A DNA stretch of 64,000 bases, from positions 20,815 to 84,814 of the forward strand of contig SIJG01000186.1 of NCBI GenBank assembly GCA_023374025.1, given 5' to 3'. Both the position numbers and the translations under genes were made by a program. Source of the DNA: Heterodera schachtii (Eukaryota; Nematoda; Chromadorea; Rhabditida; Heteroderidae). Below are positions 1-64,000 of this stretch, piece by piece (position 1 is the stretch's first letter; each line of letters starts with the position of its first letter). The notes below the pieces were generated by a model. It saw only the letters and a program-made list of their open reading frames with translations. It was not told the DNA's origin and did not search any database.

Positions 1-3000
1 GGGATGGACGGCGACAATTTGTTCGACGTTCTTTACGCGGGTAAAATTTTAAAATTGCCTATTTTTCCCGTTCATTTAAACCCCAATTTTAGCCAAAAAG
101 TACAACATTGTCGGCCTGGTCAGCGCCTGCTTGGACTTTCCCATCCCTTCGCTGCCCAACGTTTTCTTCGCCTTTGCCCAGGCGCGTTTTCTCGAAGAAA
201 AGGTTGGCATTTTTAATTTATTTAGCCGATAATTAGGGGATTTGAAAATAAATGACATACCATTGTAAAATAATCAGCGATACTGAAAATATACTAGGAT
301 TAATTTTCAAAAAGAAAAACACACCCTAAAAATCGAATTTTTGAATTCAACCCCCCCCCCCCCCACAAAAAGAAAAAAATCTCGGGAGTTTGCCAGAGAA
401 GAGAACTTTTCTCCTCATTGTAAGTACGAATTTTTTGACCTCTTGGAATTTCATAGTTTATTTTGTTCCTAAAAAAGCCCCTCACAATTTTTAAATTTCC
501 TTCATTTTTTTCAAATTTATTTTGGGATTTTGCTCGCCGTTGCATGGAATACATTGAACAAAACATGGACACTTTGCACCAATCGGACGCCTTTTTGGAA
601 ATCGGCCAAAGTTTGCTTTGCGAAGTTTTGGACCGAGAAAAGCTGGCAATTGAAGAAGAACTTACGATTTGGCGGATGGTAATGCTAATTCAACACAAAT
701 AATTGGGGCAATTGTTTTTCACATTTAATGGGGCCTAATTAATAATTAATTTGTTAATTTTTTTGGCACTCCATTGGGCCGACGGACAATGCCGCCAAAA
801 GGGTTTCGAATGTTCGGCAGAGAATCGGCGCAAAATGCTCGGCCCGGCACTTTTCAAAATTCGTTTTCCACGCATTTCGAAGGAGGACTTCACCGAACAC
901 ATTGGTAATAATGAACTGTTCCAACTCAAAAAATTTACAATATCTTATGCCATCAAAAAACACTAATAGACCAATAATAGAGGGCAGGACCAACTTTTTT
1001 TTTATAATTTTGTTAAAATTTTTAAACCTTTTCCCAACGGGGCCTATAGGCACCTTCGGACGACAGATAATTTAGAATTTTTCAAAAATAAAATTTTGAA
1101 GCCGAAATTTCGCCGGCAAAATCAAAAAATTAAACTTAGAATTTTTTAAGAAAAAATCTTAGAATTTTTTTAAAGAAATTTTCATGGAAAAAATTTGAAA
1201 AGTTTTTTAGATGTTTTTTTTATCCAAACATTTGCGCCTATGGCCAAAATCGGATTCAAACTTAATTTTTTGCAAACTCTGAAAGCCTAAATAAAATTGA
1301 GCACAATCTTCTAGTTTATTAGGAGCATTAATTCTCTGCTGTTTGAATAATTAATGATTCTTTCAAAAATTACTAGTTATCTATTATTATAATTATCATT
1401 TTCTATCACTTATTTAATGCTGTTTACAATTAGAGGGTTGCCCCGGTCGAGAAAAATATCATGTTCCGGGTCAATTGACAAATTTTTATAATATGTTCAA
1501 AATCGATGAAAAGCAATAAAAAATTTATGCTTCGCGCTTTTTCAATGCAATTCTCGAACAAGGAGTCTGCGTTTTACGGCGCTTTTTCCAAAAAACTTTT
1601 GGTGACACGCTGGGCGGCGGTGCCGATAGGCGCCGCCGGGAGTAATTTATCAATATCAACAAATGCTTTAAAAGAAATAAATATAATTTTTCTTAAAAAT
1701 TTCTCCTTCACCAATTTCCTTATCTACCTAATTTTCCCCCAGCCCCCTTTTTTACCAGTGCTTATTTTAACCCGAAACCCGACCCAAATCATCGAGTCGA
1801 GAAAAATTTCGGGTTTCGGGTGACCTTCGGCAACCCTGCTGTTTAAGTTTCAGGGCTTGAAAAAAATGGTTCCCGGTGATTTCGTCAGTGATTGATTTCG
1901 TCAGTAGAAATTAATTCATAAAAAAGCGTACACCTAGCCAAAAAGTACAAAAAATTCAAAAAGCCGATTGGTTTAAGAACAACTTGTAAATATTCTAACG
2001 GTTTTTACAAAATCCTCTGCAAGTATTCTCAAATTGTTGCCCTGCAGAACCCATTTTGAATTACGCTTTCATGTGCCCACTTATTCCGTAAGCTGGGCTA
2101 CGCGAAAATCAGCTATTCGTACCCACTCGAAAAAGTAAATGTTCGCTTCATACATGCTCGGTTGACGTCTATGATTTGATTTGCAGACAGAAAAATGACT
2201 AAGAGCATCAACATACTCAAAATGCAAAACAACAAAATGATTTGTAAGAAACAAGGGGTGGAGCTCGGACATCCCGCGATCGTGGACCGCGCATGGCATA
2301 TTCAAATTGCCGCGGTTGCTGATCACGGTCCTGCTCAATCCCTGGTAATAAATTTAAAAGCGAAATTCCGAGAAAATGAATAATGAATGGCTTGCGACCA
2401 CATAGAAATGAACATACAAGAGATAAAAGTAGCAAAGACGAGGTACAAATACTAATTATTTTATGATATGTAAATGACCGGCCCAAATATAGGTTGGCAA
2501 TCGAGCAAATAATTTTATTTTGAATTTAAATATCGAACGAATTTTAATTTATGAAAATTAAATATTTTTTTTCGTAAAAAAAATGATTATTATCACTGAC
2601 GAAATCCCTTACTGACGAAATCACTTCTGACGAAATCACATGTTACCGAAAAAAATTGCGTTTGAATCCGATTTTGGACATATAAGCGCAAATGTCTGAA
2701 CCACGGAATGAATGGTCGTCGCGCGGTGCCGGAGGGGAATTTGGGACTTTTTCACAACATCTGGATGCTAAACAACACATAACTCTCTTCTATGACTGAC
2801 AATTTTCAGTGCCCTGCGGTGTGCTGAGCAGCGACGAGTTGGTCAGCGTTTTGCTGTTCCACGACCACCCCGGCGGCGGAGTCTCTTCGCTGTACCCTTT
2901 GCCCTTCGCCACCCATCGCTTTGGCTACACACTCAACGGACGCGTGGCACTGCACATGGACAAGTTGGTCGACTTCACCGAAGAGAAGCAGCCCGGGGAC

Positions 3001-5467
3001 AGCAGCAGAGAGTACGGCCAGCACTTGGAGCAAACCGTCCTTTTGCGGGGACTGCCGTGGACAATTGCCGCGGATTTGCACGTCCGCCAGTGCGTGCTGA
3101 ACAAGCGCTTGGACCTGTTCCTGTACTGCAACGTGGACAGTGCTGGTAGGTGACGTCGAAAATGGAAATGGACAAACCGAAAAAATGGAGGGGTGGGGGG
3201 AAACGCATAAAATTATAAAAATTAATATAAAAATGAAAAGAAAATTCAAAACACCAAATTTAAATAAAGAAACTAAAAAGTTTAGTTTTTGATTTACTAC
3301 TAGTGAACGACAAAACGACTTTTTTAATGAAAAAACATCGTTATAAATTGCAACGACGAAAAAGTCGTTTATTAATTATAACGATGTTTTTTTAAAAAAA
3401 GCGCTCGAATTTACGAAATATTTTGTAAAAAATGAATAATAATGCCAAAAAATTTATTCGTTAATTCAAATAATACATAATTCAATGCTTTTTGTATTGA
3501 AAAATTTAATATCTCATAACTCGCTTAATACCCAACTAAACAACCTAATATCGGTATCATCCGAATAATTATGAAAATAGCTTTTTAAAAAAAGAGGTGA
3601 TAGAAGTTTGACGCATAGAAAAGTTGTTTTGAAAAATCATTTATGTTACGCGCTTTTTCCAAAAAAACCTTTGGAGAACCGGGGGGGGGGGGGTCCGGCG
3701 GTGCCGATAGGCGCCGCCGGAAAATTTTTTTGAAAATTCTGTGCACTTTGTTAACAGGTTTTCACTAAAAACTGCCAAATTTTCAGAATTTTTAATGAAT
3801 TTTGTTAAGAAAATAGCCAAATTTTACAGAAATTTATTGGATAAAAAAATCAAATTTAAAAAACAAAATCATATAAAAAACGAAGTCCTATCAAATTCTC
3901 TTCGCCTTTACGAAGTCTCTTCTCTCTTTTCCCTTCGTCTCCGACCTTTATCAGATTTTTTCACATTTTGTCCCAACCAATACGAAGTCCCCCCTCTTTC
4001 GGCCCCTCATACGAACGAAGTCAGGGGGGGGGTCGACCCCCCCCCCCCCCCCCCAATTTCATGTATGAAGCCAGGATTGAAATCCTTAATCCAAAATGTT
4101 ATAATAAATTTTTTTTCTATCTATTTTTTAAGTTGGTAGTGCTTTTATAACAATTCACCCAAAATTTATAGCATTTTATCGGTGTTAGTTTTTCGGATTT
4201 TAGAGACATGAAAATGGTATGCTAAACGGAGAGAAAAAGAAATACCAAATTACCATTGCTTCGTGCTTTTAAAAAAAAAATCGTTAAAACATCGTTTGGC
4301 GTTCTGAACATCGTTATAATTAATAAACGACTTTTTCGTCGTTGCAATTTATAACGATGTTTTTCCGTTAAAAAAAGTCGTTTTGTCGTTCACTATTTAC
4401 TACTAGTACTTCTTTATTATTACAATGGTATTTTGCTTTTCATACATGTGCAAGGGGTGTCTCGACACACCCCCTCCCCTCGTCGTAAGAGGCCTCGGAC
4501 ACCCCCCCCCCCCCCCTCGTTCGTCGTAAGGGGGCGGCTGTAAAAGAGGGAGGGGGCGTCGTGGAGCGGGTGGGCCGTCGTGGAGGGGGGGGGGTTGTTA
4601 ACGAAGGAGGAAAATTAAAAATTTACACAATTTTCTTAGCGAAATTCATACAAAATTCAAAAAAAAAATTTCGGCGGCGCCTATCGGCACCGCCGGCCCC
4701 CCAAAAAATCTTATTTTTTCTTTAAAAATTAGCCAAAAATCTCAAAATTTGGTCATTTTTAGACAAAATCTGCTAACAAATAATATTAAATTACAAAAAA
4801 AATTCCGGCGGCGCCTATCGGCGCCGCCGAACCCCCCCCCCCCCCCCCTGGCCCCCAAAAGTTTTCAAAAAAGCACGCTGCAAAAAAAAACGTTTTTTTT
4901 TAACAAAAAAAGTCGTCGACTTGCCAAAAAAGCCATAACTTTTTTGAATTTAAACTAAATTTTTTTAATTTTGCAGCTAATAGAGTACACTTAGAGCTTT
5001 CAAATGATATCAACAATGTTGGATTTGGTTGACAATGAAAAAACTTATAGCTAAAAATCCCAAAATTTCGCCGCCGAAATTTTTAAAAAAATTTGGAAAT
5101 TTTCAGGAAAAAATTCGGGAGCGGGTGTTAGTTAATGAGCTTTTCCTGTATATTTTCGGGAATTTAGTTCAAACGTGGAGCTGCAATTGCACTGTCACAC
5201 GTCACATTCCGGCACGGACGGAGGGCAAAGCGGATTATGTGGACGAGGGCTTAGTCGGCGCCATTCACTCGCCGGACAAAGGCGTGCTCTTCCACCATTT
5301 CATGCCGTTTAAAGTGTTATTTTATAATAATTGATGTGCTCGATTATAAATTTGTAAACGAATTGAAAATTGCCATTTCTCCGCAGTTTTGGCGGGACTC
5401 CAACCGCGTCACGTACCGAGCGGAGGACGAAGCGCTGACATTGGCATTTGATGTGAGCACACCGTGA
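1..5467 (+). CDS. BTB-BACK-MATH protein gene A (5' truncated by window edge)
   Basis: Exons that keep phase: <1-40, 93-202, 478-678 (or 526-678), 766-904, 2810-3145, 5168-5313, 5387-5467 (TGA). The first exon is the end of the BTB domain (FDVLYAG). The next three are BACK-like (LPNVFFAFAQARF, ARRCMEYIEQNMDTLHQSD, LHWADGQCRQKG). The last three are MATH-like (LLRGLPWTIAADLHVRQ, TWSCNCTVTRHIPAR, final VSTP). Proteins of this architecture are typically Cullin-3 adaptors: BTB binds the ligase scaffold and MATH binds substrate; that role here is inferred from the family. The splice acceptor expected in front of DFARRC reads GG, but an in-phase AG at 477 would add 16 residues. The intron 679-765 contains no AG at all before the conserved GCA-CTC exon start. 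Introns 905-2809 and 3146-5167 are inflated by transposons. It is nearly identical to gene B, so either could be the functional copy, or both may be decaying. Confidence 0.75.
1613..1640. repeat. dispersed GC hairpin motif
   Basis: A near-palindrome containing GGTGCCGATAGGCGCC flanked by CGGCGG/CCGCCGG. It is preceded at 1601 by the recurrent flank CTTTTTCCAAAAAACTTTTGG. Variants recur at 3695, 4672, 4805, 21486, 48418 and 49327, so it marks a dispersed repeat family and not a local feature. Confidence 0.7.
1868..2647. mobile_element. non-autonomous DNA transposon with tandem-repeat TIRs
   Basis: Left end GGTTCCCGGTGATTTCGTCAG-like; right end, reverse complemented, GGTAACATGTGATTTCGTC. The unit GTGATTTCGTCAG is repeated twice on the left and three times on the right in opposite orientation. 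It is flanked by a perfect 9-bp duplication GAAAAAAAT (1859-1867 and 2648-2656). The interior encodes nothing recognisable. The 9-bp duplication fits Mutator-like elements. It is inserted in the right arm of an older repeat. Confidence 0.75.
3302..4394. mobile_element. MULE-like MITE with ~95-bp TIRs
   Basis: About 95-bp terminal inverted repeats begin AGTGAACGACAAAACGAC and are rich in repeated ACGAC/GTCGTT motifs. They are flanked by a perfect 10-bp duplication ATTTACTACT (3292-3301 and 4395-4404). The interior holds a GC hairpin repeat (3695-3720), poly-G/poly-C tracts and no credible gene. It sits in the intron before the penultimate exon of gene A and is absent from the duplicate gene B. 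Confidence 0.8.
3695..3720. repeat. dispersed GC hairpin motif with poly-G flank
   Basis: CCGGCGGTGCCGATAGGCGC followed by the pairing half, preceded by a run of 13 G and by the flank GCGCTTTTTCCAAAAAAACC at 3651. It lies inside the 3302-4394 element. Confidence 0.7.
4672..4696. repeat. dispersed GC hairpin motif (minus orientation)
   Basis: CGGCGGCGCCTATCGGCACC followed by GCCGG, the reverse complement of the motif at 1613 and 3695. Confidence 0.65.
4805..4830. repeat. dispersed GC hairpin motif (minus orientation)
   Basis: CCGGCGGCGCCTATCGGCGC plus pairing bases, followed by a poly-C tract (about 4832-4849) and then the reverse complement of the CCAAAA...TTTTGG flank. This is the second copy within 150 bp. 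Confidence 0.7.
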
Positions 5468-5584
5468 GAAGTGTCGGCGGTGGCACCACCCAAATTGGTG
5501 AACTTATTTATTAGTTTATTCGGGTGAACAACTTTTTAAAATTTTTGTCAATTTTAAAAAATTTATTTTAGCGGAAATGAAGTG

Positions 5585-6235
5585 GAACAGGCCAACTCCA
5601 TCCCGAGCCAACTGCCAACTCCTTCCCGAGCCAACTCCGTCCCGAGCCAACTCCATCCCGAGCCAACTGCCAACTCCTTCCCGAGCCAACTCCGTCCCGA
5701 GCCAACTCCGTCCCGAGCCAACTCCGTCCCGAGCCAACTCCGTCCCGAGCCAACTCCGTCCCGAGCCAACTCCGTCCCGAGCCAACTCCGTCCCGAGCCA
5801 ACTCCGTCCCGAGCCAACTCCGTCCCGAGCCAACTCCGTCCCGAGCCAACTCCGTCCCGAGCCAACTCCGTCCCAGTACAAAAAGGACCAACTCCGTCCC
5901 AAGCAAAATTTAAAGAATTTTTAAAAAATAATCAGAAGACCGGGAATTCCCGCCCCGGTCCCGGCCACGTACAACCCAGTTTTTTTTGATACAAAAGTAC
6001 AGGAAAAACACAGGCTCCTCGAGGCCTGGATCCAGACCTGTACCCCGAATTTTTTCAATGAAATGCTTAGGGTAATTTCCAACAATTATCAAATGGCGTA
6101 ATGCTATATTATTCATCAGTTATTTATTTTTTAAATAAATACAATTTATTTTTAAAAAATTTTAAATTTTTGCTTGGATGGAGTTGGCCCTTTTTGTACT
6201 GGACGGAGTTGGCGGGACGGAGTTGACCCCTACCG
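5585..6235. mobile_element. non-autonomous DNA transposon with 16-bp tandem-repeat TIR
   Basis: The left terminus is an array of about 18 copies of GCCAACTCCGTCCCGA. The right terminus carries three inverted copies and ends, read inward, CGGTAGGGGTCAACTCCGTC. There is a perfect 9-bp duplication AATGAAGTG at 5576-5584 and 6236-6244. The terminal CGGTAGGGGTCA is identical to the left end of the transposase-bearing element at 14,528, which links the two despite different repeat units. Open frames through the array (Ser-Arg-Ala-Asn-Pro repeats) are a side effect of the repeat, not genes. Confidence 0.85.
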
Positions 6236-6397
6236 AATGAAGTGCACCCAAATAATTTTATGGAGAGAGATAAAATAAAAACTTAAATTTTGATCTCCGA
6301 TGAAACAATTTTTTTTTCTTTATTTTTTGTTGTTGTGCAAAATTCGCTAACTGATTAATTAATTAATTGTTAGATTGTCCAAAGCCTAGCTAATATA

Positions 6398-6948
6398 TAT
6401 GGCTTCCATTTTTAGGCATAAAAAATCGCAAAATAGGCATTAAATAGGCACAAAAAAAACCCCGAATAGGCACAAAAATAGGCAAAAAATTTTTTTATTA
6501 ATGCTTTTTATGTAGCAAATCACGTAAAAACTTAATCAAAAAACTTAATTTTGCTTTTTTAAAGTTTTGTCGAATAAGGACAAATTTTTAAACAAAAAAA
6601 TTTTTATTAAGAAAAAAAAGTTAAATTTTGTAACCAATTTTTGAAAAAAAATTTTCAATTCTTAGGGGTGTATTTTTGAAATTTTTTTGGGTCATTTATT
6701 AGGGGTGAGTTTTTCGTTTTTATTGCATTTTTGTTAAGAATTTTTACGAAAATCCTGAAAAACGCGCCAAAAATGGCGAAGTAGGCACAAAAATAGGCAT
6801 TTAGGCATTAAGCACAAAAAGTCCAAAATAGGTATTATAAAAGTCATCCTAGACACCCCAAACCAAGCGGAAAATGCTTTTTTCGTGCTTATCTGTGCGT
6901 ATTAAGTGCGCAAAAATTTTAGGCATTTGCCTAAAAATGGAAGCCCTA
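6398..6948. mobile_element. hAT-type MITE with verified empty site
   Basis: The ends are TATGGCTTCC and, inverted, TAGGGCTTCC, followed by ATTTTTAGGCA in both arms. It is flanked by an exact 8-bp duplication CTAATATA (6390-6397, 6949-6956). The duplicate locus at about 23,203-23,220 has the same flanking sequence with a single CTAATATA and no element, so it is a true related empty site. The interior is rich in TAGGCA(C) motifs and non-coding. Confidence 0.88.
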
Positions 6949-7637
6949 CTAATATATATGTAAATGTGTTTCGTTTGTTATTTACCAAAATTAAGTTCTA
7001 TTATTATGTGATTGTTTTATTTTCATGCTTTCTCGATTAATAATAAATTTTTGGTTTCTCATTTAATCGCATTTTATTTTTGTGAAATTTTTCCGAATAA
7101 ATTTAAATTTTAGAACATTAAAATCAGAGATTTTACACTTATCTTTTTTTGGAAAGAATGTCTAATATATTTTTTTGATAATTTGTTTCCGTACCGCATT
7201 TTGTCCTCATTTCTGCCCATTTAATTTCACCCCAATTAAATCACCCATAAAAAGTGCTTCGCTCGGCGATGTTCAAATTTCAGGACCCAACCGATTTTCT
7301 GAAAACTCGTAACCGACCGGGTAGTCCTCTGCTGGTCAACACAAGAATGGGGAGAGCTTCTGCTGGACAAATTATAACGAAAAATGGGGAAGAGCGTAAA
7401 AAATTTAAATTTATTTTTCGCTTTTTTTTGTGGCCAAGTGGTTTTTCAATTTGGTCATTTCCTTTCTTCTCATTTGTCAGGTTCGATTCCAAAACATAAA
7501 ATTTCCCGATACCCAAAATTGGCATTTTCTAATTTCATTTTTCAATTTCCTCTTCCTTTTTTTAAATTATTTTAACTATTTAAATTATTGTTTTTTGTTT
7601 TGTTTTGTGTTTGGTATTATTTTTCATTCTTTTACAG

Positions 7638-8341
7638 CTTCGTCCGACGTTCTGTTTACGGAAGAAAAGTCGGGCATTTGCCATTTCCATTCCGACTAAT
7701 GCGCGCTGAAGGGATTTTCTGCTCTTGGAGTGTCCCCACTCTAAAGGACGATTTTCTGATCGGAGCAATAAAACACTTTGGACATTGACAAATTGTCGGA
7801 ATTTGCATGAGAGAAAGTGGGGGAGTGAACGGAGCAACGACGGCATTATGTACATAAAGGGTTTGCCATGGAAAATATTGGCAAAAGCGATGAGAAATAA
7901 TGACACCGACAAAAAATGCCATGGGCATTTTCCTTTGGTGCACCGCCCCAAAGGAAGGTGGAATAATTGAATTGAATTGAATTTAAAACATTTATTTATT
8001 GCATTTAAGACCCGAATTGGAGCTGCAAATGTTCGGCAACTTTTCGAATCGTTTCGCATTTGAACAAAGTGTGGAATAGGACGAGACAATTGCCCGAAAG
8101 GACTTTTAGCAATGTGTCCAACCAATGGGGCACCATTTTCATTGATTTTGAAGTGAGCGCAATTGGAAGGAATGCCATTAATTAACAAAATTTAAAATGT
8201 CAATTTGAGGAATTAATGGAGCCGTGCTATGGGATGTATGATAAAAAGGGGGACAAAGTGACATTGGCAGCCATCGATTACAGAAAAGGGACGAAGCGAA
8301 GCGAACAAGAGTGTCGGATGCAATTACAAACCACGCATTAA
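7638..8341 (+). pseudogene. BTB-BACK-MATH fragment D (MATH part only)
   Basis: Three MATH exons are recognisable: 7638-7957 (ASSDVLFTEEKSG ... MYIKGLPWKILAKAM), 8010-8152 (NWSCKCSATFRIVSH) and 8210-8341 (ELMEPCYGMYDKKGDK ... stop). The first exon is broken: a TAA follows HFHSD, the frame shifts before RSNDG, and one extra base in TGCCATGGGC shifts the frame again. The BTB and BACK exons present in the paralogous locus E (24.4 kb) are missing here. The sequence is close to E (25.6-26.1 kb), and the final exon is intact here whereas E's is disrupted by a transposon. It most likely gives no protein. Confidence 0.75.
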
Positions 8342-8349
8342 TAACTAAT

Positions 8350-8617
8350 TAATTGATTTGTCTTAATTATCCATTGCAGCAAATCATATATTTTTGGAAA
8401 TTTTGAATTAAATTATTCTAATTTACTCAACATGTAAAGTTTAGCGACACCCTAATGATTGTGACTGGGATTAAATGGATTATGGTGCGAGACCCAGACC
8501 GGGATTGGTTCCGCGGGTTTCGGAATCCCTGCTTTTTCAAAGAACAAATCCCTTTCCGACTTTATGGAGAAATGTCAATTTGGAAGGCTGTAAACAATTA
8601 GCATTTAAACATTAAAA
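8350..8617. other. degenerate remnant with a BACK-exon tail
   Basis: Duplicated from around 27.0-27.2 kb, with a short stretch (8570-8612) matching the end of the BACK exon and its donor at 25,270-25,315. No open gene is visible. It shows that this block is a rearranged mosaic. Confidence 0.5.
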
Positions 8618-8625
8618 GTGGTCTG

Positions 8626-9097
8626 GGTAATACTGCCGATGGTCCCCCCCCCTTTTTGGAAAAATTTTTTTTCTATTATAAAAAGTCGTGAAAACATGTT
8701 TAATGGGCTTTTTAGGGTCGCTGATCACGAATCTGACATTCATTTTAGCCAATTTCGAATCCCGGACCCGAATTCGAACAAAAAGTCGAAAATTCAAAAT
8801 TTTCGAAATTCTTACTTTTGTCCTAAATTGATCTAAATAAGCTAAATTTAGTCAAAAAGCATTGGAATATCAAAGAATGGTCATTCTGTACAGCTACGAA
8901 CATAAAAGTGAATTTCAAAATTGTGAGTTTTCGACTTTTTGTTCGAATTTGGGTCCGGGATTCGAAATTGGTCCAAATGGAGGTCATATTCGTGATCAGC
9001 GACCCTGAAAACTCCCATAAACATGTTTCCAAGAGTTTTCAGAACAAAAAAAAATTTTCTTCAAAAAGGGGGGGGGGGGACCATCGGCAGTATTACC
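8626..9097. mobile_element. non-autonomous inverted-repeat element
   Basis: Two ~190-bp arms begin GGTAATACTGCCGATGGTCC, include a poly-C/poly-G tract, and meet around CGACTTTTTGTTCGAA. The flanks GTGGTCTG (8618-8625) and GTGGTCGG (9098-9105) make an imperfect 8-bp duplication. Related arms occur at 11,230-11,450, 50,490-50,880 and 57,180-57,345. Open frames through it are not genes. Confidence 0.7.
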
Positions 9098-9248
9098 GTG
9101 GTCGGTCGTCCATTTTCCATTAGTATTTAAGTGATTTTTTAAAAAACTGAAAAATTCATTCATAAAAATACCCACAGCTAATACGAGTTTCAGCGAATCG
9201 CTGAATTTTATCCTAAAAATTATAAATTGGAAAAACAAAAGAGAACAT

Positions 9249-9985
9249 TTAATGAAATATTTCCAATTCCACAAATTCAATTGGTCGGTTAATGACCAAT
9301 TCCCATCGTTTGTGTCCAACGAGCATCTCAACACTTTTGACACATTGTTCGGCTGAGGAAGGAGTGAAAAGCCATTTGGCCAATGTTTGTCCATCCGACG
9401 CCATGGCACTATCATCAGCCGGAAATTCAGTGAAGATATCGCCGGCATATAAACAGACAACGCGAAGTGATGGACATTCGCTGAGAATTGACGGGACGAA
9501 TTTGCGCAAACGGCGGAAATAATCCGTAAAAGCAAGCCACAAATGTTTTTTGCAATCATTGGCCAAATGTTGTGCAAAATGAACTCCAAAACGCAGTCAT
9601 TGTTCGTGTGGATGACCAAATTAATCGGACAGGCGGCGAAAAGTGGACGAAAACGTCGGAGAAAAGTGATGGATTTCGGTCGATGAAACTGAAAATGGGA
9701 AATGTTGCCGAAGATTTTGATTCTGCATCAATTACAAGATTCTGATGCATTCGAATCCGATGACTTTACGAGGCAATTGCATTTTCGGAATTGGCAATGC
9801 TTTTCCATGGCAATTGGCAATTTCCATTTCCTTTGTGCCATTCTCCCCAATTTTGCTTCCAATTCGAATAATTCCCAATGCCTATTTGCGCGTTTTAAAG
9901 TGTTCGTCAACGTACATAATAGTTAAATCGGTGGCTGATCAGCGCAATTCGCAGTCCAAGTCGAGAAGGCTCGCCGGAGATGAAG
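9249..9985 (-). pseudogene. F-box-like protein pseudogene (cyst-nematode family)
   Basis: Read on the minus strand from 9985, the frame gives LRIALISHRFNYYVDEHFKT, then a stop where the family has a Trp (RK-stop-A), then ALPIPKMQLPRKVIGFE. Further frames give HTNNDCVLEFILHNIWPMIA, CPSLRVVCLYAGDIFTEFPA and DGQTLAKWLFTP, ending IEFVELEIFH. These blocks match the order I know from the F-box-like family that is abundant in cyst nematodes (F-box, DEHFKTRKW, PLP-KVIGF, FPAED, AKWL). At least two stops and one or more frameshifts interrupt it, and a 5' F-box exon is not visible. Family identification is from recall of the pattern; the broken state is seen directly. Confidence 0.65.
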
Positions 9986-10166
9986 CTAAAGAAAAATTAA
10001 AACAAAATTTAAAATTGAAATTGGAAATTGGGATTTAATTTTTACATTACTTTTGCCATTTTTTCGGTAATCATCGGTTTTAGTGGTTCCATAAAAAAAG
10101 GAAGTAAAAGACGGTTTTGAGTGGGTTCGTAGTGCTCCCAGGGGTTATGCAAAAGACCTCAAGTCT

Positions 10167-10312
10167 CTATGACTTACACCCGCTGAGATATGGGCACTTC
10201 AATTTCAGTGTTGATCATTTTACTGTAAAAAGCATTATTTCTTAAAAAATACAGTACTTTTTGTAGACACTGAAATTGTAGTACACAATATCTCAGCGGG
10301 TGTAAGTTGTAG
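10167..10312. repeat. fold-back repeat
   Basis: CTTACACCCGCTGAGATAT (10172 on) recurs inverted as ATATCTCAGCGGGTGTAAG (10288 on), with a second paired block TTTCAGTGT/ACACTGAAA inside. It is non-coding, and probably the inner part of a small inverted-repeat element. Confidence 0.6.
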
Positions 10313-10480
10313 ACTCACCCTTCAAAAGGCAATCGGTGGAGAATTTTATGCTCTTCCAATGGCCTTGCTCAAATTTTCCTAACCCCGTAGGAATTTTTTT
10401 CGAAAATTTCCCCGATTTTCAGTGTATTTTAGGGTGTCCCAATCACTATGAAAGAGTGATCTGATCAAGTTGTTGTAAAA

Positions 10481-11053
10481 CGTGGTGAGTCGTTCCAAAA
10501 AAATCTCAGTGTGGGCGATCCACAAAAAACTCAGTGATTGATTGGTCATTTTCCGGAAGCCTATCGCACCACTTTCGGGGCACCAAAAGTGCCTGATCAG
10601 GAACCCGGACCGGCCCGGTTAAGAACAATTTTTTGTTCAATTTTTCAAGGGCTATCTTCCAGGCCGGGTCCGGTTCTCGATCCATTCACTTGGAGCCCAT
10701 CATGGGTCGGGCATATCTGCCGGAGGACCCTCAGCCTCGCCCCCGACCCTGTCGATGGCCAACCCAAGCTAAGCGTGCCGGTACCAGCGGCTTTTTTGTA
10801 CATTTCGATGAGCTCTACAAAACGGTATCAATGGCGGCCGGCTATGTCTACTACAAATGGAGAAAATTGGCGAGAAGTGATGTCAAAAATTGAAAAATTT
10901 GAAAATGACTTGCGTCCCGCCGTACATTAGTGTTAACAGGACGGCACGGTGTTTTGTGAATTGAATAATTAAATTTATTTATTTATTTTTATCGATCACT
11001 AAGTTTTTTGTGGATCGCCCTCACTGAGCTTTTTTGTGGAACGACCTAGCACC
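10481..11053. mobile_element. non-autonomous transposon with tandem-repeat TIRs
   Basis: Ends CGTGGTGAGTCGTTCC and (inverted) GGTGCTAGGTCGTTCC, each followed by two tandem copies of a ~25-bp unit containing CCACAAAAAACTCAGTG. Perfect 9-bp duplication GTTGTAAAA at 10472-10480 and 11054-11062. The ~400-bp interior is shared with the fold-back element at 57,991-58,782. Its open frames (e.g. VPVPAAFLYISMSSTKRY) are conserved at DNA level but carry no known domain. Confidence 0.85.
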
Positions 11054-11229
11054 GTTGTAAAATAATTTTTTGATCGGCATCAAAAGTTAGCATGGCAGGA
11101 ATTTTTTCAGAATTTTTAACCCACAAAATATTGACGTATTCATTGATAAAGTGACTCGTGTTAAAAATATGATCACCCAAAATTAGGGGTGGTTGCACTT
11201 TGTCTGCTCACAATCGGCCAAAGAGGATT

Positions 11230-11450
11230 AATTGACATATTTTTGGTACCAAAATGCGAAAATTTGGGATTTCGACTTTTTGTTCGAATTCGGGTCCAGA
11301 TTTCGGAATTGGCCGAAAAGGATGCCGGATTCGTGATCAGCGACCTCGAAAAGCCCAGGAAACTTATTTTTATGACATTAAAATTCTTGAAAAAAAATTT
11401 TCAAAAAAGGGGGGGGGGAAACACAGTATTACCGCATTTTGTGCCTTTTT
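11230..11450. repeat. solo arm related to the 8626-9097 element
   Basis: Contains CGACTTTTTGTTCGAATTCG, GTGATCAGCGACC, a poly-G tract and CAGTATTACC, in the same order as the right arm of the 8.6-kb element. The left arm is absent. Non-coding. Confidence 0.6.
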
Positions 11451-12064
11451 CAGCATTAAAAATCAAATTCTCAACTCTTCATAGACAGCAACAGTGATAG
11501 ATTAAATGCCATTTATAACGACAGTCACAGATTATATTTTTAAATTTATTTATTATGCCTCCCGTTTCTGAACTTTGAATTTCATTTAATAATTCTTTCA
11601 CGTATAATTTCACTTAACTCACGTAAAACGCATGTCAGATTTGTATCCAGTTGCGCCCAGCCCTGCTTCTCACACGTGCTGGGACATTCTTAAAAACTGC
11701 CAAGTTATAGGGGAAAAAAAAGTAAAATAAATAATTTATCTTGGCTCAATTTCACCAAATTATTATTTCATGGTATCACATTCAATAGGGTAAAAACCCA
11801 ACTCGTACTAGGCCAACTCTTACTGCCCCAAATCGTACAGTTTTCGACAAAAAATCGACATAACTTTTGTCAAAGTCAATCAAATTAACATTCTTGGTAT
11901 CATTCGATAGCCCTTAAAATTCTCTATCTTCCCACCAAGATTCGAAAAATTTGATCAAGTTTGAGAAAAGATGGACAAAACAATTTTTTAACGGTTTTTG
12001 ATCATAACTTTTTTGAAAAGCAATAAAATTTTCTTGCACTCAGCAGATATAATTAATTATCAAA
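11451..12064. other. intergenic, no gene seen
   Basis: AT-rich sequence upstream of gene C. It includes short CAACTCGTAC-like repeats at about 11,800-11,850 but no coding exon that I can support. Confidence 0.4.
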
Positions 12065-14527
12065 ATGTCTTCTTTGTCGTCAAATCCCGCCACTTTGGCG
12101 GATCGGATGAAAGAGTTGTTGAGCACGGCCAAAGGGGCGGACATTCAATTTTTGGTGGGGGAGGAAAAAAAGGCGAGTAAAAATTGAAAAAGATTAAAAA
12201 AGCATTCATTTGAACTTAATTTAGCTTTTTCGAGTCCACAAACTCATTTTGATGTCTGCCTCGGATGTGTTCGAAGCGATGTTCCGTTATGATATCCTAA
12301 TGCCTGTGGAGGTCACCGATGTTGAAGTTGGAGCATTCAAAGTGATGTTGAGCTTCATCTATACGGACGATTTAAGCGAATTGGACGGAGACAACGCAAT
12401 GGCAGTACTTTACGCGGGTGAAAAAAAAGGGGGGGAGGTCTGACAATTTTTTGCAAAGCATACCTGTGCAGGGGGGGGGGGGTTATTGAAGGCGGAACAG
12501 GACAAAACACACCCGAGACATAAACAGCCGGGAATAAATTTAAATTTTTTTTCAAATTTTTAATTTTTCAAGAAAAAAAGTCAGCAAAATTTTTCTTAGA
12601 AAATTCGATGAAAAAATAATTTTCAATTTTTTCCAGCGATTTTTTCAAAATTTATTCATGCATTCCTAAGTTTTTTCAAAAAAATTCCAAAAAAAAAAAA
12701 AGAATCACTGGAAATTTTTTGAAATGTTTATCTTTGAGTTTTATAAGAAAATATTTTGTCAAAATATTGAAATTTTAATAATTTATAGACGATTTTACCT
12801 TTTCAGCAACATTCGTGGACAAAAAAGACCGAATAGGTGGAATGGTCTCCCTAACCCCTGGCATGGAAGATTATCCCTCTTCTGATCAACCCCGGGAAGT
12901 GTATCCCGACCCGGTTGAAAGATAGGATAGTCCGTCTTCTAAAAACCCCTGTAGCCCCAGCAGTTGAAAGATGATCAATCTGCCGGATTTTCTTGTCCCG
13001 ATTTAATTTGTTTGTTTTAATATTTTAGCCAAAAAGTACATGGTCGATGATCTAATCTTCCATTGTTCTCGAATTGAAATTCAAATTTTGCCCAATGTGT
13101 TCTTGGCTTATGAGCAGGCCAGCCTTCTTAAAATAGATGTGGGAACGTCATTAACAATTTGAACGAGCTATCTTTTACTCGCAAAATTTTAGTATTTTAT
13201 CCACCGATGTTTGCGTTACATTTGTCAAAATGCGGCAACATTATTCAAATCGGATGAATTTTTGCAAATTGATCAGAATTTGCTTTGTGAATTAATCTGT
13301 CGTGATCAATTGGCGATCAGCAAAGAATTGGAAATTTGGGAATACGTAATTTTGAATTCAAATTTTTAAAATTTATTCTGTTTTTAATTATATTATTTTG
13401 TCATTTTTTCGTTTAGGCACTCAGTTGGGCCGACGAAAAGTGCCGTCAAAATGCCATCGAATTCACCGGTGAAAATCGCCGTTCTGCGCTTGGCCCGGCA
13501 TTGTTTAAAATTCGTTTCCCACTCATCACAATGGAGACATTTGGGAAGGAAATTGGTAGAAACAGAAATTGAATTCCGAGCTTGTTTTTTAATTTAAAGT
13601 TCCTTCTGGCGTTTTGACAATGGAAGAAGCGTTCGGCGTTTATCAGTTCCAATGCCACCCTAATTTCCATGGAATTCCCAGACAGTGCACAATGAAATTT
13701 CCGTACAAATCACGGATTTGTGATTGGAACATTTCCAAGGGCAACAGAGGGACAATTATGATGGAAATTGAGAAATTGTCGGAATTTGCACGAGAAGAAT
13801 TGGGAAGTAGCAGAGAAAGCGAAATAGAAGTGCAAATAAAGGGACTCCCGTGGAAAATTGCGACTGAAAAAACAACGGAAAATGAAGGCACAGAAAAATG
13901 TTTGGGCTTTTATCTTTGGTGCACCGCTTCAGAAGAAGGTGAAAATGTTGTTTTTGAATATCAGAGCGAGTTTTTAAGACATTAAAAACATTTTTTGGAC
14001 TTTTTGGGAATAAAAACACATTTTGGGCTTCGGCAGTTTTTGTCACATATTTTGGTCTGGTTTTTGAAAAAAATTATTTTTTTTTACAAAAATGTCTTTT
14101 TTGGCACCCAAATTCTTGGCCAAATACTCAAAAAGATTTTCAAAATTTTTTATTTTTTTCATTTTTTGACCTTTTTAATGATTTTGCATTTTTATGGAAA
14201 ATTTAAATTTTTAGCGAAAAAATTCCTTAAATAAGCATTTTGCTAGCGAAATGGGTAAAAAAAAATGAGACTTTTATGCAAAATTCACGTATTTATTAAA
14301 TAGTTTTTTTCAGTTTTTGGCACATATTTTGGCCTTTTTTTGGCGTTTTTTAGCACATATAAATCCGTTCCCTGTTGATTAATATTAATTTTTAATTAAA
14401 ATTAAGATGAAAATTGGAGCTGCGAATGTTCGGCAACGCTTCGAATTGTTTCGCAAAAGAGCGAAACGGAGGATTTAATTGGGAAATTCAACAATTGTGT
14501 TTTAACAATAAAGCATCTGTGAAGGGC

Positions 14528-16811
14528 CGGTAGGGGTCAGTTGCGTCTGGCCAGTTGCGTCTGGCCGATTGCGTCTGGCCAGTTGCGTCTGGGGCCGGTT
14601 GCGTCTTGGGCCAGTTGCGTCTGGCCAGTTGCGTCTGGCCAGTTGCGTCTTAGTACTTAAGGGGCCGGTTGCGTCTCAAACATTTTTGAATCTATTTTTC
14701 AAAGGATACAATTTTTGAGGAATAATTTTTGTATTAATTAAATTAAGTACATATAGAGAATTACAAAAAATCTATTTTAATTAAAACGAAAATAACAACT
14801 AAATAATAATACAAAATAAAAAGAAAATCATTGATTCATTTGGTAATTGCTGGAAATTCCCCTAAGCATTTCATTAATCAAATTCAGGATTAATTGGGTT
14901 TTGGCAATATTGGTGATCATTTTCGATTTGCTGCTGCTCTTTTTCTCGATTGTAGCGCTCCAGAATCCTCAAAATTCATTGTGCGCTCATACACACTCCA
15001 TTCTTCGGGACGAAACAATGGGCGGGTGCGTGTGCCGTTGTTGCGAAGCCGTCCAACGTAGTTGATTACAAACCTTTAAAATTACTAATGACAGTGAAAA
15101 AAAATTAAATTCAACCAACCAATCGAGAACTCCCTCAAGCTCATCCGGCAGATGATCTTCTAGGGCTGCCAGTGCCGGTGTGAGGTCCTCAAGCGGCACA
15201 AACGCCAGCGAAGTGATCATTTTGACAGCTTGTGCAAAGGCAGCGTCGGTTTTGAAACGCTAAATTTGAGTTTTCAAAATCAAAAAATTTTTTATTTTGC
15301 TTACGCGAGTTTGTTCGTCTGTTAGGCGAGATTTCATGTTGCGCACCAAGTGGAAGAGACAAAAGTTGATTGAGCATTGTGGATGTTTTGCGCGGAGTGC
15401 GTTGACCATCGCCTGTTCGAAGTCCATGGATGCGTTTTTCGGTGCAAATGCTGGCCATCGGTTGCGGACCATGTCAAACATCTTTTCATACGTGGACTGC
15501 GACTTGCATGTCAGCAGGCAGTGAAGGACAGGAAACACCCATTTATCACGACTGAAATTGGGAGAAAAACCATTAAAAAAAACCAAATTGGCAAAAAAGT
15601 ACCGCGCCAAAATGACGTAAAGTTGCGAAAAGAGCGTCGGCGCACTTGCGAATGTTCCGTCAGCGTAAATGTACTTCATTTCGGAAGCCCAATTTCCGAA
15701 AGAAAGCCGGCCAAAAATCAGAATTCTTAAATTTAAAAAATATGTGAAAAGCTCCCCTTAAAACACACCGCTGTTGTCCGTCTCGCCCATTTTCGGTGTA
15801 TGTTCCAGAATCCGCAAGAAGGAAAAGCTCCTGCGCTTCTTCGGTGCGTTTGTAGATTCGGTACTGCTCGGGAAGTTCCAACTCTTGAAGGGTTTGCGGC
15901 ACTGGCGGCGGCAGTTCAATTTCATGGCGGACTCGCTTCACCAGCTTAAAAATAAAAATGTGAAAAAGTAAAAAAAATAGCTTTTTAACTTTTTTTGTGG
16001 CGTTCTTTGTTGGAATGTTCGCCATTACTGGTGTGGCAATTTGCTGAAGTGTGTGTGCCCTGATTGCCGCTGGCGGTTCCATCGTCTCAGCGGCACGCCG
16101 CTTTATGCCAGTGACGATTTTTTGTGTGATGACATTTGCCGCGCTGTGGTTGCAAGTGTGGTCGCCAACGGTCTTCAGCACGACATCATTTAACGTTGTG
16201 TGGATTCGTCCTCGGCATTTGAATTCATCTCGCTGATGTTCACAGCGCCAAAATTTCACGTCACGGTCAGCATTGAACATATGGAAGACATAGAGGCATC
16301 CTTCATGTTCGAATTTTTTGTTGTTTCGTTTCGTTATTATTTGATTGTTTTCCATTTTCGGGCTATATTAAAAGACTTAAACAAATGAAATGTAAAAAAA
16401 TTCAAAAACAAGTGCACTATGTTTCCACCCCGCACAGTTTCACTCCGAATTAGTTAACCCTTGAAACTTTTTTAATTTTAAATTTAATTTTCTCAAAAAA
16501 TGCTTGTAACTTTCATACGTATGCGTTTTAAGAAAAAATTATTAATATTTGCACCGATTTTTCAAAATTCTACTTCCTTTCGTTTTTGGGGCTTCGGATA
16601 AATCAGAAAAATTATTATTTTGAACCAAAAGTTTGAGACGCAACCGGCCCCTTAAGTACTAAGACGCAACTGGCCAGACGCAACTGGCCAGACGCAACTG
16701 GCCAGACGCAACTGGCCAGACGCAACTGGCCAAGACGCAACCGGCCCCAGACGCAACTGGCCAGACGCAATCGGCCAGACGCAACTGGCCAGACGCAACT
16801 GGCCCGTTTCG
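14528..16811 (-). mobile_element. autonomous Mutator-like element with tandem-repeat TIRs
   Basis: Terminal arrays of the 14-bp unit GGCCAGTTGCGTCT: about nine copies at 14,530-14,682 and about a dozen inverted copies at 16,631-16,805. Ends CGGTAGGGGTCAGTTGCG and CGAAACGGGCCAGTTGCG; perfect 9-bp duplication GTGAAGGGC at 14519-14527 and 16812-16820. The interior carries a FLYWCH/MULE transposase on the minus strand. A 9-bp duplication plus a MULE transposase defines a Mutator-superfamily element. It interrupts the MATH exon of gene C. Confidence 0.9.
14917..16355 (-). CDS. FLYWCH zinc finger + MULE transposase
   Basis: The start ATG is at 16,355. Residues 1-70 form a FLYWCH-type zinc finger (HEGCLYVFHMF, FWRCEHQRDEFKCRGRIHTT, then DHTCNH). 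After short introns come LVKRVRHEIELPPPVPQT, then the MULE catalytic region: YADGTFASAPTLFSQLYV with the first catalytic Asp, DKWVFPVLHCLLTCKS, SMDFEQAMVNALRAKHP with the second, CLFHLVRNMKSRL, and the C-terminal NYVGRLRNNGTRTRPLFRPE ... WSVYER, stop near 14,917. Exons are approximate (16,355-15,990; 15,955-15,760; about 15,690-15,560; 15,530-15,310; 15,258-15,110; 15,070-14,917). No internal stop is needed if the small introns are real, so the element may be young. The enzyme would bind the terminal repeats and cut and paste the element in the nucleus. It could supply transposase to the non-autonomous elements in this window. Confidence 0.82.
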
Positions 16812-17568
16812 GTGAAGGGCTCCCCCAATTTCATCACTTTTTCAGTGAGCTTTCATTAAGCCTTTTTACTTATAAAATGAGAAAAAAAATTAAGAAATTG
16901 ATGGAGCCGAGCAAAGGATTTTACGAAAACGAAGAGGACAAAGTGACATTGGTCATCGATATTTTTGTGGAAGAACAAAAAACGGACAAATTTGATTCGA
17001 ATCCAAACAAAACAAACGGGAAAATTGTGATGGAAATTGGCAAATTGTCAGAATTTGTGCTCGAAATTTGTTGGAGTGAACGCAGAAGTGAAACCGTGCA
17101 CATCAAAGGATTGCCTTGGAAAATATGGGCACGCATAGAAAGGGCAAATGACAGCACAGAAAAATTGCTTGGCTTTTACCTTTGGTGTGATGCCCGTAGA
17201 GGTCGTAATAAAAGTTCAAAAAGAGTTTTTAAATATGTTAGTTAGATTGAAATACCCAAATTAAGAACAAAATTTCACTTGTTCGTCAACATTTCGAATT
17301 GTTTCACAAATGAGCGGAACGGAGGATTTAAGTGACATACGCAATGAATACTTTTTGGACAGTACAGAAACATATTGGGGATTTGGCAATTTCATAAGTT
17401 TTACGGTTAGTGTTGTTAAATTGTTTTTAAATTTAGTTCATACATTTTTAATTTTTAAAAAGATTGGCACCGCCGGGAAACTTGTATTTCGGGATTTATT
17501 AACAGATTCTGCCAAAAATGACAATTTGAAACAAAAGAGCGAATTACTAAAATACATATATTTTTAAT

Positions 17569-18168
17569 CAGGGTTTCGAAATCTGAGGATTTTTCCTCAT
17601 TTTGTGGTCTTTAGAGGGTAAAAGAGGATTTTTTTGAAACTGAGGATATGCGGATTTTTGTAGTCTTTTGAGAAATTTGAGGATTTTTGTGGTCTTTTGA
17701 TAAAAAAGTGACAAAAACGCATGATTTTTTGAAAAATTAGGTATATTTGGCAAATTGTTCGAACTTTTTCTTTAAATCTTTAATATTTTTCGAAAAAATC
17801 CTCATTTTGCAATAAATTTTAATTAATTTCCTTTAGATAATTTTATACAAAAAATAAATGTCATCGAAACGAAAATTTCTTCTTTCTTACGAAAAAGAAT
17901 TTAATGGAATAATTAAGCGGGCCAAAAATGATGATGATTTTCATAGTTGCTAAAAACGCCGCCCCCGGTTCCCCAAAGGTTTTTTGGAAAAATTGCTGTA
18001 AAAAAAGCATTTAAAAATATGACACAACTGATTTTGTTTGCAATTTTATGATGTTTTAAAAAATGAGGGTTTTATTCCAAATGAGGATTTTTTGAGGTAT
18101 TTTAGTGGCAAATGAGGATTTTTTATGGGTGAAATGAGGATTTTCAAAATTTTGAGATCGAAACCGTG
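17569..18168. mobile_element. hAT-type MITE in the last intron of gene C
   Basis: Ends CAGGGTTTCGA and, inverted, CACGGTTTCGA, with a perfect 8-bp duplication TTTTTAAT (17561-17568, 18169-18176). The interior is built of repeated GAGGATTTTT motifs. The insertion is 4 bp upstream of the splice acceptor of the last exon, and the duplicated TTTTTAAT restores the pyrimidine-rich stretch in front of TAAG. A relative is at 51,469-52,045. Confidence 0.88.
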
Positions 18169-18549
18169 TTTTTAATTAAGGAATTGATGGACCCGGAAAA
18201 AGGCTTTTACAATGAAAGTGAGGACAAAGTGACACTGGCCATTGATTTGAGTGTGGAAGAAGAAAATTCGGAGGAACAATGACTTGTTAAGAAAATGAAA
18301 TTTTGTTCAGTTTTTTTTGTCTTTTTTTTATTAGATTTCCTTTTTTTTCCTAATTTTTCATGGTTATTTTGTGAATAAAGCAGTGCTGCTCTCCCATCCG
18401 ATCTTTCCTTTGTTTTGAAATACGTCCTATTTTCAAATTACATCCTTTAAACTTTCTTTTTAAATCGATATTTGGGCCCATCAAATGTAAAAACTTACAA
18501 AATTTTTTTTGGCAATTTACAAATATTATAAGTATGTAGGTACTATTCA

Positions 18550-19040
18550 TCACTAGGAATCACTATTTTGGAGCTTTGCAACTAAAAAAAACTATTTCGG
18601 AAGTTGGCCACTAAATAGTTTTTTGCCACTATTTTGGCGTTTCGTCACTATTTCCACTATTTTGGTATTTTTTAGAAAAATTTTCCCAAAAAATGCAATA
18701 AAAATGAAAAATATACCCCAAGAATCGACCTAAAAAATACACCCCTAAGAATCGACCTAAAAATTTTAAAATACACCCCTAAGAATTGAAAAATTTTCTC
18801 AAAAATTCAGCCCCCAAATTTTTTTTCTTGTTCAATATTTGCTAAGAAAATGTTTTGTAACTGCAATCAGTGAATAAAATTGTTTGCCTTAATTTTAAAT
18901 TATTTTCAAATTAAAAAATATCTATTTAAAAAATTACACCCCTGAATTTAGAATTTTTTCGCCACTATTTTGCCATTTTTTTGTCACTATTTAGTTCATT
19001 ATGTTGGGGTTTTTTGCCACTAAAAATCCTCGCCCTACTG
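18550..19040. repeat. degenerate hAT-like repeat (CACTATTTTGG-rich)
   Basis: Begins near TAGGAATCACTATTTTGG and ends near CCACTAAAAATCCTCGCCCTA, which are imperfect inverted ends. The interior repeats CACTATTTTGG-type motifs and TACACCCCTAAGAAT. No clean target duplication was found. Non-coding; it fills most of the gap between genes C and B. Confidence 0.5.
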
Positions 19041-19358
19041 ATGACTTTTTTACTTACGGATAAATAAAAATTATTTTTACGATCAAAATGGGGATAGGAT
19101 TTATATGAAAATGAACAAACATTTTTTGATTTGGAATAAAATTCTTCAAAAATGATTTTTTTTTTTTTATCCCAAATGCTGCAAATGCTGATTTTTTGTC
19201 GAACAGTCTGATTTTGAAAATTTTTATCTGACTACCCTGGTTTTACTGTTTGTTGACACGGGGCCATTTGAAAATTTATACATAATTTTAGCATTTGTCT
19301 GTCATATTCGTTCGGCGAGTGAACACTCAACAAACATAGGTCGTTAAATCAGTAACAA

Positions 19359-22300
19359 ATGTCGAAACCGAAAACATTGGTGGAACGTATGAGACTGTTG
19401 TTCAGCACCAGCAATGGGGCGGACATTCAATTTTTGGTTGGGGAAAGCGACGAAAAAGAAGCAAGTGGAGAAAGAACAAATACTAATTGGAATTTTATTA
19501 AAAAATAAATAAACATTGTCTAATTGTTTAGTAATTTGGCTTTTTTAAGCTAATTCTCGCCCATAAAACAATTCTGGCCTCGGCCTCCGACGTGTTCGAA
19601 GCAATGTTCCGATTTGACGCCGGAAATACTGGTCGAAAAAGTGTGCATAAACAAACAAAGAATCACATAAAGCCTTAAAACAATGCGGCACGCTTGTTTG
19701 GTTTATGGCACAAAAATTGGCTATAAAAAATGAACAATTTTTTAGGCCATGGTCAAGGCCGCCCGCTTACCGGGCGGGGAACTTCGGATCACCATTAATT
19801 TTTGCGGCATAACTTTTTCATTAGCAAACAATTTTTCCGTTAGCTTGAAAGCATTTCATGCTTTCCATCACCAATGTAAGTGTTAAAGTAACCCACAATA
19901 ATTCATAAATGGCCAAAAAAAATTTCGGCACCAGGAAAAAAATGTCGCGGGTTCAGGTGAGTGATAACCCTGGTTCACACACAGTCAGCGCCTCCCTGAC
20001 TCATCCATTTCTTACAAAATTTTGCCATTTTTTGTTGACATAAACCAACCAAATGAATGCCCTAATTCCGTTTATAAACGCCGCTTTTCCCCCTTTAGCC
20101 TCCACAGCGAAAGTGCCAAGCCCCGTGGTGGTGCCCGATGTTGAGGCGGAGGCATTCAGGGCGATGTTGGGCTTCATTTACACGGACGATTTGAGTGGGA
20201 TGGACGGCGACAATTTGTTCGACGTTCTTTACGCGGGTGAAATTTTAAAATTTGACTCTTTTTCCCGTTCATTTTAAACCCCAATTTTAGCCAAAAAGTA
20301 CAACATTGTCGGCCTGGTCAGCGCCTGCTTGGACTTTCCCATCCCTTCGCTGCCCAACGTTTTCTTCGCCTTTGCCCAGGCGCGTTTTCTCGAAGAAAAG
20401 GTTGGCATTTTTTTTATTTAGCCGATTATTAGGGGATTGGAAAATAAATGACATACCATTGTAAAATAATCAGCGATACTGAAAATATACTAGGGTTAAT
20501 TTTCAAAAAAAAAATGGAAGACTAAATAAAACCCCTCTCCCCAAATCCAAATAAAAAATTCAACGAAAAATATTAAAAAAAAGAAAGAAAAATTGGTATA
20601 ATAAGTAAATAAATGTTTACACATATAAATTTTTGATTTTTAATTTTTTCTAAAAATCTAAATCCGGAATTTTAAAAAAGAAAAACACACCCTAAAAATC
20701 GAATTTTTGAATTCAGCCAAGCCAAGGGTCTGTCTACGCCCTTTCACCCCCCCCCCAAAAAAAAAGAAAAAACCGGGAGTTTGCCAGAGAAGAGAACTTT
20801 TCTCCTCATTGTAAGTACGAATTTTTTGACCTTTTGGAATTTCATAATTTATTTTGTTCCTAAAAAAGCACCTCACAATTTTTAAATTTCCTTCATTTTT
20901 TTCAAATTTATTTTGGGATTTTGCTCGCCGTTGCATGGAATACATTGAACAAAACATGGACACTTTGCACCAATCGGACGCCTTTTTGGAAATCGGCCAA
21001 AGTTTGCTTTGCGAAGTTTTGGACCGAGAAAAGCTGGCAATTGAAGAAGAACTTACGATTTGGCGGATGGTAATGCCAATTAAACCAAATAATGGGTCAA
21101 TTGTTGTTTCACATTTAATGGGGCCTAATTAATAATTAATTTGTTAATTTTTTTGGCACTCCATTGGGCCGACGGACAATGCCGCCAAAAGGGTTTCGAA
21201 TGTTCGGCAGAAAATCGACGCAAAATGCTCGGCCCGGCACTTTTCAAAATTCGTTTTCCACGCATTTCGAAGGAGGACTTCACCGAGCACATTGGTAATA
21301 ATGAACAGTTCCAACTCAAAAGATTTACAAATTTTATGCCTTCAAAAACCTTCATTTCATTAGACAAATGCCCAATTTTCTTTTCTTTAAATTCAAAGAT
21401 TAAATAAAGATAATTTTTTAAGAAAATTTGTTAATTTTGGGGACAGATTTCTTAAGTGAAATTCTCAAAAATTTCATAAATTTTGTCCGGCGCTGTCTCT
21501 CGGCACCGTCGGCGGATCACTATTGTTTTATTGTTAGAAATATAACTTCAAAACCTCTCAAAGATTGACATTTTTGGCCGAAATTCTGTTACCAAATGGG
21601 TTTAATATGGTATTTTTTTCGGTTAAAAATCTGTCGGAAATTTTTTAACCATATTTGGCCAAGGGTTTTCGCCTAAAAATTCCATGTGCAAAGGATTCGC
21701 CAACCCAAGGGGCCCAAATAAATTTTATCAAAAATGGACAGTTTTGCGGTCAAATTTTAGAAATTATAATTTGTGCGTAAGGGAGGGCTAAATGAATTGT
21801 TCTCCTGTTCCTAAATTTGTGATTTTTTAAACCATTTGGGTGCTAAAGACTGACAATTTGTGGCCATTTGCAGTGCCCTGCGGTGTGCTGAGCAGCGACG
21901 AGTTGGTCAGCGTTTTGCTGTTTCACGACCACCCCGGCGGCGGAGTCTCTTCGCTGTACCCTTTGCCCTTCTCCACCCATCGGTTGGGCTACACACTCAA
22001 CGGACGCGTGGCACTGCACATGGACAAGTTGGTCGACTTCAGCAACGACCAGCAGCAGCAGCAGCAGCAGAACGGGGACAGCAGAGAGTACTTCCACCAC
22101 TTGGAGGAAACCGTCCTTTTGCGGGGACTGCCGTGGACAATTGCCGCGGATTTGCACGTCCGCCAGTGCATATCGCGCAAGCGCTTGGACCTGTTCCTGT
22201 ACTGCAACGTGGAAAGCGCCGGTGGGGGACGGGCGAAAATGGAAACGGACAAACCGAAAAACGGAGGGGGGGGGGAGGAAACGCATAAAATTATGAAAAA

Positions 22301-22887
22301 AACATAAAATTAAAACAATTTCAAAAAATTTTTAGATTTGTTCTTCTTGAGTTTTGGAAGGAATTTTACTACCTTTTAATATTTTTTAATGTTTTTTTCG
22401 CAGTTCGTAAAGCCACCCAACTTCTATTTGAATAAAAATTTCTTTTCAAATAATTTTTTTTTTATTTCACATTTTAAGATAGATTTAAAAAATTCAAAAA
22501 AACCTAAAAATTATTGTGAGGAAATTCGAAAACTAAATGTTTTCATTTTTTCAACAGGAGGGAGCTTCGCGCGCTTTTCCCCCCTTAAATTGGGAATTTA
22601 GTTCAAACGTGGAGCTGCAATTGCACTGTCACACGTCGCATTCCGGCGCGGACGGAGGGCAAGGCGGATTATGTGGACGAGGGCGTAGTCGGCGCCATTC
22701 ACTCGCCGGACAAAGGCGCACGCTTCCATCATTTCATGCCGTTTAACGTAATGATTGATACTCGGTTATTAATTGGCGCCCAATTGAAAATGCCATTTCC
22801 CCGCAGTTTTGGCGGGACTCCAACCGCGTCACGTACCGAGCGGAGGACGAAGCGCTGACATTGGCATTCGATGTGAGCACACCGTGA
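19359..22887 (+). CDS. BTB-BACK-MATH protein gene B
   Basis: Exons 19359-19464, 19551-19640, 20099-20236, 20291-20400, about 20869-21069 (core 20917-21069), 21156-21294, 21874-22221, 22602-22747, 22807-22887. Start MSKPKTLVERMRLLFSTSNG; BTB (GADIQFLVGES, HKTILASASDVFEAMF, DVLYAG); BACK (PSLPNVFFAFAQARF, LHWADGQCRQKG); MATH (VLLRGLPWTIAADL, TWSCNCTVTRRIPAR, FWRDSNRVTYRAEDE, stop). The protein is about 436-452 residues. Exon 2 has lost one base compared with its paralogs, and using a GT donor 4 bp downstream of the paralogs' GC donor restores the frame (total divisible by three). The MATH exon has a CAG-encoded Gln run of seven. The exon at 21,156 has TG instead of AG in front of it. It is the closest copy of gene A and likely a Cullin-3 substrate adaptor if expressed. 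Confidence 0.8.
21486..21513. repeat. dispersed GC hairpin motif (diverged)
   Basis: CCGGCGCTGTCTCTCGGCACC then GTCGGCGG-like bases: a mutated minus-orientation copy of the GC hairpin family, inside the large intron of gene B. Confidence 0.5.
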
Positions 22888-23375
22888 GAAGTGGCGGCGG
22901 CACCACCCAAAGTGGTGATTAATGGCACTAATGGAAGGCAGCGGACTGAATTTGGGAGGAGTTTTGGATTTTTGACGGTTTCGCTGAAAAACACACCAAA
23001 AATTGCAATTAATTTTTTTTTTTTTTGAAAATCAACGCCAAAATTTTAGAATTTGTTTTTTGCATACCAACAAAAAATTGTGACAAATCAAAAATTTAAA
23101 TGTGAATTTTGCGTGGTAAAAATATCTCAATTATTTTTTGTTGTTGTGCAAAATTCGCTAACTGATTAATTAATTAATTAATTAATTGTTCGATTGTCCA
23201 AAGCCTAGCTAATATATATGTAAATGTGTTTCGTTTGTTATTTACCAAAATTATGTTCCATTATGTGATTGTTTTATTTTCATGCTTTGTCGATTAATAA
23301 TAAATGTTTGGTTTTTCATTTTATCGTATTTTATTTTTATGAAATCTTTCCGGATAAATTTAAAACATTTAAAAT
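22888..23375. other. duplicated downstream flank of gene B
   Basis: Matches the region downstream of gene A (6310-6390 and 6949-7100), including the empty site for the 6.4-kb hAT element near 23,203. No gene seen. Confidence 0.6.
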
Positions 23376-24004
23376 GGGGGGGGGGCGGAAGTTTTGGCAC
23401 CAGAAATTTGGGCACCGGAAGTTTGGGCACCAAATTAAGGATTTAAAAAATAAAAATATTTTCAATTGTCTATAAATTGCAACCATCTAATTTAAAACCA
23501 TAATAGATTTAATAAAGTTAGGAATAGAAAGTTTTCTTAACGAATATTCACTCGATTTAAGCATGCTTGTTTTGCTAAACTCATTACCTTAATTCTATAT
23601 TAATGCCATACATATGTATTATTTGTAATTTATAACATTACAAGGCTCGGTCCAAGACTTAAAATTTTATGAGTTTAAATTGAATTAGACGGGTCTCTTG
23701 TTTATTTCGGGCCCAACTAAGCCGGTATTGAGGTCTAAGTCCAAAAAGAACTAGTACACGTTTAACTCTACGTTTAAACAACTGCAAAAATGACTAAATA
23801 ATAAGATTGCCAAGTTTCCATACATAAATTTTTTGATTTTCAAGAACATATAATTTTAAGACACAAGGGTTGTTAAAATTTACTAAATTTTAATGATTTA
23901 TATAACATTTTATATATTTATTTTGTTTTATTTTTTGAAATCCCTCCCTCTGGTGCCCAAACTTCCCGGTGCCCGAATTTCTGGTGCCCAAACTTCATGT
24001 CGCC
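23376..24004. mobile_element. non-autonomous transposon with tandem-repeat TIRs
   Basis: The left end is a G-tract and then GGAAGTTTTGGCACCAGAAA, with ~16-bp units GGAAGTTTGGGCACCA. The right end has three inverted units (GGTGCCCAAACTTCC) and finishes GTCGCC. Perfect 8-bp duplication TTTAAAAT at 23368-23375 and 24005-24012. The duplicate locus near 7,110-7,125 (ACATTAAAATCAGAGATT) lacks it. AT-rich interior, no gene. Confidence 0.82.
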
Positions 24005-24437
24005 TTTAAAATAAGAGATTTTACACTTTCTTTTTTTGGAAATGAATGTCTAATAATTTTTTTTTTTGATTTTGTTTCCGTACCGCATTTTGTCCTTATT
24101 TTCGCTGTTTGTGTGGCCAAGTGGTTTTTCGGTTTTGCTCATTCCCTTTCTTCTCAGGTTCAATTCCAAAAAACATCACTTTTTTTTCTTGGTATTTCTT
24201 CATGACCCGGTTAGACCAACAGTTTGAACCCGAATCAAATCCGGATTCTTTTTTGTCCAGAAATACCTTTTGTCCTTTGCCCTCTCCTCTTTACCCAGCA
24301 GCAGATGGAGTTCGACCTTTAATTATAGAAATCCTCCATTTTTAATAATTTCCAAATGGTTTTACCTTTTTTAGCATTGACTTTTTAATTAGTTGTTTAA
24401 TTGCCCTCATTGTCAATTTATTCCTGAAAAACGCCTC

Positions 24438-26954
24438 ATGTTTAAAAGTTTGGTGGATCGGATGAAAGTTTTGTTGACCAAGGCCAAAGGGGCGGACATT
24501 CACTTTTTAGTTGGGGAGGGAGAGGAGAGAGAGGCGAGTTGGTCCAATAAAATTTTAAATTAAATAATAATTATTTTATATTTAATTAAAATTATTTTTT
24601 CCCTATTTCCAATTTCATTTTTTCTTTCTTTTTAAGCTTCTCAAAGCGCACAAATGCATTATGGTGAATGCTTCGGATGTGTTCGAATCGATGTTCCGTT
24701 TTGATGGCCAAAACGAAAAGGAAAAAAGTAAAAAAAAAAAATGGAAAACCCTTTATAATTTAAATAAATAAATTAATATTTTTTAATTTTAGCTTCCGCC
24801 GATTGTCCTCCCGTAATTGAGCTGCCCGATGTTGAAGCAGCAGCGTTCAAAGTGCTGCTCAGCTTTATTTATGCGGAAGATTTGAGCGAATTGAACGGAG
24901 ACAATGCCATGGCAGTGCTTTACGCCGGTGGAAATATTTCGATAAATAATTAAATATTTTTTTCAATTTAAATCATTTTATCTAATAAATACAACATCTC
25001 TCTGCTGGTCAGGGCCTTCTAAGACTTACCCATTAATCAATTGGCCAATGTTTTTCTCGCTTTTGACCAGTCTCGCCTCCTCAATCAAACAGTAAAATTT
25101 TAAAAAATTCAATTAACTCATTTTAATTTTATTTTCCAGGATTTCTCTCGTCGCTGCTTGGATTATATTGACAAAAATGCGGAATCGCTGTTGCATTCGG
25201 AGCAATTTTTGCAAATTGATCAAAATTTGTTGTGCGAAATTTTTGGACGCGACCAATTGGAAATCTGTGGAGAAATGTCAATTTGGAAAGCTGTAAACAA
25301 TTGGCATTTAAACATTACTATAAAAGCGGGCTTTCACCCGATTTTTTTACCAAATTGTTAACTATTTTAAATTGCTTTTTTTCTGTCATTTCGTAGGCAC
25401 TCCGTTGGGCCGACGCGCAGTGCCGTCCAAATGGCATCGGAAGCTCCGCAGAAAATCATCGCGCTATGCTCGGCTCGGCACTGTTCCAAATTTGTTTTTC
25501 TCTCATCTCAAAGAATGCATTTGACCAAAATATTAATAGGGTTTTGTTTTGTGTTTGGTATTATTTTTCATTCTTTTACAGCTTCGTCCGACGGACTGTT
25601 TTCGGACGAAAAGTCGGGCATTTGCCATTTCCATTCCGACGTGTGCTCTGTCGGAATTTGCACGAGAGAAAGTGGGGGAGTGAACGGAGCAACGACGGCA
25701 TTATGTACATAAAGGGTTTGCCATGGAAAATATTGGCAAAAGCGATGAGAAATAATGACACCGACGAAAAATGCCTGGGCATTTTCTTTTGGTGCACCGC
25801 CCCGAAAGAAGGTGGAATAATTGAATTGAATTTAAAACATTATTTATTGCATTTAAGACCCGAATTAAAGCTGCAAATGTTCGGCAACTTTTCGAATCGT
25901 TTCGCATTTGAATAAAGTGTGGAATAGGACGAGACAATTGCCCGAAAGGACTTTTAGCAATGTGTCCAACCAATGGGGCACCATTTTCATTGATTTTGAA
26001 GTGAGCGCAATTGGAAGGAATGCCATTAATTAACAAAATTTAAAATGTCAATTTGAGGAATTAATGGAGCCGTGCTATGGGATGTATGATAAAAAGGGAG
26101 CCGGAAAATCCGACACTGGAAAATCCGACACCGGAAAATCCGACACTGGAAAATCCGACACAAGCAGAAAATCCGACACCGATGGAAAATCCGACACTAG
26201 CGGAAGATCCGGCACTGGAAAATCCGACAACAACTTTAAATTTTAAAAATAATTTTGATTGTTTGAGTTAATATCTGCCTAGGTTTACCATATTCTCGAA
26301 TTGAATTTACAGAGAATTGTTTTTATTTAAATCAATTTTTTCACTAAAAATGGTCTGATCAGCTTCGGTTGCCTGGGGAGGATTAGGTCCAGGTGAATTC
26401 TCATGATTTTGCCCTCCAGCAGAAGACATTGACAAACTCAGGGGTGGGTTGGAACCGTATGATTCGAGAACAGAGGACGGTATGGCATGCAAAATGGAGA
26501 ATATCCCCCCCCCCCATATGCTAAAAACTGTTAAGCACTTAATTTATATTCTCGATTCCAAGGATCACAGAGACTATTTTAATTATTTTTTTTGAGATAA
26601 TCAAAAAAGGGCATACAAAAAATATAAATATATATGCCTACCTTAGATTAGATAGATTATGGCAATAAAATATTTATTTTGGATAACTTCAGTACTGTAA
26701 CTTTATTATATGTATTTTGAACATTAACTCAAAGAATCAAAAAATTATTTTGAAAATTTAAAGTTGGTGTCGGATTTTCCAGCGGTGTCGGATTTTCCGC
26801 TTGTGTCGGATTTTCCAGAGTCGGATTTTCCAGAGTCGGATTTTCCGGTGTCGGATTTTCCAGTGTCGGATTTTCCTAGAGCCGATGTCACTACAGAAAA
26901 GGGACGAAGCGAAGCGAACAAGATTGTCAGATGCAATTACTAACCACCCATTAA
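24438..26954 (+). pseudogene. BTB-BACK-MATH pseudogene E
   Basis: Exons 24438-24533 (GADIHFLVGEGEERE, GC donor GAG|GCGAGT), 24637-24727 (HKCIMVNASDVFESMF), 24793-24927 (VAVLYAG-type end of BTB), about 24,995-25,091, 25140-25292 (BACK, FLQIDQNLLCEIFGRDQL), 25397-25536 (LRWADAQCRPNG), 25582-25811 (MYIKGLPWKILAKAM, CLGIFFWCTAPKEG), 25858-26000 and 26058-26095 with its end at about 26,892-26,954. Disabling changes: no AG acceptor and an in-frame TAA after LLVRAF in exon 4; lost donor after exon 6; frame changes before RSNDG; the conserved Trp of WSC changed to stop (AAT-TAA-AGC); and a repeat-flanked transposon inside the last exon. It is the more complete partner of fragment D and not expected to make a protein. 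Confidence 0.82.
26096..26880. mobile_element. non-autonomous transposon with 15-bp tandem-repeat TIRs
   Basis: About nine units of GGAAAATCCGACACC at 26,098-26,232 face seven inverted units (GTGTCGGATTTTCC) at 26,765-26,877. It is inserted in the last exon of pseudogene E: the intact counterpart in D reads DKKGDKVTLAAIDYRKGT across this point. About 20 bp of target were lost and only a weak GAGCCG duplication remains, so the boundaries are less sure. Open frames through the array (Lys-Ser-Asp-Thr repeats) are artefacts. Confidence 0.78.
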
Positions 26955-27247
26955 TAACTAATTAATTGATTAGTCTTAATTATATTGCATCAAATCATCA
27001 TATTTTTGGAAATTTTGAATTAAATTATTATAATTTACTCAACATGTAAAGTTGGCATTTCCTAGCGATACCCTAATGATTGTGACTGGGATTAAATGGA
27101 TTACAAGCTAGAATTAAACTGGTGCGAGACCCAGACCGGGATTGGTTCCGGAACTCCGGCTTTCTTTTCAGGTCCCGGACAATCCCAGTCTCGAATGAAA
27201 TTTAGTATTTAGCGAAGCTCGAAGTATCCTCTAATTTGGTGCTATGT

Positions 27248-27362
27248 GATTTTGACAATGATTGATCTCGACAGTGAGTGATCTCCGCGTGATTTCGACA
27301 ATGAGTGATTCCGACAGTATCAAAAAATTGTGAATTCGACAAAGTGATTTCGACAGTAATTT
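27248..27362. repeat. one-sided array of GTGATTTCGACAG-type repeats
   Basis: Degenerate direct repeats of GTGATTTCGACAATGA/GTGATTCCGACAG. They resemble the terminal unit GTGATTTCGTCAG of the element at 1868-2647, but no inverted partner was found nearby. Probably a remnant transposon end. Confidence 0.5.
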
Positions 27363-28954
27363 TTAAAATATGTAAAGAGTTAGAGCCTAAAAATGAAGTA
27401 ATATGAGGATATTATTCAAAAACTCTTAACAAACTCTTTCAGCTAATCAAAATTTACACTGATTCGTAAAGAAGTAAAACAGTTAAAAATAAAAATATAC
27501 AAAATTTTGGCTTTTCTGCAGTTTTCAAGCTTTTACTTTTTACGTTTTGCTTAATCGTTTGGAAAAGTCTTACAAATATTTTTTCGAAACAAAGAGCTTC
27601 AATGAAACCACAAGTTTTTTTTAATTTGACCAAAATAAAACTTTTTCTAAGCATTAATGCTGGTGAATCCCTTTTAAATTTAATTATTACAAACACCCAT
27701 ATTTTTGTCGCTTCGTCATAGCACCGGTTAGTCGGGATCCCGATCCGACAAAGTGAGTGGAACATCAAAGGGGGAAGAGTTTATATAAGCTAACAATAAG
27801 TCATGGGGCGGGGAGAGAGAGTATTAAGGGACCGTCCCAGGTAAAGCAAAAATATGAAAAGACAGGAGGGGCCAAACTAACAAAAGAATAACAATTGGTC
27901 ACCTATTTAACTACCTAACATAAGAAAAAAGAGCAAAAATCTCTTCGTAAATTAGCAACGATTTAATTAATTAATTAAATTAATTCATAATGAAATAAAA
28001 AATTTTAAGTATCGCTTACTACCCCATAAAATGTTTATAAGTCATTAATCGCGAAATTTAATGCCAATCTCTCCTTCTCAATGTGGTTGGTTATACCTTA
28101 ATTTTTCCTACAGCATTTTGTGTTATTTGGCATATGATTTAAATGAATCGCTTTCAATCCTCCTCTACTATTGTTAAATGTTTTTTTAATCACTTGTACA
28201 ATTACAAATTTTGCCCATTTTTTGGCGTTCACTTTACGCAATTCATCTGTCGTTGATTCGGCGCTGATCAGCCAGGCGACTTACCATCACTGATCACTGA
28301 TCGAAGGATCAAGTTTTTTGGTGAGAGGGCACCGAAAATGAACGTCGTTTTTTTGATTTTATTTACGAATTAATTATTTTAAATTTTGTTATAAATCATC
28401 TACCGATCATCTTAATTGCCGCATTTTATCACAAAATAATATGATATTAAAAACTAATTGTTCATAAGTTATTTTTATTAAATGAAATAATTATATTTAA
28501 AATTAATTACTTTTTCAATAAAATTAAACAAATAAATGGAATAAATTATTTGTATGATGAGTCATAGATAACAATTTTTAGCGAAAAGCGGCGCTTCCCC
28601 CCTCCCAATCCGATGGTTCGGCTTAATCACCCACAAAACATTCATTTACATAAAACAATGTTTTCCCATTTTCAAATATTTTTACTGCTTTTATTGCATC
28701 GGCGTGTCCTTTAACAGAAATTCCCATTCTTTTCCATTTCAACTTTTTTTTTTGGTTTTTATTATTTTTAAATAACTTTTATTTTATTTTATTAAAATGC
28801 ATCGTGATCATACGGAAAGGAATAAAAATGATTATTCCCTTCACCAATTGCCATCTCACGAGTGTTAAGCATATTAATCGCTTAAATTTAATTCATTTAG
28901 ACAGTTCAAAGCCACTCCCCTCCATTCCAATCTTTTGATTGTCCGCCGATTAAC
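27363..28954. other. AT-rich intergenic region
   Basis: No exon set or repeat structure that I can support. Open frames here, such as 27,454-27,768 on the minus strand, lack any domain and sit in low-complexity sequence. Confidence 0.45.
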
Positions 28955-29428
28955 ATGCTTCTTCTTCGCTCTGTCCCTCTTCTGTCCGCTTGCCTTTCCT
29001 TCTTTGGCTTCCTTTTGCCTCCTCCCATTGGTGCAAAAAAAAAGAATGCAAATTTCGGCAAAAAACACTTTCATTCCCAATTTCTTAGTCGGCCTGCAAT
29101 GCAAGCAGTACCCCGAGCAGGAGCCGGGCACAAAGTTCAGCACCGCACCAAAGGAAGTGGACTGTGAAGGGAAAAAACGACATATGCACGGTCACGAACT
29201 GCAAGGACGAGTCGAATGGTCGACAAAAATTAAAATAATAAATTTGAATATAATTTGAAATTGCTTCTTTTTTTTTGAGTCGCCATTCCATGGTACACAC
29301 ACGGCGACTGTGACGTTGAGAGTCGTTTTAGCTGCGAAAAATTGGGGGCACAGTGCACGGCCAAAGGTGGCACTTTTTGTTGCTACACATGCAAAGAAGA
29401 CCTGTGCAACAAGGAGGACATTTGGTAA
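28955..29428 (+). pseudogene. small secreted Ly6-like (three-finger) protein, one frameshift
   Basis: Exons 28955-29030 (signal peptide MLLLRSVPLLSACLSFFGF...), 29089-29218 and 29280-29428 (TAA). After an expected cleavage near GLQC, the mature part has the pattern LQCKQYPEQ, VDCEG, DICTVTNCKDESN, DCDVESRFSCEKL, QCTAKGGTFCCYTCKEDLCN, which is a Ly6/uPAR-type fold with the closing CC...C...CN. Splice phases agree throughout except for one base: a run of six A after GAAGGG must be five for the second exon to stay open. That is either an assembly error in a homopolymer or a recent inactivating mutation. The protein would be about 117 residues, secreted or GPI-less; no membrane anchor follows. 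The family assignment is inference from the cysteine pattern. Confidence 0.65.
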
Positions 29429-29707
29429 AAAAGCGAAGTGATCAATTAATGTATTACCGAGAAAAACAGTCGAAAATGCCATTTGTGACTGGCAACCAAC
29501 CATTTATTTAGTGGGGAAAGGGTAATTTTTAAATGGAGCGAAAGTTAATGATCAGCAATTAGTGAGAATGGGAGGAAGCTGACCGCTGACGTCATCCAAT
29601 CTTTTTTGACCGATTGGTTTTTGCATTCATTCTTAATAAACCGAGAGCATAAGGAATATAAATTCGAAAATTTCCTAACTATTTTTTGAGTCCTAACACC
29701 GCTGCGA

Positions 29708-29931
29708 TGCGTGCCGGACAGCAGGTGATCGCACTTGTGGTGCCGTTGTTGGTCGCTGTGTTTGCGATCCGTGCCGCCAAAAGTTTAATTACCTTATTTT
29801 GTACCAATTAAATTTTTGTCCATTTTCATCGAAGTCGGCTTTTGAGAATGGACATTGGACGACGCTTTTGCTGCGCAAGAACAAACAGTGCCAAAATTTT
29901 GAGAAAGTACCAAAAAATGTGACCAATTTTT
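29708..29931 (+). CDS. possible small secreted peptide
   Basis: ATG at 29,708 opens MRAGQQVIALVVPLLVAVF, a good signal peptide, followed by Arg-Ala-Ala-Lys and a possible donor. A downstream segment (29,836-29,931) reads SAFENGHWTTLLLRKNKQCQ and ends in TAA, but the joining phase is not clean with the obvious donor. It may be a fragment of another small secreted gene. No family recognised. Confidence 0.3.
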
Positions 29932-30412
29932 AAGGGTTTAATAATTATTATAATTTATAAATATATGTATCATTTATATTATTTATTGATTATATTTTTG
30001 TAAAAAGTGCTTATTTATTGCAATACCTTAAGAATTGTAAATTAAATGTTTCACTCATTTGGCAATTCCGTAAAAAATAAATACTAAAATAAACTTTTAA
30101 ATCTATCAGGGATAAAATTCCAAAAAATTTTGAAACCTTAAAATCCAATTGAAACCCTCATAAATTTAATCAGTGATTATCCTTTAATCTCAAAAAGAAT
30201 GAAAATGAAAGAGAAACCAAAGGAAAATATCAGTTGAAAAGGGACAGACAAAACAATGGAAAATTTACATAATTTACAAAAAAAACGACACTTTAGGCCC
30301 GGTCCTAGCTAAAAGGAAAAGATTGAAAGATAGAAAAAAATTTATAGTGCAAAAAAGTTCAAATCCCCGGTCGAAATTTGTCATCAATCCCAAAAGTGTG
30401 GCTTCCTTTTCT
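29932..30412. other. intergenic, no gene seen
   Basis: AT-rich sequence between the small secreted genes and the 3' end of the minus-strand gene. No repeat structure noted. Confidence 0.45.
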
Positions 30413-32899
30413 TCACAGTCCTTGGATCTGTTCCAGAACATTGCTCATTTTGGTCACTTGGCCGACGGAATGGAAGGCCTTCCAAGTGAGCTCAATGTAC
30501 AAAAGTTCGGTCTTCAGTTCATCGATTTCTGAAGCAGCGACACTCAGCGCAACAACGAGAAGACCCTGAGAATTTGGGATTAAAATAAAATTAAAAAATA
30601 GGGAACCCATTTTATTAATTTGTTTAATTAGGGACTGAAAAAGAAACACAAAATTCGGTGAACGCATCGAATTTCATTTTTTTTATATATATAGCTGTTC
30701 GTTCGGAAATTGGCAAAAACAAAGAAGTAAAAAGCAAAATCTATAATTTTACAGACTACTTTAGCCATGATTCGTAATCAATGCCAAATTACCCCCTCTC
30801 CCCCCGTTTTAATTTGTCTAATTACCGTCCCAATTTGCGCTTCGTCTGCTTGCACATTTTCGTTCTTCACAACGGCGTTGGATTGAGCAAAAGCATTTTG
30901 CAAATTGGTGATGAAATGGTTGGAAAGTGATGGATAATCTTTGGCCAATTTGTCCACTCCAAATTTGTCCAAATTTATGCCCAATTTCTGTGCCATTCTT
31001 TTTTGGAGAAAGATCAAATGCTCTTCAGTCGTTTCAACAATTTGCTCCAGTTTTTCCAATTCTTCATCAGAAATGAACTGATTTTCTAATAAAAAAACAG
31101 TTTAAATAAAAAGTAATTAAATGGCGTCATTTTTTAAAATTAATATTTTTGGATTGCCAAATCATTGATTTTTATAAATGAATTCACGAATTATTGTACA
31201 ATTAAATTAATAGCAAATGGTATTTTTTAATTTAATTATTCTCACTTTTTGCCCATTTGCCAATTTTTTTGACTTGCTTCAGATTTTCCTTGGCAATTTT
31301 AATGCCGCCGTAAAATTGGCCCACACTTTTCACATAGCGCGTTACCTTTCGGTTCACCATTTTCCACATGAATTCCAATTTCTCAGTTTCATGAGTTTCA
31401 TTTTTGCGGAAATCAAGGAAAATGTCCAAAATGGCAGGAGTGCCCTTGAAACTGAAATGAAAATGAAAAATGTTTGGTGTTAAATCAAATTAATAACATA
31501 CCAAAAAAAAGAAATAAAAAATTAATAATAAAAAAAAGATAAAAACAAAATGAATTATTTTTAATATTATCAATTGAAAAGGCAAACATTTATATATAAA
31601 AATGGCGAAACTATAAAATGGAATAACTCAAGTATTCAAAAAATTTCAAAAATTCATAAAAACCGTAAATTTTTGTCAATACGATTAAATTTTAGTGGAG
31701 GAATTTTTTGAAAAATTATACTTTGGCATGAATTTATTGAAAATCTTTAGCTCAATTCTTAGGGGGTGTGCTTCTTTCCATCTTTGTTAAGCATTTTCTG
31801 AAATGCCAAACAGGCATTTCGATACATAATGTCAAAATAGGGTCAAAAGAGCCCCAATTATTAACAAGTTTTTAAGGGTGGTGGCCACCCAATTGGTCTC
31901 TCCCGTAAAAGGCACACAAAAACTCTCAGCTTTTTAAAAATGCCAATGTTTTCCATTAGTCGCCCCTCACCTTTTGCCAATTTGGTCACAGAAGGTGCTC
32001 AAACTTTGCACAGTTTCGTCCACTTGTGCCATTTCCTCATCCACCGTAAATGGCTGCTTTTGCTCTTCCATCCAATTGACCAACACTTTTTTCAGTTCCT
32101 TCTTTTGCTGTTCGTTCAATCCTTCAGGTGCATTCTTCAGGAACTTGGCCAGCTGCAGGAAAATCAGCCTTGGAAACATCTCAAGATCATCATCCAGGTC
32201 GAGGAGTTGCTCATCGTCCGATTGGACGGCCATCTCCCATTTCAGAGACTCGCCCATTTCCAGCAGTTGTTGCACCTGACTCTTCGGGTCCAACTCCTCC
32301 TCGGCTTCAGCTTCCGCAACTGCTTCAACATCTACCTCCATATTCTCAATGATTTCCGGCGTTGCTGGCTGTTCGACATTCGGTGCTGCGGGGTTGGGCT
32401 TAATTTTCTTAAAATTATTAAATTATAATTATCGAAAGCGTTTCATTCGCAACTTACAAATTAGCATTGTCATTCAATTATGATTTTATCATCCCAAATT
32501 GACCCCCGCCAGTGAATGACTTTAATTAATCCATCTTCGAACTTTGCCCACCTTTTTTCCTTCTTTGTCCGTGTGTTCACCCGTCATATATTCATCCTAA
32601 AAACAATTATTAATACTAATTGGAATGAAATTAATCGCTCACTGCTTCTGCGGATGTCAGCGCGAGTGATCGTTTTCTCGGAGTTAAACTCAAACTTCGG
32701 TTTAGCTGCTTTTCCGTTTTTGCATCCTCATTTTTCTTATTCTTAAATTTATTAAATTTAAATTATTAAAATTAATTAAACAAAATCATACTCTGGAGTT
32801 GACTGATGACGTCGACCTTCGAACTGAAGGTTTCCCTGCGTCGGTGTATAGCGAAAGTGCGCACAGCACAATGAAAAGTGTTAGCAATTTTTGACTCAT
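30413..32899 (-). CDS. secreted acidic/helical protein, unrecognised family
   Basis: Seven exons with continuous phase on the minus strand: 32899-32792 (signal peptide MSQKLLTLFIVLCALSLYTD), about 32,733-32,643 (Lys/Arg-rich), about 32,593-32,545, about 32,409-31,968 (acidic: EAVAEAEAEEELDPKS, then LLDLDDDLEMFPRLIFLQ and VLVNWMEEQKQPF), about 31,451-31,248 (FKGTPAILDIFLDFRKNE), about 31,086-30,824 (DEELEKLEQIVETTEEHL) and 30,569-30,413 (ELKTELLYIELTWKAFH, TGA). About 440 residues, mostly helical, with no transmembrane segment after the signal peptide. I do not recognise the family. In a plant parasite such a protein is a candidate secreted effector, but nothing in the sequence proves this. 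Confidence 0.72.
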
Positions 32900-33026
32900 T
32901 TTGCCTATCGTCGAATTAATTTTATTTTATAATAGAAATATTTGCAAATAAAATAAAAAATTATAAAATTTTAATAATAAAAGAGAAAATGATTTTCTCA
33001 TTAATGTTTGCCTATTTATTTGCATA

Positions 33027-33041
33027 ATGCCACGTATGCCA
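33027..33041. promoter_or_regulatory. paired ATGCCA motifs upstream of the secreted gene
   Basis: Two ATGCCA hexamers (33027-33032, 33036-33041) lie about 130-140 bp upstream of the start of the minus-strand secreted gene. ATGCCA is the dorsal-gland promoter motif reported for Globodera effectors. A hexamer pair can occur by chance, so this is suggestive only. Confidence 0.3.
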
Positions 33042-33325
33042 GCTTATAATATTTTACATTAAAAATTGGGGAAATCTTACGTAAATGATCTTATGGTTTT
33101 ATCCATGGCTTTTCAATTGTAATGAAATTGACATTATTGATTTGAAAATATAATAATATGAAAAAAATAATAAAATAATTTTTTTGGTTATTAGTTGCGG
33201 TGTTGAAATAGCCAAATTAAACGGTATTTCATGGACCAATTCTTATACGAGTAAAGTCGATTATACCAATATCTATTGTTTTTTATAGTATTGTATAAAC
33301 ACATCTCACAGTTGGGTGCATAAAG

Positions 33326-33928
33326 GGGGCTCCCGGACAATCGAACAGTGGACAATCCGACAGTAAAACACACAAAAAGATAAGAAAATGCCGTCGCCGA
33401 ACGGGACCGATTGTGCCGTATCAAGAAAAAAAAGTGGGTTTTTGGGAATAACCCTAAAATCAAAAGATATGAATGTGTGATTAGTATCGAAGGTGTGGAA
33501 CAGGTCATTCAACAGCCAATTTCGTTTTGTTCGTTCACCATTAAGCTACTTTGTCAAAAAATGAAAGAAGGTAGGCATTGGAATTTGATTGTTCAAGATT
33601 TCACCAATAATTCACAGGACGGCATTCGTGTGCGGGAATGGCAAGAAAAAGCGCTTATGTTCAACAAATGTGCAACCGTCGCTTATAAAATGCCAAATCC
33701 AAATTATTTTGCAACGAAATCTTGTTTTAGATTTTAGACTGCATTCGCACTTTTTTTTTATCTGCCTATTTTTCTTTTTTGTTGATGTGGCACAATCGCT
33801 ACCCTTCGGCGATGGCATTTTCTTGTCTTTTTGTGTCTTATACTGTCAGAATGTCCATTCTCCGATCGTCCACCTCTGTCAGATTGTCCTAACTGTCGGA
33901 TTGTCAACTGTCAGATTGTCCGGGGGCC
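33326..33928. mobile_element. non-autonomous transposon with tandem-repeat TIRs
   Basis: Ends GGGGCTCCCGGACAATCG and, inverted, GGCCCCCGGACAATCTGAC. The unit is about CGGACAATCCGACAGT, with two copies left and about five inverted copies right, and the arms extend inward (AAGATAAGAAAATGCC and CGGACGGGACC-like blocks pair across the element). Perfect 8-bp duplication GCATAAAG at 33318-33325 and 33929-33936. The middle holds a 100-residue open frame (see next entry). Confidence 0.82.
33436..33737 (+). CDS. open frame inside the 33.3-kb transposon, unknown
   Basis: A continuous frame reads FGNNPKIKRYECVISIEGVE, then MKEGRHWNLIVQDFTNNSQD, then MPNPNYFATKSCF, and stops at 33,737. Its composition is protein-like, unlike the flanking repeat, so it could be captured host sequence or a remnant of a transposon gene. 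No start codon context or domain is recognised. Confidence 0.3.
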
Positions 33929-33969
33929 GCATAAAGCACGATGAATCCGTATAATAAGTAGAGACCGGA

Positions 33970-35567
33970 CGGGGCCGGCTGGCTTTACCGGGCCCGGAAT
34001 TGGTCTAAACCAGATCCCGGACATTTTGACAGGGCTAAAACGGGCCTTAAATTTCGCCAGAACTGCCCCATATTTGAAAATTAATACATACCTATTACAA
34101 ACTTTAAGAAAATTAATTTATCTAAATTTTAAACAATTTGGGTTAAATTAAAATCACTCGGTTTTACTATAAGTAAATTAATCCCAAGCTAAAATAGAAG
34201 ACTAAATAATTTTTTTAATTTATAAATCAATTTTCCAAAAATTTGGAAAAAGCCCGGTTCCGGCGGGCACCTGGCCAAAATTTTGGGCCGGGACTCTTAA
34301 ACAATAAACTAATACAGGTAATCATTTTGTAGTTTAATTGAAAAAACCTTGGTACAAAACTTTGAAAAAAATATACATTATGGAATTCATTCAAAATCGC
34401 TTAATCAGACATTTTAGTAATAAATCTATCATCAAAAGCAGCCGATTTCCAAATTATTTTCTTTCAGCTTGTCCGACTCAAAATGACAGAGTCAGGGTTA
34501 GCTTCAGCTGGGTTTAACATTTACTGCTATTTGTGAACCGGATAGATCAGATTTTTCCTGGTTCTTAGTGTTTTGGGGTTTGCTTTGCCCATGCTTTGTT
34601 CAGATTTCATAAATCAGAAAAAGAAATTTAATGTTAATTGTATTTATATTTATTTTTAAATTAATTCTTTTGAATTCATCGCAAAGGTGAGCAAAATGTT
34701 TTATTCTTGAAAATGAAACAAATTTTGTACAGTGATTGGTGCCGCTTGGCTGCGTCGTCTAACACTTCTGAATATTATCGTCTGAAAAATACCTAAAATA
34801 TCGCCGAAAATTTTGATTTCAAATTCTAACATGGATGTACCTTTTTTATTATTAAATTATATAGAAAATAACGTATAAACAAGATGGAAATATATCAAAA
34901 ATTGCAGAATTTTTTTTCTTGAATCACCAAGTTTTTTTTAAAATACTATTCAGTTATTTTTTTCATTATGTGAAATTTATCCATTTTATTGTGACCCATC
35001 TTTCTTTTTACATTATTTTGTTTACTATTATTTTACTAGGATTAAAAATAAATATTTTATCCTTGTTTTGTGTTATAATTAGTTAAATGATGAACAAATT
35101 ATATTTAATCGGCTTTTTCTTAAGAGAGAAAACGTAAATTTGTTTCCTTTCCGTTTACACTTCCTTATTTTTTGCTTTCTATTATTATTTTTTTTTACTT
35201 TGATGCCCCTTAGTTTAAATGATGATCAAATGAAACCATTCACTTTTGGGCGTTTCTATTGACATTTGTCAAATTGGGGTGGGCACCAGCGGAATAAAAC
35301 AGGCTCAAAATAGTTTAAAAAGGCCACCACTCTTCACAATTACTTATTATTTTTTGATCAGTATGATTTACCATCATTTTTGATCAAAAAACATTATATA
35401 AAATGTAACAAAAAATAGGAAAATTTATTACCGCATTTTACGAAAAATTCTCTTGCAAAAGGAAATAACCTTCGTTCATTTTATGTTTGATTATTCAAAA
35501 GAAAGTAAATTCTTTTTATTCACGCAATAAATTTTTAATAATAAAATTAAACATTTTAGAAATTCAA
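33970..35567. other. AT-rich intergenic region
   Basis: No supportable exon. It contains a GC-rich patch at 33,960-34,030 and short homopolymers only, and includes the presumed promoter of the large repeat gene at 35,568. Confidence 0.45.
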
Positions 35568-38500
35568 ATGTCAAATCCTCAAATTTATCTTTATTTTTTT
35601 ATTATTTTGCTCAAATGTTTTGTTCCAACAAAAGCACCTTTTCCTGGCACGCAATCAAAATTTGGCGTAGGTCAAGAGGGTGCACCCAGCTTTAACTTTG
35701 TAATTTCAACGAAATTATTTAATTATAATTAGTATTTTATTATTTAAAAAAAAATATTTTTTTTTGCATTAGCCACCACCGCCAAAGTCTCATCCGCCAA
35801 ATAATCCCTCGCCGCCATCGTCGAAGTTGTCACAACCCTTAGGCCCACCGCACCCGCCAAGCACTCAGGAAGAGGACCAATCATTTCAGCCCCCAGGCTT
35901 TGAAGAATTTCCAGAGGCGCCATCAGTGGATAGCTGATGCGGAAAAGCCACCGGGAACAAATGAAAATGGGGTGGCGCCGTTGCCAATGCCACCGGCACC
36001 GTTAAGCAGCGGTAAAACACCGACAAAGCAAACAAACAATTGGACTTATCACCGCCCATTGCACCCCCAGGTTTTGCAAGTAAACCGAATACGGTACAAA
36101 CAAATGGGACGATGACAGCAGCAAACCGAATGACAGTTTTAACGAACACGACAGCACAAACTACAGCACTGACACAAACAAATTATCCAACAACCAAACC
36201 ACTGATTCAAACGAATCCACAAACAATTCCAGCAAACACTCAAACAATTTACCCAACAACACAAACACCGATCCAAACAATTTACCCAACTACACAGACA
36301 CAGGTTCAAACAATTTACCCAACAACGCAAACATCGGTTCAAACCATTTACCCAACAAAACTAACACCAACCCAAACAATTTACCCAACAACGCAAAAAC
36401 CGACTCAAACCATTTACCCAACAACGCAAACACCGATCCAAACAATTTACCCAACAACGCAAACACCGATCCAAACAATTTACCCAACAACGCAAACATC
36501 GGTTCAAACCATTTACCCAACTACGCAAACACCGATCCAAACAATTTACCCAACAACGCAAACATCGGTTCAAACCATTTACCCAATAACGCAAACACCG
36601 ATCCAAACAATTTACCCAACAACGCAAAAACCGACCCAAACAGTTTACCCAACAACGCAAACATCGGTTCAAACCATTTACCCAACAACGCAAACTCCGA
36701 TCCAAACAATTTACCCGACAACGCAAAAACCGACTCAAACATTGTACCCAACAAATCAAACATCGGTTCAAACAATTTACCCAACAACGCAAAAACCGAT
36801 TCAAACAATTTTCCCAACAATGCAAAAACCGATCCAAACAATTTACCCAACAACGCAAACATCGGTTCAAACCATTTACCCAACAAAACTAACACCAACC
36901 CAAACAATTTACCCAACAACGCAAAAACCGACTCAAACATTGTACCCAACAAATCAAACATCGGTTCAAACAATTTACCCAACAACGCAAACTCCGATCC
37001 AAACAATTTTCCCAACAATGCAAAAACCGATCCAAACAATTTACCCAACAACGCAAACATCGGTTCAAACCATTTACCCAACAAAACTAACACCAACCCA
37101 AACAATTTACCCAACAACGCAAAAACCGACTCAAACCATTTACCCAACAACGCAAACATCGGTTCAAACAATTTACCCAACAACGCAAACTCCGATCCAA
37201 ACAATTTTCCCAACAATGCAAAAACCGATCCAAACAATTTACCCAACAACGCAAACATCGGTTCAAACCATTTACCCAACAAAACTAACACCAACCCAAA
37301 CAATTTACCCAACAACGCAAAAACCGACTCAAACCATTTACCCAACAACGCAAACACCGATCCAAACAATTTACCCAACAACGCAAACACCGATCCAAAC
37401 AATTTACCCAACAACGCAAACATCGGTTCAAACCATTTACCCAACTACGCAAACACCGATCCAAACAATTTACCCAACAACGCAAACATCGGTTCAAACC
37501 ATTTACCCAATAACGCAAACACCGATCCAAACAATTTACCCAACAACGCAAAAACCGACCCAAACAGTTTACCCAACAACGCAAACATCGGTTCAAACCA
37601 TTTACCCAACAACGCAAACTCCGATCCAAACAATTTTCCCAACAATGCAAACATCGGTTCAAACCATTTACCCAACAACGCAAACACCGATCCAAACAAT
37701 TTACCCAACAACGCAAACACCGATCCAAACAATTTACCCAACTACACAGACACATGTTCAAACAATTTACCCAACAACGCAAACTCCGATCCAAACAATT
37801 TTCCCAACAATGCAAAAACCGATCCAAACAATTTACCCAACAACGCAAACATCGGTTCAAACCATTTACCCAACAACGCAAACACCGATCCAAACAATTT
37901 ACCCAACAACGCAAATACCGATCCAAACAATTTTCCCAACAACGCAAACACCGATCCAAACAACTTACCCAACAACGCAAACACCGATCCAAACAATTTA
38001 CCCAACAACGCAAATATCGATCCAAACAATTTACCCAACAACGCAAATACCGATCCAAACAATTTACCCGACAACGCAAAAACCGACTCAAACATTGTAC
38101 CCAACAAATCAAACATCGGTTCAAACAATTTACCCAACAACGCAAAAACCGATTCAAACTTTTTACCCAACAATGCAAACGCCGATTCAAACACTTTATC
38201 CAACAAACCAAACATCGTTTCAAACTTTTTACCCAACAACGCAAACACCGATTCAAACATTTTACCCAACAAATCAAACACCGGTTCAAACATTTTACCC
38301 AACAATACAAACATATTCACGAACAATTCAAACAAACACGCAAACACTTAACCCATCAACACAAGCACCGGTTCAAACATTTTACCCAACAAATCAAACA
38401 TCAGTTCAAACAAATCTTCCAACAATTTCATTGTTTATGCCAACAAATAATACAGTTAAAGCATTACCTGCATCCCTTCCAACGGCATCCCAATCACCCA

Positions 38501-41500
38501 TATTAACGCAAGACACAAATGGAACAACATTTAGTAGAATTCCAAAACCATTAGAAATGCGCAAGTCCCCGGAACAATTAAGAAAGGAAGTGCAAAAGGA
38601 ATTGCCAAAAGATACAAAAGTGCCATTAGAATTAACGCCAGAATTCAAACAGCAAAAAGCAGAGGTGCAGCAAATGTTTTAGTATTTCTGCTATTACAAA
38701 TCTACCAATTTTTAAATAGGAGCGAAGAAAAGATGCCGAAGCTGCACAGCTTGAGAATGATTGGAAGGGCAAAATTGCCGAGTTGGACCGCGCTCGTCAG
38801 GCACTTGGTGAGGAGACACGTGCCGCTGCACAGGGCCAAAGCAATGACGCACTGTTCCAAGGCCTTCAGGCAGATTATCAACGGAAGTAACGCACAGCAG
38901 ATTTAACAGATAAAAAATAAATAAATCCATTTACAAATTAAGATTAGCCGAAATGACGGAGGCAAAACAACGCAAAGAACAAGCACAACGCGACGCAGCC
39001 GAACAAGCGCGAAAGATGGAAATGCTGCAGGCAATCCATCATTAGCACTTTAAAAATTATTATCATAATAATATTTTAATAAATAATAATTTAAAAATAT
39101 CAAAACAAAGCAAATTCTTTTGTGTTTGTACAACAGAAAGAATGGAAGAAAAAGATGGACGAACTTGACGCTGAGAGACGCCGCCAGGAAGAAGAAGCAC
39201 AAGCAAACGCATTGGCACAGTCGCAAGCGGAGGCATTGCGCCAAAAAGAGGCCGAATTGGAAATGGCTAAGCGCAGAATTGCAGATGAGCAAAGGCACAT
39301 AATTTGTTTGAATATTAAATTTTTACAGTTATAATAAAAGTATTGACTTTTATGAGATAAAATTTTCCGCTGCTTTACGCTGTCAATGATATTTAAAAAT
39401 TATTTAAGACGGGCAGCTTTTGGACAACAAAATCAGGCACAAATTGACGCGTGGAAGCGCAAATTGGCAGAAATGGAGGCGGAAAAGCTTCGAATTGAGG
39501 CGGGAGCTCGTCAAGCGGAATTTCAACGGCAACAAAAGGCACAACAGGAGGCATGGAAGAAGAAGATGGCCGAGCTGGAGGAAGAGAAGCAAATGCGAGA
39601 AGAAGCAGAAAAGGGTGAGAAAGAAGCAAACAGAGAAAAAAGCGATCAAAATAAATATAATAATTAATTCAATTAAATATTGGGGATTTGGTGAAATTAT
39701 TAAGCCGAAAAACAACGACAAGAAGAGCAGCAACAAATGGAATTGCAACGCCAACAGCAGGAAGAGGAATGGAAGCGGAGAATGGCGGAGTTGGAGGAGG
39801 CGAAACGGCGACGAGAGGAAGCGGACAAATGTACTTGCAAATAATTAAGGATTTTTTTTATAGCTTATATGCATTTTCCGACTCACAGTCCGATATGTTC
39901 CCTTGTCAGTATTTCATTTTTGAAGGGTTTCCCAGTCGATTTTTTTAACAGCACGACAAAAAAATTGGACCTTGAAAAATAAAATAATCTTACAGGAAAA
40001 ACACGTTGTAAGGCCATGTTTTTTGACACAAAGCGACTAAAATCGAGATGTTTTGGCCTAATCCCAACCCCTTTTTTGCAATCTTATGGCGGCTCCAGCC
40101 TCTTTATTTGCTACAAAAAAATTTTAAATATGAAAATTAATATTTTAAGTGGCACGACAAAGTCAGCAAACAGCACAACTCGAGGCATGGAAACGCAAAC
40201 TTGCCGAATTGGAAGAGGAGAAGCGTCGTAGACTGAACATGGACAAAGAAGGTAATTATGGAATAAATAATAAAATTATGAAAATAATTCACAACTGCAA
40301 AACACTAAAAAGAATATATTAACATATTTTAAATTGATAACTCAAATATTTAATTAAAAATTCGGCAATTTATGTTTGCTTATGTTTTAATCATTGACTT
40401 ATCTTTTTTACCGTATTCATTCAAAACAACCAACAATTCTTAACTCTTTATTTCTATTCCCTTGAAATTTGAATGCTTTCTCCCTCTCTTTCTCTCTCTT
40501 TTCCGCTGTTCGTTTACCGTATGCTCCCGCAAAGCCAAAGCCTTTAAAATATTGTAACAGGACAATTGAGCAACTATTTAGTTTATTTTTAATTCAAATT
40601 AACAATAACTTAACGTTTACTAGCGATTAATTTATACGCTTCGAACAATTTACTAATTTGTGTACGTAATTTCATGTAAAAGCTTTCGAGTTAGCTAACC
40701 ACCAATTTAATAGCTGTGTACCATACATCCAATTTTACTATCGTAGTTCCGAATTTAAAAAATCCAATTGGTGCCCAATTGTCCATGGTAGTGTTCTAAA
40801 TTGTACACATTTCCAGAGTTGCAGCCGCTTCCTCTTCCGGAATCATCTTCCGCCACGCACGGCTTCAATTTGGCACCGCAGCAACCGCTTCCTCTTCCGG
40901 AATCATCTTCCGCCACGCACGGCTTCAATTTTGTACCGCATCAGCCGCTTCCTCCTCTGGGTTCATCTTCCGCAATACGCGGCCTCAATTTGGCAACGCA
41001 TCCGCCGGTGCATATCGAATCGCTTCCGGAACATCCGCCGGTGGAAGCGGATGACACGGACAAAGAAGCGATGGAGCGGCGGCTTAAGTTGGAGGAGGAA
41101 CAAATTGCAGCATTAGCCCGAATGTTGACGGAGCACCAACAACATTTGAGCAAATTGAGGAGTCGTATAGGCTAATGAAAGCTGGAAGATTATTATGCAA
41201 TCGGAAAATAGGAAAAATATTAAACTTATCATTGTAATTTAATTGTAAGCATCTTTCTTACCCTAGAATTGTTGCAGATTATTTAAATTGTTAAAACCTT
41301 TTAATCCAAATTGTTGCTGAATTATTATATTATTTATTATGAGTAATCCCACTATTTTACATTCATTTAATCAAATAAACGAATTAATAAAATGTAAATC
41401 CAATTTTAAACTATATATATAATAATTGAAATATTTCAGTCCATCCGCAAGAAACCGGCACACTTTCAAAATTGGAGGATGAGTGGAAGAGAAAAATGGC

Positions 41501-42771
41501 CGAGCTTGAAGAGGAAAAGCGTCGCCGAGAGCATGAGTCGGAAGTGAATGCATTAGCACGTCAGCGTGCTGAAATGCAAGTGAGAAGCAAATCTTAATTG
41601 CGCATACCGCTAAAACTCCTAAAACCCCCAGAATAATCTCAATTAATTGCATTATCCGCCTTTCTCTGAAAATTTTTTGAAATGAAAATCATAGATTGCC
41701 TGGCAAAAAAAAAAAATTAATTTTATCTTGGAATTCAGGAACAATTACGCCAAAAAATGGCCGAATTGGAGCGGGAAAAGCAGCGCGTGGAAGAGGAAAA
41801 GCGGCGCCAAAAAGAGCAGGAGGCACAGGAGAAACTGGCACGAGAACAAGCCAAAATAGTGGAGGAGTGGCGCAAAAAGATGGACGAATTGGAAGCGGAA
41901 AAGGGCCGTCGGGCACAACAGGAGGAATGGAATCGGCGATTGGCAGCGCTGGAGGAGGAAAAGCGGCGCCGCGAAGAAGTGATTAGAGGGACTATTAATT
42001 AGCCATTTGACCCAAATTAAAGAATCGGATTAGAAGTGCATTTTAATATTTGTTATGAAAGCCTAAAATAAAGGCGGAAGCAGCCAAACAGCGAGAAGAG
42101 GAGTTCAAGCGCAAGTTGGCCGAGTTGGAAGCGACAAAAGTCACGGCGCATCGAATGGTGGTGCCAACCCAAGCACCGCCGGTGACTGCTGCTGCTGAAG
42201 GCGCATTTCGGGCATTGCCGGTGATCAAATTAATAATGAATAATTTGTGTTAATTAAAAAATAATAATTAATTTTAAAGTTACCTGCGCCACCGGATCAC
42301 GACCTGCAATCACTGACTTTCGAAGCAAGCATGGCAGTTGATAAAGCACTGCTAAAGTGGAAAGAAATTGACCCGCAGGTGGCCAATTGGCTGAACAATT
42401 TCAAAGTGAGTTTATTATTTTATTTATTATTGTTAATAAAGAAAAAGTCCACAAAATGAAATATCTACTTAAAATCACATTTGGATAAGCATATCCATTA
42501 AATTGAATTTGTTTTAGTTTTTGCGGTTACTAATTTGATTAAAGAATTTTTGAGTTTTTTAATTGATGAAATGATTCATATCTAATTAAGTTGTTGCCAA
42601 AGGTTGTTGCCTACCCACAAAAAAATTTTTGCCAAATTTATTTTCGGAATTAAATGATTATTTAAAAAATTATTATTTTTAATAAAGTTTGTATTAAATT
42701 AGGAAATGCTGAACCGTCTTGGGAATGACGCCGACAAATATCGTCCAAGAAAACCGCCGCGAGCAAATTAA
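35568..42771 (+). CDS. secreted repeat protein: mucin-like tandem repeats plus coiled coil
   Basis: Exon 1 (35568-35699) encodes a signal peptide (MSNPQIYLYFFIILLKCF...). The next exon begins PPPPKSHPPNNPSPPSS at 35,773 and runs into the 33-bp repeat array, ending at 38,664. Within it the frame slips between PSVDS and LDLSPPIAPPGF: the intervening PPGTNENGVAPLPMPPAP is in another frame, so two compensating indels or an odd intron exist. Then follow charged exons, each phase-matched: 38720-38886, 38943-39035, 39136-39297, 39410-39612, about 39,703-39,831, about 40,151-40,250, about 41,441-41,580, 41740-41980, 42072-42222, 42281-42405, 42703-42771. They repeat the theme WKKKMAELEEEKRRREE, a long alpha-helical coiled coil. 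Two donors look like GC (CAG|GCAATC, AAAG|GCACAT). The end is KYRPRKPPRAN. No family recognised; it looks like a secreted O-glycosylated fibrous protein. Confidence 0.75.
36235..38420 (+). repeat. 33-bp tandem repeat array (11-residue unit)
   Basis: About 65 copies of a unit encoding QTIYPTTQTPI and variants (TSV, KPT, LTPT, IFPTMQKP). Variants are organised in a higher-order pattern: the rare LTPTQ variant recurs at about 36,356, 36,884, 37,082 and 37,280, i.e. spacings of 528, 198 and 198 bp, all multiples of 33. This implies expansion by block duplication. Because 33 is divisible by three, all six frames stay open. Confidence 0.92.
40817..41175 (+). CDS. alternative last exon of the 35.6-kb gene
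   Basis: Acceptor TTTCCAG|AG at 40,816. The exon joins in phase to the preceding one (...NMDKE-G|GTAATT) and reads ELQPLPLPESSSATHGFN, tandem repeats of that block, then DDTDKEAMERRLKLEEEQ, LARMLTEHQQHLSKLRSRIG and TAA. The next exon at 41,441 has the same phase and continues the coiled coil, so this exon is either an alternative 3' end or a cassette that truncates the protein. Promoter-like spacing of more than 500 bp precedes it, so a separate short gene is the other option. Confidence 0.6.
40823..41002 (+). repeat. 60-bp tandem repeat, three copies
   Basis: Three consecutive 60-bp units encode QPLPLPESSSATHGFNLAP-type blocks; the first two are nearly identical at DNA level and the third has diverged (PLPPLGSSSAIRGLN). 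Confidence 0.85.
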
Positions 42772-43841
42772 TTGTTGGAAATTAATATTATAAAAAGATA
42801 AATAAATATGTGTGATAATTGTATCGGATAATTTGTTTAGTTTAATATTATAAAAAATAGTTCAATAAAAAAGATTGAAATGCATCAAGAATCTGTCATT
42901 CAAAATCTATGGTTTGGTCTATGATTTTTATCATATGATTTTGTCAAAATTTTTTCGACAATACCCAGACAAAAAGTTGTTTATATTTTTTAAAAACTCC
43001 GAAGAAAAAAAAACCCTGAGGGCCGCGTAGCGGCCCCCAGCTACTGTCGCCGTAATCGAGTGCGCGGCATTTTGGCAAAAATGCTAATCACCGGCTGAAA
43101 TTTAAAAAGTGATCCCCTTCATTTCGGCATTTTATATAAGTTGACATGACATCATCGATTATTTCTTTTTTATTAGTTCGATTTCTTCCATTTTTTCCCA
43201 TTCTCCAATGTCATGCCATGCCATTCTTTACTATGCAATGCCAACGCCATTCTTTGCTTTCTTTGCTTCGCTTGGCTTTGCCCCTTCAAACCGTCGATGA
43301 CCCATCCGTCCATCCCTCTTCTTCTTTTTTCATGTGGTCCATCAAACACAAGGTGAGGTCATCACCATTCTCTATATCTTTCTTCATTTTAGGTCACTTT
43401 TTTCTATTCATTATTGTCCACTGTTTTTTCTTTTTTTATAATATTATAAAAATACAAAATATTCTCCCCCCCCCCCGCCCACTTTTTATGTCGCCGTTTT
43501 TAATTTATTTCTTTGATACAAATAACTCATTCACAATAGGCAAAATCATTGCTAGATTACCAAAAATGGCAAGCTTTTGAAAATTTTGAGCCATTAAAAA
43601 CCGGAAATTTCGGATAGGCGTGCCGATAAAAGTCTCCGGGAAAAAATTGGAATTTAAGTCCATTATGCAAAATATGATTGAATTAAAAAAATTGGCAAAC
43701 TTTTTGGAAAAAGTAACAGTTTGAGTTTCAAAATATGATTTTGGCCCCTGGCTTTTTTATGATAAAATTAGTATAGTGAAGCTGAAGATGACTATTTTAA
43801 ATAAATTTTAAACATAATTTGATAAAATAAATATTTTTCAA
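42772..43841. other. intergenic, with a GC palindrome and clustered ATGCCA
   Basis: GGGCCGC-GTA-GCGGCCC forms a short hairpin at 43,019-43,036. Three ATGCCA hexamers fall within 43,213-43,243. A poly-C tract is at 43,466. An open frame at 43,146-43,580 is hydrophobic and low-complexity; I do not call it a gene. Confidence 0.45.
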
Positions 43842-46582
43842 ATGTTGCCAAATGCCGACAGTTTGGTGCAGCGAATGCGCCATTTAATGACCACTGGGGA
43901 AGGCGCGGATGTGCACTTTTGGGTTGGGAAAGGAGACGAAAAGGAGGCGAGTTTATGGCACGGATTTAAAAAAGAGAACGACATTTTTCTAACATTTACC
44001 AAAAAGTTTCAATTTTCCTTCAAATGTTCTAATAATTTAATTTGACTATTAATTTCTGTTTTTTTTTTTGAAAATTTATGCGATTGTTCAGCAATAAATT
44101 AATTAATCTAACTTTTTGCAAAATTTGTAGCTAATATCGGCACACAAACTGATTTTGAAGACTGCCTCAGGCATTTTCGACGAAATGTTTCCAACCAACA
44201 CTTTCAATGTGAAGAGCGAAGATGGTATGGAAATTAATTATGTAAAATTGAATGAATTAATGCTAAATATTTTCTGATCAATTAGCCACTTGGGAAGTGA
44301 TCAGCTCAGTGGAAGTGATCGATGTTGACGTTGGAACATTCAAAACAATGTTGCGCTTCATTTACACGAACGAATGTTGCGGGTTGAATGAACACAACGC
44401 AATGGAAGTGCTTTACGCTGGTCAAATTTATTCTTTATTTATTTCCAAGTTTATAATTTTAATTTAATTAAATTTATTATATTTATAATTTTTTCTAAAT
44501 CAATGTTTTGATTTGATTTTTTGGATTTTAAAATGTTTGAGCTATAAGATTTTATTTAGCTAAAAAATATCAGATCGCTGGGCTGATCAACGCGTGTGTG
44601 ATGAGCATTTCCATTTGCAAATTGCCCAATGTTTTTGACGCGTTACTCTCCGCTCGTTCACTTGGAGTAAATGTAAAAGACACAAAATAAAAAGGGTTTT
44701 TCTTAGCAAGAAAAACAAAAACTCAATGACAAATTTCAAGTAGAGACCAAATGCATCAAAATATCATTATAAAATTTTGATCATAGGGAAGAAATTTTGA
44801 GGAAGCGAAAAATTTAAAAATAGGGAAAGGGAAAAATGGTGAAAAGGGGCGAAACGAAGAGCATAAATATTAAAGGGAAATATAAAAAAAACGTTTTTTT
44901 TGTGAAAATAAATTAAGACCAATGCAAACAAATTTATTCACTTGTTGCAATTGGTAATGAGTTGAATTTCATATTTATTTGAAGTAAAAAGTTTTCTTTT
45001 AAATGAAAAAGGCTTTTGAGTAATTTTTCTATTTTTTCAAATGATTCACAAATTGTTGTTTTTTAGGAGTTTGTTCTCCATTGCTTGGCTTACATTGATC
45101 GTAATGCGGAGACACTGATCAAAACGAACGAATTTTTGCAAATTGAGCAAAATTTGCTGGTTGAACTCCTTGGCCGTGATCAGTTAAGAATCTGTGGAGA
45201 AATTGCACTATGGAACGCGGTAAATATATTAATGAAAATTTCGATGAAATTTGTTGTGCTAATTACATATTTTGGTAATTAATTAGGCACTCTTTTGGGC
45301 CGATGGAAAATGTCGCCAAAATGGCAAGGAATGTTCGGGACCAAATCGGCGCTCAATGCTTGGCCCGGCTCTGCACAAAATCCGTTTTCCGCTCATTCCA
45401 ATGGCCGATTTCGCAGATGTCGTTGGTAAGCTCACGGCGATTGGTGCCGCTGCTTGAATACTAAAATTTTCCGATGGTCGAGATGAAGCGAGATTCTCGA
45501 GCAATGAAAAAGAATTTAAAACCAAATTGATCATCCCCGGAATTGCGATACTTATTTTGGGATAACCTTGGATATTCTATTCTTTTTTAATTCGATTTTT
45601 CATTTCGTGCTTTTCCCCTCCCCTTTCAGCTCCGTCCGATGTGTTGACAAAGGAGGAAATGCTTTCCGTTTTTCTGTTCCTCGCCAACCCCCGCGGCGAA
45701 ATCTCCGCGCTTTTTCCGCTGCCTTTGCCCTTCCATCGACGCACTTTCATTTCCAAAGCAATGATTGAGTGGAAAATTGAGAAAGTGTCCGAATTTGCGA
45801 ATATCGATGAACAATTCGAACTTCGGAGAGGAGAGAACGCGCTCATAAGGGGAATGGCATTCAGAATTGATGCTTCTATCTCTGATTTTGGTTGTCAGAA
45901 AATATTGTTCTTTGATCTCGACTGCGACTACAAAGAAATGGGTGAGAAAAATCAGCAAAAAAATATTAGCCGAACGAAAGACATACCGTATTCTAAAATA
46001 GAGCCCCCCCCAACTCAGTCAAAAATATTTTTCAAATATTTTAATAAGCATTTGTTTTCGTATCATGCTTTCTCGCGCCTTTCACCGAAAAATTCGGGAT
46101 TGGGGCACTAAAATTCCTTAATCCGTTTACGCCCCTTTTGCTGGCTTTTGATACAACAGCCTTTTAACGCAGTGCCATTTCAGATGACCAGAAATGGACC
46201 AGCTTCTATTCGGCTTCGTTTCGCATCCTTTCTCAAAAGGAGGGAAAAAAGGATTTGGTTGGCGAGGAAATCTATGGAGAATTTGGTCCCAAAACATACA
46301 GTCTCCCGAATTGTTTTTGCATGGTATCGTTTAAGGTAAGTTGAGGCACGTACTTCGGGACCAGGGAAATCAGAGCTAAATGAAAATAAGAAAGCTTTTC
46401 AAAATTTTGAGTTTTTTGGGAGGGAAGAAAAATGCGTTGTAATTTAAAATTAGAAATTGATGGACCCGGCCAATGGGTGGTACGACGAGGAGAAGGACTC
46501 GGTCACGGTGGTCAGTGAAGTAATTGTGGACGAAGAAAATCGGAAGGAGGAAGAGAAGGAAAATAAGGGAAGCGAAAACTGA
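43842..46582 (+). CDS. BTB-BACK-MATH protein gene F (intact)
   Basis: Nine exons with consistent phase: 43842-43946 (GADVHFWVGKGDEKE, GC donor GAG|GCGAGT), 44131-44224 (HKLILKTASGIFDEMF), 44286-44420 (FKTMLRFIYTNECCGLNE ... VLYAG), 44560-44666 (YQIAGLINACVMSIS), 45067-45219 (BACK: LIKTNEFLQIEQNLLVEL), 45287-45425 (LFWADGKCRQNGKECSG), 45630-45941, 46184-46335 (KWTSFYSASFRILSQKEG) and 46454-46582 (KLMDPANGWYDEEKDS, TGA). The sum is 1,326 nt, 441 residues plus stop, with no internal stop. BTB spans about residues 1-110, BACK about 115-240, MATH about 245-420. It is the most diverged paralog here and the only one free of transposons and splice defects. Predicted Cullin-3 E3 ligase adaptor. Confidence 0.9.
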
Positions 46583-47017
46583 TTTTGAAGAAATTATCAT
46601 CATTTTTGATAAATTCATAATGCTTTTTACATGGAAATAAAAAAATTAATCGACCGCACAGCAGTATTTCGGTGTCATGAAAACTCGTACAAAAGGAAAC
46701 TCGTACAATGGCCTAGGCTAGGCCTAAGCTTCATGCTCAACTTAGACTTGCTTGGGCTTATGCTTTACCTTGTAAAAATTTTATTGTGCGAGTTGACATT
46801 GACTTAGAATTTCGGTTGATTTTTTTCTTATCAAAAAATCCTCAATGATTAAAAAATTGTTTACATATTATTTTTTGCTTATTTTTTCAATAACTTTATT
46901 TTATTAATTGATTTAACAGGAAATGCCAACATGCAAAATTAATTTTTCTTAGCAAATAATGCAATTATATAAAATAAAAAACAATTTAAAAAATCTAATG
47001 CACCAATTTCACAAAAA
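46583..47017. other. intergenic; upstream region of the small secreted gene
   Basis: AT-rich. One ATGCCA hexamer is at 46,923-46,928, about 90 bp upstream of the next start codon. Nothing else recognised. Confidence 0.4.
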
Positions 47018-47919
47018 ATGGTCAATTATTTTGCGTTTTTTCTACTCGCCCGTCTTCTTCTTCTTCTGTATTCGCCTTTTTCTTCTGTCAATGGGATGGA
47101 AAATGTGAAAAATGCGTTTCATTCCTTAAAAAATTTCTTTTCCTCCAAACTCTCATCAAATCCATCACATTCGTCATTAACAACACCATTGATAGCATCA
47201 CAAAACTCATCATCATCATCACCAAAAGGAATTGGAGGTAAAATAAATTAAAATAAAATAAAAAATATATAAAAAAGAGAGTGCTTGGAAATTTCGTAAA
47301 TCCACCAAGAGCTAAGAAAATAGAAAAAAAAATAAACAAAATCCTATAGGCATAAAATTTTCTCAGTTAAAAAATTTAGGTGGGTGGTCAATAGCAGGCG
47401 GGGGTTCAAATCCATGTGTTAGCACATCTTTTTGACTGTAAAAGATTCGAAAATGGCATGAATAAGGGGCCTTTTATAAAGATTTCTTGAAAAAAATTCC
47501 AAAATATGTTTCACATAAAAAACGCATATAAATCTCGAAATATGCACAAATTACAATACCAAGATTATTTGTCGCCGACTCGGCATTTGCCCTCGTTAGA
47601 CATTTTAACTGAGAAGGATTTATGCGCAAATTGGATTTTGGGCATCTTTATATTATGTATATTTGATTGATAAACAATTGAAGGCAGTAACAGTGGTGGT
47701 GGTTCTGCTAAACATCGCTTTGACAATGGACAAAAATATGTGGCGCTAAAAGGCGCCACCGATTATTGGCACATTTGTGTGCCGGTGTGTGCCCCGTTTG
47801 GGCGACAAACATGCCGATTTGTACGTATAACAACAGTCAAGCAGGAAAATGCCCAATCGCAGCTTTGTCTTTGCCAATGGGACGGGGAACGGTGTGTGCC
47901 GTACGAAGGGAATAATTGA
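47018..47919 (+). CDS. small secreted Cys-containing protein, unknown
   Basis: Two exons, 47018-47237 and 47684-47919, joined in phase (GGA-G|GTAAAA ... AAG|GC). The N-terminus MVNYFAFFLLARLLLLLYS is a signal peptide. It is followed by a Ser/Asn-rich stretch (LSSNPSHSSLTTPLIASQNS), a Gly/Ser linker, and a compact domain: FDNGQKYVALKGATDYWHIC, VPVCAPFGRQTCRFVRITT, SQLCLCQWDGERCVPYEGNN, TGA. There are seven cysteines in the last 55 residues. Length 151 residues. The family is not recognised. The layout (signal peptide, low-complexity linker, Cys-rich end) is common for secreted effector candidates; function is unknown. Confidence 0.65.
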
Positions 47920-48079
47920 CGAAGAAACGAATGATTAGTAAAAAAAAAATCACAATTATCCACTTTTTTTTGGTAGGGTTCATATTTTTGTGCTTTTGGT
48001 AATAGTTTAGATGGTCGCCCCCCTTTTTCGAAAAAAAAAAATTTAATTTTTGGAGTTTTATTTAATGATCGAAGAATCT

Positions 48080-48112
48080 GAATCTAACATTAATCGAATT
48101 AATGTTAGATTC
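48080..48112. repeat. perfect 15-bp stem hairpin
   Basis: GAATCTAACATTAAT, a 3-nt loop CGA, then ATTAATGTTAGATTC. No flanking gene relation is apparent; possibly the tip of an eroded fold-back element. Confidence 0.6.
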
Positions 48113-48374
48113 CGATTCTCCGGTCCTTAATACTCATAAAATAATCTTTTCTCGAAAAAATTCAAAAATTTATTTCTTATTTTCTGGAAAAAGTGGAGCC
48201 TACAGCAGAGGTGGTGCGCGGACAGAAAAATCCCGCGGTCGCGCATTGCGGATTCATTTTGTGCATAAAAATTTGCGACGGGACTGGAGGGAGGGGAGAG
48301 GGGGGGTCAGTGGACCAATTTGCGAAGGGGTTCCAGTCATTCTTTTTTTTGCATTTCACACCGTTTTTTCGGCA

Positions 48375-48440
48375 CGCTTTCTCTAAAAAAGTTTTTGGGA
48401 ACGAGGGGCGGGGGGGGGGGGTGCCATAGGCGCCGCTGGG
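48375..48440. repeat. dispersed GC hairpin motif with left flank
   Basis: CTTTCTCTAAAAAAGTTTTTGGG, a poly-G tract and then GTGCCATAGGCGCCGCTGGG: the same flank, G-tract, hairpin order as at 3,651-3,720. Confidence 0.6.
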
Positions 48441-49187
48441 AAAAGTTTGAACATTTGAGTGCAATTTGCAAAAGATTTTATACAAAAAAAAAAACTGACT
48501 TATTTTGTTGTGATTTGAAGCAAATTTTTTTAAAAAGAAAATTATTTTTTTTGGTCAGCGTCGACGGTGAAAAATTGGAATTTTTACGCCGCGAATCGCG
48601 GTCGCGCTCCACCCCTGGCTACAGTCCAAACTATTACCGTGTGATTTATTTTTATGCATTCAAAAATTAATCACCATAATTCGCAAATTTTATTTATTTT
48701 TTATTTAATAAATTTATACGCATAAATTTAACAAATAATATGATTAGGCTGCCTTTGAGGAATACGCGGATATTTGTCAAGCGTATTTTGCCAAAATACA
48801 GAATTGGTAAAACCTAAAAATAGAAATCCAAAAAAGCTTTTCAATATAATTTCTCTTCTGTCCATTTCAATTTCTCATCGCGCCTCTTCAAAAATTCCTC
48901 CAGCGTAGGGGAGAAGGCGGATTTCCGAAAGCCGATTATGTCAAATTTTATTTACGAAAATACTGGTAATATGTTTATCTTTTGGTGAAATTGACAAAGT
49001 GACAAAAAAGTTTCCCGTTTTGAAAGAAAAAATGGAATTTGTAAAAGTGATAAAGCTAGTCAAAACTGATCAGATCATATACCCTACAGAATAATACATC
49101 AATCACAACATTGCTTGTCGAAAATGGGTCATAAATTAAGCGGTTTCTGGCAATTCTTTAGCGAAAGGCGCCAATCTGACGACCATC

Positions 49188-51084
49188 TTAAGGGCCGGTC
49201 GTCTTCAGCAACTCACTCTGATTGTGTTCCATTTTCTCGACCCTTTTGGCCACCTGAAAAGGCAAAACGCCACACAAAATTAGAAGTACAACAATTGGTC
49301 GGTTTAAAAATAGGTTTTTTTGGGGCTGGTGGTGCCGATAGGCGTCGTCGGGGAAAAATTGTCAGTTTTAGATCCATTTTGAGAATTTTAGCGAAATTTT
49401 GAGAGCCGCGGAAAATTTTTTGGAACTTTTAATGAGCCTTTTTTCTTCTATTTGAAAGATGGGGGATTTACCTCCTTCGTCAGCTTTTCCACGGACGACT
49501 GCCGCTTTTCCAGTGCGTACAACAAATGGAGCACGTGCGGGTTTCGCACAGTGTGCGCCACCACACGACGAAATTTGATGGCATTTTTATTGACTTTTTC
49601 CACCAGTTCGCCAAGCTCTGTGCCGCTTTCGTTCGCTGCATTTTTCCCTTGGGCAAATGTTTTTCATTTTTTGTGAAAAAAGTGCCAACTCAGGCGAACA
49701 AAAAATAGAAAGATCGAAATTTGGGAAAATAATTTAAGACCACAGGACCCTGAAAAACAGAAAAGAATCGGAGTTCTCCCCAGGCTCAGTTTTTGGGTAT
49801 AAAACATTATCCGAATTGAATGAATTTGGTATAACCGATAGTCTTAAATTGGTTCGAATCGTACAGCTATGAAAGGAGTTATACCACAAAAACTGGCCCG
49901 GAGCCTAATTGACCCGACCCGTCAAAAAAATTTCCAAAAAATTTTGGGACGATGATCCGAAAGGCTTTCCTTTCTCTTCGGCCCCAAAAATTTTCAGTGA
50001 AATTTTCCAAAATTATAGGCGCATTAACGAAAACTATCTTTTCTAGCCTAGTTTTAGATAAAACCACTTATTACCAAAAAATAATAATATTGTATTTCAC
50101 TTTTTCATTTTTGCGCGAATTTATTTACCCAAATTTAATTTGTAAATACAGCCAAAGCATTTACCATTTGAAGCCGCCGCCTTCGTCCATTTCCTCCCGC
50201 TTTTTGCTTTCGATCGGCTTACGTTGTTCGCACATTTGGCCGATTTGGATTTGTTGCTTGTTTTGGTTGGTGGCATTTTGTCACTCCGAATTGGCTGCTG
50301 TTTAATGGCCGCGTCGTCGGTTTGTGTGCTTTTATCACTTTGCCGAATTGGTGCGCAATTGACGGCCATTTTGGCCCTACTGAAAAGGTCATTTTGAAAA
50401 CCAAAGGAAGGGCGAGGAAGGCTATTTGGGTTAGCAATTTTTTCTCAAAATCATTTTGGCCAGGGGACCAGTAAACGCAACTTTTTCCTATTGAGTTCAG
50501 CGACCATGAAAACAACCATTTCGCTTTCAAAAGTCACGAATCCGGCATCCATTTGGATCAATTCCGAACTCCGGGCCCGAATTCGAACAAAAAGTCCAAA
50601 ACTCAAATTTTTCGGTTTTCCATTTTTATTCTAAAAATTGTTTAAATAATCCTTTTATTTAAGCACGATGACTTTCAGTTCGTTTTCGCGTATTTAAACA
50701 AAGTTTGAACAAAAATCAGAATTTTGAAAATTTTGGGTTTTCGACTTTTTGTTCGAATTCAAACCCAGGGTTTGGAATTGTTCGAAATAGGTTCCGGATC
50801 CGTAATCAGCGACCCAGAAAACCCTTGAAAAGATGTTTTCATGACTTTTATAACAAATAATTTTTTCTAAAAAATGGAGCGGGGGATAAACTTTGAAATT
50901 ACCCGCTTTTGTCATCCGGAATTGGCTCGGGTTTGGTGGCCATGTTCGTCGGTGGAAAAATTTCGGCACTTTGGAGTTGTCCTTCATTCTTCGCCTTTTT
51001 CTTCTTTTTGTTTTTTCCCTTTTTTGCTGCTTTTTGCCCGTTGTTGTCCTTTTGGATGAGTTCACTTCCAATTTTAATGGTCAT
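49188..51084 (-). CDS. Lys-rich coiled-coil protein, unrecognised
   Basis: Four exons on the minus strand with exact phase: 51084-50903 (MTIKIGSELIQKDNNGQKAA, then a Lys block GKNKKKKKAKN, FPPTNMATKPEPIPDDKSG), 50379-50165 (MAVNCAPIRQSDKSTQTDDA, ending SGRKWTKAAASN), 49647-49472 (SGTELGELVEKVNKNAIKFR, RNPHVLHLLYALEKRQSS) and 49253-49188 (VAKRVEKMEHNQSELLKT, TAA). Total 639 nt, 212 residues. The N-terminal half is basic and probably disordered; the C-terminal half is an amphipathic coiled coil. No signal peptide or domain recognised; nuclear or cytoplasmic. Intron 1 contains an inverted-repeat element and intron 2 a GC hairpin copy is nearby (49,327). Confidence 0.68.
49327..49351. repeat. dispersed GC hairpin motif
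   Basis: TGGTGGTGCCGATAGGCGTC then GTCGG, a plus-orientation copy with two mismatches, in an intron of the minus-strand coiled-coil gene. Confidence 0.6.
50490..50880. mobile_element. inverted-repeat element related to 8626-9097
   Basis: The left arm reads CAGCGACCATGAAAAC ... CGAACAAAAAGTCCAAAAC; the right arm reads CGACTTTTTGTTCGAATTC ... AATCAGCGACCCAGAAAACC. Same order and orientation as the 8.6-kb element, more diverged, inside intron 1 of the coiled-coil gene. No clear target duplication. Confidence 0.65.
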
Positions 51085-51468
51085 TTTGCTGTACAATGTT
51101 TTGTCTCTGTAATAAATTTGGTCGGCTGTCTTTATCACCTAAAATTTGTTTTCTTTTTTAATTCAATTACATAAAACCCATTAAATCTATGCGTTAATTG
51201 CCTGAATTATTCCGAAATTTGGCCTGCTGATGTCATCGGGAAATTCTTTTCCAACATCAAAAGTCCTTGCTTCTGCTTGCATTAGTTAGTCACCCAGGAA
51301 ATGTTGATTATGTAAGTAAGTGAAAAACAATTTAGGTAACTCTATGTACAGGTTTAATTAGAAGAAATGAATGTATAAGACAGGGGTCCCTCCCTGTATT
51401 TATGCGTCCATAAAAAAAACCGATGGGGATCAACTAAACGATGCCAACTGGGCGAAGACGATTTACAC

Positions 51469-52045
51469 CAGAGATGTGATCTCAAAATTTTGAAAATCCT
51501 CATTTCAGCCGTAAAAAATCCTCATTTGCCACTAAAATACCTCAAAAAAATCCTCATTTGGCATGAAAAATCCTCATTTTTTAAAACATCATAAAATGCG
51601 TACAAAATCAGTTAACTGTCATATTTTTCGTTTGAAACAATCAAATTCATCAATTTCTTGTCATTTGTAAGCATTTTATGGAAGTCTGAGCACGAAAAAT
51701 CAAAGTTGCACTTCACTTGGGCCAATGCTTTCACTGTGTCCATGTGTAATAAAAATGATTTTGACTGAGGATTTTTCGAAAAAATGTTTAAGATTTGAAG
51801 AAAAAGTTCGAACATTTTGCCAAATATACCTAATTTTTCAAAAAATCATGCATTTTTGTCACTTTTTTATCAGAAGACCACAAAAATCCTCAAATTTCTT
51901 AAAAGACCACAAAATTCCGCAAATCCTCAGTTTCAAAAAAATCCTTTTTGACCCTCTAAAAGACCACAAAATGAGGAAAAATCATCCTTTTTGACCCTCT
52001 AAAAGACCACAAAATGAGGAAAAATCCTCAGATATCACATCTCTG
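51469..52045. mobile_element. hAT-type MITE
   Basis: Ends CAGAGATGTGATCTC and, inverted, CAGAGATGTGATATC. Perfect 8-bp duplication ATTTACAC (51461-51468 and 52046-52053). The interior of repeated AAAATCCTCATTT motifs matches the 17.6-kb element in reverse orientation. Confidence 0.88.
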
Positions 52046-52283
52046 ATTTACACAGTCAATAAAACAATTTTCACTTATTGTCATTGGAATTGTGTCCATT
52101 TGTACAACACAACTGTTAGCGCTTTATGTTTGCTGGAAAATGTAAATTTAAGTTTTTTTTAATTCATTTGGCATTTTATTTTCCGCACGTTTTTTCCATT
52201 TTAAATTTTAACATAATCAAATGTTAAATATTCCCTCAAACGGTAAAGTTTTTTAATTAAGAAAAAATAAAATTCGGTGAAAA

Positions 52284-52640
52284 ATGAGAGATCAGAGACC
52301 GGAACATTTGCCTTTTTTCTCTGAATGTGAACAGCTCCACCTGCTCGGCATGCCCTACAAAGGTCACGAAGTGTTCATGTTCGTACCTTTGTCCAAGGAA
52401 CGCTTTGGGTTGGCCAAACTGTTGGCCCAATAATTGGACGGCAAAAAGAGGGACAAAGCGAAGTGCAGGGAAATAAATAAATGCGCTGTTCTTGGCATTG
52501 TGTACGCATTCGACGGCATTGCCAACGGAGGGTTGTTGAAGATCAGCGAAGTTGTGCAGAAGGTATTCATTGAGTTGAATGGGTGTGGTGTTTGTCCAAA
52601 AATCCCATGTTGGGGTTGTTTATTTTGCATGTGCTCCGAG
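52284..52640 (+). pseudogene. serpin remnant
   Basis: The frame reads LHLLGMPYKGHEVFMFVPLS then KERFGLAKLLAQ and a TAA at 52,431. The same frame then continues LDGKKRDKAKCREINK and FDGIANGGLLKISEVVQKVF then IELNGCGV. These match serpin landmarks: the LxLPYKG...SMxxxLPxER strand, the gap-helix region, and the segment LKISEVVHKAFIEVNEEG that leads to the reactive-centre loop. The loop's hinge acidic/Ala residues are replaced, a large middle part is missing and a stop interrupts it, so it cannot be an inhibitor. The absence of flanking serpin exons makes it an isolated fragment. Confidence 0.72.
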
Positions 52641-52659
52641 TAGAATTGAGCAGGAACAG

Positions 52660-53560
52660 AAAAAAAATGGGGCCAAAAGCCTAGGGAATGGGTGTTGGGG
52701 CGAGAGGATGCGCGGATGAGGAGGGATGAGGAAAAGGCTTGGGGAGAGAGAGGGAACTGAAGACCGAATGCCGAGGGAAGGGCGCCACTTCCGCTCGGCG
52801 GTTGGTGAGTTCAAAAACCTATGTCCCATCCCAAAAAGACTCCGAACTTTATTTCCTTCGATGGATAAAATGGAATAAATGGAAAAAGCATAAAATGAGT
52901 GGATATATTGTGTAAAAGTTGGTCTTTAAATATCCGTGCTTGGAATAGGCGGAGCCAATTGAGAGAGAGAAATATAATAAAGTCGATAAAAGAAGAAAAT
53001 AGAGAAAGGAAACAATTGCGATTTAACTGTAAATGAAAATGGATAATTGAAACAAAATGAATATGGCTTACATTCATATGTTTCAGGTGAAATTTACAAA
53101 AAGAAAATTTTTTTACTCTTTTTTACTATCATTCAATTTGTTTTAGCCACTTTTTTTAAATTAAGGAAAATTTTTGGGCCGACGCTGCCAATAGGCGCAA
53201 AAATTCGTCAATTTAGCAGCGCTTACAATATTCCGGCAGACCTCAAATAATCATCCAAAAATTTAAATTCAGTCCAAATCTAAAAAGCTATCAATTAACT
53301 AGTGTCCGATTTAAACCTTTGGTTTTAATTTAAACATAAATCTTTAATTCTTTCAGGGCTCAAATAATTGCATTTAAATCTCCAAAACTCTGATTGAATT
53401 GTAGACGATTAGTCACAAACTGATCAAAAAAAAAAAGAAAAAATGGTTGGGAATGTGCCATTTGATGACACACATTCAATTTGTTGCGTTGATAAAATCA
53501 ATTTGTGAATGTGAAAAATAAAAGCATAAGCAAAAAACTAGTTTTCAAATAGTGTGGGAG
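52660..53560. other. intergenic, no gene seen
   Basis: A purine-rich stretch (52,660-52,800) and AT-rich sequence, with a diverged GC hairpin relative near 53,178 (GACGCTGCCAATAGGCGC). No exon supported. Confidence 0.4.
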
Positions 53561-53567
53561 TAATCAG

Positions 53568-53956
53568 TAGGGATGTCAAAAATATGTACAAAAATTGGTC
53601 AAAATATGTACATAAATATGTAAGAAATATACACAAAAAACCAAAATATATACCAAAAATGTTTAAAAAATATGAATGAAAATTTGCCGCAATTTTGAAT
53701 TTTTTTTTGATGATTTCCAAAAATTTCTATAAAAAATCCTCAAAATATGTAAAAAAATGTATGAAAAAGTCCAAAATATGTACCAAATATGTTAAAATCT
53801 CGAAATATGTATAAAACCCCGAAATATGTGAAAATATGTAAATAAAAGTCGCAACTTTTTTCCGCAACAAACACCAAAAAGAAAGTGTTTTTCCTACTAT
53901 TTAGAACATGGAAAGCCAGGGAAAAAATATGTATTTACATAAAATTGACATCCCTA
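53568..53956. mobile_element. hAT-like MITE, ATATGTAC-rich
   Basis: Ends TAGGGATGTCAA and, inverted, TAGGGATGTCAA. Flanks GTAATCAG (53560-53567) and ATAATCAG (53957-53964) agree in 7 of 8 bases. The interior is made of AATATGTAC/AAATATGTA repeats. TA(C)GGG-type ends with 8-bp duplications fit hAT. Confidence 0.75.
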
Positions 53957-54176
53957 ATAATCAGTGATCAAAGGTTAACGAACGGTGCGGGGAGGAAAAT
54001 GGGGCAAAATGAAAATGAATTAATACGCATCCAACAAGGCCATACAATTGTTTAGGTCGGTATTTGTTGAAAATAAGAATAAAAGCACAAATGGAAATAA
54101 ATAATAATTTAAAATATGCAAAAATATAATACTCAGTGTGAATTTGGTGAAATAAAAAAAATAATTGTTCGATTAA

Positions 54177-57100
54177 TTAGTCGCTAATTAATACGGTAAC
54201 AATTGGTGCGATTCGACGGACCCTTTGGTGCAATTTTGGGCCAGCACTGTGGGAAACAATTGGGCAAAATTGTGTAGTGAACAATTTGCGAAGATTGGCG
54301 CCCGTGTTGAAAAGGCATTCGATCATTCCCATCAGTTCCACGTACCGTAGGGCACCCGGCGCGCGACCGTAATTCATCTGACGTAAAAGTTTAAAAATGA
54401 ATCACAGTTTTGCAGCATGATACTTTGTCTGTCATAAAATCCAATGCAAATATATGTATTTTCCTGAATGTGTTCAAGTCATTCAGAAAACAATGAACCA
54501 AGTTACAAATGTCAGCATTTCCGTGACATAGTTTTAGGTGCTAAAAATACATATGTATAAATTCACAAATCCTTAATTTTAGGGTTCGTTCTTCGCATTT
54601 GAAAATCATTTTTATTTCTATCCCCTGGGGGCATGAAAATGGATTCGAAATCCAAAAACAATGACTTTCCTCGTGGTGTTAATTACCTGCAAATTACGCA
54701 TTAAAAGCGAAGAATATTTTTCCGCTTCGCTGAACAACAATTTTTGTCCATGATCACTTCTTATTAAATTTGGTTCGCATTTTTGGGGGCGTGTGCTTTT
54801 TGACGGACGAAAATGAAGGAATTTAAAATTTTAGTTTTATTTTCTTTTTCTTTTAAAATTTTTATTGAAATTTAAATCATTTGGACAAATTTATGCATAA
54901 AAATTTGGCTTTTTTCCTGCCAATAATTTTTATCAGAAAACTTCTGTGCATTTACCCATGTGTGAGTAAACAATTGCCCTAACAAGCACAAATTCTTCCG
55001 TGCTCAGCTTTCTGTGGCTGAAGGGTTGTATGGCATTGCACAGCAATTGATCACCCATTTTCATGGTACTGAAATAATTGTATAACATTTTTAAATTTAA
55101 AAATTTGGTCTGGGATTTCATGCTTGATTTTTTCCAGGACAAAAGCCAAAATCCAGAATAATTGATGATTCAGGTTGCTGAAGTGTCTGACTGGACCGGA
55201 TCCCTGACAAAATCTTGGCCCAGGACAGGTCTAACCTTTTTTAAAAATTTTCGGGCGGCGCCTAAGGCAACGCCTAACTCTAAGGTCACTTCTCGAAATT
55301 TATTTTAAAGGTGATGTGATGCTCACAATCAGAATCCTGATAAAAGCGAATCATGATGTCGAGATTCAAACCCTTGGCAAAACCTTCACTAATCCAATCC
55401 TGACCCGGTGTCAATCCCGAATCCCTACTTTTTCAAAACGGACTCTGGCAATAATAATTCCATTTTTACACATACATTGAATCCCCATTAAAACATGAAT
55501 TTGTGATGGTATTAATGCCAATCACACCACTGCTTGGGTCGCATATGACGTCACTATTTTGTTGCACTGAGTAAAAGCCTTTGCTTAACACAACCAATGG
55601 CATCGCAATATTACTGTACAGGGCAATCTTTAATTTGAACTGAATTAAATTGGGGCTTTTGAGCACAGAAATGCGGGCGAAAATCCTTGACCAACTTTTT
55701 GTGGATGGCGGAGAATTTTCAAAAATTCGAAATAAAATTTCATAAAAAGCCAAAAAGGTGGGAATTTGGTACCTTATCACTGATGATGAGCTGTTCAAAG
55801 GATGGAAAGGTTTTGACAATTTTGAAAACAAATATCAAATCCATGGCGAAGTATGGTGACTTGCTAATGAAGGGTCCCAAGTGATTTATTTCAAAATTGG
55901 CTGCCCGAGGGTTATTCGGCGGATCGATCTTAAATTCAAAATTATGCGAATTCGGCACATTTTCTGCTCAGCTTCCATCAAATGTTTCACCATAATCAAA
56001 TACAACAATTGCTTTTGCCCCGGTGCCTAAAATTCACCAATAATTTAGGCGTCGGTCCATGTCCAGGTCGAGCTCTAATAATTTGTTTCTGGGAGATGAG
56101 GGCACCGAGTGGAGAGAATGGAATGTCACACGTTTGTGGCTTTTTTGTCTTAGGTTCAATCCCATTTGACAACTCACAATTTTTAAACTTATTTGCACTT
56201 TTCTCTATGTAAGAAAAAAGTAATAATATTATATTATAATTAATTCAATTTTTGATGAAAATAGTTTTATTTGCAAATCACAATTAAATTTTCTAATTTT
56301 TCCCTTCGGCGTCTGTCATTACCGCCGGACCCCTGCCTTCCCCAAAAGTTTTTTTTGAAAACAGCGCACTCCAAAAAGTGTTCTCAAAAGCAAAAAAAGG
56401 TCATCTGTAGAGCTGGGGCGAAAAAAAGGAAGTCAAAAAATTAGGGCCATGACTACAAAGTACAGCAGGGGTGTTGTTGGCCGGCCTATGGCATAAGGCA
56501 AAATGGAAAAACCCTGAAACCCGGCCCCGGTTGATTTGGTCCACCCGACTCTGACTTAGCTGACCCCGACTTTTCCCACCCCGCTGAAGTGTCGGGGCGC
56601 TAAAATACAAAGGCTCCTTAAACAGAGCAGTTTGCCCTTTTTGGAGAACCGAGTAATTAAGATCGGCATCTTTTGGTGGTTGCTGTTTGATCCGTTGTAC
56701 AAATGCTAACATTCGTTCCTCGTCGATTTTTGTGACGCAAACTCCGCGCGGATTCATTCCGACCGTTAGGCATTTGTTCAGACGACATCGCTTACACACT
56801 GCATAATCTGGCATTAATTAATATTATGATGGAAAGACATTAGCTTGTTGAAAATGTTTTGGATTTTTTTAATGGAATATTTATGTACAATCAAATGTAT
56901 AATTCAGAGCAGTAAATTTAATTAAATAAGTTTATAAATTTTAATTCTAATTATTTTAATTTAAATATTTTTAGCATTTTAATCATTATTTTATTTTTTT
57001 TATTTTTTACTTTTTTCAATTTCGCATTTCCCTCCATTAGTGCATTTGTATTCTTTCATCAACAAAATTGAACGGCGGAAGAAATGTTTGCAACCTGAGT

Positions 57101-57609
57101 ATTGAAAGGGGAGACCTTAGGCTTTTCAAAATTAGATAGTGCCTAATCGGGAAAAGAGTTTGTCTAAAAGTTTTCAAGGCCATCACTGATTATGCATTTG
57201 GCATCCATTTAGACCAATTCATAATGAATTCGAATCAATGTCTAAAAATAATTTCAAAATTTCGACTTTTTTTTGTTTAAATTCGTTCGGGTCAGGGATT
57301 CGAATTGGTCGAAATGGATGTTCGGGTGTTATGTTAACCGACAAAAAAGCAAATTACCTTTGATAATTTTATGAATGTCAAAACTAATAAATGTATTAAG
57401 TAATTTTATTTTTCAATTAATTATGTTATTTCCAATTTATTATTGATAATCAAACAATTTCATTTCTTTTAGCGTTTTATTTATTTGTTTATTTTTCATT
57501 CCTTTAAAAATTGTTTACTTTCACAAGATTTGACGCCATAATTGCTATGTTTGCACGGTCGACTGCAAACGGAACAATTGAAGGACTGTTTAATAGAGTT
57601 GAGCTTCAT
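54177..57609 (-). CDS. nuclear hormone receptor
   Basis: Exon 1 (57609-57519) gives CSVCSRPCKHSNYGVKSC. Exon 2 (57094-57011) continues in phase with ESCKHFFRRSILLMKEYKC and TNGGKCEIEK. Exon 3 (from 56807) gives NYAVCKRCRLNKCLTVGMNP. Together these supply all eight zinc-binding Cys of a C4 nuclear-receptor DNA-binding domain, with P-box CESCK. Ligand-domain exons: about 56,035-55,773 (LLYLIMVKHLMEAEQK, then FKIVKTFPSFEQLIISDK), 55639-55476 (ALYSNIAMPLVVLSKGFYSV), 55068-54956 (HRKLSTEEFVLVRAIVYSHM), about 54,790-54,690 (SEAEKYSSLLMRNLQ) and 54,375-54,177 (ALRYVELMGMIECLFNTGAN, stop). The frame shifts by one base near 55,945 and the phase into the 54.75-kb exon is unclear, so an assembly error or early decay is possible. 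The N-terminal region before the first finger is only about 11 residues, typical of nematode receptors. Ligand unknown. Confidence 0.82.
57180..57345. repeat. diverged inverted-repeat element in receptor intron 1
   Basis: The paired blocks CATCCATTTAGACCAATTC and GAATTGGTCGAAATGGATG, with CGACTTTTT between, are a shortened relative of the 8.6-kb element. Confidence 0.5.
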
Positions 57610-57990
57610 CTATTAAATTTTCAAAAATAATTTTATATAAAATTAACAAAAAGCATTGAAATTATTATTATTTTTTAATATTAGAGTTGATTAGGACCGG
57701 ACCGAGCCGGGAAATCTCCCGGTCTTCCCAGGTCTCGTCTCGGTTTTTGTCAAAATCCCTGGTCCCTACCAATCCAATTTTTACAATTAAAATTAGTGAA
57801 GAAAATGAAAAAAGTGAATGAAATATAAAAATATTCAATCATTATGTAATGGAGATGGTGAACAAAGAGTAATTTTACAATATTTAGTGAAGAAAATGCA
57901 AATAAAATGCGGCGCAAGAAAAGACCAAGCGAAAATTGATTTGGCAAATGAATAAAAAAAATATTTTTATTTTAGTAAGAATTTAATTTA

Positions 57991-58782
57991 GGTGCTAGGT
58001 CGATCCACAAAAAACTCAGTGTGGGCGATCCACAAAAAAACTCAGTGATCGATTGGTCATTTCCGGAAGCCTATCGCACCACTTTCGGGGCATCAAAAGT
58101 GCCTGATCCGGAACCCGGACCGGCCCGGTTAAGAATAATTTTTTGTTCACTTTTTCAAGGGCTATCTCTCAGGCCGGGTCCGGTCCTTGATCCATTCACT
58201 TGGAGCCCGTCATGGGTCGGGCACATCTGCCGGAGGGCCCTCAGCCTTTTCCCGACCCTGGCGATGTCCAACCCAAACTAAGCGTGCCGGTACCAGCGGC
58301 TTTTTTGTACAGCTCGATGAGCTCTACAAAACGGTATCAATGGCGTCCGGCTGTGTCTACTACAAATGGAGTTGGCGAGAAGTGATGCGAAAAATTGAAA
58401 AATAAAAAAATTTCTCGCAAATTTTCTCCATTTGTAGTAGACACAGCCGGACGCCATTGATACCGTTTTGTAGAGCTCATCGAGCTGTACAAAAAAGCCG
58501 CTGGTACCGGCAAGCTTAGCTTGGGTTAGCCATCGACAGGATCGGGGGCGAGGCTGAGAGTCCTCCGGCAGATGTGCCCGACCCATGACGGGCTCCAAGT
58601 GAATGGATCAAGGACCGGACCCGGCCTGAGAGATAGCCCTTGAAAAAGTGAACAAAAAATTATTCTTAACCGGGCCGGTCCGGATTCTGGATCAGGCACT
58701 TTTGATGCCCCGAAAGTGGTGCGATAGGCTTCCGGAAAATGACCAATCGATCACTGAGTTTTTTGTGGATCGGCTCAGCATG
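57991..58782. mobile_element. fold-back transposon, ~380-bp arms
   Basis: Two near-identical inverted arms (about 57,991-58,400 and 58,420-58,782) start GGTGCTAGGTCGATCC and CATGCTGAGCCGATCC. The left arm has two tandem GATCCACAAAAAACTCAGTG units. Perfect 9-bp duplication TTTAATTTA at 57982-57990 and 58783-58791. Each arm is homologous to the interior of the 10.5-kb element. Open frames on both strands are mirror copies of one another and not genes. Confidence 0.88.
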
Positions 58783-58791
58783 TTTAATTTA

Positions 58792-60029
58792 TATTGAAAC
58801 ATTTTGGCATTGTAAAATACCGGTAAAATGATCAACTATTTTTAACGATTCATTCTCGATCTTTGCTGCGCGTTCCTTGGCATCCGAAATTCAAAAATAA
58901 TACGCGAAAATTTCAAAAACTGTGGAAAAATGCGTGTAATTTTGTTGGCCTTTTTCCATAAAAAAAAAGTAAAAATCATTAAGAAGCAATAAGTAAATGT
59001 AATCAATACTTTCATTGATATTTTATGTGAAATAAGGTGAATTGGCAATTTTTCAAAAAAAAAACGCCAAAATAATTACGAAAATATGAAAAAAGGCAAA
59101 TATGTGAAAAACCCATCATGATAATTGGCAGAAAGAATTAATTTATTTTATTTAATAAAAAGTATTTTGGTTATTTTGTTGTTGCAAAAATGAATTTTTA
59201 TTTATTAATATTAAATTAATTGAAATGCATAATTAATTAATTTGGCTAATTAAATACTTTATTATCCGTCTTCACTTTGACCATCCGTTGTTCTTTTTTT
59301 CGACATTTTTCACCAATTCGTCCCGGCATTTGATAATGCACACCAACAGAAGAGTCCCGGGCTGTTCATCTGCGCACCCGCAACTTTCGCCTGCTTTTGG
59401 TGGTCCAATGCTTCTGCTGCTGCTGTCCACCAATAATAAGTTTAATTCATTGGCGCCAAAAAGGAACAAAACGAAGAGAAAAGGGGCAAAAACCCTAAAA
59501 AATAGTAAAAAACAATTAAAAATAAATTTAATTTGATTATTTCCTGTTGTAATATATCAATAGGAATTCAGAATTGAAATGCGGGAAAAACGAATTTTGC
59601 TTTCCAAAAATTTTAATTTAAAAATAAAATTAATATTTTTATTACTTTCATTGAAAATTACCAAAATGATAACATCAACAAATTTTGTAGTAATTATCCA
59701 AACAGCAAAAAAAGCACAAAATTATGTTAAACTTCCTAAAGACTATAATATTGTTAATTTTAATCTGTAAAGTAATGATTGCGCATTGCATTTTGACGAT
59801 TTTAATTGATCAATGATGAACAAATGAATGAATTAATGAATGATTTTGTTTTCTCTTAATTTAGCGAATGCAGCAAATCATAATAAGGCGATTTTGATTA
59901 ATTTGTAAATAAGTTGATGACTGAAACCAAAATTATCTGTGCCTCTTATCGGAAACCAAAAAGCCGAGAAATTATTAAATAAAAATGCATAAAACATTTA
60001 TTAATTTTATAAAAGTAATTAATTAGTAA
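58792..60029. other. intergenic; weak minus-strand open frame at 59,272-59,500
   Basis: Mostly AT-rich. On the minus strand 59,500-59,272 reads a hydrophobic stretch (PFLFVLFLFGANELNLLL) followed by RSIGPPKAGESCGCADEQPG and LLLVCIIKCRDELVKNVEK, then stop. No in-frame ATG or upstream exon was found, so it is only a possible partial secreted peptide. Confidence 0.3.
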
Positions 60030-61756
60030 TCAATACAAATTGGTTTGAAATTCATAATACTCAATTTTATCCTCCTCATTTTGCGTGAATCTCACCACAC
60101 ATGTGAATTTTTCTTGAGCAGAGAATCCATCAAAATAGGCAAATTTATGGGCCAATGGCGACAAATTTTGCGAGGAATGGAACATCTGAAGGGGCAAATC
60201 AAAAAAATAATTAAAAAAGAAATTAAAAATTGAATTTTAAAATGATTTCCTCCACCTGACAAAGAGTGCCCTCAACAAATTGCCGACGGTGCCAAGCGAA
60301 AGAAGGCACAAATAAGCGGACAATTGGAATTGCATGATGCAAAAAGATTGATGCGCTTTTGTATTTCTCAATTAGCTAAATTTTGGAAAATCATTGAAAA
60401 ATAAACCTCCCAAAATTAGCGAATTATTTAGTGAGGCTTAAGCCTCGAGAGAGTCTCAAGTCTTGGTAAACATTAAATAACATTATGGGTTTTATTAAAA
60501 CAAACAAATCCAGCTTAGTCAATTTCACATCAAAGCATTTTACAAATGTTTTTAATTAAAATTCAACCTTATTTTTATAAAATTAATTTAAATCAAATAA
60601 TAAACAATTAAACATTAATTAGAAATTTTCTTAGAAAAGACTCGACTTTCGGTAATTATTCGGTCTTATTCCTCAATAATTTTTTTTTGTTTTTTTGCAT
60701 TTTAATATGTTTTTTACCCACTCACTTCAAAAAGTAATGCGAATTGATGTGCCTCAACAACGATTTCTGAACAAAATTGTCGTCCCGTCAGAATGAATTC
60801 GATCACTGAGTTGTCATTTTCGGTCAATTTTTCAAATTGGTGCCCATTTTGTCGCATTTCAATTAAATAATTTTTGTCAATTTTTAAAGTGATTTTTTGC
60901 TTCATCAGCTCAACCACTCGCTTAAATGCCCATGGTTCGGTGGAAGTGCGAATTTTGAAGTGTTCGGCGTGGGGCTTAATTAATTTAAATATTAAAAATG
61001 ATTTATTTTAATTTATGATTTAAATTGCCTTGAATATTGGGCAATCAATTAAAAACAAAGTCAATGCTCTGTCATTGAAAATGTCAATTGTCATTTTGCC
61101 AAAGCACAGGTCCTTGAAATGCCAAAAGAAATGCGCACTTTGCGGCCGTTCAATCGGAAAATGTTTGTTTTGCTATTACAAAAGAACTAATTAATTAATT
61201 AACTTGCCTTCCACACGCAATTATTCAGTGTAATTTTTTTCAAAGTTGTGCCATCATTAGCAAATCGCTATAAAATTAATATTAATAATAATAATTTAAT
61301 TATTGGCAATTATAACTTGAATGTAAATGCAGAATGGTATTCGCTGTGCCGGCCATTCGTCGCTTATAAATTTTGAGTAAAATGACAAGCATTTGTCTGT
61401 GCAATTCTCAAAAATCTAAACTTAATTAGGTAATAACCTTAATTATTCATTAGGGTATATTAAAATTATTTACTTCTCCATTGGTTGTTTCTTCATATGC
61501 CCTGAGTGAATATTGAAGTGAACAGAACAACGGGCAAATCCACAATTTGCCCATTTTAAATTTTGGAAAATGATTGGCTTCATTTGCGGCAATAAAAGCA
61601 CTCCAATGAGCTAACAAATAAGAGATTAATTAACTAATTAATTGAACCATTATCATTACCATTGACAAATTCCAAGCGTTCATTGATAGCAAAACGATCA
61701 CACAATTTGAACACATCAAAAAGCACATCATTTGGAATGTAAATTGATGAGTTCAT
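60030..61756 (-). CDS. F-box-like protein
   Basis: Exons on the minus strand: 61756-61660 (MNSSIYIPNDVLFDVFKLCD, the F-box-like start), about 61,612-61,475 (HWSAFIAANEANHFPKFK), about 61,417-61,310 (FENCTDKCLSFYSKFIS), 61,263-61,206 (RFANDGTTLKKITLNNCVWK), about 60,990-60,725 (HFKIRTSTEPWAFKRVVE, ENDNSVIEFILTGRQFCSE, HQFALLFE), about 60,384-60,258 (LIEKYKSASIFLHHAIPIVR) and about 60,188-60,030 (MFHSSQNLSPLAHKFAYFDG, ending EYYEFQTNLY, TGA). Phases agree at the first joins and at the last two. The pattern PNDVLFDVFKxCDR at the N-terminus is typical of the F-box-like family expanded in cyst nematodes; such proteins recruit targets to SCF ubiquitin ligases. The C-terminal part has no recognised repeat. 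Confidence 0.62.
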
Positions 61757-62304
61757 TATTTGGACATTTTTTAAATAATTTTTTGTTTTTACTAAATTCG
61801 CTTTTTATAAATTAAATGCATAACAAAATGGGCAATTGTTATTTGCAGAAGATAAAGGACATTCAATCAGCTAATGGAGAAGAGTAATTCATTGAAAAAC
61901 AATGGTCAGCTGTCGCAATTTGGCAAGGAAAAGCAAAAATAAGCATTTGTTACTAAATGAAAATTTAAAATAAGACAGAAAAAAGAGCGAAAAAAATATT
62001 TTTGGATTATATTTTTTAAATTAGAGTATTAATTAGGCTTCATTTTATAGGCACAAAAACCCTCGAAAAGGCACCAAAGCAAATATTTTTGTTTATTAAC
62101 TCTTTTTCGGTAGCAAAACTCTTATTATACTTTTAAAAAAGAGTGTGAAAAAACCCGAAAATTTTCGGTTCAAAGGGAAACAATAATGGCGTTAATTAAC
62201 GCCACCATTCGACACAAATTCTTTTACATTTTAAATTTTCATCGAAATTTCTTCTTTATACAATAAATACATAATCAATGACCCGTAAAAAACAATCAAA
62301 AGAT
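61757..62304. other. intergenic between F-box-like gene and GT11 gene
   Basis: Both genes run on the minus strand, so this holds the 3' end of the GT11 gene and the promoter of the F-box-like gene. AT-rich; GTTAATTAAC is a palindrome near 62,190. No gene seen. Confidence 0.45.
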
Positions 62305-64000
62305 CTAATCAAAAGTCATCGTTCCGTTGGTCAATTTGATCGGTTTCCATTCAGCCAAAAAATTTTCTCGCAAATACGGCGTCCCTAAATTTTTAAGTTA
62401 ATTAAAGGATCCAACCATTTGTGAACAACAAATAGTTTAAATTTTATTTTTCTTTAATTACCTTCAAATTTTGAATTGTAAAAAATGGTGGCTTCGTCCG
62501 GCATCAGATAAGCAATCCACCAGGAAAATGTGGAGGACTGTGCCGTGACCAGCAGCGAATCGCACGCCGTTGTTGCAAATGCCAAGTCATTTCCTCGCGA
62601 CATTTCTTTGGGCAAATAAACTTTTGGAATTAGCTAAAAATTAAAGACAAATAAATAAATATGCCAATTTTAACCCTAAATAAATAATTTTACCTGCCGA
62701 TTGATTGTCAAATTATTCAAAAATTCTTTTTCAACTCCCATTAAAACGACGGAAATATCGTTGAATTTTTTCTTAATTTTTAAAGAAATAAATAAAAAAA
62801 ATTAAAAACAATAAATAATTTTTACCTTTAAATGATGAAATCCGAATTCAATTCCCTGCTCTGTGAAATCCTTTTTTGTTTCAATACCAAAATTCTTAAA
62901 ATCTTCAATCCGAACGTGGACACAAAATTTGTGAGAATGATCCTCTCTTAAAAATAAAAAATGAATAATATTTAAATTTGTTTTTAATTTAACTGAAATA
63001 ATTCGCTTTTGTATGTGCCCACAGTTTCACAAAGTTCGTGTCCAAATTGGAAAATTTGTCGAATTTCCGTCCTTCGATTTTCAAAGAATTTATACGATTG
63101 AAAATAATATCCCTAAAAACGACAAAATTAATTTATAATTGAAAAATATATTAAAGTCTTACATCAATTTTTATGTACTTTTCTTTTATCCTTGAAATGG
63201 CACGTCTAAAGGCAATGTTTTAAATTTTAAATCAGTCAAAGTGCCAACTTTTGTGGGTCCTCATATGAACAGCAGCCCGGAGCAAATCCTTGCACATAAA
63301 ATGTGTCATTTTCCATTTGTTTAGGATTCTAAATGCCATAAATAAAATGAAAATTAAATTAAATAATTTTTTAAATATTTTTATATATTTTTAATTAAAT
63401 TTGTTTTTACAATGTATTTGATTTGGCTGGCATAGACAGGGAAAAGTTTTTCGATTTCATTCTCTCCTTCCGTTTCGTGCGCTCCATGTGCTTTTTCACA
63501 TTTTTGATCTTCCTTAAAAATTGGCTTTCGCCCGTACGGTTTTCCAATGCCATACAAAGAAGCAAAACGCCACTAAATGATCATCATTAATTAATTAATA
63601 AGTATTTGTTTACAGTACCATTTGATTTCCAAGTCCGCCACAAAGTCCGCCCCAAGTGGCGAATAAATATTTGTCAAAATCTCTTGGGAAAAGCCTTCAA
63701 ATTTAATTTTTGAATTAAAATAATTCATTAAAACATTTGTGATTTTAAATTCTTTTTCATTGCCTATTAATTGATTAATATTTATTTAATCATTTTTTGC
63801 CTTTCATTTTCTTCTTCCGTTTGATTTGCTTTGCACATTTTTGACCAGTCATTGTGCTTTTCCTTTTCAACATTTTGTTTATCCAAATTTTCTCCATTTT
63901 TTTGCCCATTTTTTGGCCATTTAATTTCAAAACATTCCGTGTCGTGCATTACCATTGAGTACCTGCGAAATCAAAACTCATTAATTGGAATTGTTTTTTT
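62305..64000 (-). CDS. GT11 alpha-1,2-fucosyltransferase-like protein (5' end beyond window)
   Basis: Exons on the minus strand, from the right edge: about 63,960-63,790 (ENLDKQNVEKEKHNDWSK), about 63,680-63,622 (FATWGGLCGGLGNQM), about 63,572-63,412 (RFASLYGIGKPYGRKPIF), about 63,330-63,230 (FYVQGFAPGCCSYEDPQK), 63,205-63,165, about 63,118-62,999 (GYYFQSYKFFENRRTEIRQI), about 62,948-62,827 (FCVHVRIEDFKNFG), about 62,775-62,696, 62633-62462 (CDSLLVTAQSSTFSWWIAYL) and 62384-62305 (PYLRENFLAEWKPIKLTNG, TAG). GGLGNQM at the N-terminus and the STFSWW acceptor/donor-loop motif are GT11 signatures. The usual HxRRxD nucleotide-sugar motif reads HVRIED here, losing the second Arg, so activity is uncertain. 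GT11 enzymes act in the Golgi, transferring fucose from GDP-fucose to galactose; a membrane anchor exon would lie outside the window. Confidence 0.88.

Follow-up and report, generated by a model that had tools for sequence, protein, structure and literature searches.

The window analysed here, a 64-kb stretch of the Heterodera schachtii genome, contains eight elements with inverted ends (Table 1; elements are called by their first position). Alignment of the ends placed all eight at the coordinates given in the preliminary description, and seven of them have the 8–9 bp target site duplications (TSDs) noted there: 9 bp at 1868 (where the duplicated sequence, GAAAAAAAT, is of low complexity), 5585, 10481, 14528 and 57991, and 8 bp at 23376 and 33326. 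No convincing TSD was found at the flanks of the eighth, 26096. The sequence AAAAGGGA was considered for this role but not accepted, as about 20 bp separate its right copy from the array and an eight-base match is hardly unusual in a search that large. Two elements do have a terminus in common, as had been observed, since the tip CGGTAGGGGTCA is present in both 5585 and 14528.

Table 1. Elements with inverted ends in the 64-kb window, with the arrays and protein domains of the transposase-bearing element
Feature	Position	Strand	Description
Element 1868	1868..2647	.	non-autonomous; unit GTGATTTCGTCAG; arrays 1877-1905 and 2595-2638
Element 5585	5585..6235	.	non-autonomous; left array 5591-5899, unit CCAACTCCGTCCCGAG, ~16 copies; spacer AGTACAAAAAGG, then a single inner unit; right array 6180-6225, 3 units; right tip CGGTAGGGGTCA; TSD AATGAAGTG
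Element 10481	10481..11053	.	non-autonomous; ~24-bp units GTCGTTCCACAAAAAACTCAGTG; TSD GTTGTAAAA
Element 14528	14528..16811	-	transposase-bearing; tips CGGTAGGGGTCA (left) and CGAAACGGGCCA (right); TSD GTGAAGGGC
Left array of 14528	14538..14686	+	9 units, core TTGCGTCT
MULE transposase domain match (PF10551) of 14528	15338..15544	-	
FLYWCH zinc-finger domain of 14528 transposase	16155..16340	-	Cys+4 = Arg
Right array of 14528	16635..16804	-	11 units, core TTGCGTCT
Element 23376	23376..24004	.	non-autonomous; each end with 3 copies of unit GAAGTTTGGGCACCA; 8-bp TSD TTTAAAAT
Element 26096	26096..26880	.	non-autonomous; unit GGAAAATCCGACACT
Element 33326	33326..33928	.	non-autonomous; degenerate unit GGACAATCYGACAGT; TSD GCATAAAG (8 bp)
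Element 57991	57991..58782	.	non-autonomous, 10481 family; arms ~360 bp; TSD TTTAATTTA

The ends of most of these elements are tandem arrays, as had been claimed. The term is generous for 10481 and 57991, two copies of a single family (91–94% identical), because they have one or two units of about 24 bp per end and each arm of 57991 is an ordinary inverted repeat. A program that requires two or more copies of a word on the left side, and a repeated reverse complement of that word on the right, recovered five of the eight elements (1868, 5585, 14528, 23376 and 26096). Run on 20 copies of the window simulated with a first-order Markov model, it found no pairs; in the window itself it missed 10481, 33326 and 57991, for which the evidence is the end alignment.

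The protein encoded by 14528 has matches to FLYWCH (E 5.8e-8) and to MULE PF10551 (E 1.1e-8), the only two domains that passed the Pfam cut-offs. An N-terminal FLYWCH domain, a MULE (DDE) domain and TSDs of 8–10 bp, which are among the marks of Phantom-type FLYWCH-MULE transposons, are all present, and the description of the elements as Mutator-type is supported. Named homologs of the transposases include proteins from Globodera, Meloidogyne, Aphelenchoides, aphids and fireflies; segments of the 14528 transposase match the Globodera rostochiensis protein P0055 at 58–68% identity. By recognisable domains 14528 is the single transposase carrier that had been reported, but element 1868 also comes from a transposase element: it has 77% identity across 247 bp, and both tips in common, with the locus L021 elsewhere in the genome, and is judged from this likeness to be a deletion derivative of an L021-type element.

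A search of the whole genome (178.5 Mb in 356 contigs) gave 95 MULE and 93 FLYWCH matches, from which we read 34 transposase loci, holding at least 35 of the 95 MULE matches, and 11 short FLYWCH stretches. The 34 loci are a non-random sample (L022 and L023 are near copies) made up of 20 stretches of 10 kb, with the top 21 MULE matches, and 14 stretches of 4 kb, 13 of them picked for a FLYWCH match beside the MULE match and one, L029, being a second copy of the 14528 transposase. An inverted pair of arrays, with one unit at both ends, spans the MULE domain in 25 of the 34 loci, against 3 of 34 for array pairs in direct orientation. No spanning inverted pair was found in the other nine (L009, L010, L014, L015, L020, L032, L034, L036 and L042), among which at least L009, L015, L020 and L036 have a one-sided array. 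When left halves were artificially combined with right halves of other loci among the first 20, pairs appeared in 21 of 380 joins; in 19 of these the word came from a unit that was shared or related, and in two it did not. TSDs of at least 8 bp flank 25 of 33 elements (the eight of the window and those of the 25 loci), compared with 9 of 1056 swapped flank pairs, in a count made with a 26-bp limit that omits one TSD of L025 detected in the array-pair analysis.

Arrays at both ends, just inside unlike short tips, flank most of the transposase genes read. Both ends of an element carry one unit, and the units vary between families: about 16 to 19 cores were read from the unit listings, the exact number varying with the lumping of close relatives, and they include GATTTCGTCAG (to whose family element 1868 of the window belongs), GGACCCACAGACAAA, ACTCGCCGACG, GATTGGGCGCC, TTGGGCCC, TTGGGCCG and TTCCGTCT. 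The two tips are unlike in all 17 elements tabulated, and they occur in both orientations relative to the transposase; a fixed tip type on the transposase 5' side, taken from three elements, was discarded on the strength of this table.

Arrays throughout the genome were followed through their units. Exact pairs of the 14528 unit number 74 and 47 on the two strands (0 for a reversed-pattern control), and the 100 of these 121 matches that were listed form 58 arrays, in which neighbours no more than 3.5 kb apart are in plus-then-minus order 16 times and in the other three orders 0 times. The 26096 unit has 47 exact pairs on the plus and 38 on the minus strand genome-wide; all 85 matches form 44 arrays, with 12 plus-then-minus neighbours at the same distance and 0 in other orders. 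All ten matches of the L023 unit gave three plus-then-minus neighbours and one minus-plus neighbour, the latter between adjacent elements. Many arrays are single in such counts because partners with fewer perfect units are missed. These counts rule out ordinary partnerless minisatellites for the 14528 and 26096 units, and the inverted partners that a genome search had been expected to reveal were found for these two and for the L023 unit. They were not found for the exact 1868 pattern (no opposite-strand neighbour within 3.5 kb among the 100 of 159 matches listed) or for the exact 5585 pattern (none within that distance among all 14 matches). The 1868 and 5585 elements inside the window are themselves paired, and the right array of L021 has a different step from the 1868 pattern, which may explain the missing partners of the latter.

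Close relatives among the families are distinguished by a single core base, which differs in every unit. Element 14528 and locus L035 have 88% identity across a 1.4-kb interior stretch, and their left arrays have the identical step pattern 14, 14, 14, 16, 16, 14, 14, 26, the final step in 14528 covering TAGTACTTAAGGGGCC. All nine left cores are TTGCGTCT in 14528 and TTCCGTCT in L035, with no differences at the remaining seven core positions in any of the nine units. The right-array cores are likewise uniform (11 of 11 in 14528 and 9 of 9 in L035), although unit number and one or two steps differ there. Genome-wide there are 121 pure GCG unit pairs (spacer GGCC only) and 151 pure CCG pairs (spacer NGCC), and against these 272 stands a single mixed pair (1 and 0 in the two mixed counts). 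A 388-bp non-autonomous family also has GCG and CCG versions, sampled here as nine of the 13 listed GCG copies (363–365 bp between outer unit pairs) and five CCG copies, one of which (L056) is shorter than the others. The interiors of the two groups are 90% identical. Ten differences are fixed between the groups, and four of these fall on the core base, one in each of the four units; a script found TSDs in 12 of the 14 copies. Like switches are present in another family (GATTTCGTCAG in L021, GATTTCGCCAG in L016 and GATTTCGACAG in L027) and in a further one (TTGGGCCC in L033, TTGGGCGC in L037 and TTCGGCCC in L063).

The switching core base correlates with one FLYWCH residue. The alignment holds 21 elements, L036 included, whose units have a T-run in common; 11 FLYWCH-unit pairs (L009, the second domain of L011, L012, L013, L015, L022, L023, L025, L026, L030 and L031) were omitted because loop or unit could not be aligned. 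A G following the T-run is accompanied by N (12 elements) or R (3) at Cys+4, the fourth residue past the conserved Cys, and a C by D (2) or H (4); among 48 variable FLYWCH columns this is the sole one that is fully predictive. Similarly, for the 14 elements whose core is GGGC-like, the residue at conserved Tyr+3 is A or V when base b5 is C (8) and D or N when it is G (6; in L057 the b5 G is accompanied by N, not D), and it is the sole full predictor of b5 among 39 variable columns. A comparable rule for p2 and b6 (K with C, N with G) was abandoned, as L039, L040 and L059 have outer units with G and inner units with C. The Cys+4 rule had been fixed on 20 elements before the unit of L036 was read, and it predicted the L036 base correctly, which is a weak held-out test because L036 is 89% identical to 14528 and its FLYWCH was already known; for L025 and the second FLYWCH domain of L011 the rule makes no prediction.

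On a tree built from FLYWCH DNA minus the predictive codons, the base after the T-run switched four times independently, and the Cys+4 class tracks it in all four independent pairs (sign test 0.125; the floor for four pairs lies above 0.05). Base b5 switched twice on the tree, giving one to two independent pairs. The probability of at least one column changing in every contrast is 0.018 for four contrasts and 0.042 and 0.071 for three, values that stand before correction for the choice of base; with phylogeny taken into account the covariation is of modest significance. Four FLYWCH residues, Cys+4 (N/D) among them, separate L011 from L064, and five separate L058 from L063; the sole identical change in the two comparisons is Cys+4 N to D, while column 25 also changes in both but to unlike residues.

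The structures are thus real and of a known transposon kind. We consider it probable that they are cut-and-paste elements of the FLYWCH-MULE (Phantom/Foldback) type whose arrays of 13–16 bp units serve as sites for the FLYWCH domain of their own transposase. Since the variable unit base tracks single zinc-finger residues, each array is likely a row of transposase sites, and the arrays likely co-evolve with the transposase as FLYWCH binding sites. A particular recognition code, in which Cys+4 would read the base after the T-run (N or R specifying G, D or H specifying C) and Tyr+3 the second base (A or V specifying C, D or N specifying G), with arrays switching in concert, is a more specific proposal that we regard as evenly balanced. 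The preliminary description had suggested multiplied transposase binding sites, and the covariation of unit base and FLYWCH residue is sequence evidence that speaks for that suggestion. Several transposase molecules would load on each array, pair the ends and cut at the tips. After a change in FLYWCH specificity only elements with all of their units changed would still move, perhaps having become so by gene conversion between units and between ends, and the non-autonomous copies would for this reason follow the enzyme that moves them.

The strongest alternative, which we nevertheless think unlikely, is that the arrays are functionless minisatellite by-products of slippage and recombination at inverted ends, and that unit and FLYWCH correlate through co-inheritance in one element. 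Expansion certainly occurs: the unit word is present in 72 copies in L019, whose left array is satellite-like, satellite-like blocks confined to one strand, some 1–1.7 kb in length, lie at C5:1634678-1635725, C13:999628-1001341 and C13:1008571-1009650, element 5585 is lopsided, and the tips face either way relative to the transposase, as though recombination inverts the interiors. Termini that evolve as minisatellites, as had been proposed, are therefore seen in these expanded arrays, but not in the left arrays of 14528 and L035, whose layout is kept exactly though every core differs. By-products of slippage also fit poorly with the single mixed unit pair against 272 pure ones, and with the fact that the far array, about 2 kb off, and elements with no transposase differ in the same base. 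The left array lies about 200–470 bp from FLYWCH, and at that spacing the two may be co-inherited. The grouping of six full elements also speaks against by-products: of the 15 possible pairings, the one by shared core ranks first in the arrays and in the initial 105 nt of FLYWCH, second in the remaining FLYWCH sequence and fourth elsewhere in the element. Some arrays have been enlarged past any likely need.

It is still less probable that an array and the adjacent FLYWCH coding DNA are exchanged between elements as a block, the correlation then being linkage that carries no information on contact. L037 and L041 are closer to one another in array and FLYWCH start than in the remaining element, as such an exchange would have it, but changes of the Cys+4 class fall on four separate branches, three of them between relatives with only 4, 5 and 8 FLYWCH differences, and the far-end array agrees as well. 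That the units bind a host factor, or serve as a promoter or silencing-related sequence, is very improbable even though long Mutator ends are reported to contain promoters as well as transposase sites (PMC3310237, PMC6446971), since a single common unit would be expected and the units instead vary by family and track the residues of their own FLYWCH.

If the arrays are rows of FLYWCH sites, the many sister families in this one genome constitute natural pairings of a zinc finger with its own site. A small number of binding assays could then decide the question, and from these pairs it could become possible to read the specificity of a zinc-finger class that has had little study. The families also pose an evolutionary puzzle, in that about twenty sites per element gain the same new base with their spacing intact. 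The unit of window element 5585 (CCAACTCCGTCC) has C as its switching base, for which the rule would place His or Asp at position Cys+4 of the matching transposase; no transposase whose ends carry this unit was found among the 34 loci and 11 short FLYWCH stretches read.

Short tandem units in long inverted ends, with TSDs of 8–9 bp, are a feature of Drosophila Foldback and the sea-urchin TU elements. The architecture had been called unusual in the preliminary description, a judgement that we do not share because the same design is in print for Tm1, Muta1 and Foldback/Phantom elements. Muta1 of Aedes aegypti encodes a 504-amino-acid FLYWCH transposase, makes TSDs of 8–9 bp, is active in yeast, and has an end consisting of a 10-bp tip followed by nine copies of a 12-bp repeat; tandem repeats of 9–15 bp are described in 10 of 12 long-TIR families of Aedes MULEs, and FLYWCH in 13 of 14 families (PMC5225508). 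The H. schachtii elements resemble it in their FLYWCH-MULE transposase, their TSD length and their tip followed by tandem repeats, and differ in that units and transposases are compared here, a comparison absent from the passages on Muta1 (PMC5225508). In Galileo, of the P superfamily, the THAP domain of the transposase binds sites in the repetitive long ends, about 70, 560 and 700 bp from the end, with subfamily preference (PMC3688188). A DNA-binding domain in the transposase and repetitive long ends are thus common to both systems, with binding demonstrated for Galileo and inferred here; unlike Galileo, with its THAP domain and P-type transposase, the present elements are FLYWCH-MULE, and Pfam found neither a THAP domain nor a P transposase in the 14528 protein. 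A 2013 statement held the role of the repeats in Foldback and Phantom elements to be untested (PMC3688188). Cooperative sites in long ends are proposed in a 2026 survey of arthropod MULEs, in the available text of which the words 'tandem' and 'FLYWCH' were not found (PMC13359780). Titles and abstract openings in the open-licence literature yielded no publication on covariation of unit and FLYWCH, and the sequence comparisons above would be the first evidence of this kind for the binding-site idea in the literature searched.

The closest parallel is the Tm1 Mutator/Foldback element of Meloidogyne (Gross and Williamson 2011), which has a FLYWCH and MULE transposase, is assigned to Phantom, and is described as having mainly 9-bp TSDs, unlike 7-bp tips (A1 and A2), MITE-like derivatives, and a motif C of tandem 13–15 bp units that is followed by a purine-rich motif D and then an extra unit (PMC3169594). 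Unlike short tips, tandem units, an inner spacer and an extra unit recur in 14528, L035 and 5585, and the spacer and lone unit were not found in every one of the H. schachtii families. The elements are related to Tm1 in design and are not Tm1 itself: ten-base words of its motif C (CGATTCAGTATCGC and CGTTTCAGTATCGC) were found in the window only as two single copies, within a duplicated stretch that is not an array. The motif C cores printed for M. incognita (CGATTCAGTATCGC) and M. hapla (CGTTTCAGTATCGC) are one base apart (PMC3169594), which by analogy with the families above is perhaps itself such a switch. DNA binding by the Tm1-A FLYWCH domain is described as unclear (PMC3169594). Unlike Tm1, with its single unit family, H. 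schachtii has many units in this one genome, and FLYWCH differences that match them.

Satellite-like blocks composed of transposon-end units occur on genome contigs C13 and C5 and in L019, a stretch fetched from elsewhere in the genome (table), and these look as if transposon ends had expanded into satellites. A nested inverted pair with units of about 33 bp (GCCACGACGACGACTCGTATAACCAAAAAAT) is present at positions 652-1398 of L029, the stretch that holds a second copy of the transposase of element 14528..16811, where it adjoins a broken copy of that element.

Satellite-like blocks of transposon-end units
Sequence	Positions
Contig C13	999628-1001341
Contig C13	1008571-1009650
Contig C5	1634678-1635725
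L019	2365-4314

For two tandem arrays in the window the array-pair finder showed no inverted partner: a short GTGATTTCGACAATGA array (27246-27316), which adjoins the non-autonomous element 26096..26880 and closely resembles the unit type of L027 (another fetched stretch), and a 2 kb satellite (36241-38313) with sub-units of 33 bp and reported periods of 66 and 99.

A further inverted-repeat element (window 3302-4395; arms of 69 bp, 97% complementary; terminus AGTGAACGACAAAACGAC, with TTTACTACT on its flanks) is not of the array type. There is also a compact palindromic element at 8702-9019 (arm complementarity 85%) with AACATGTTT repeats on either side, and the nearly identical stretches at about 160-410 and 20355-20610 look like a duplicated gene piece.

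FLYWCH domains were also found at two locations with no MULE among the matches listed. Contig C2, for the whole of which no MULE match is listed, carries an open frame of 477 aa with two such domains (3379740-3380885), which may be a host gene. On contig C1, a region of some 66 kb (2670570-2737033) contains eight FLYWCH matches, possibly a cluster of host FLYWCH genes.
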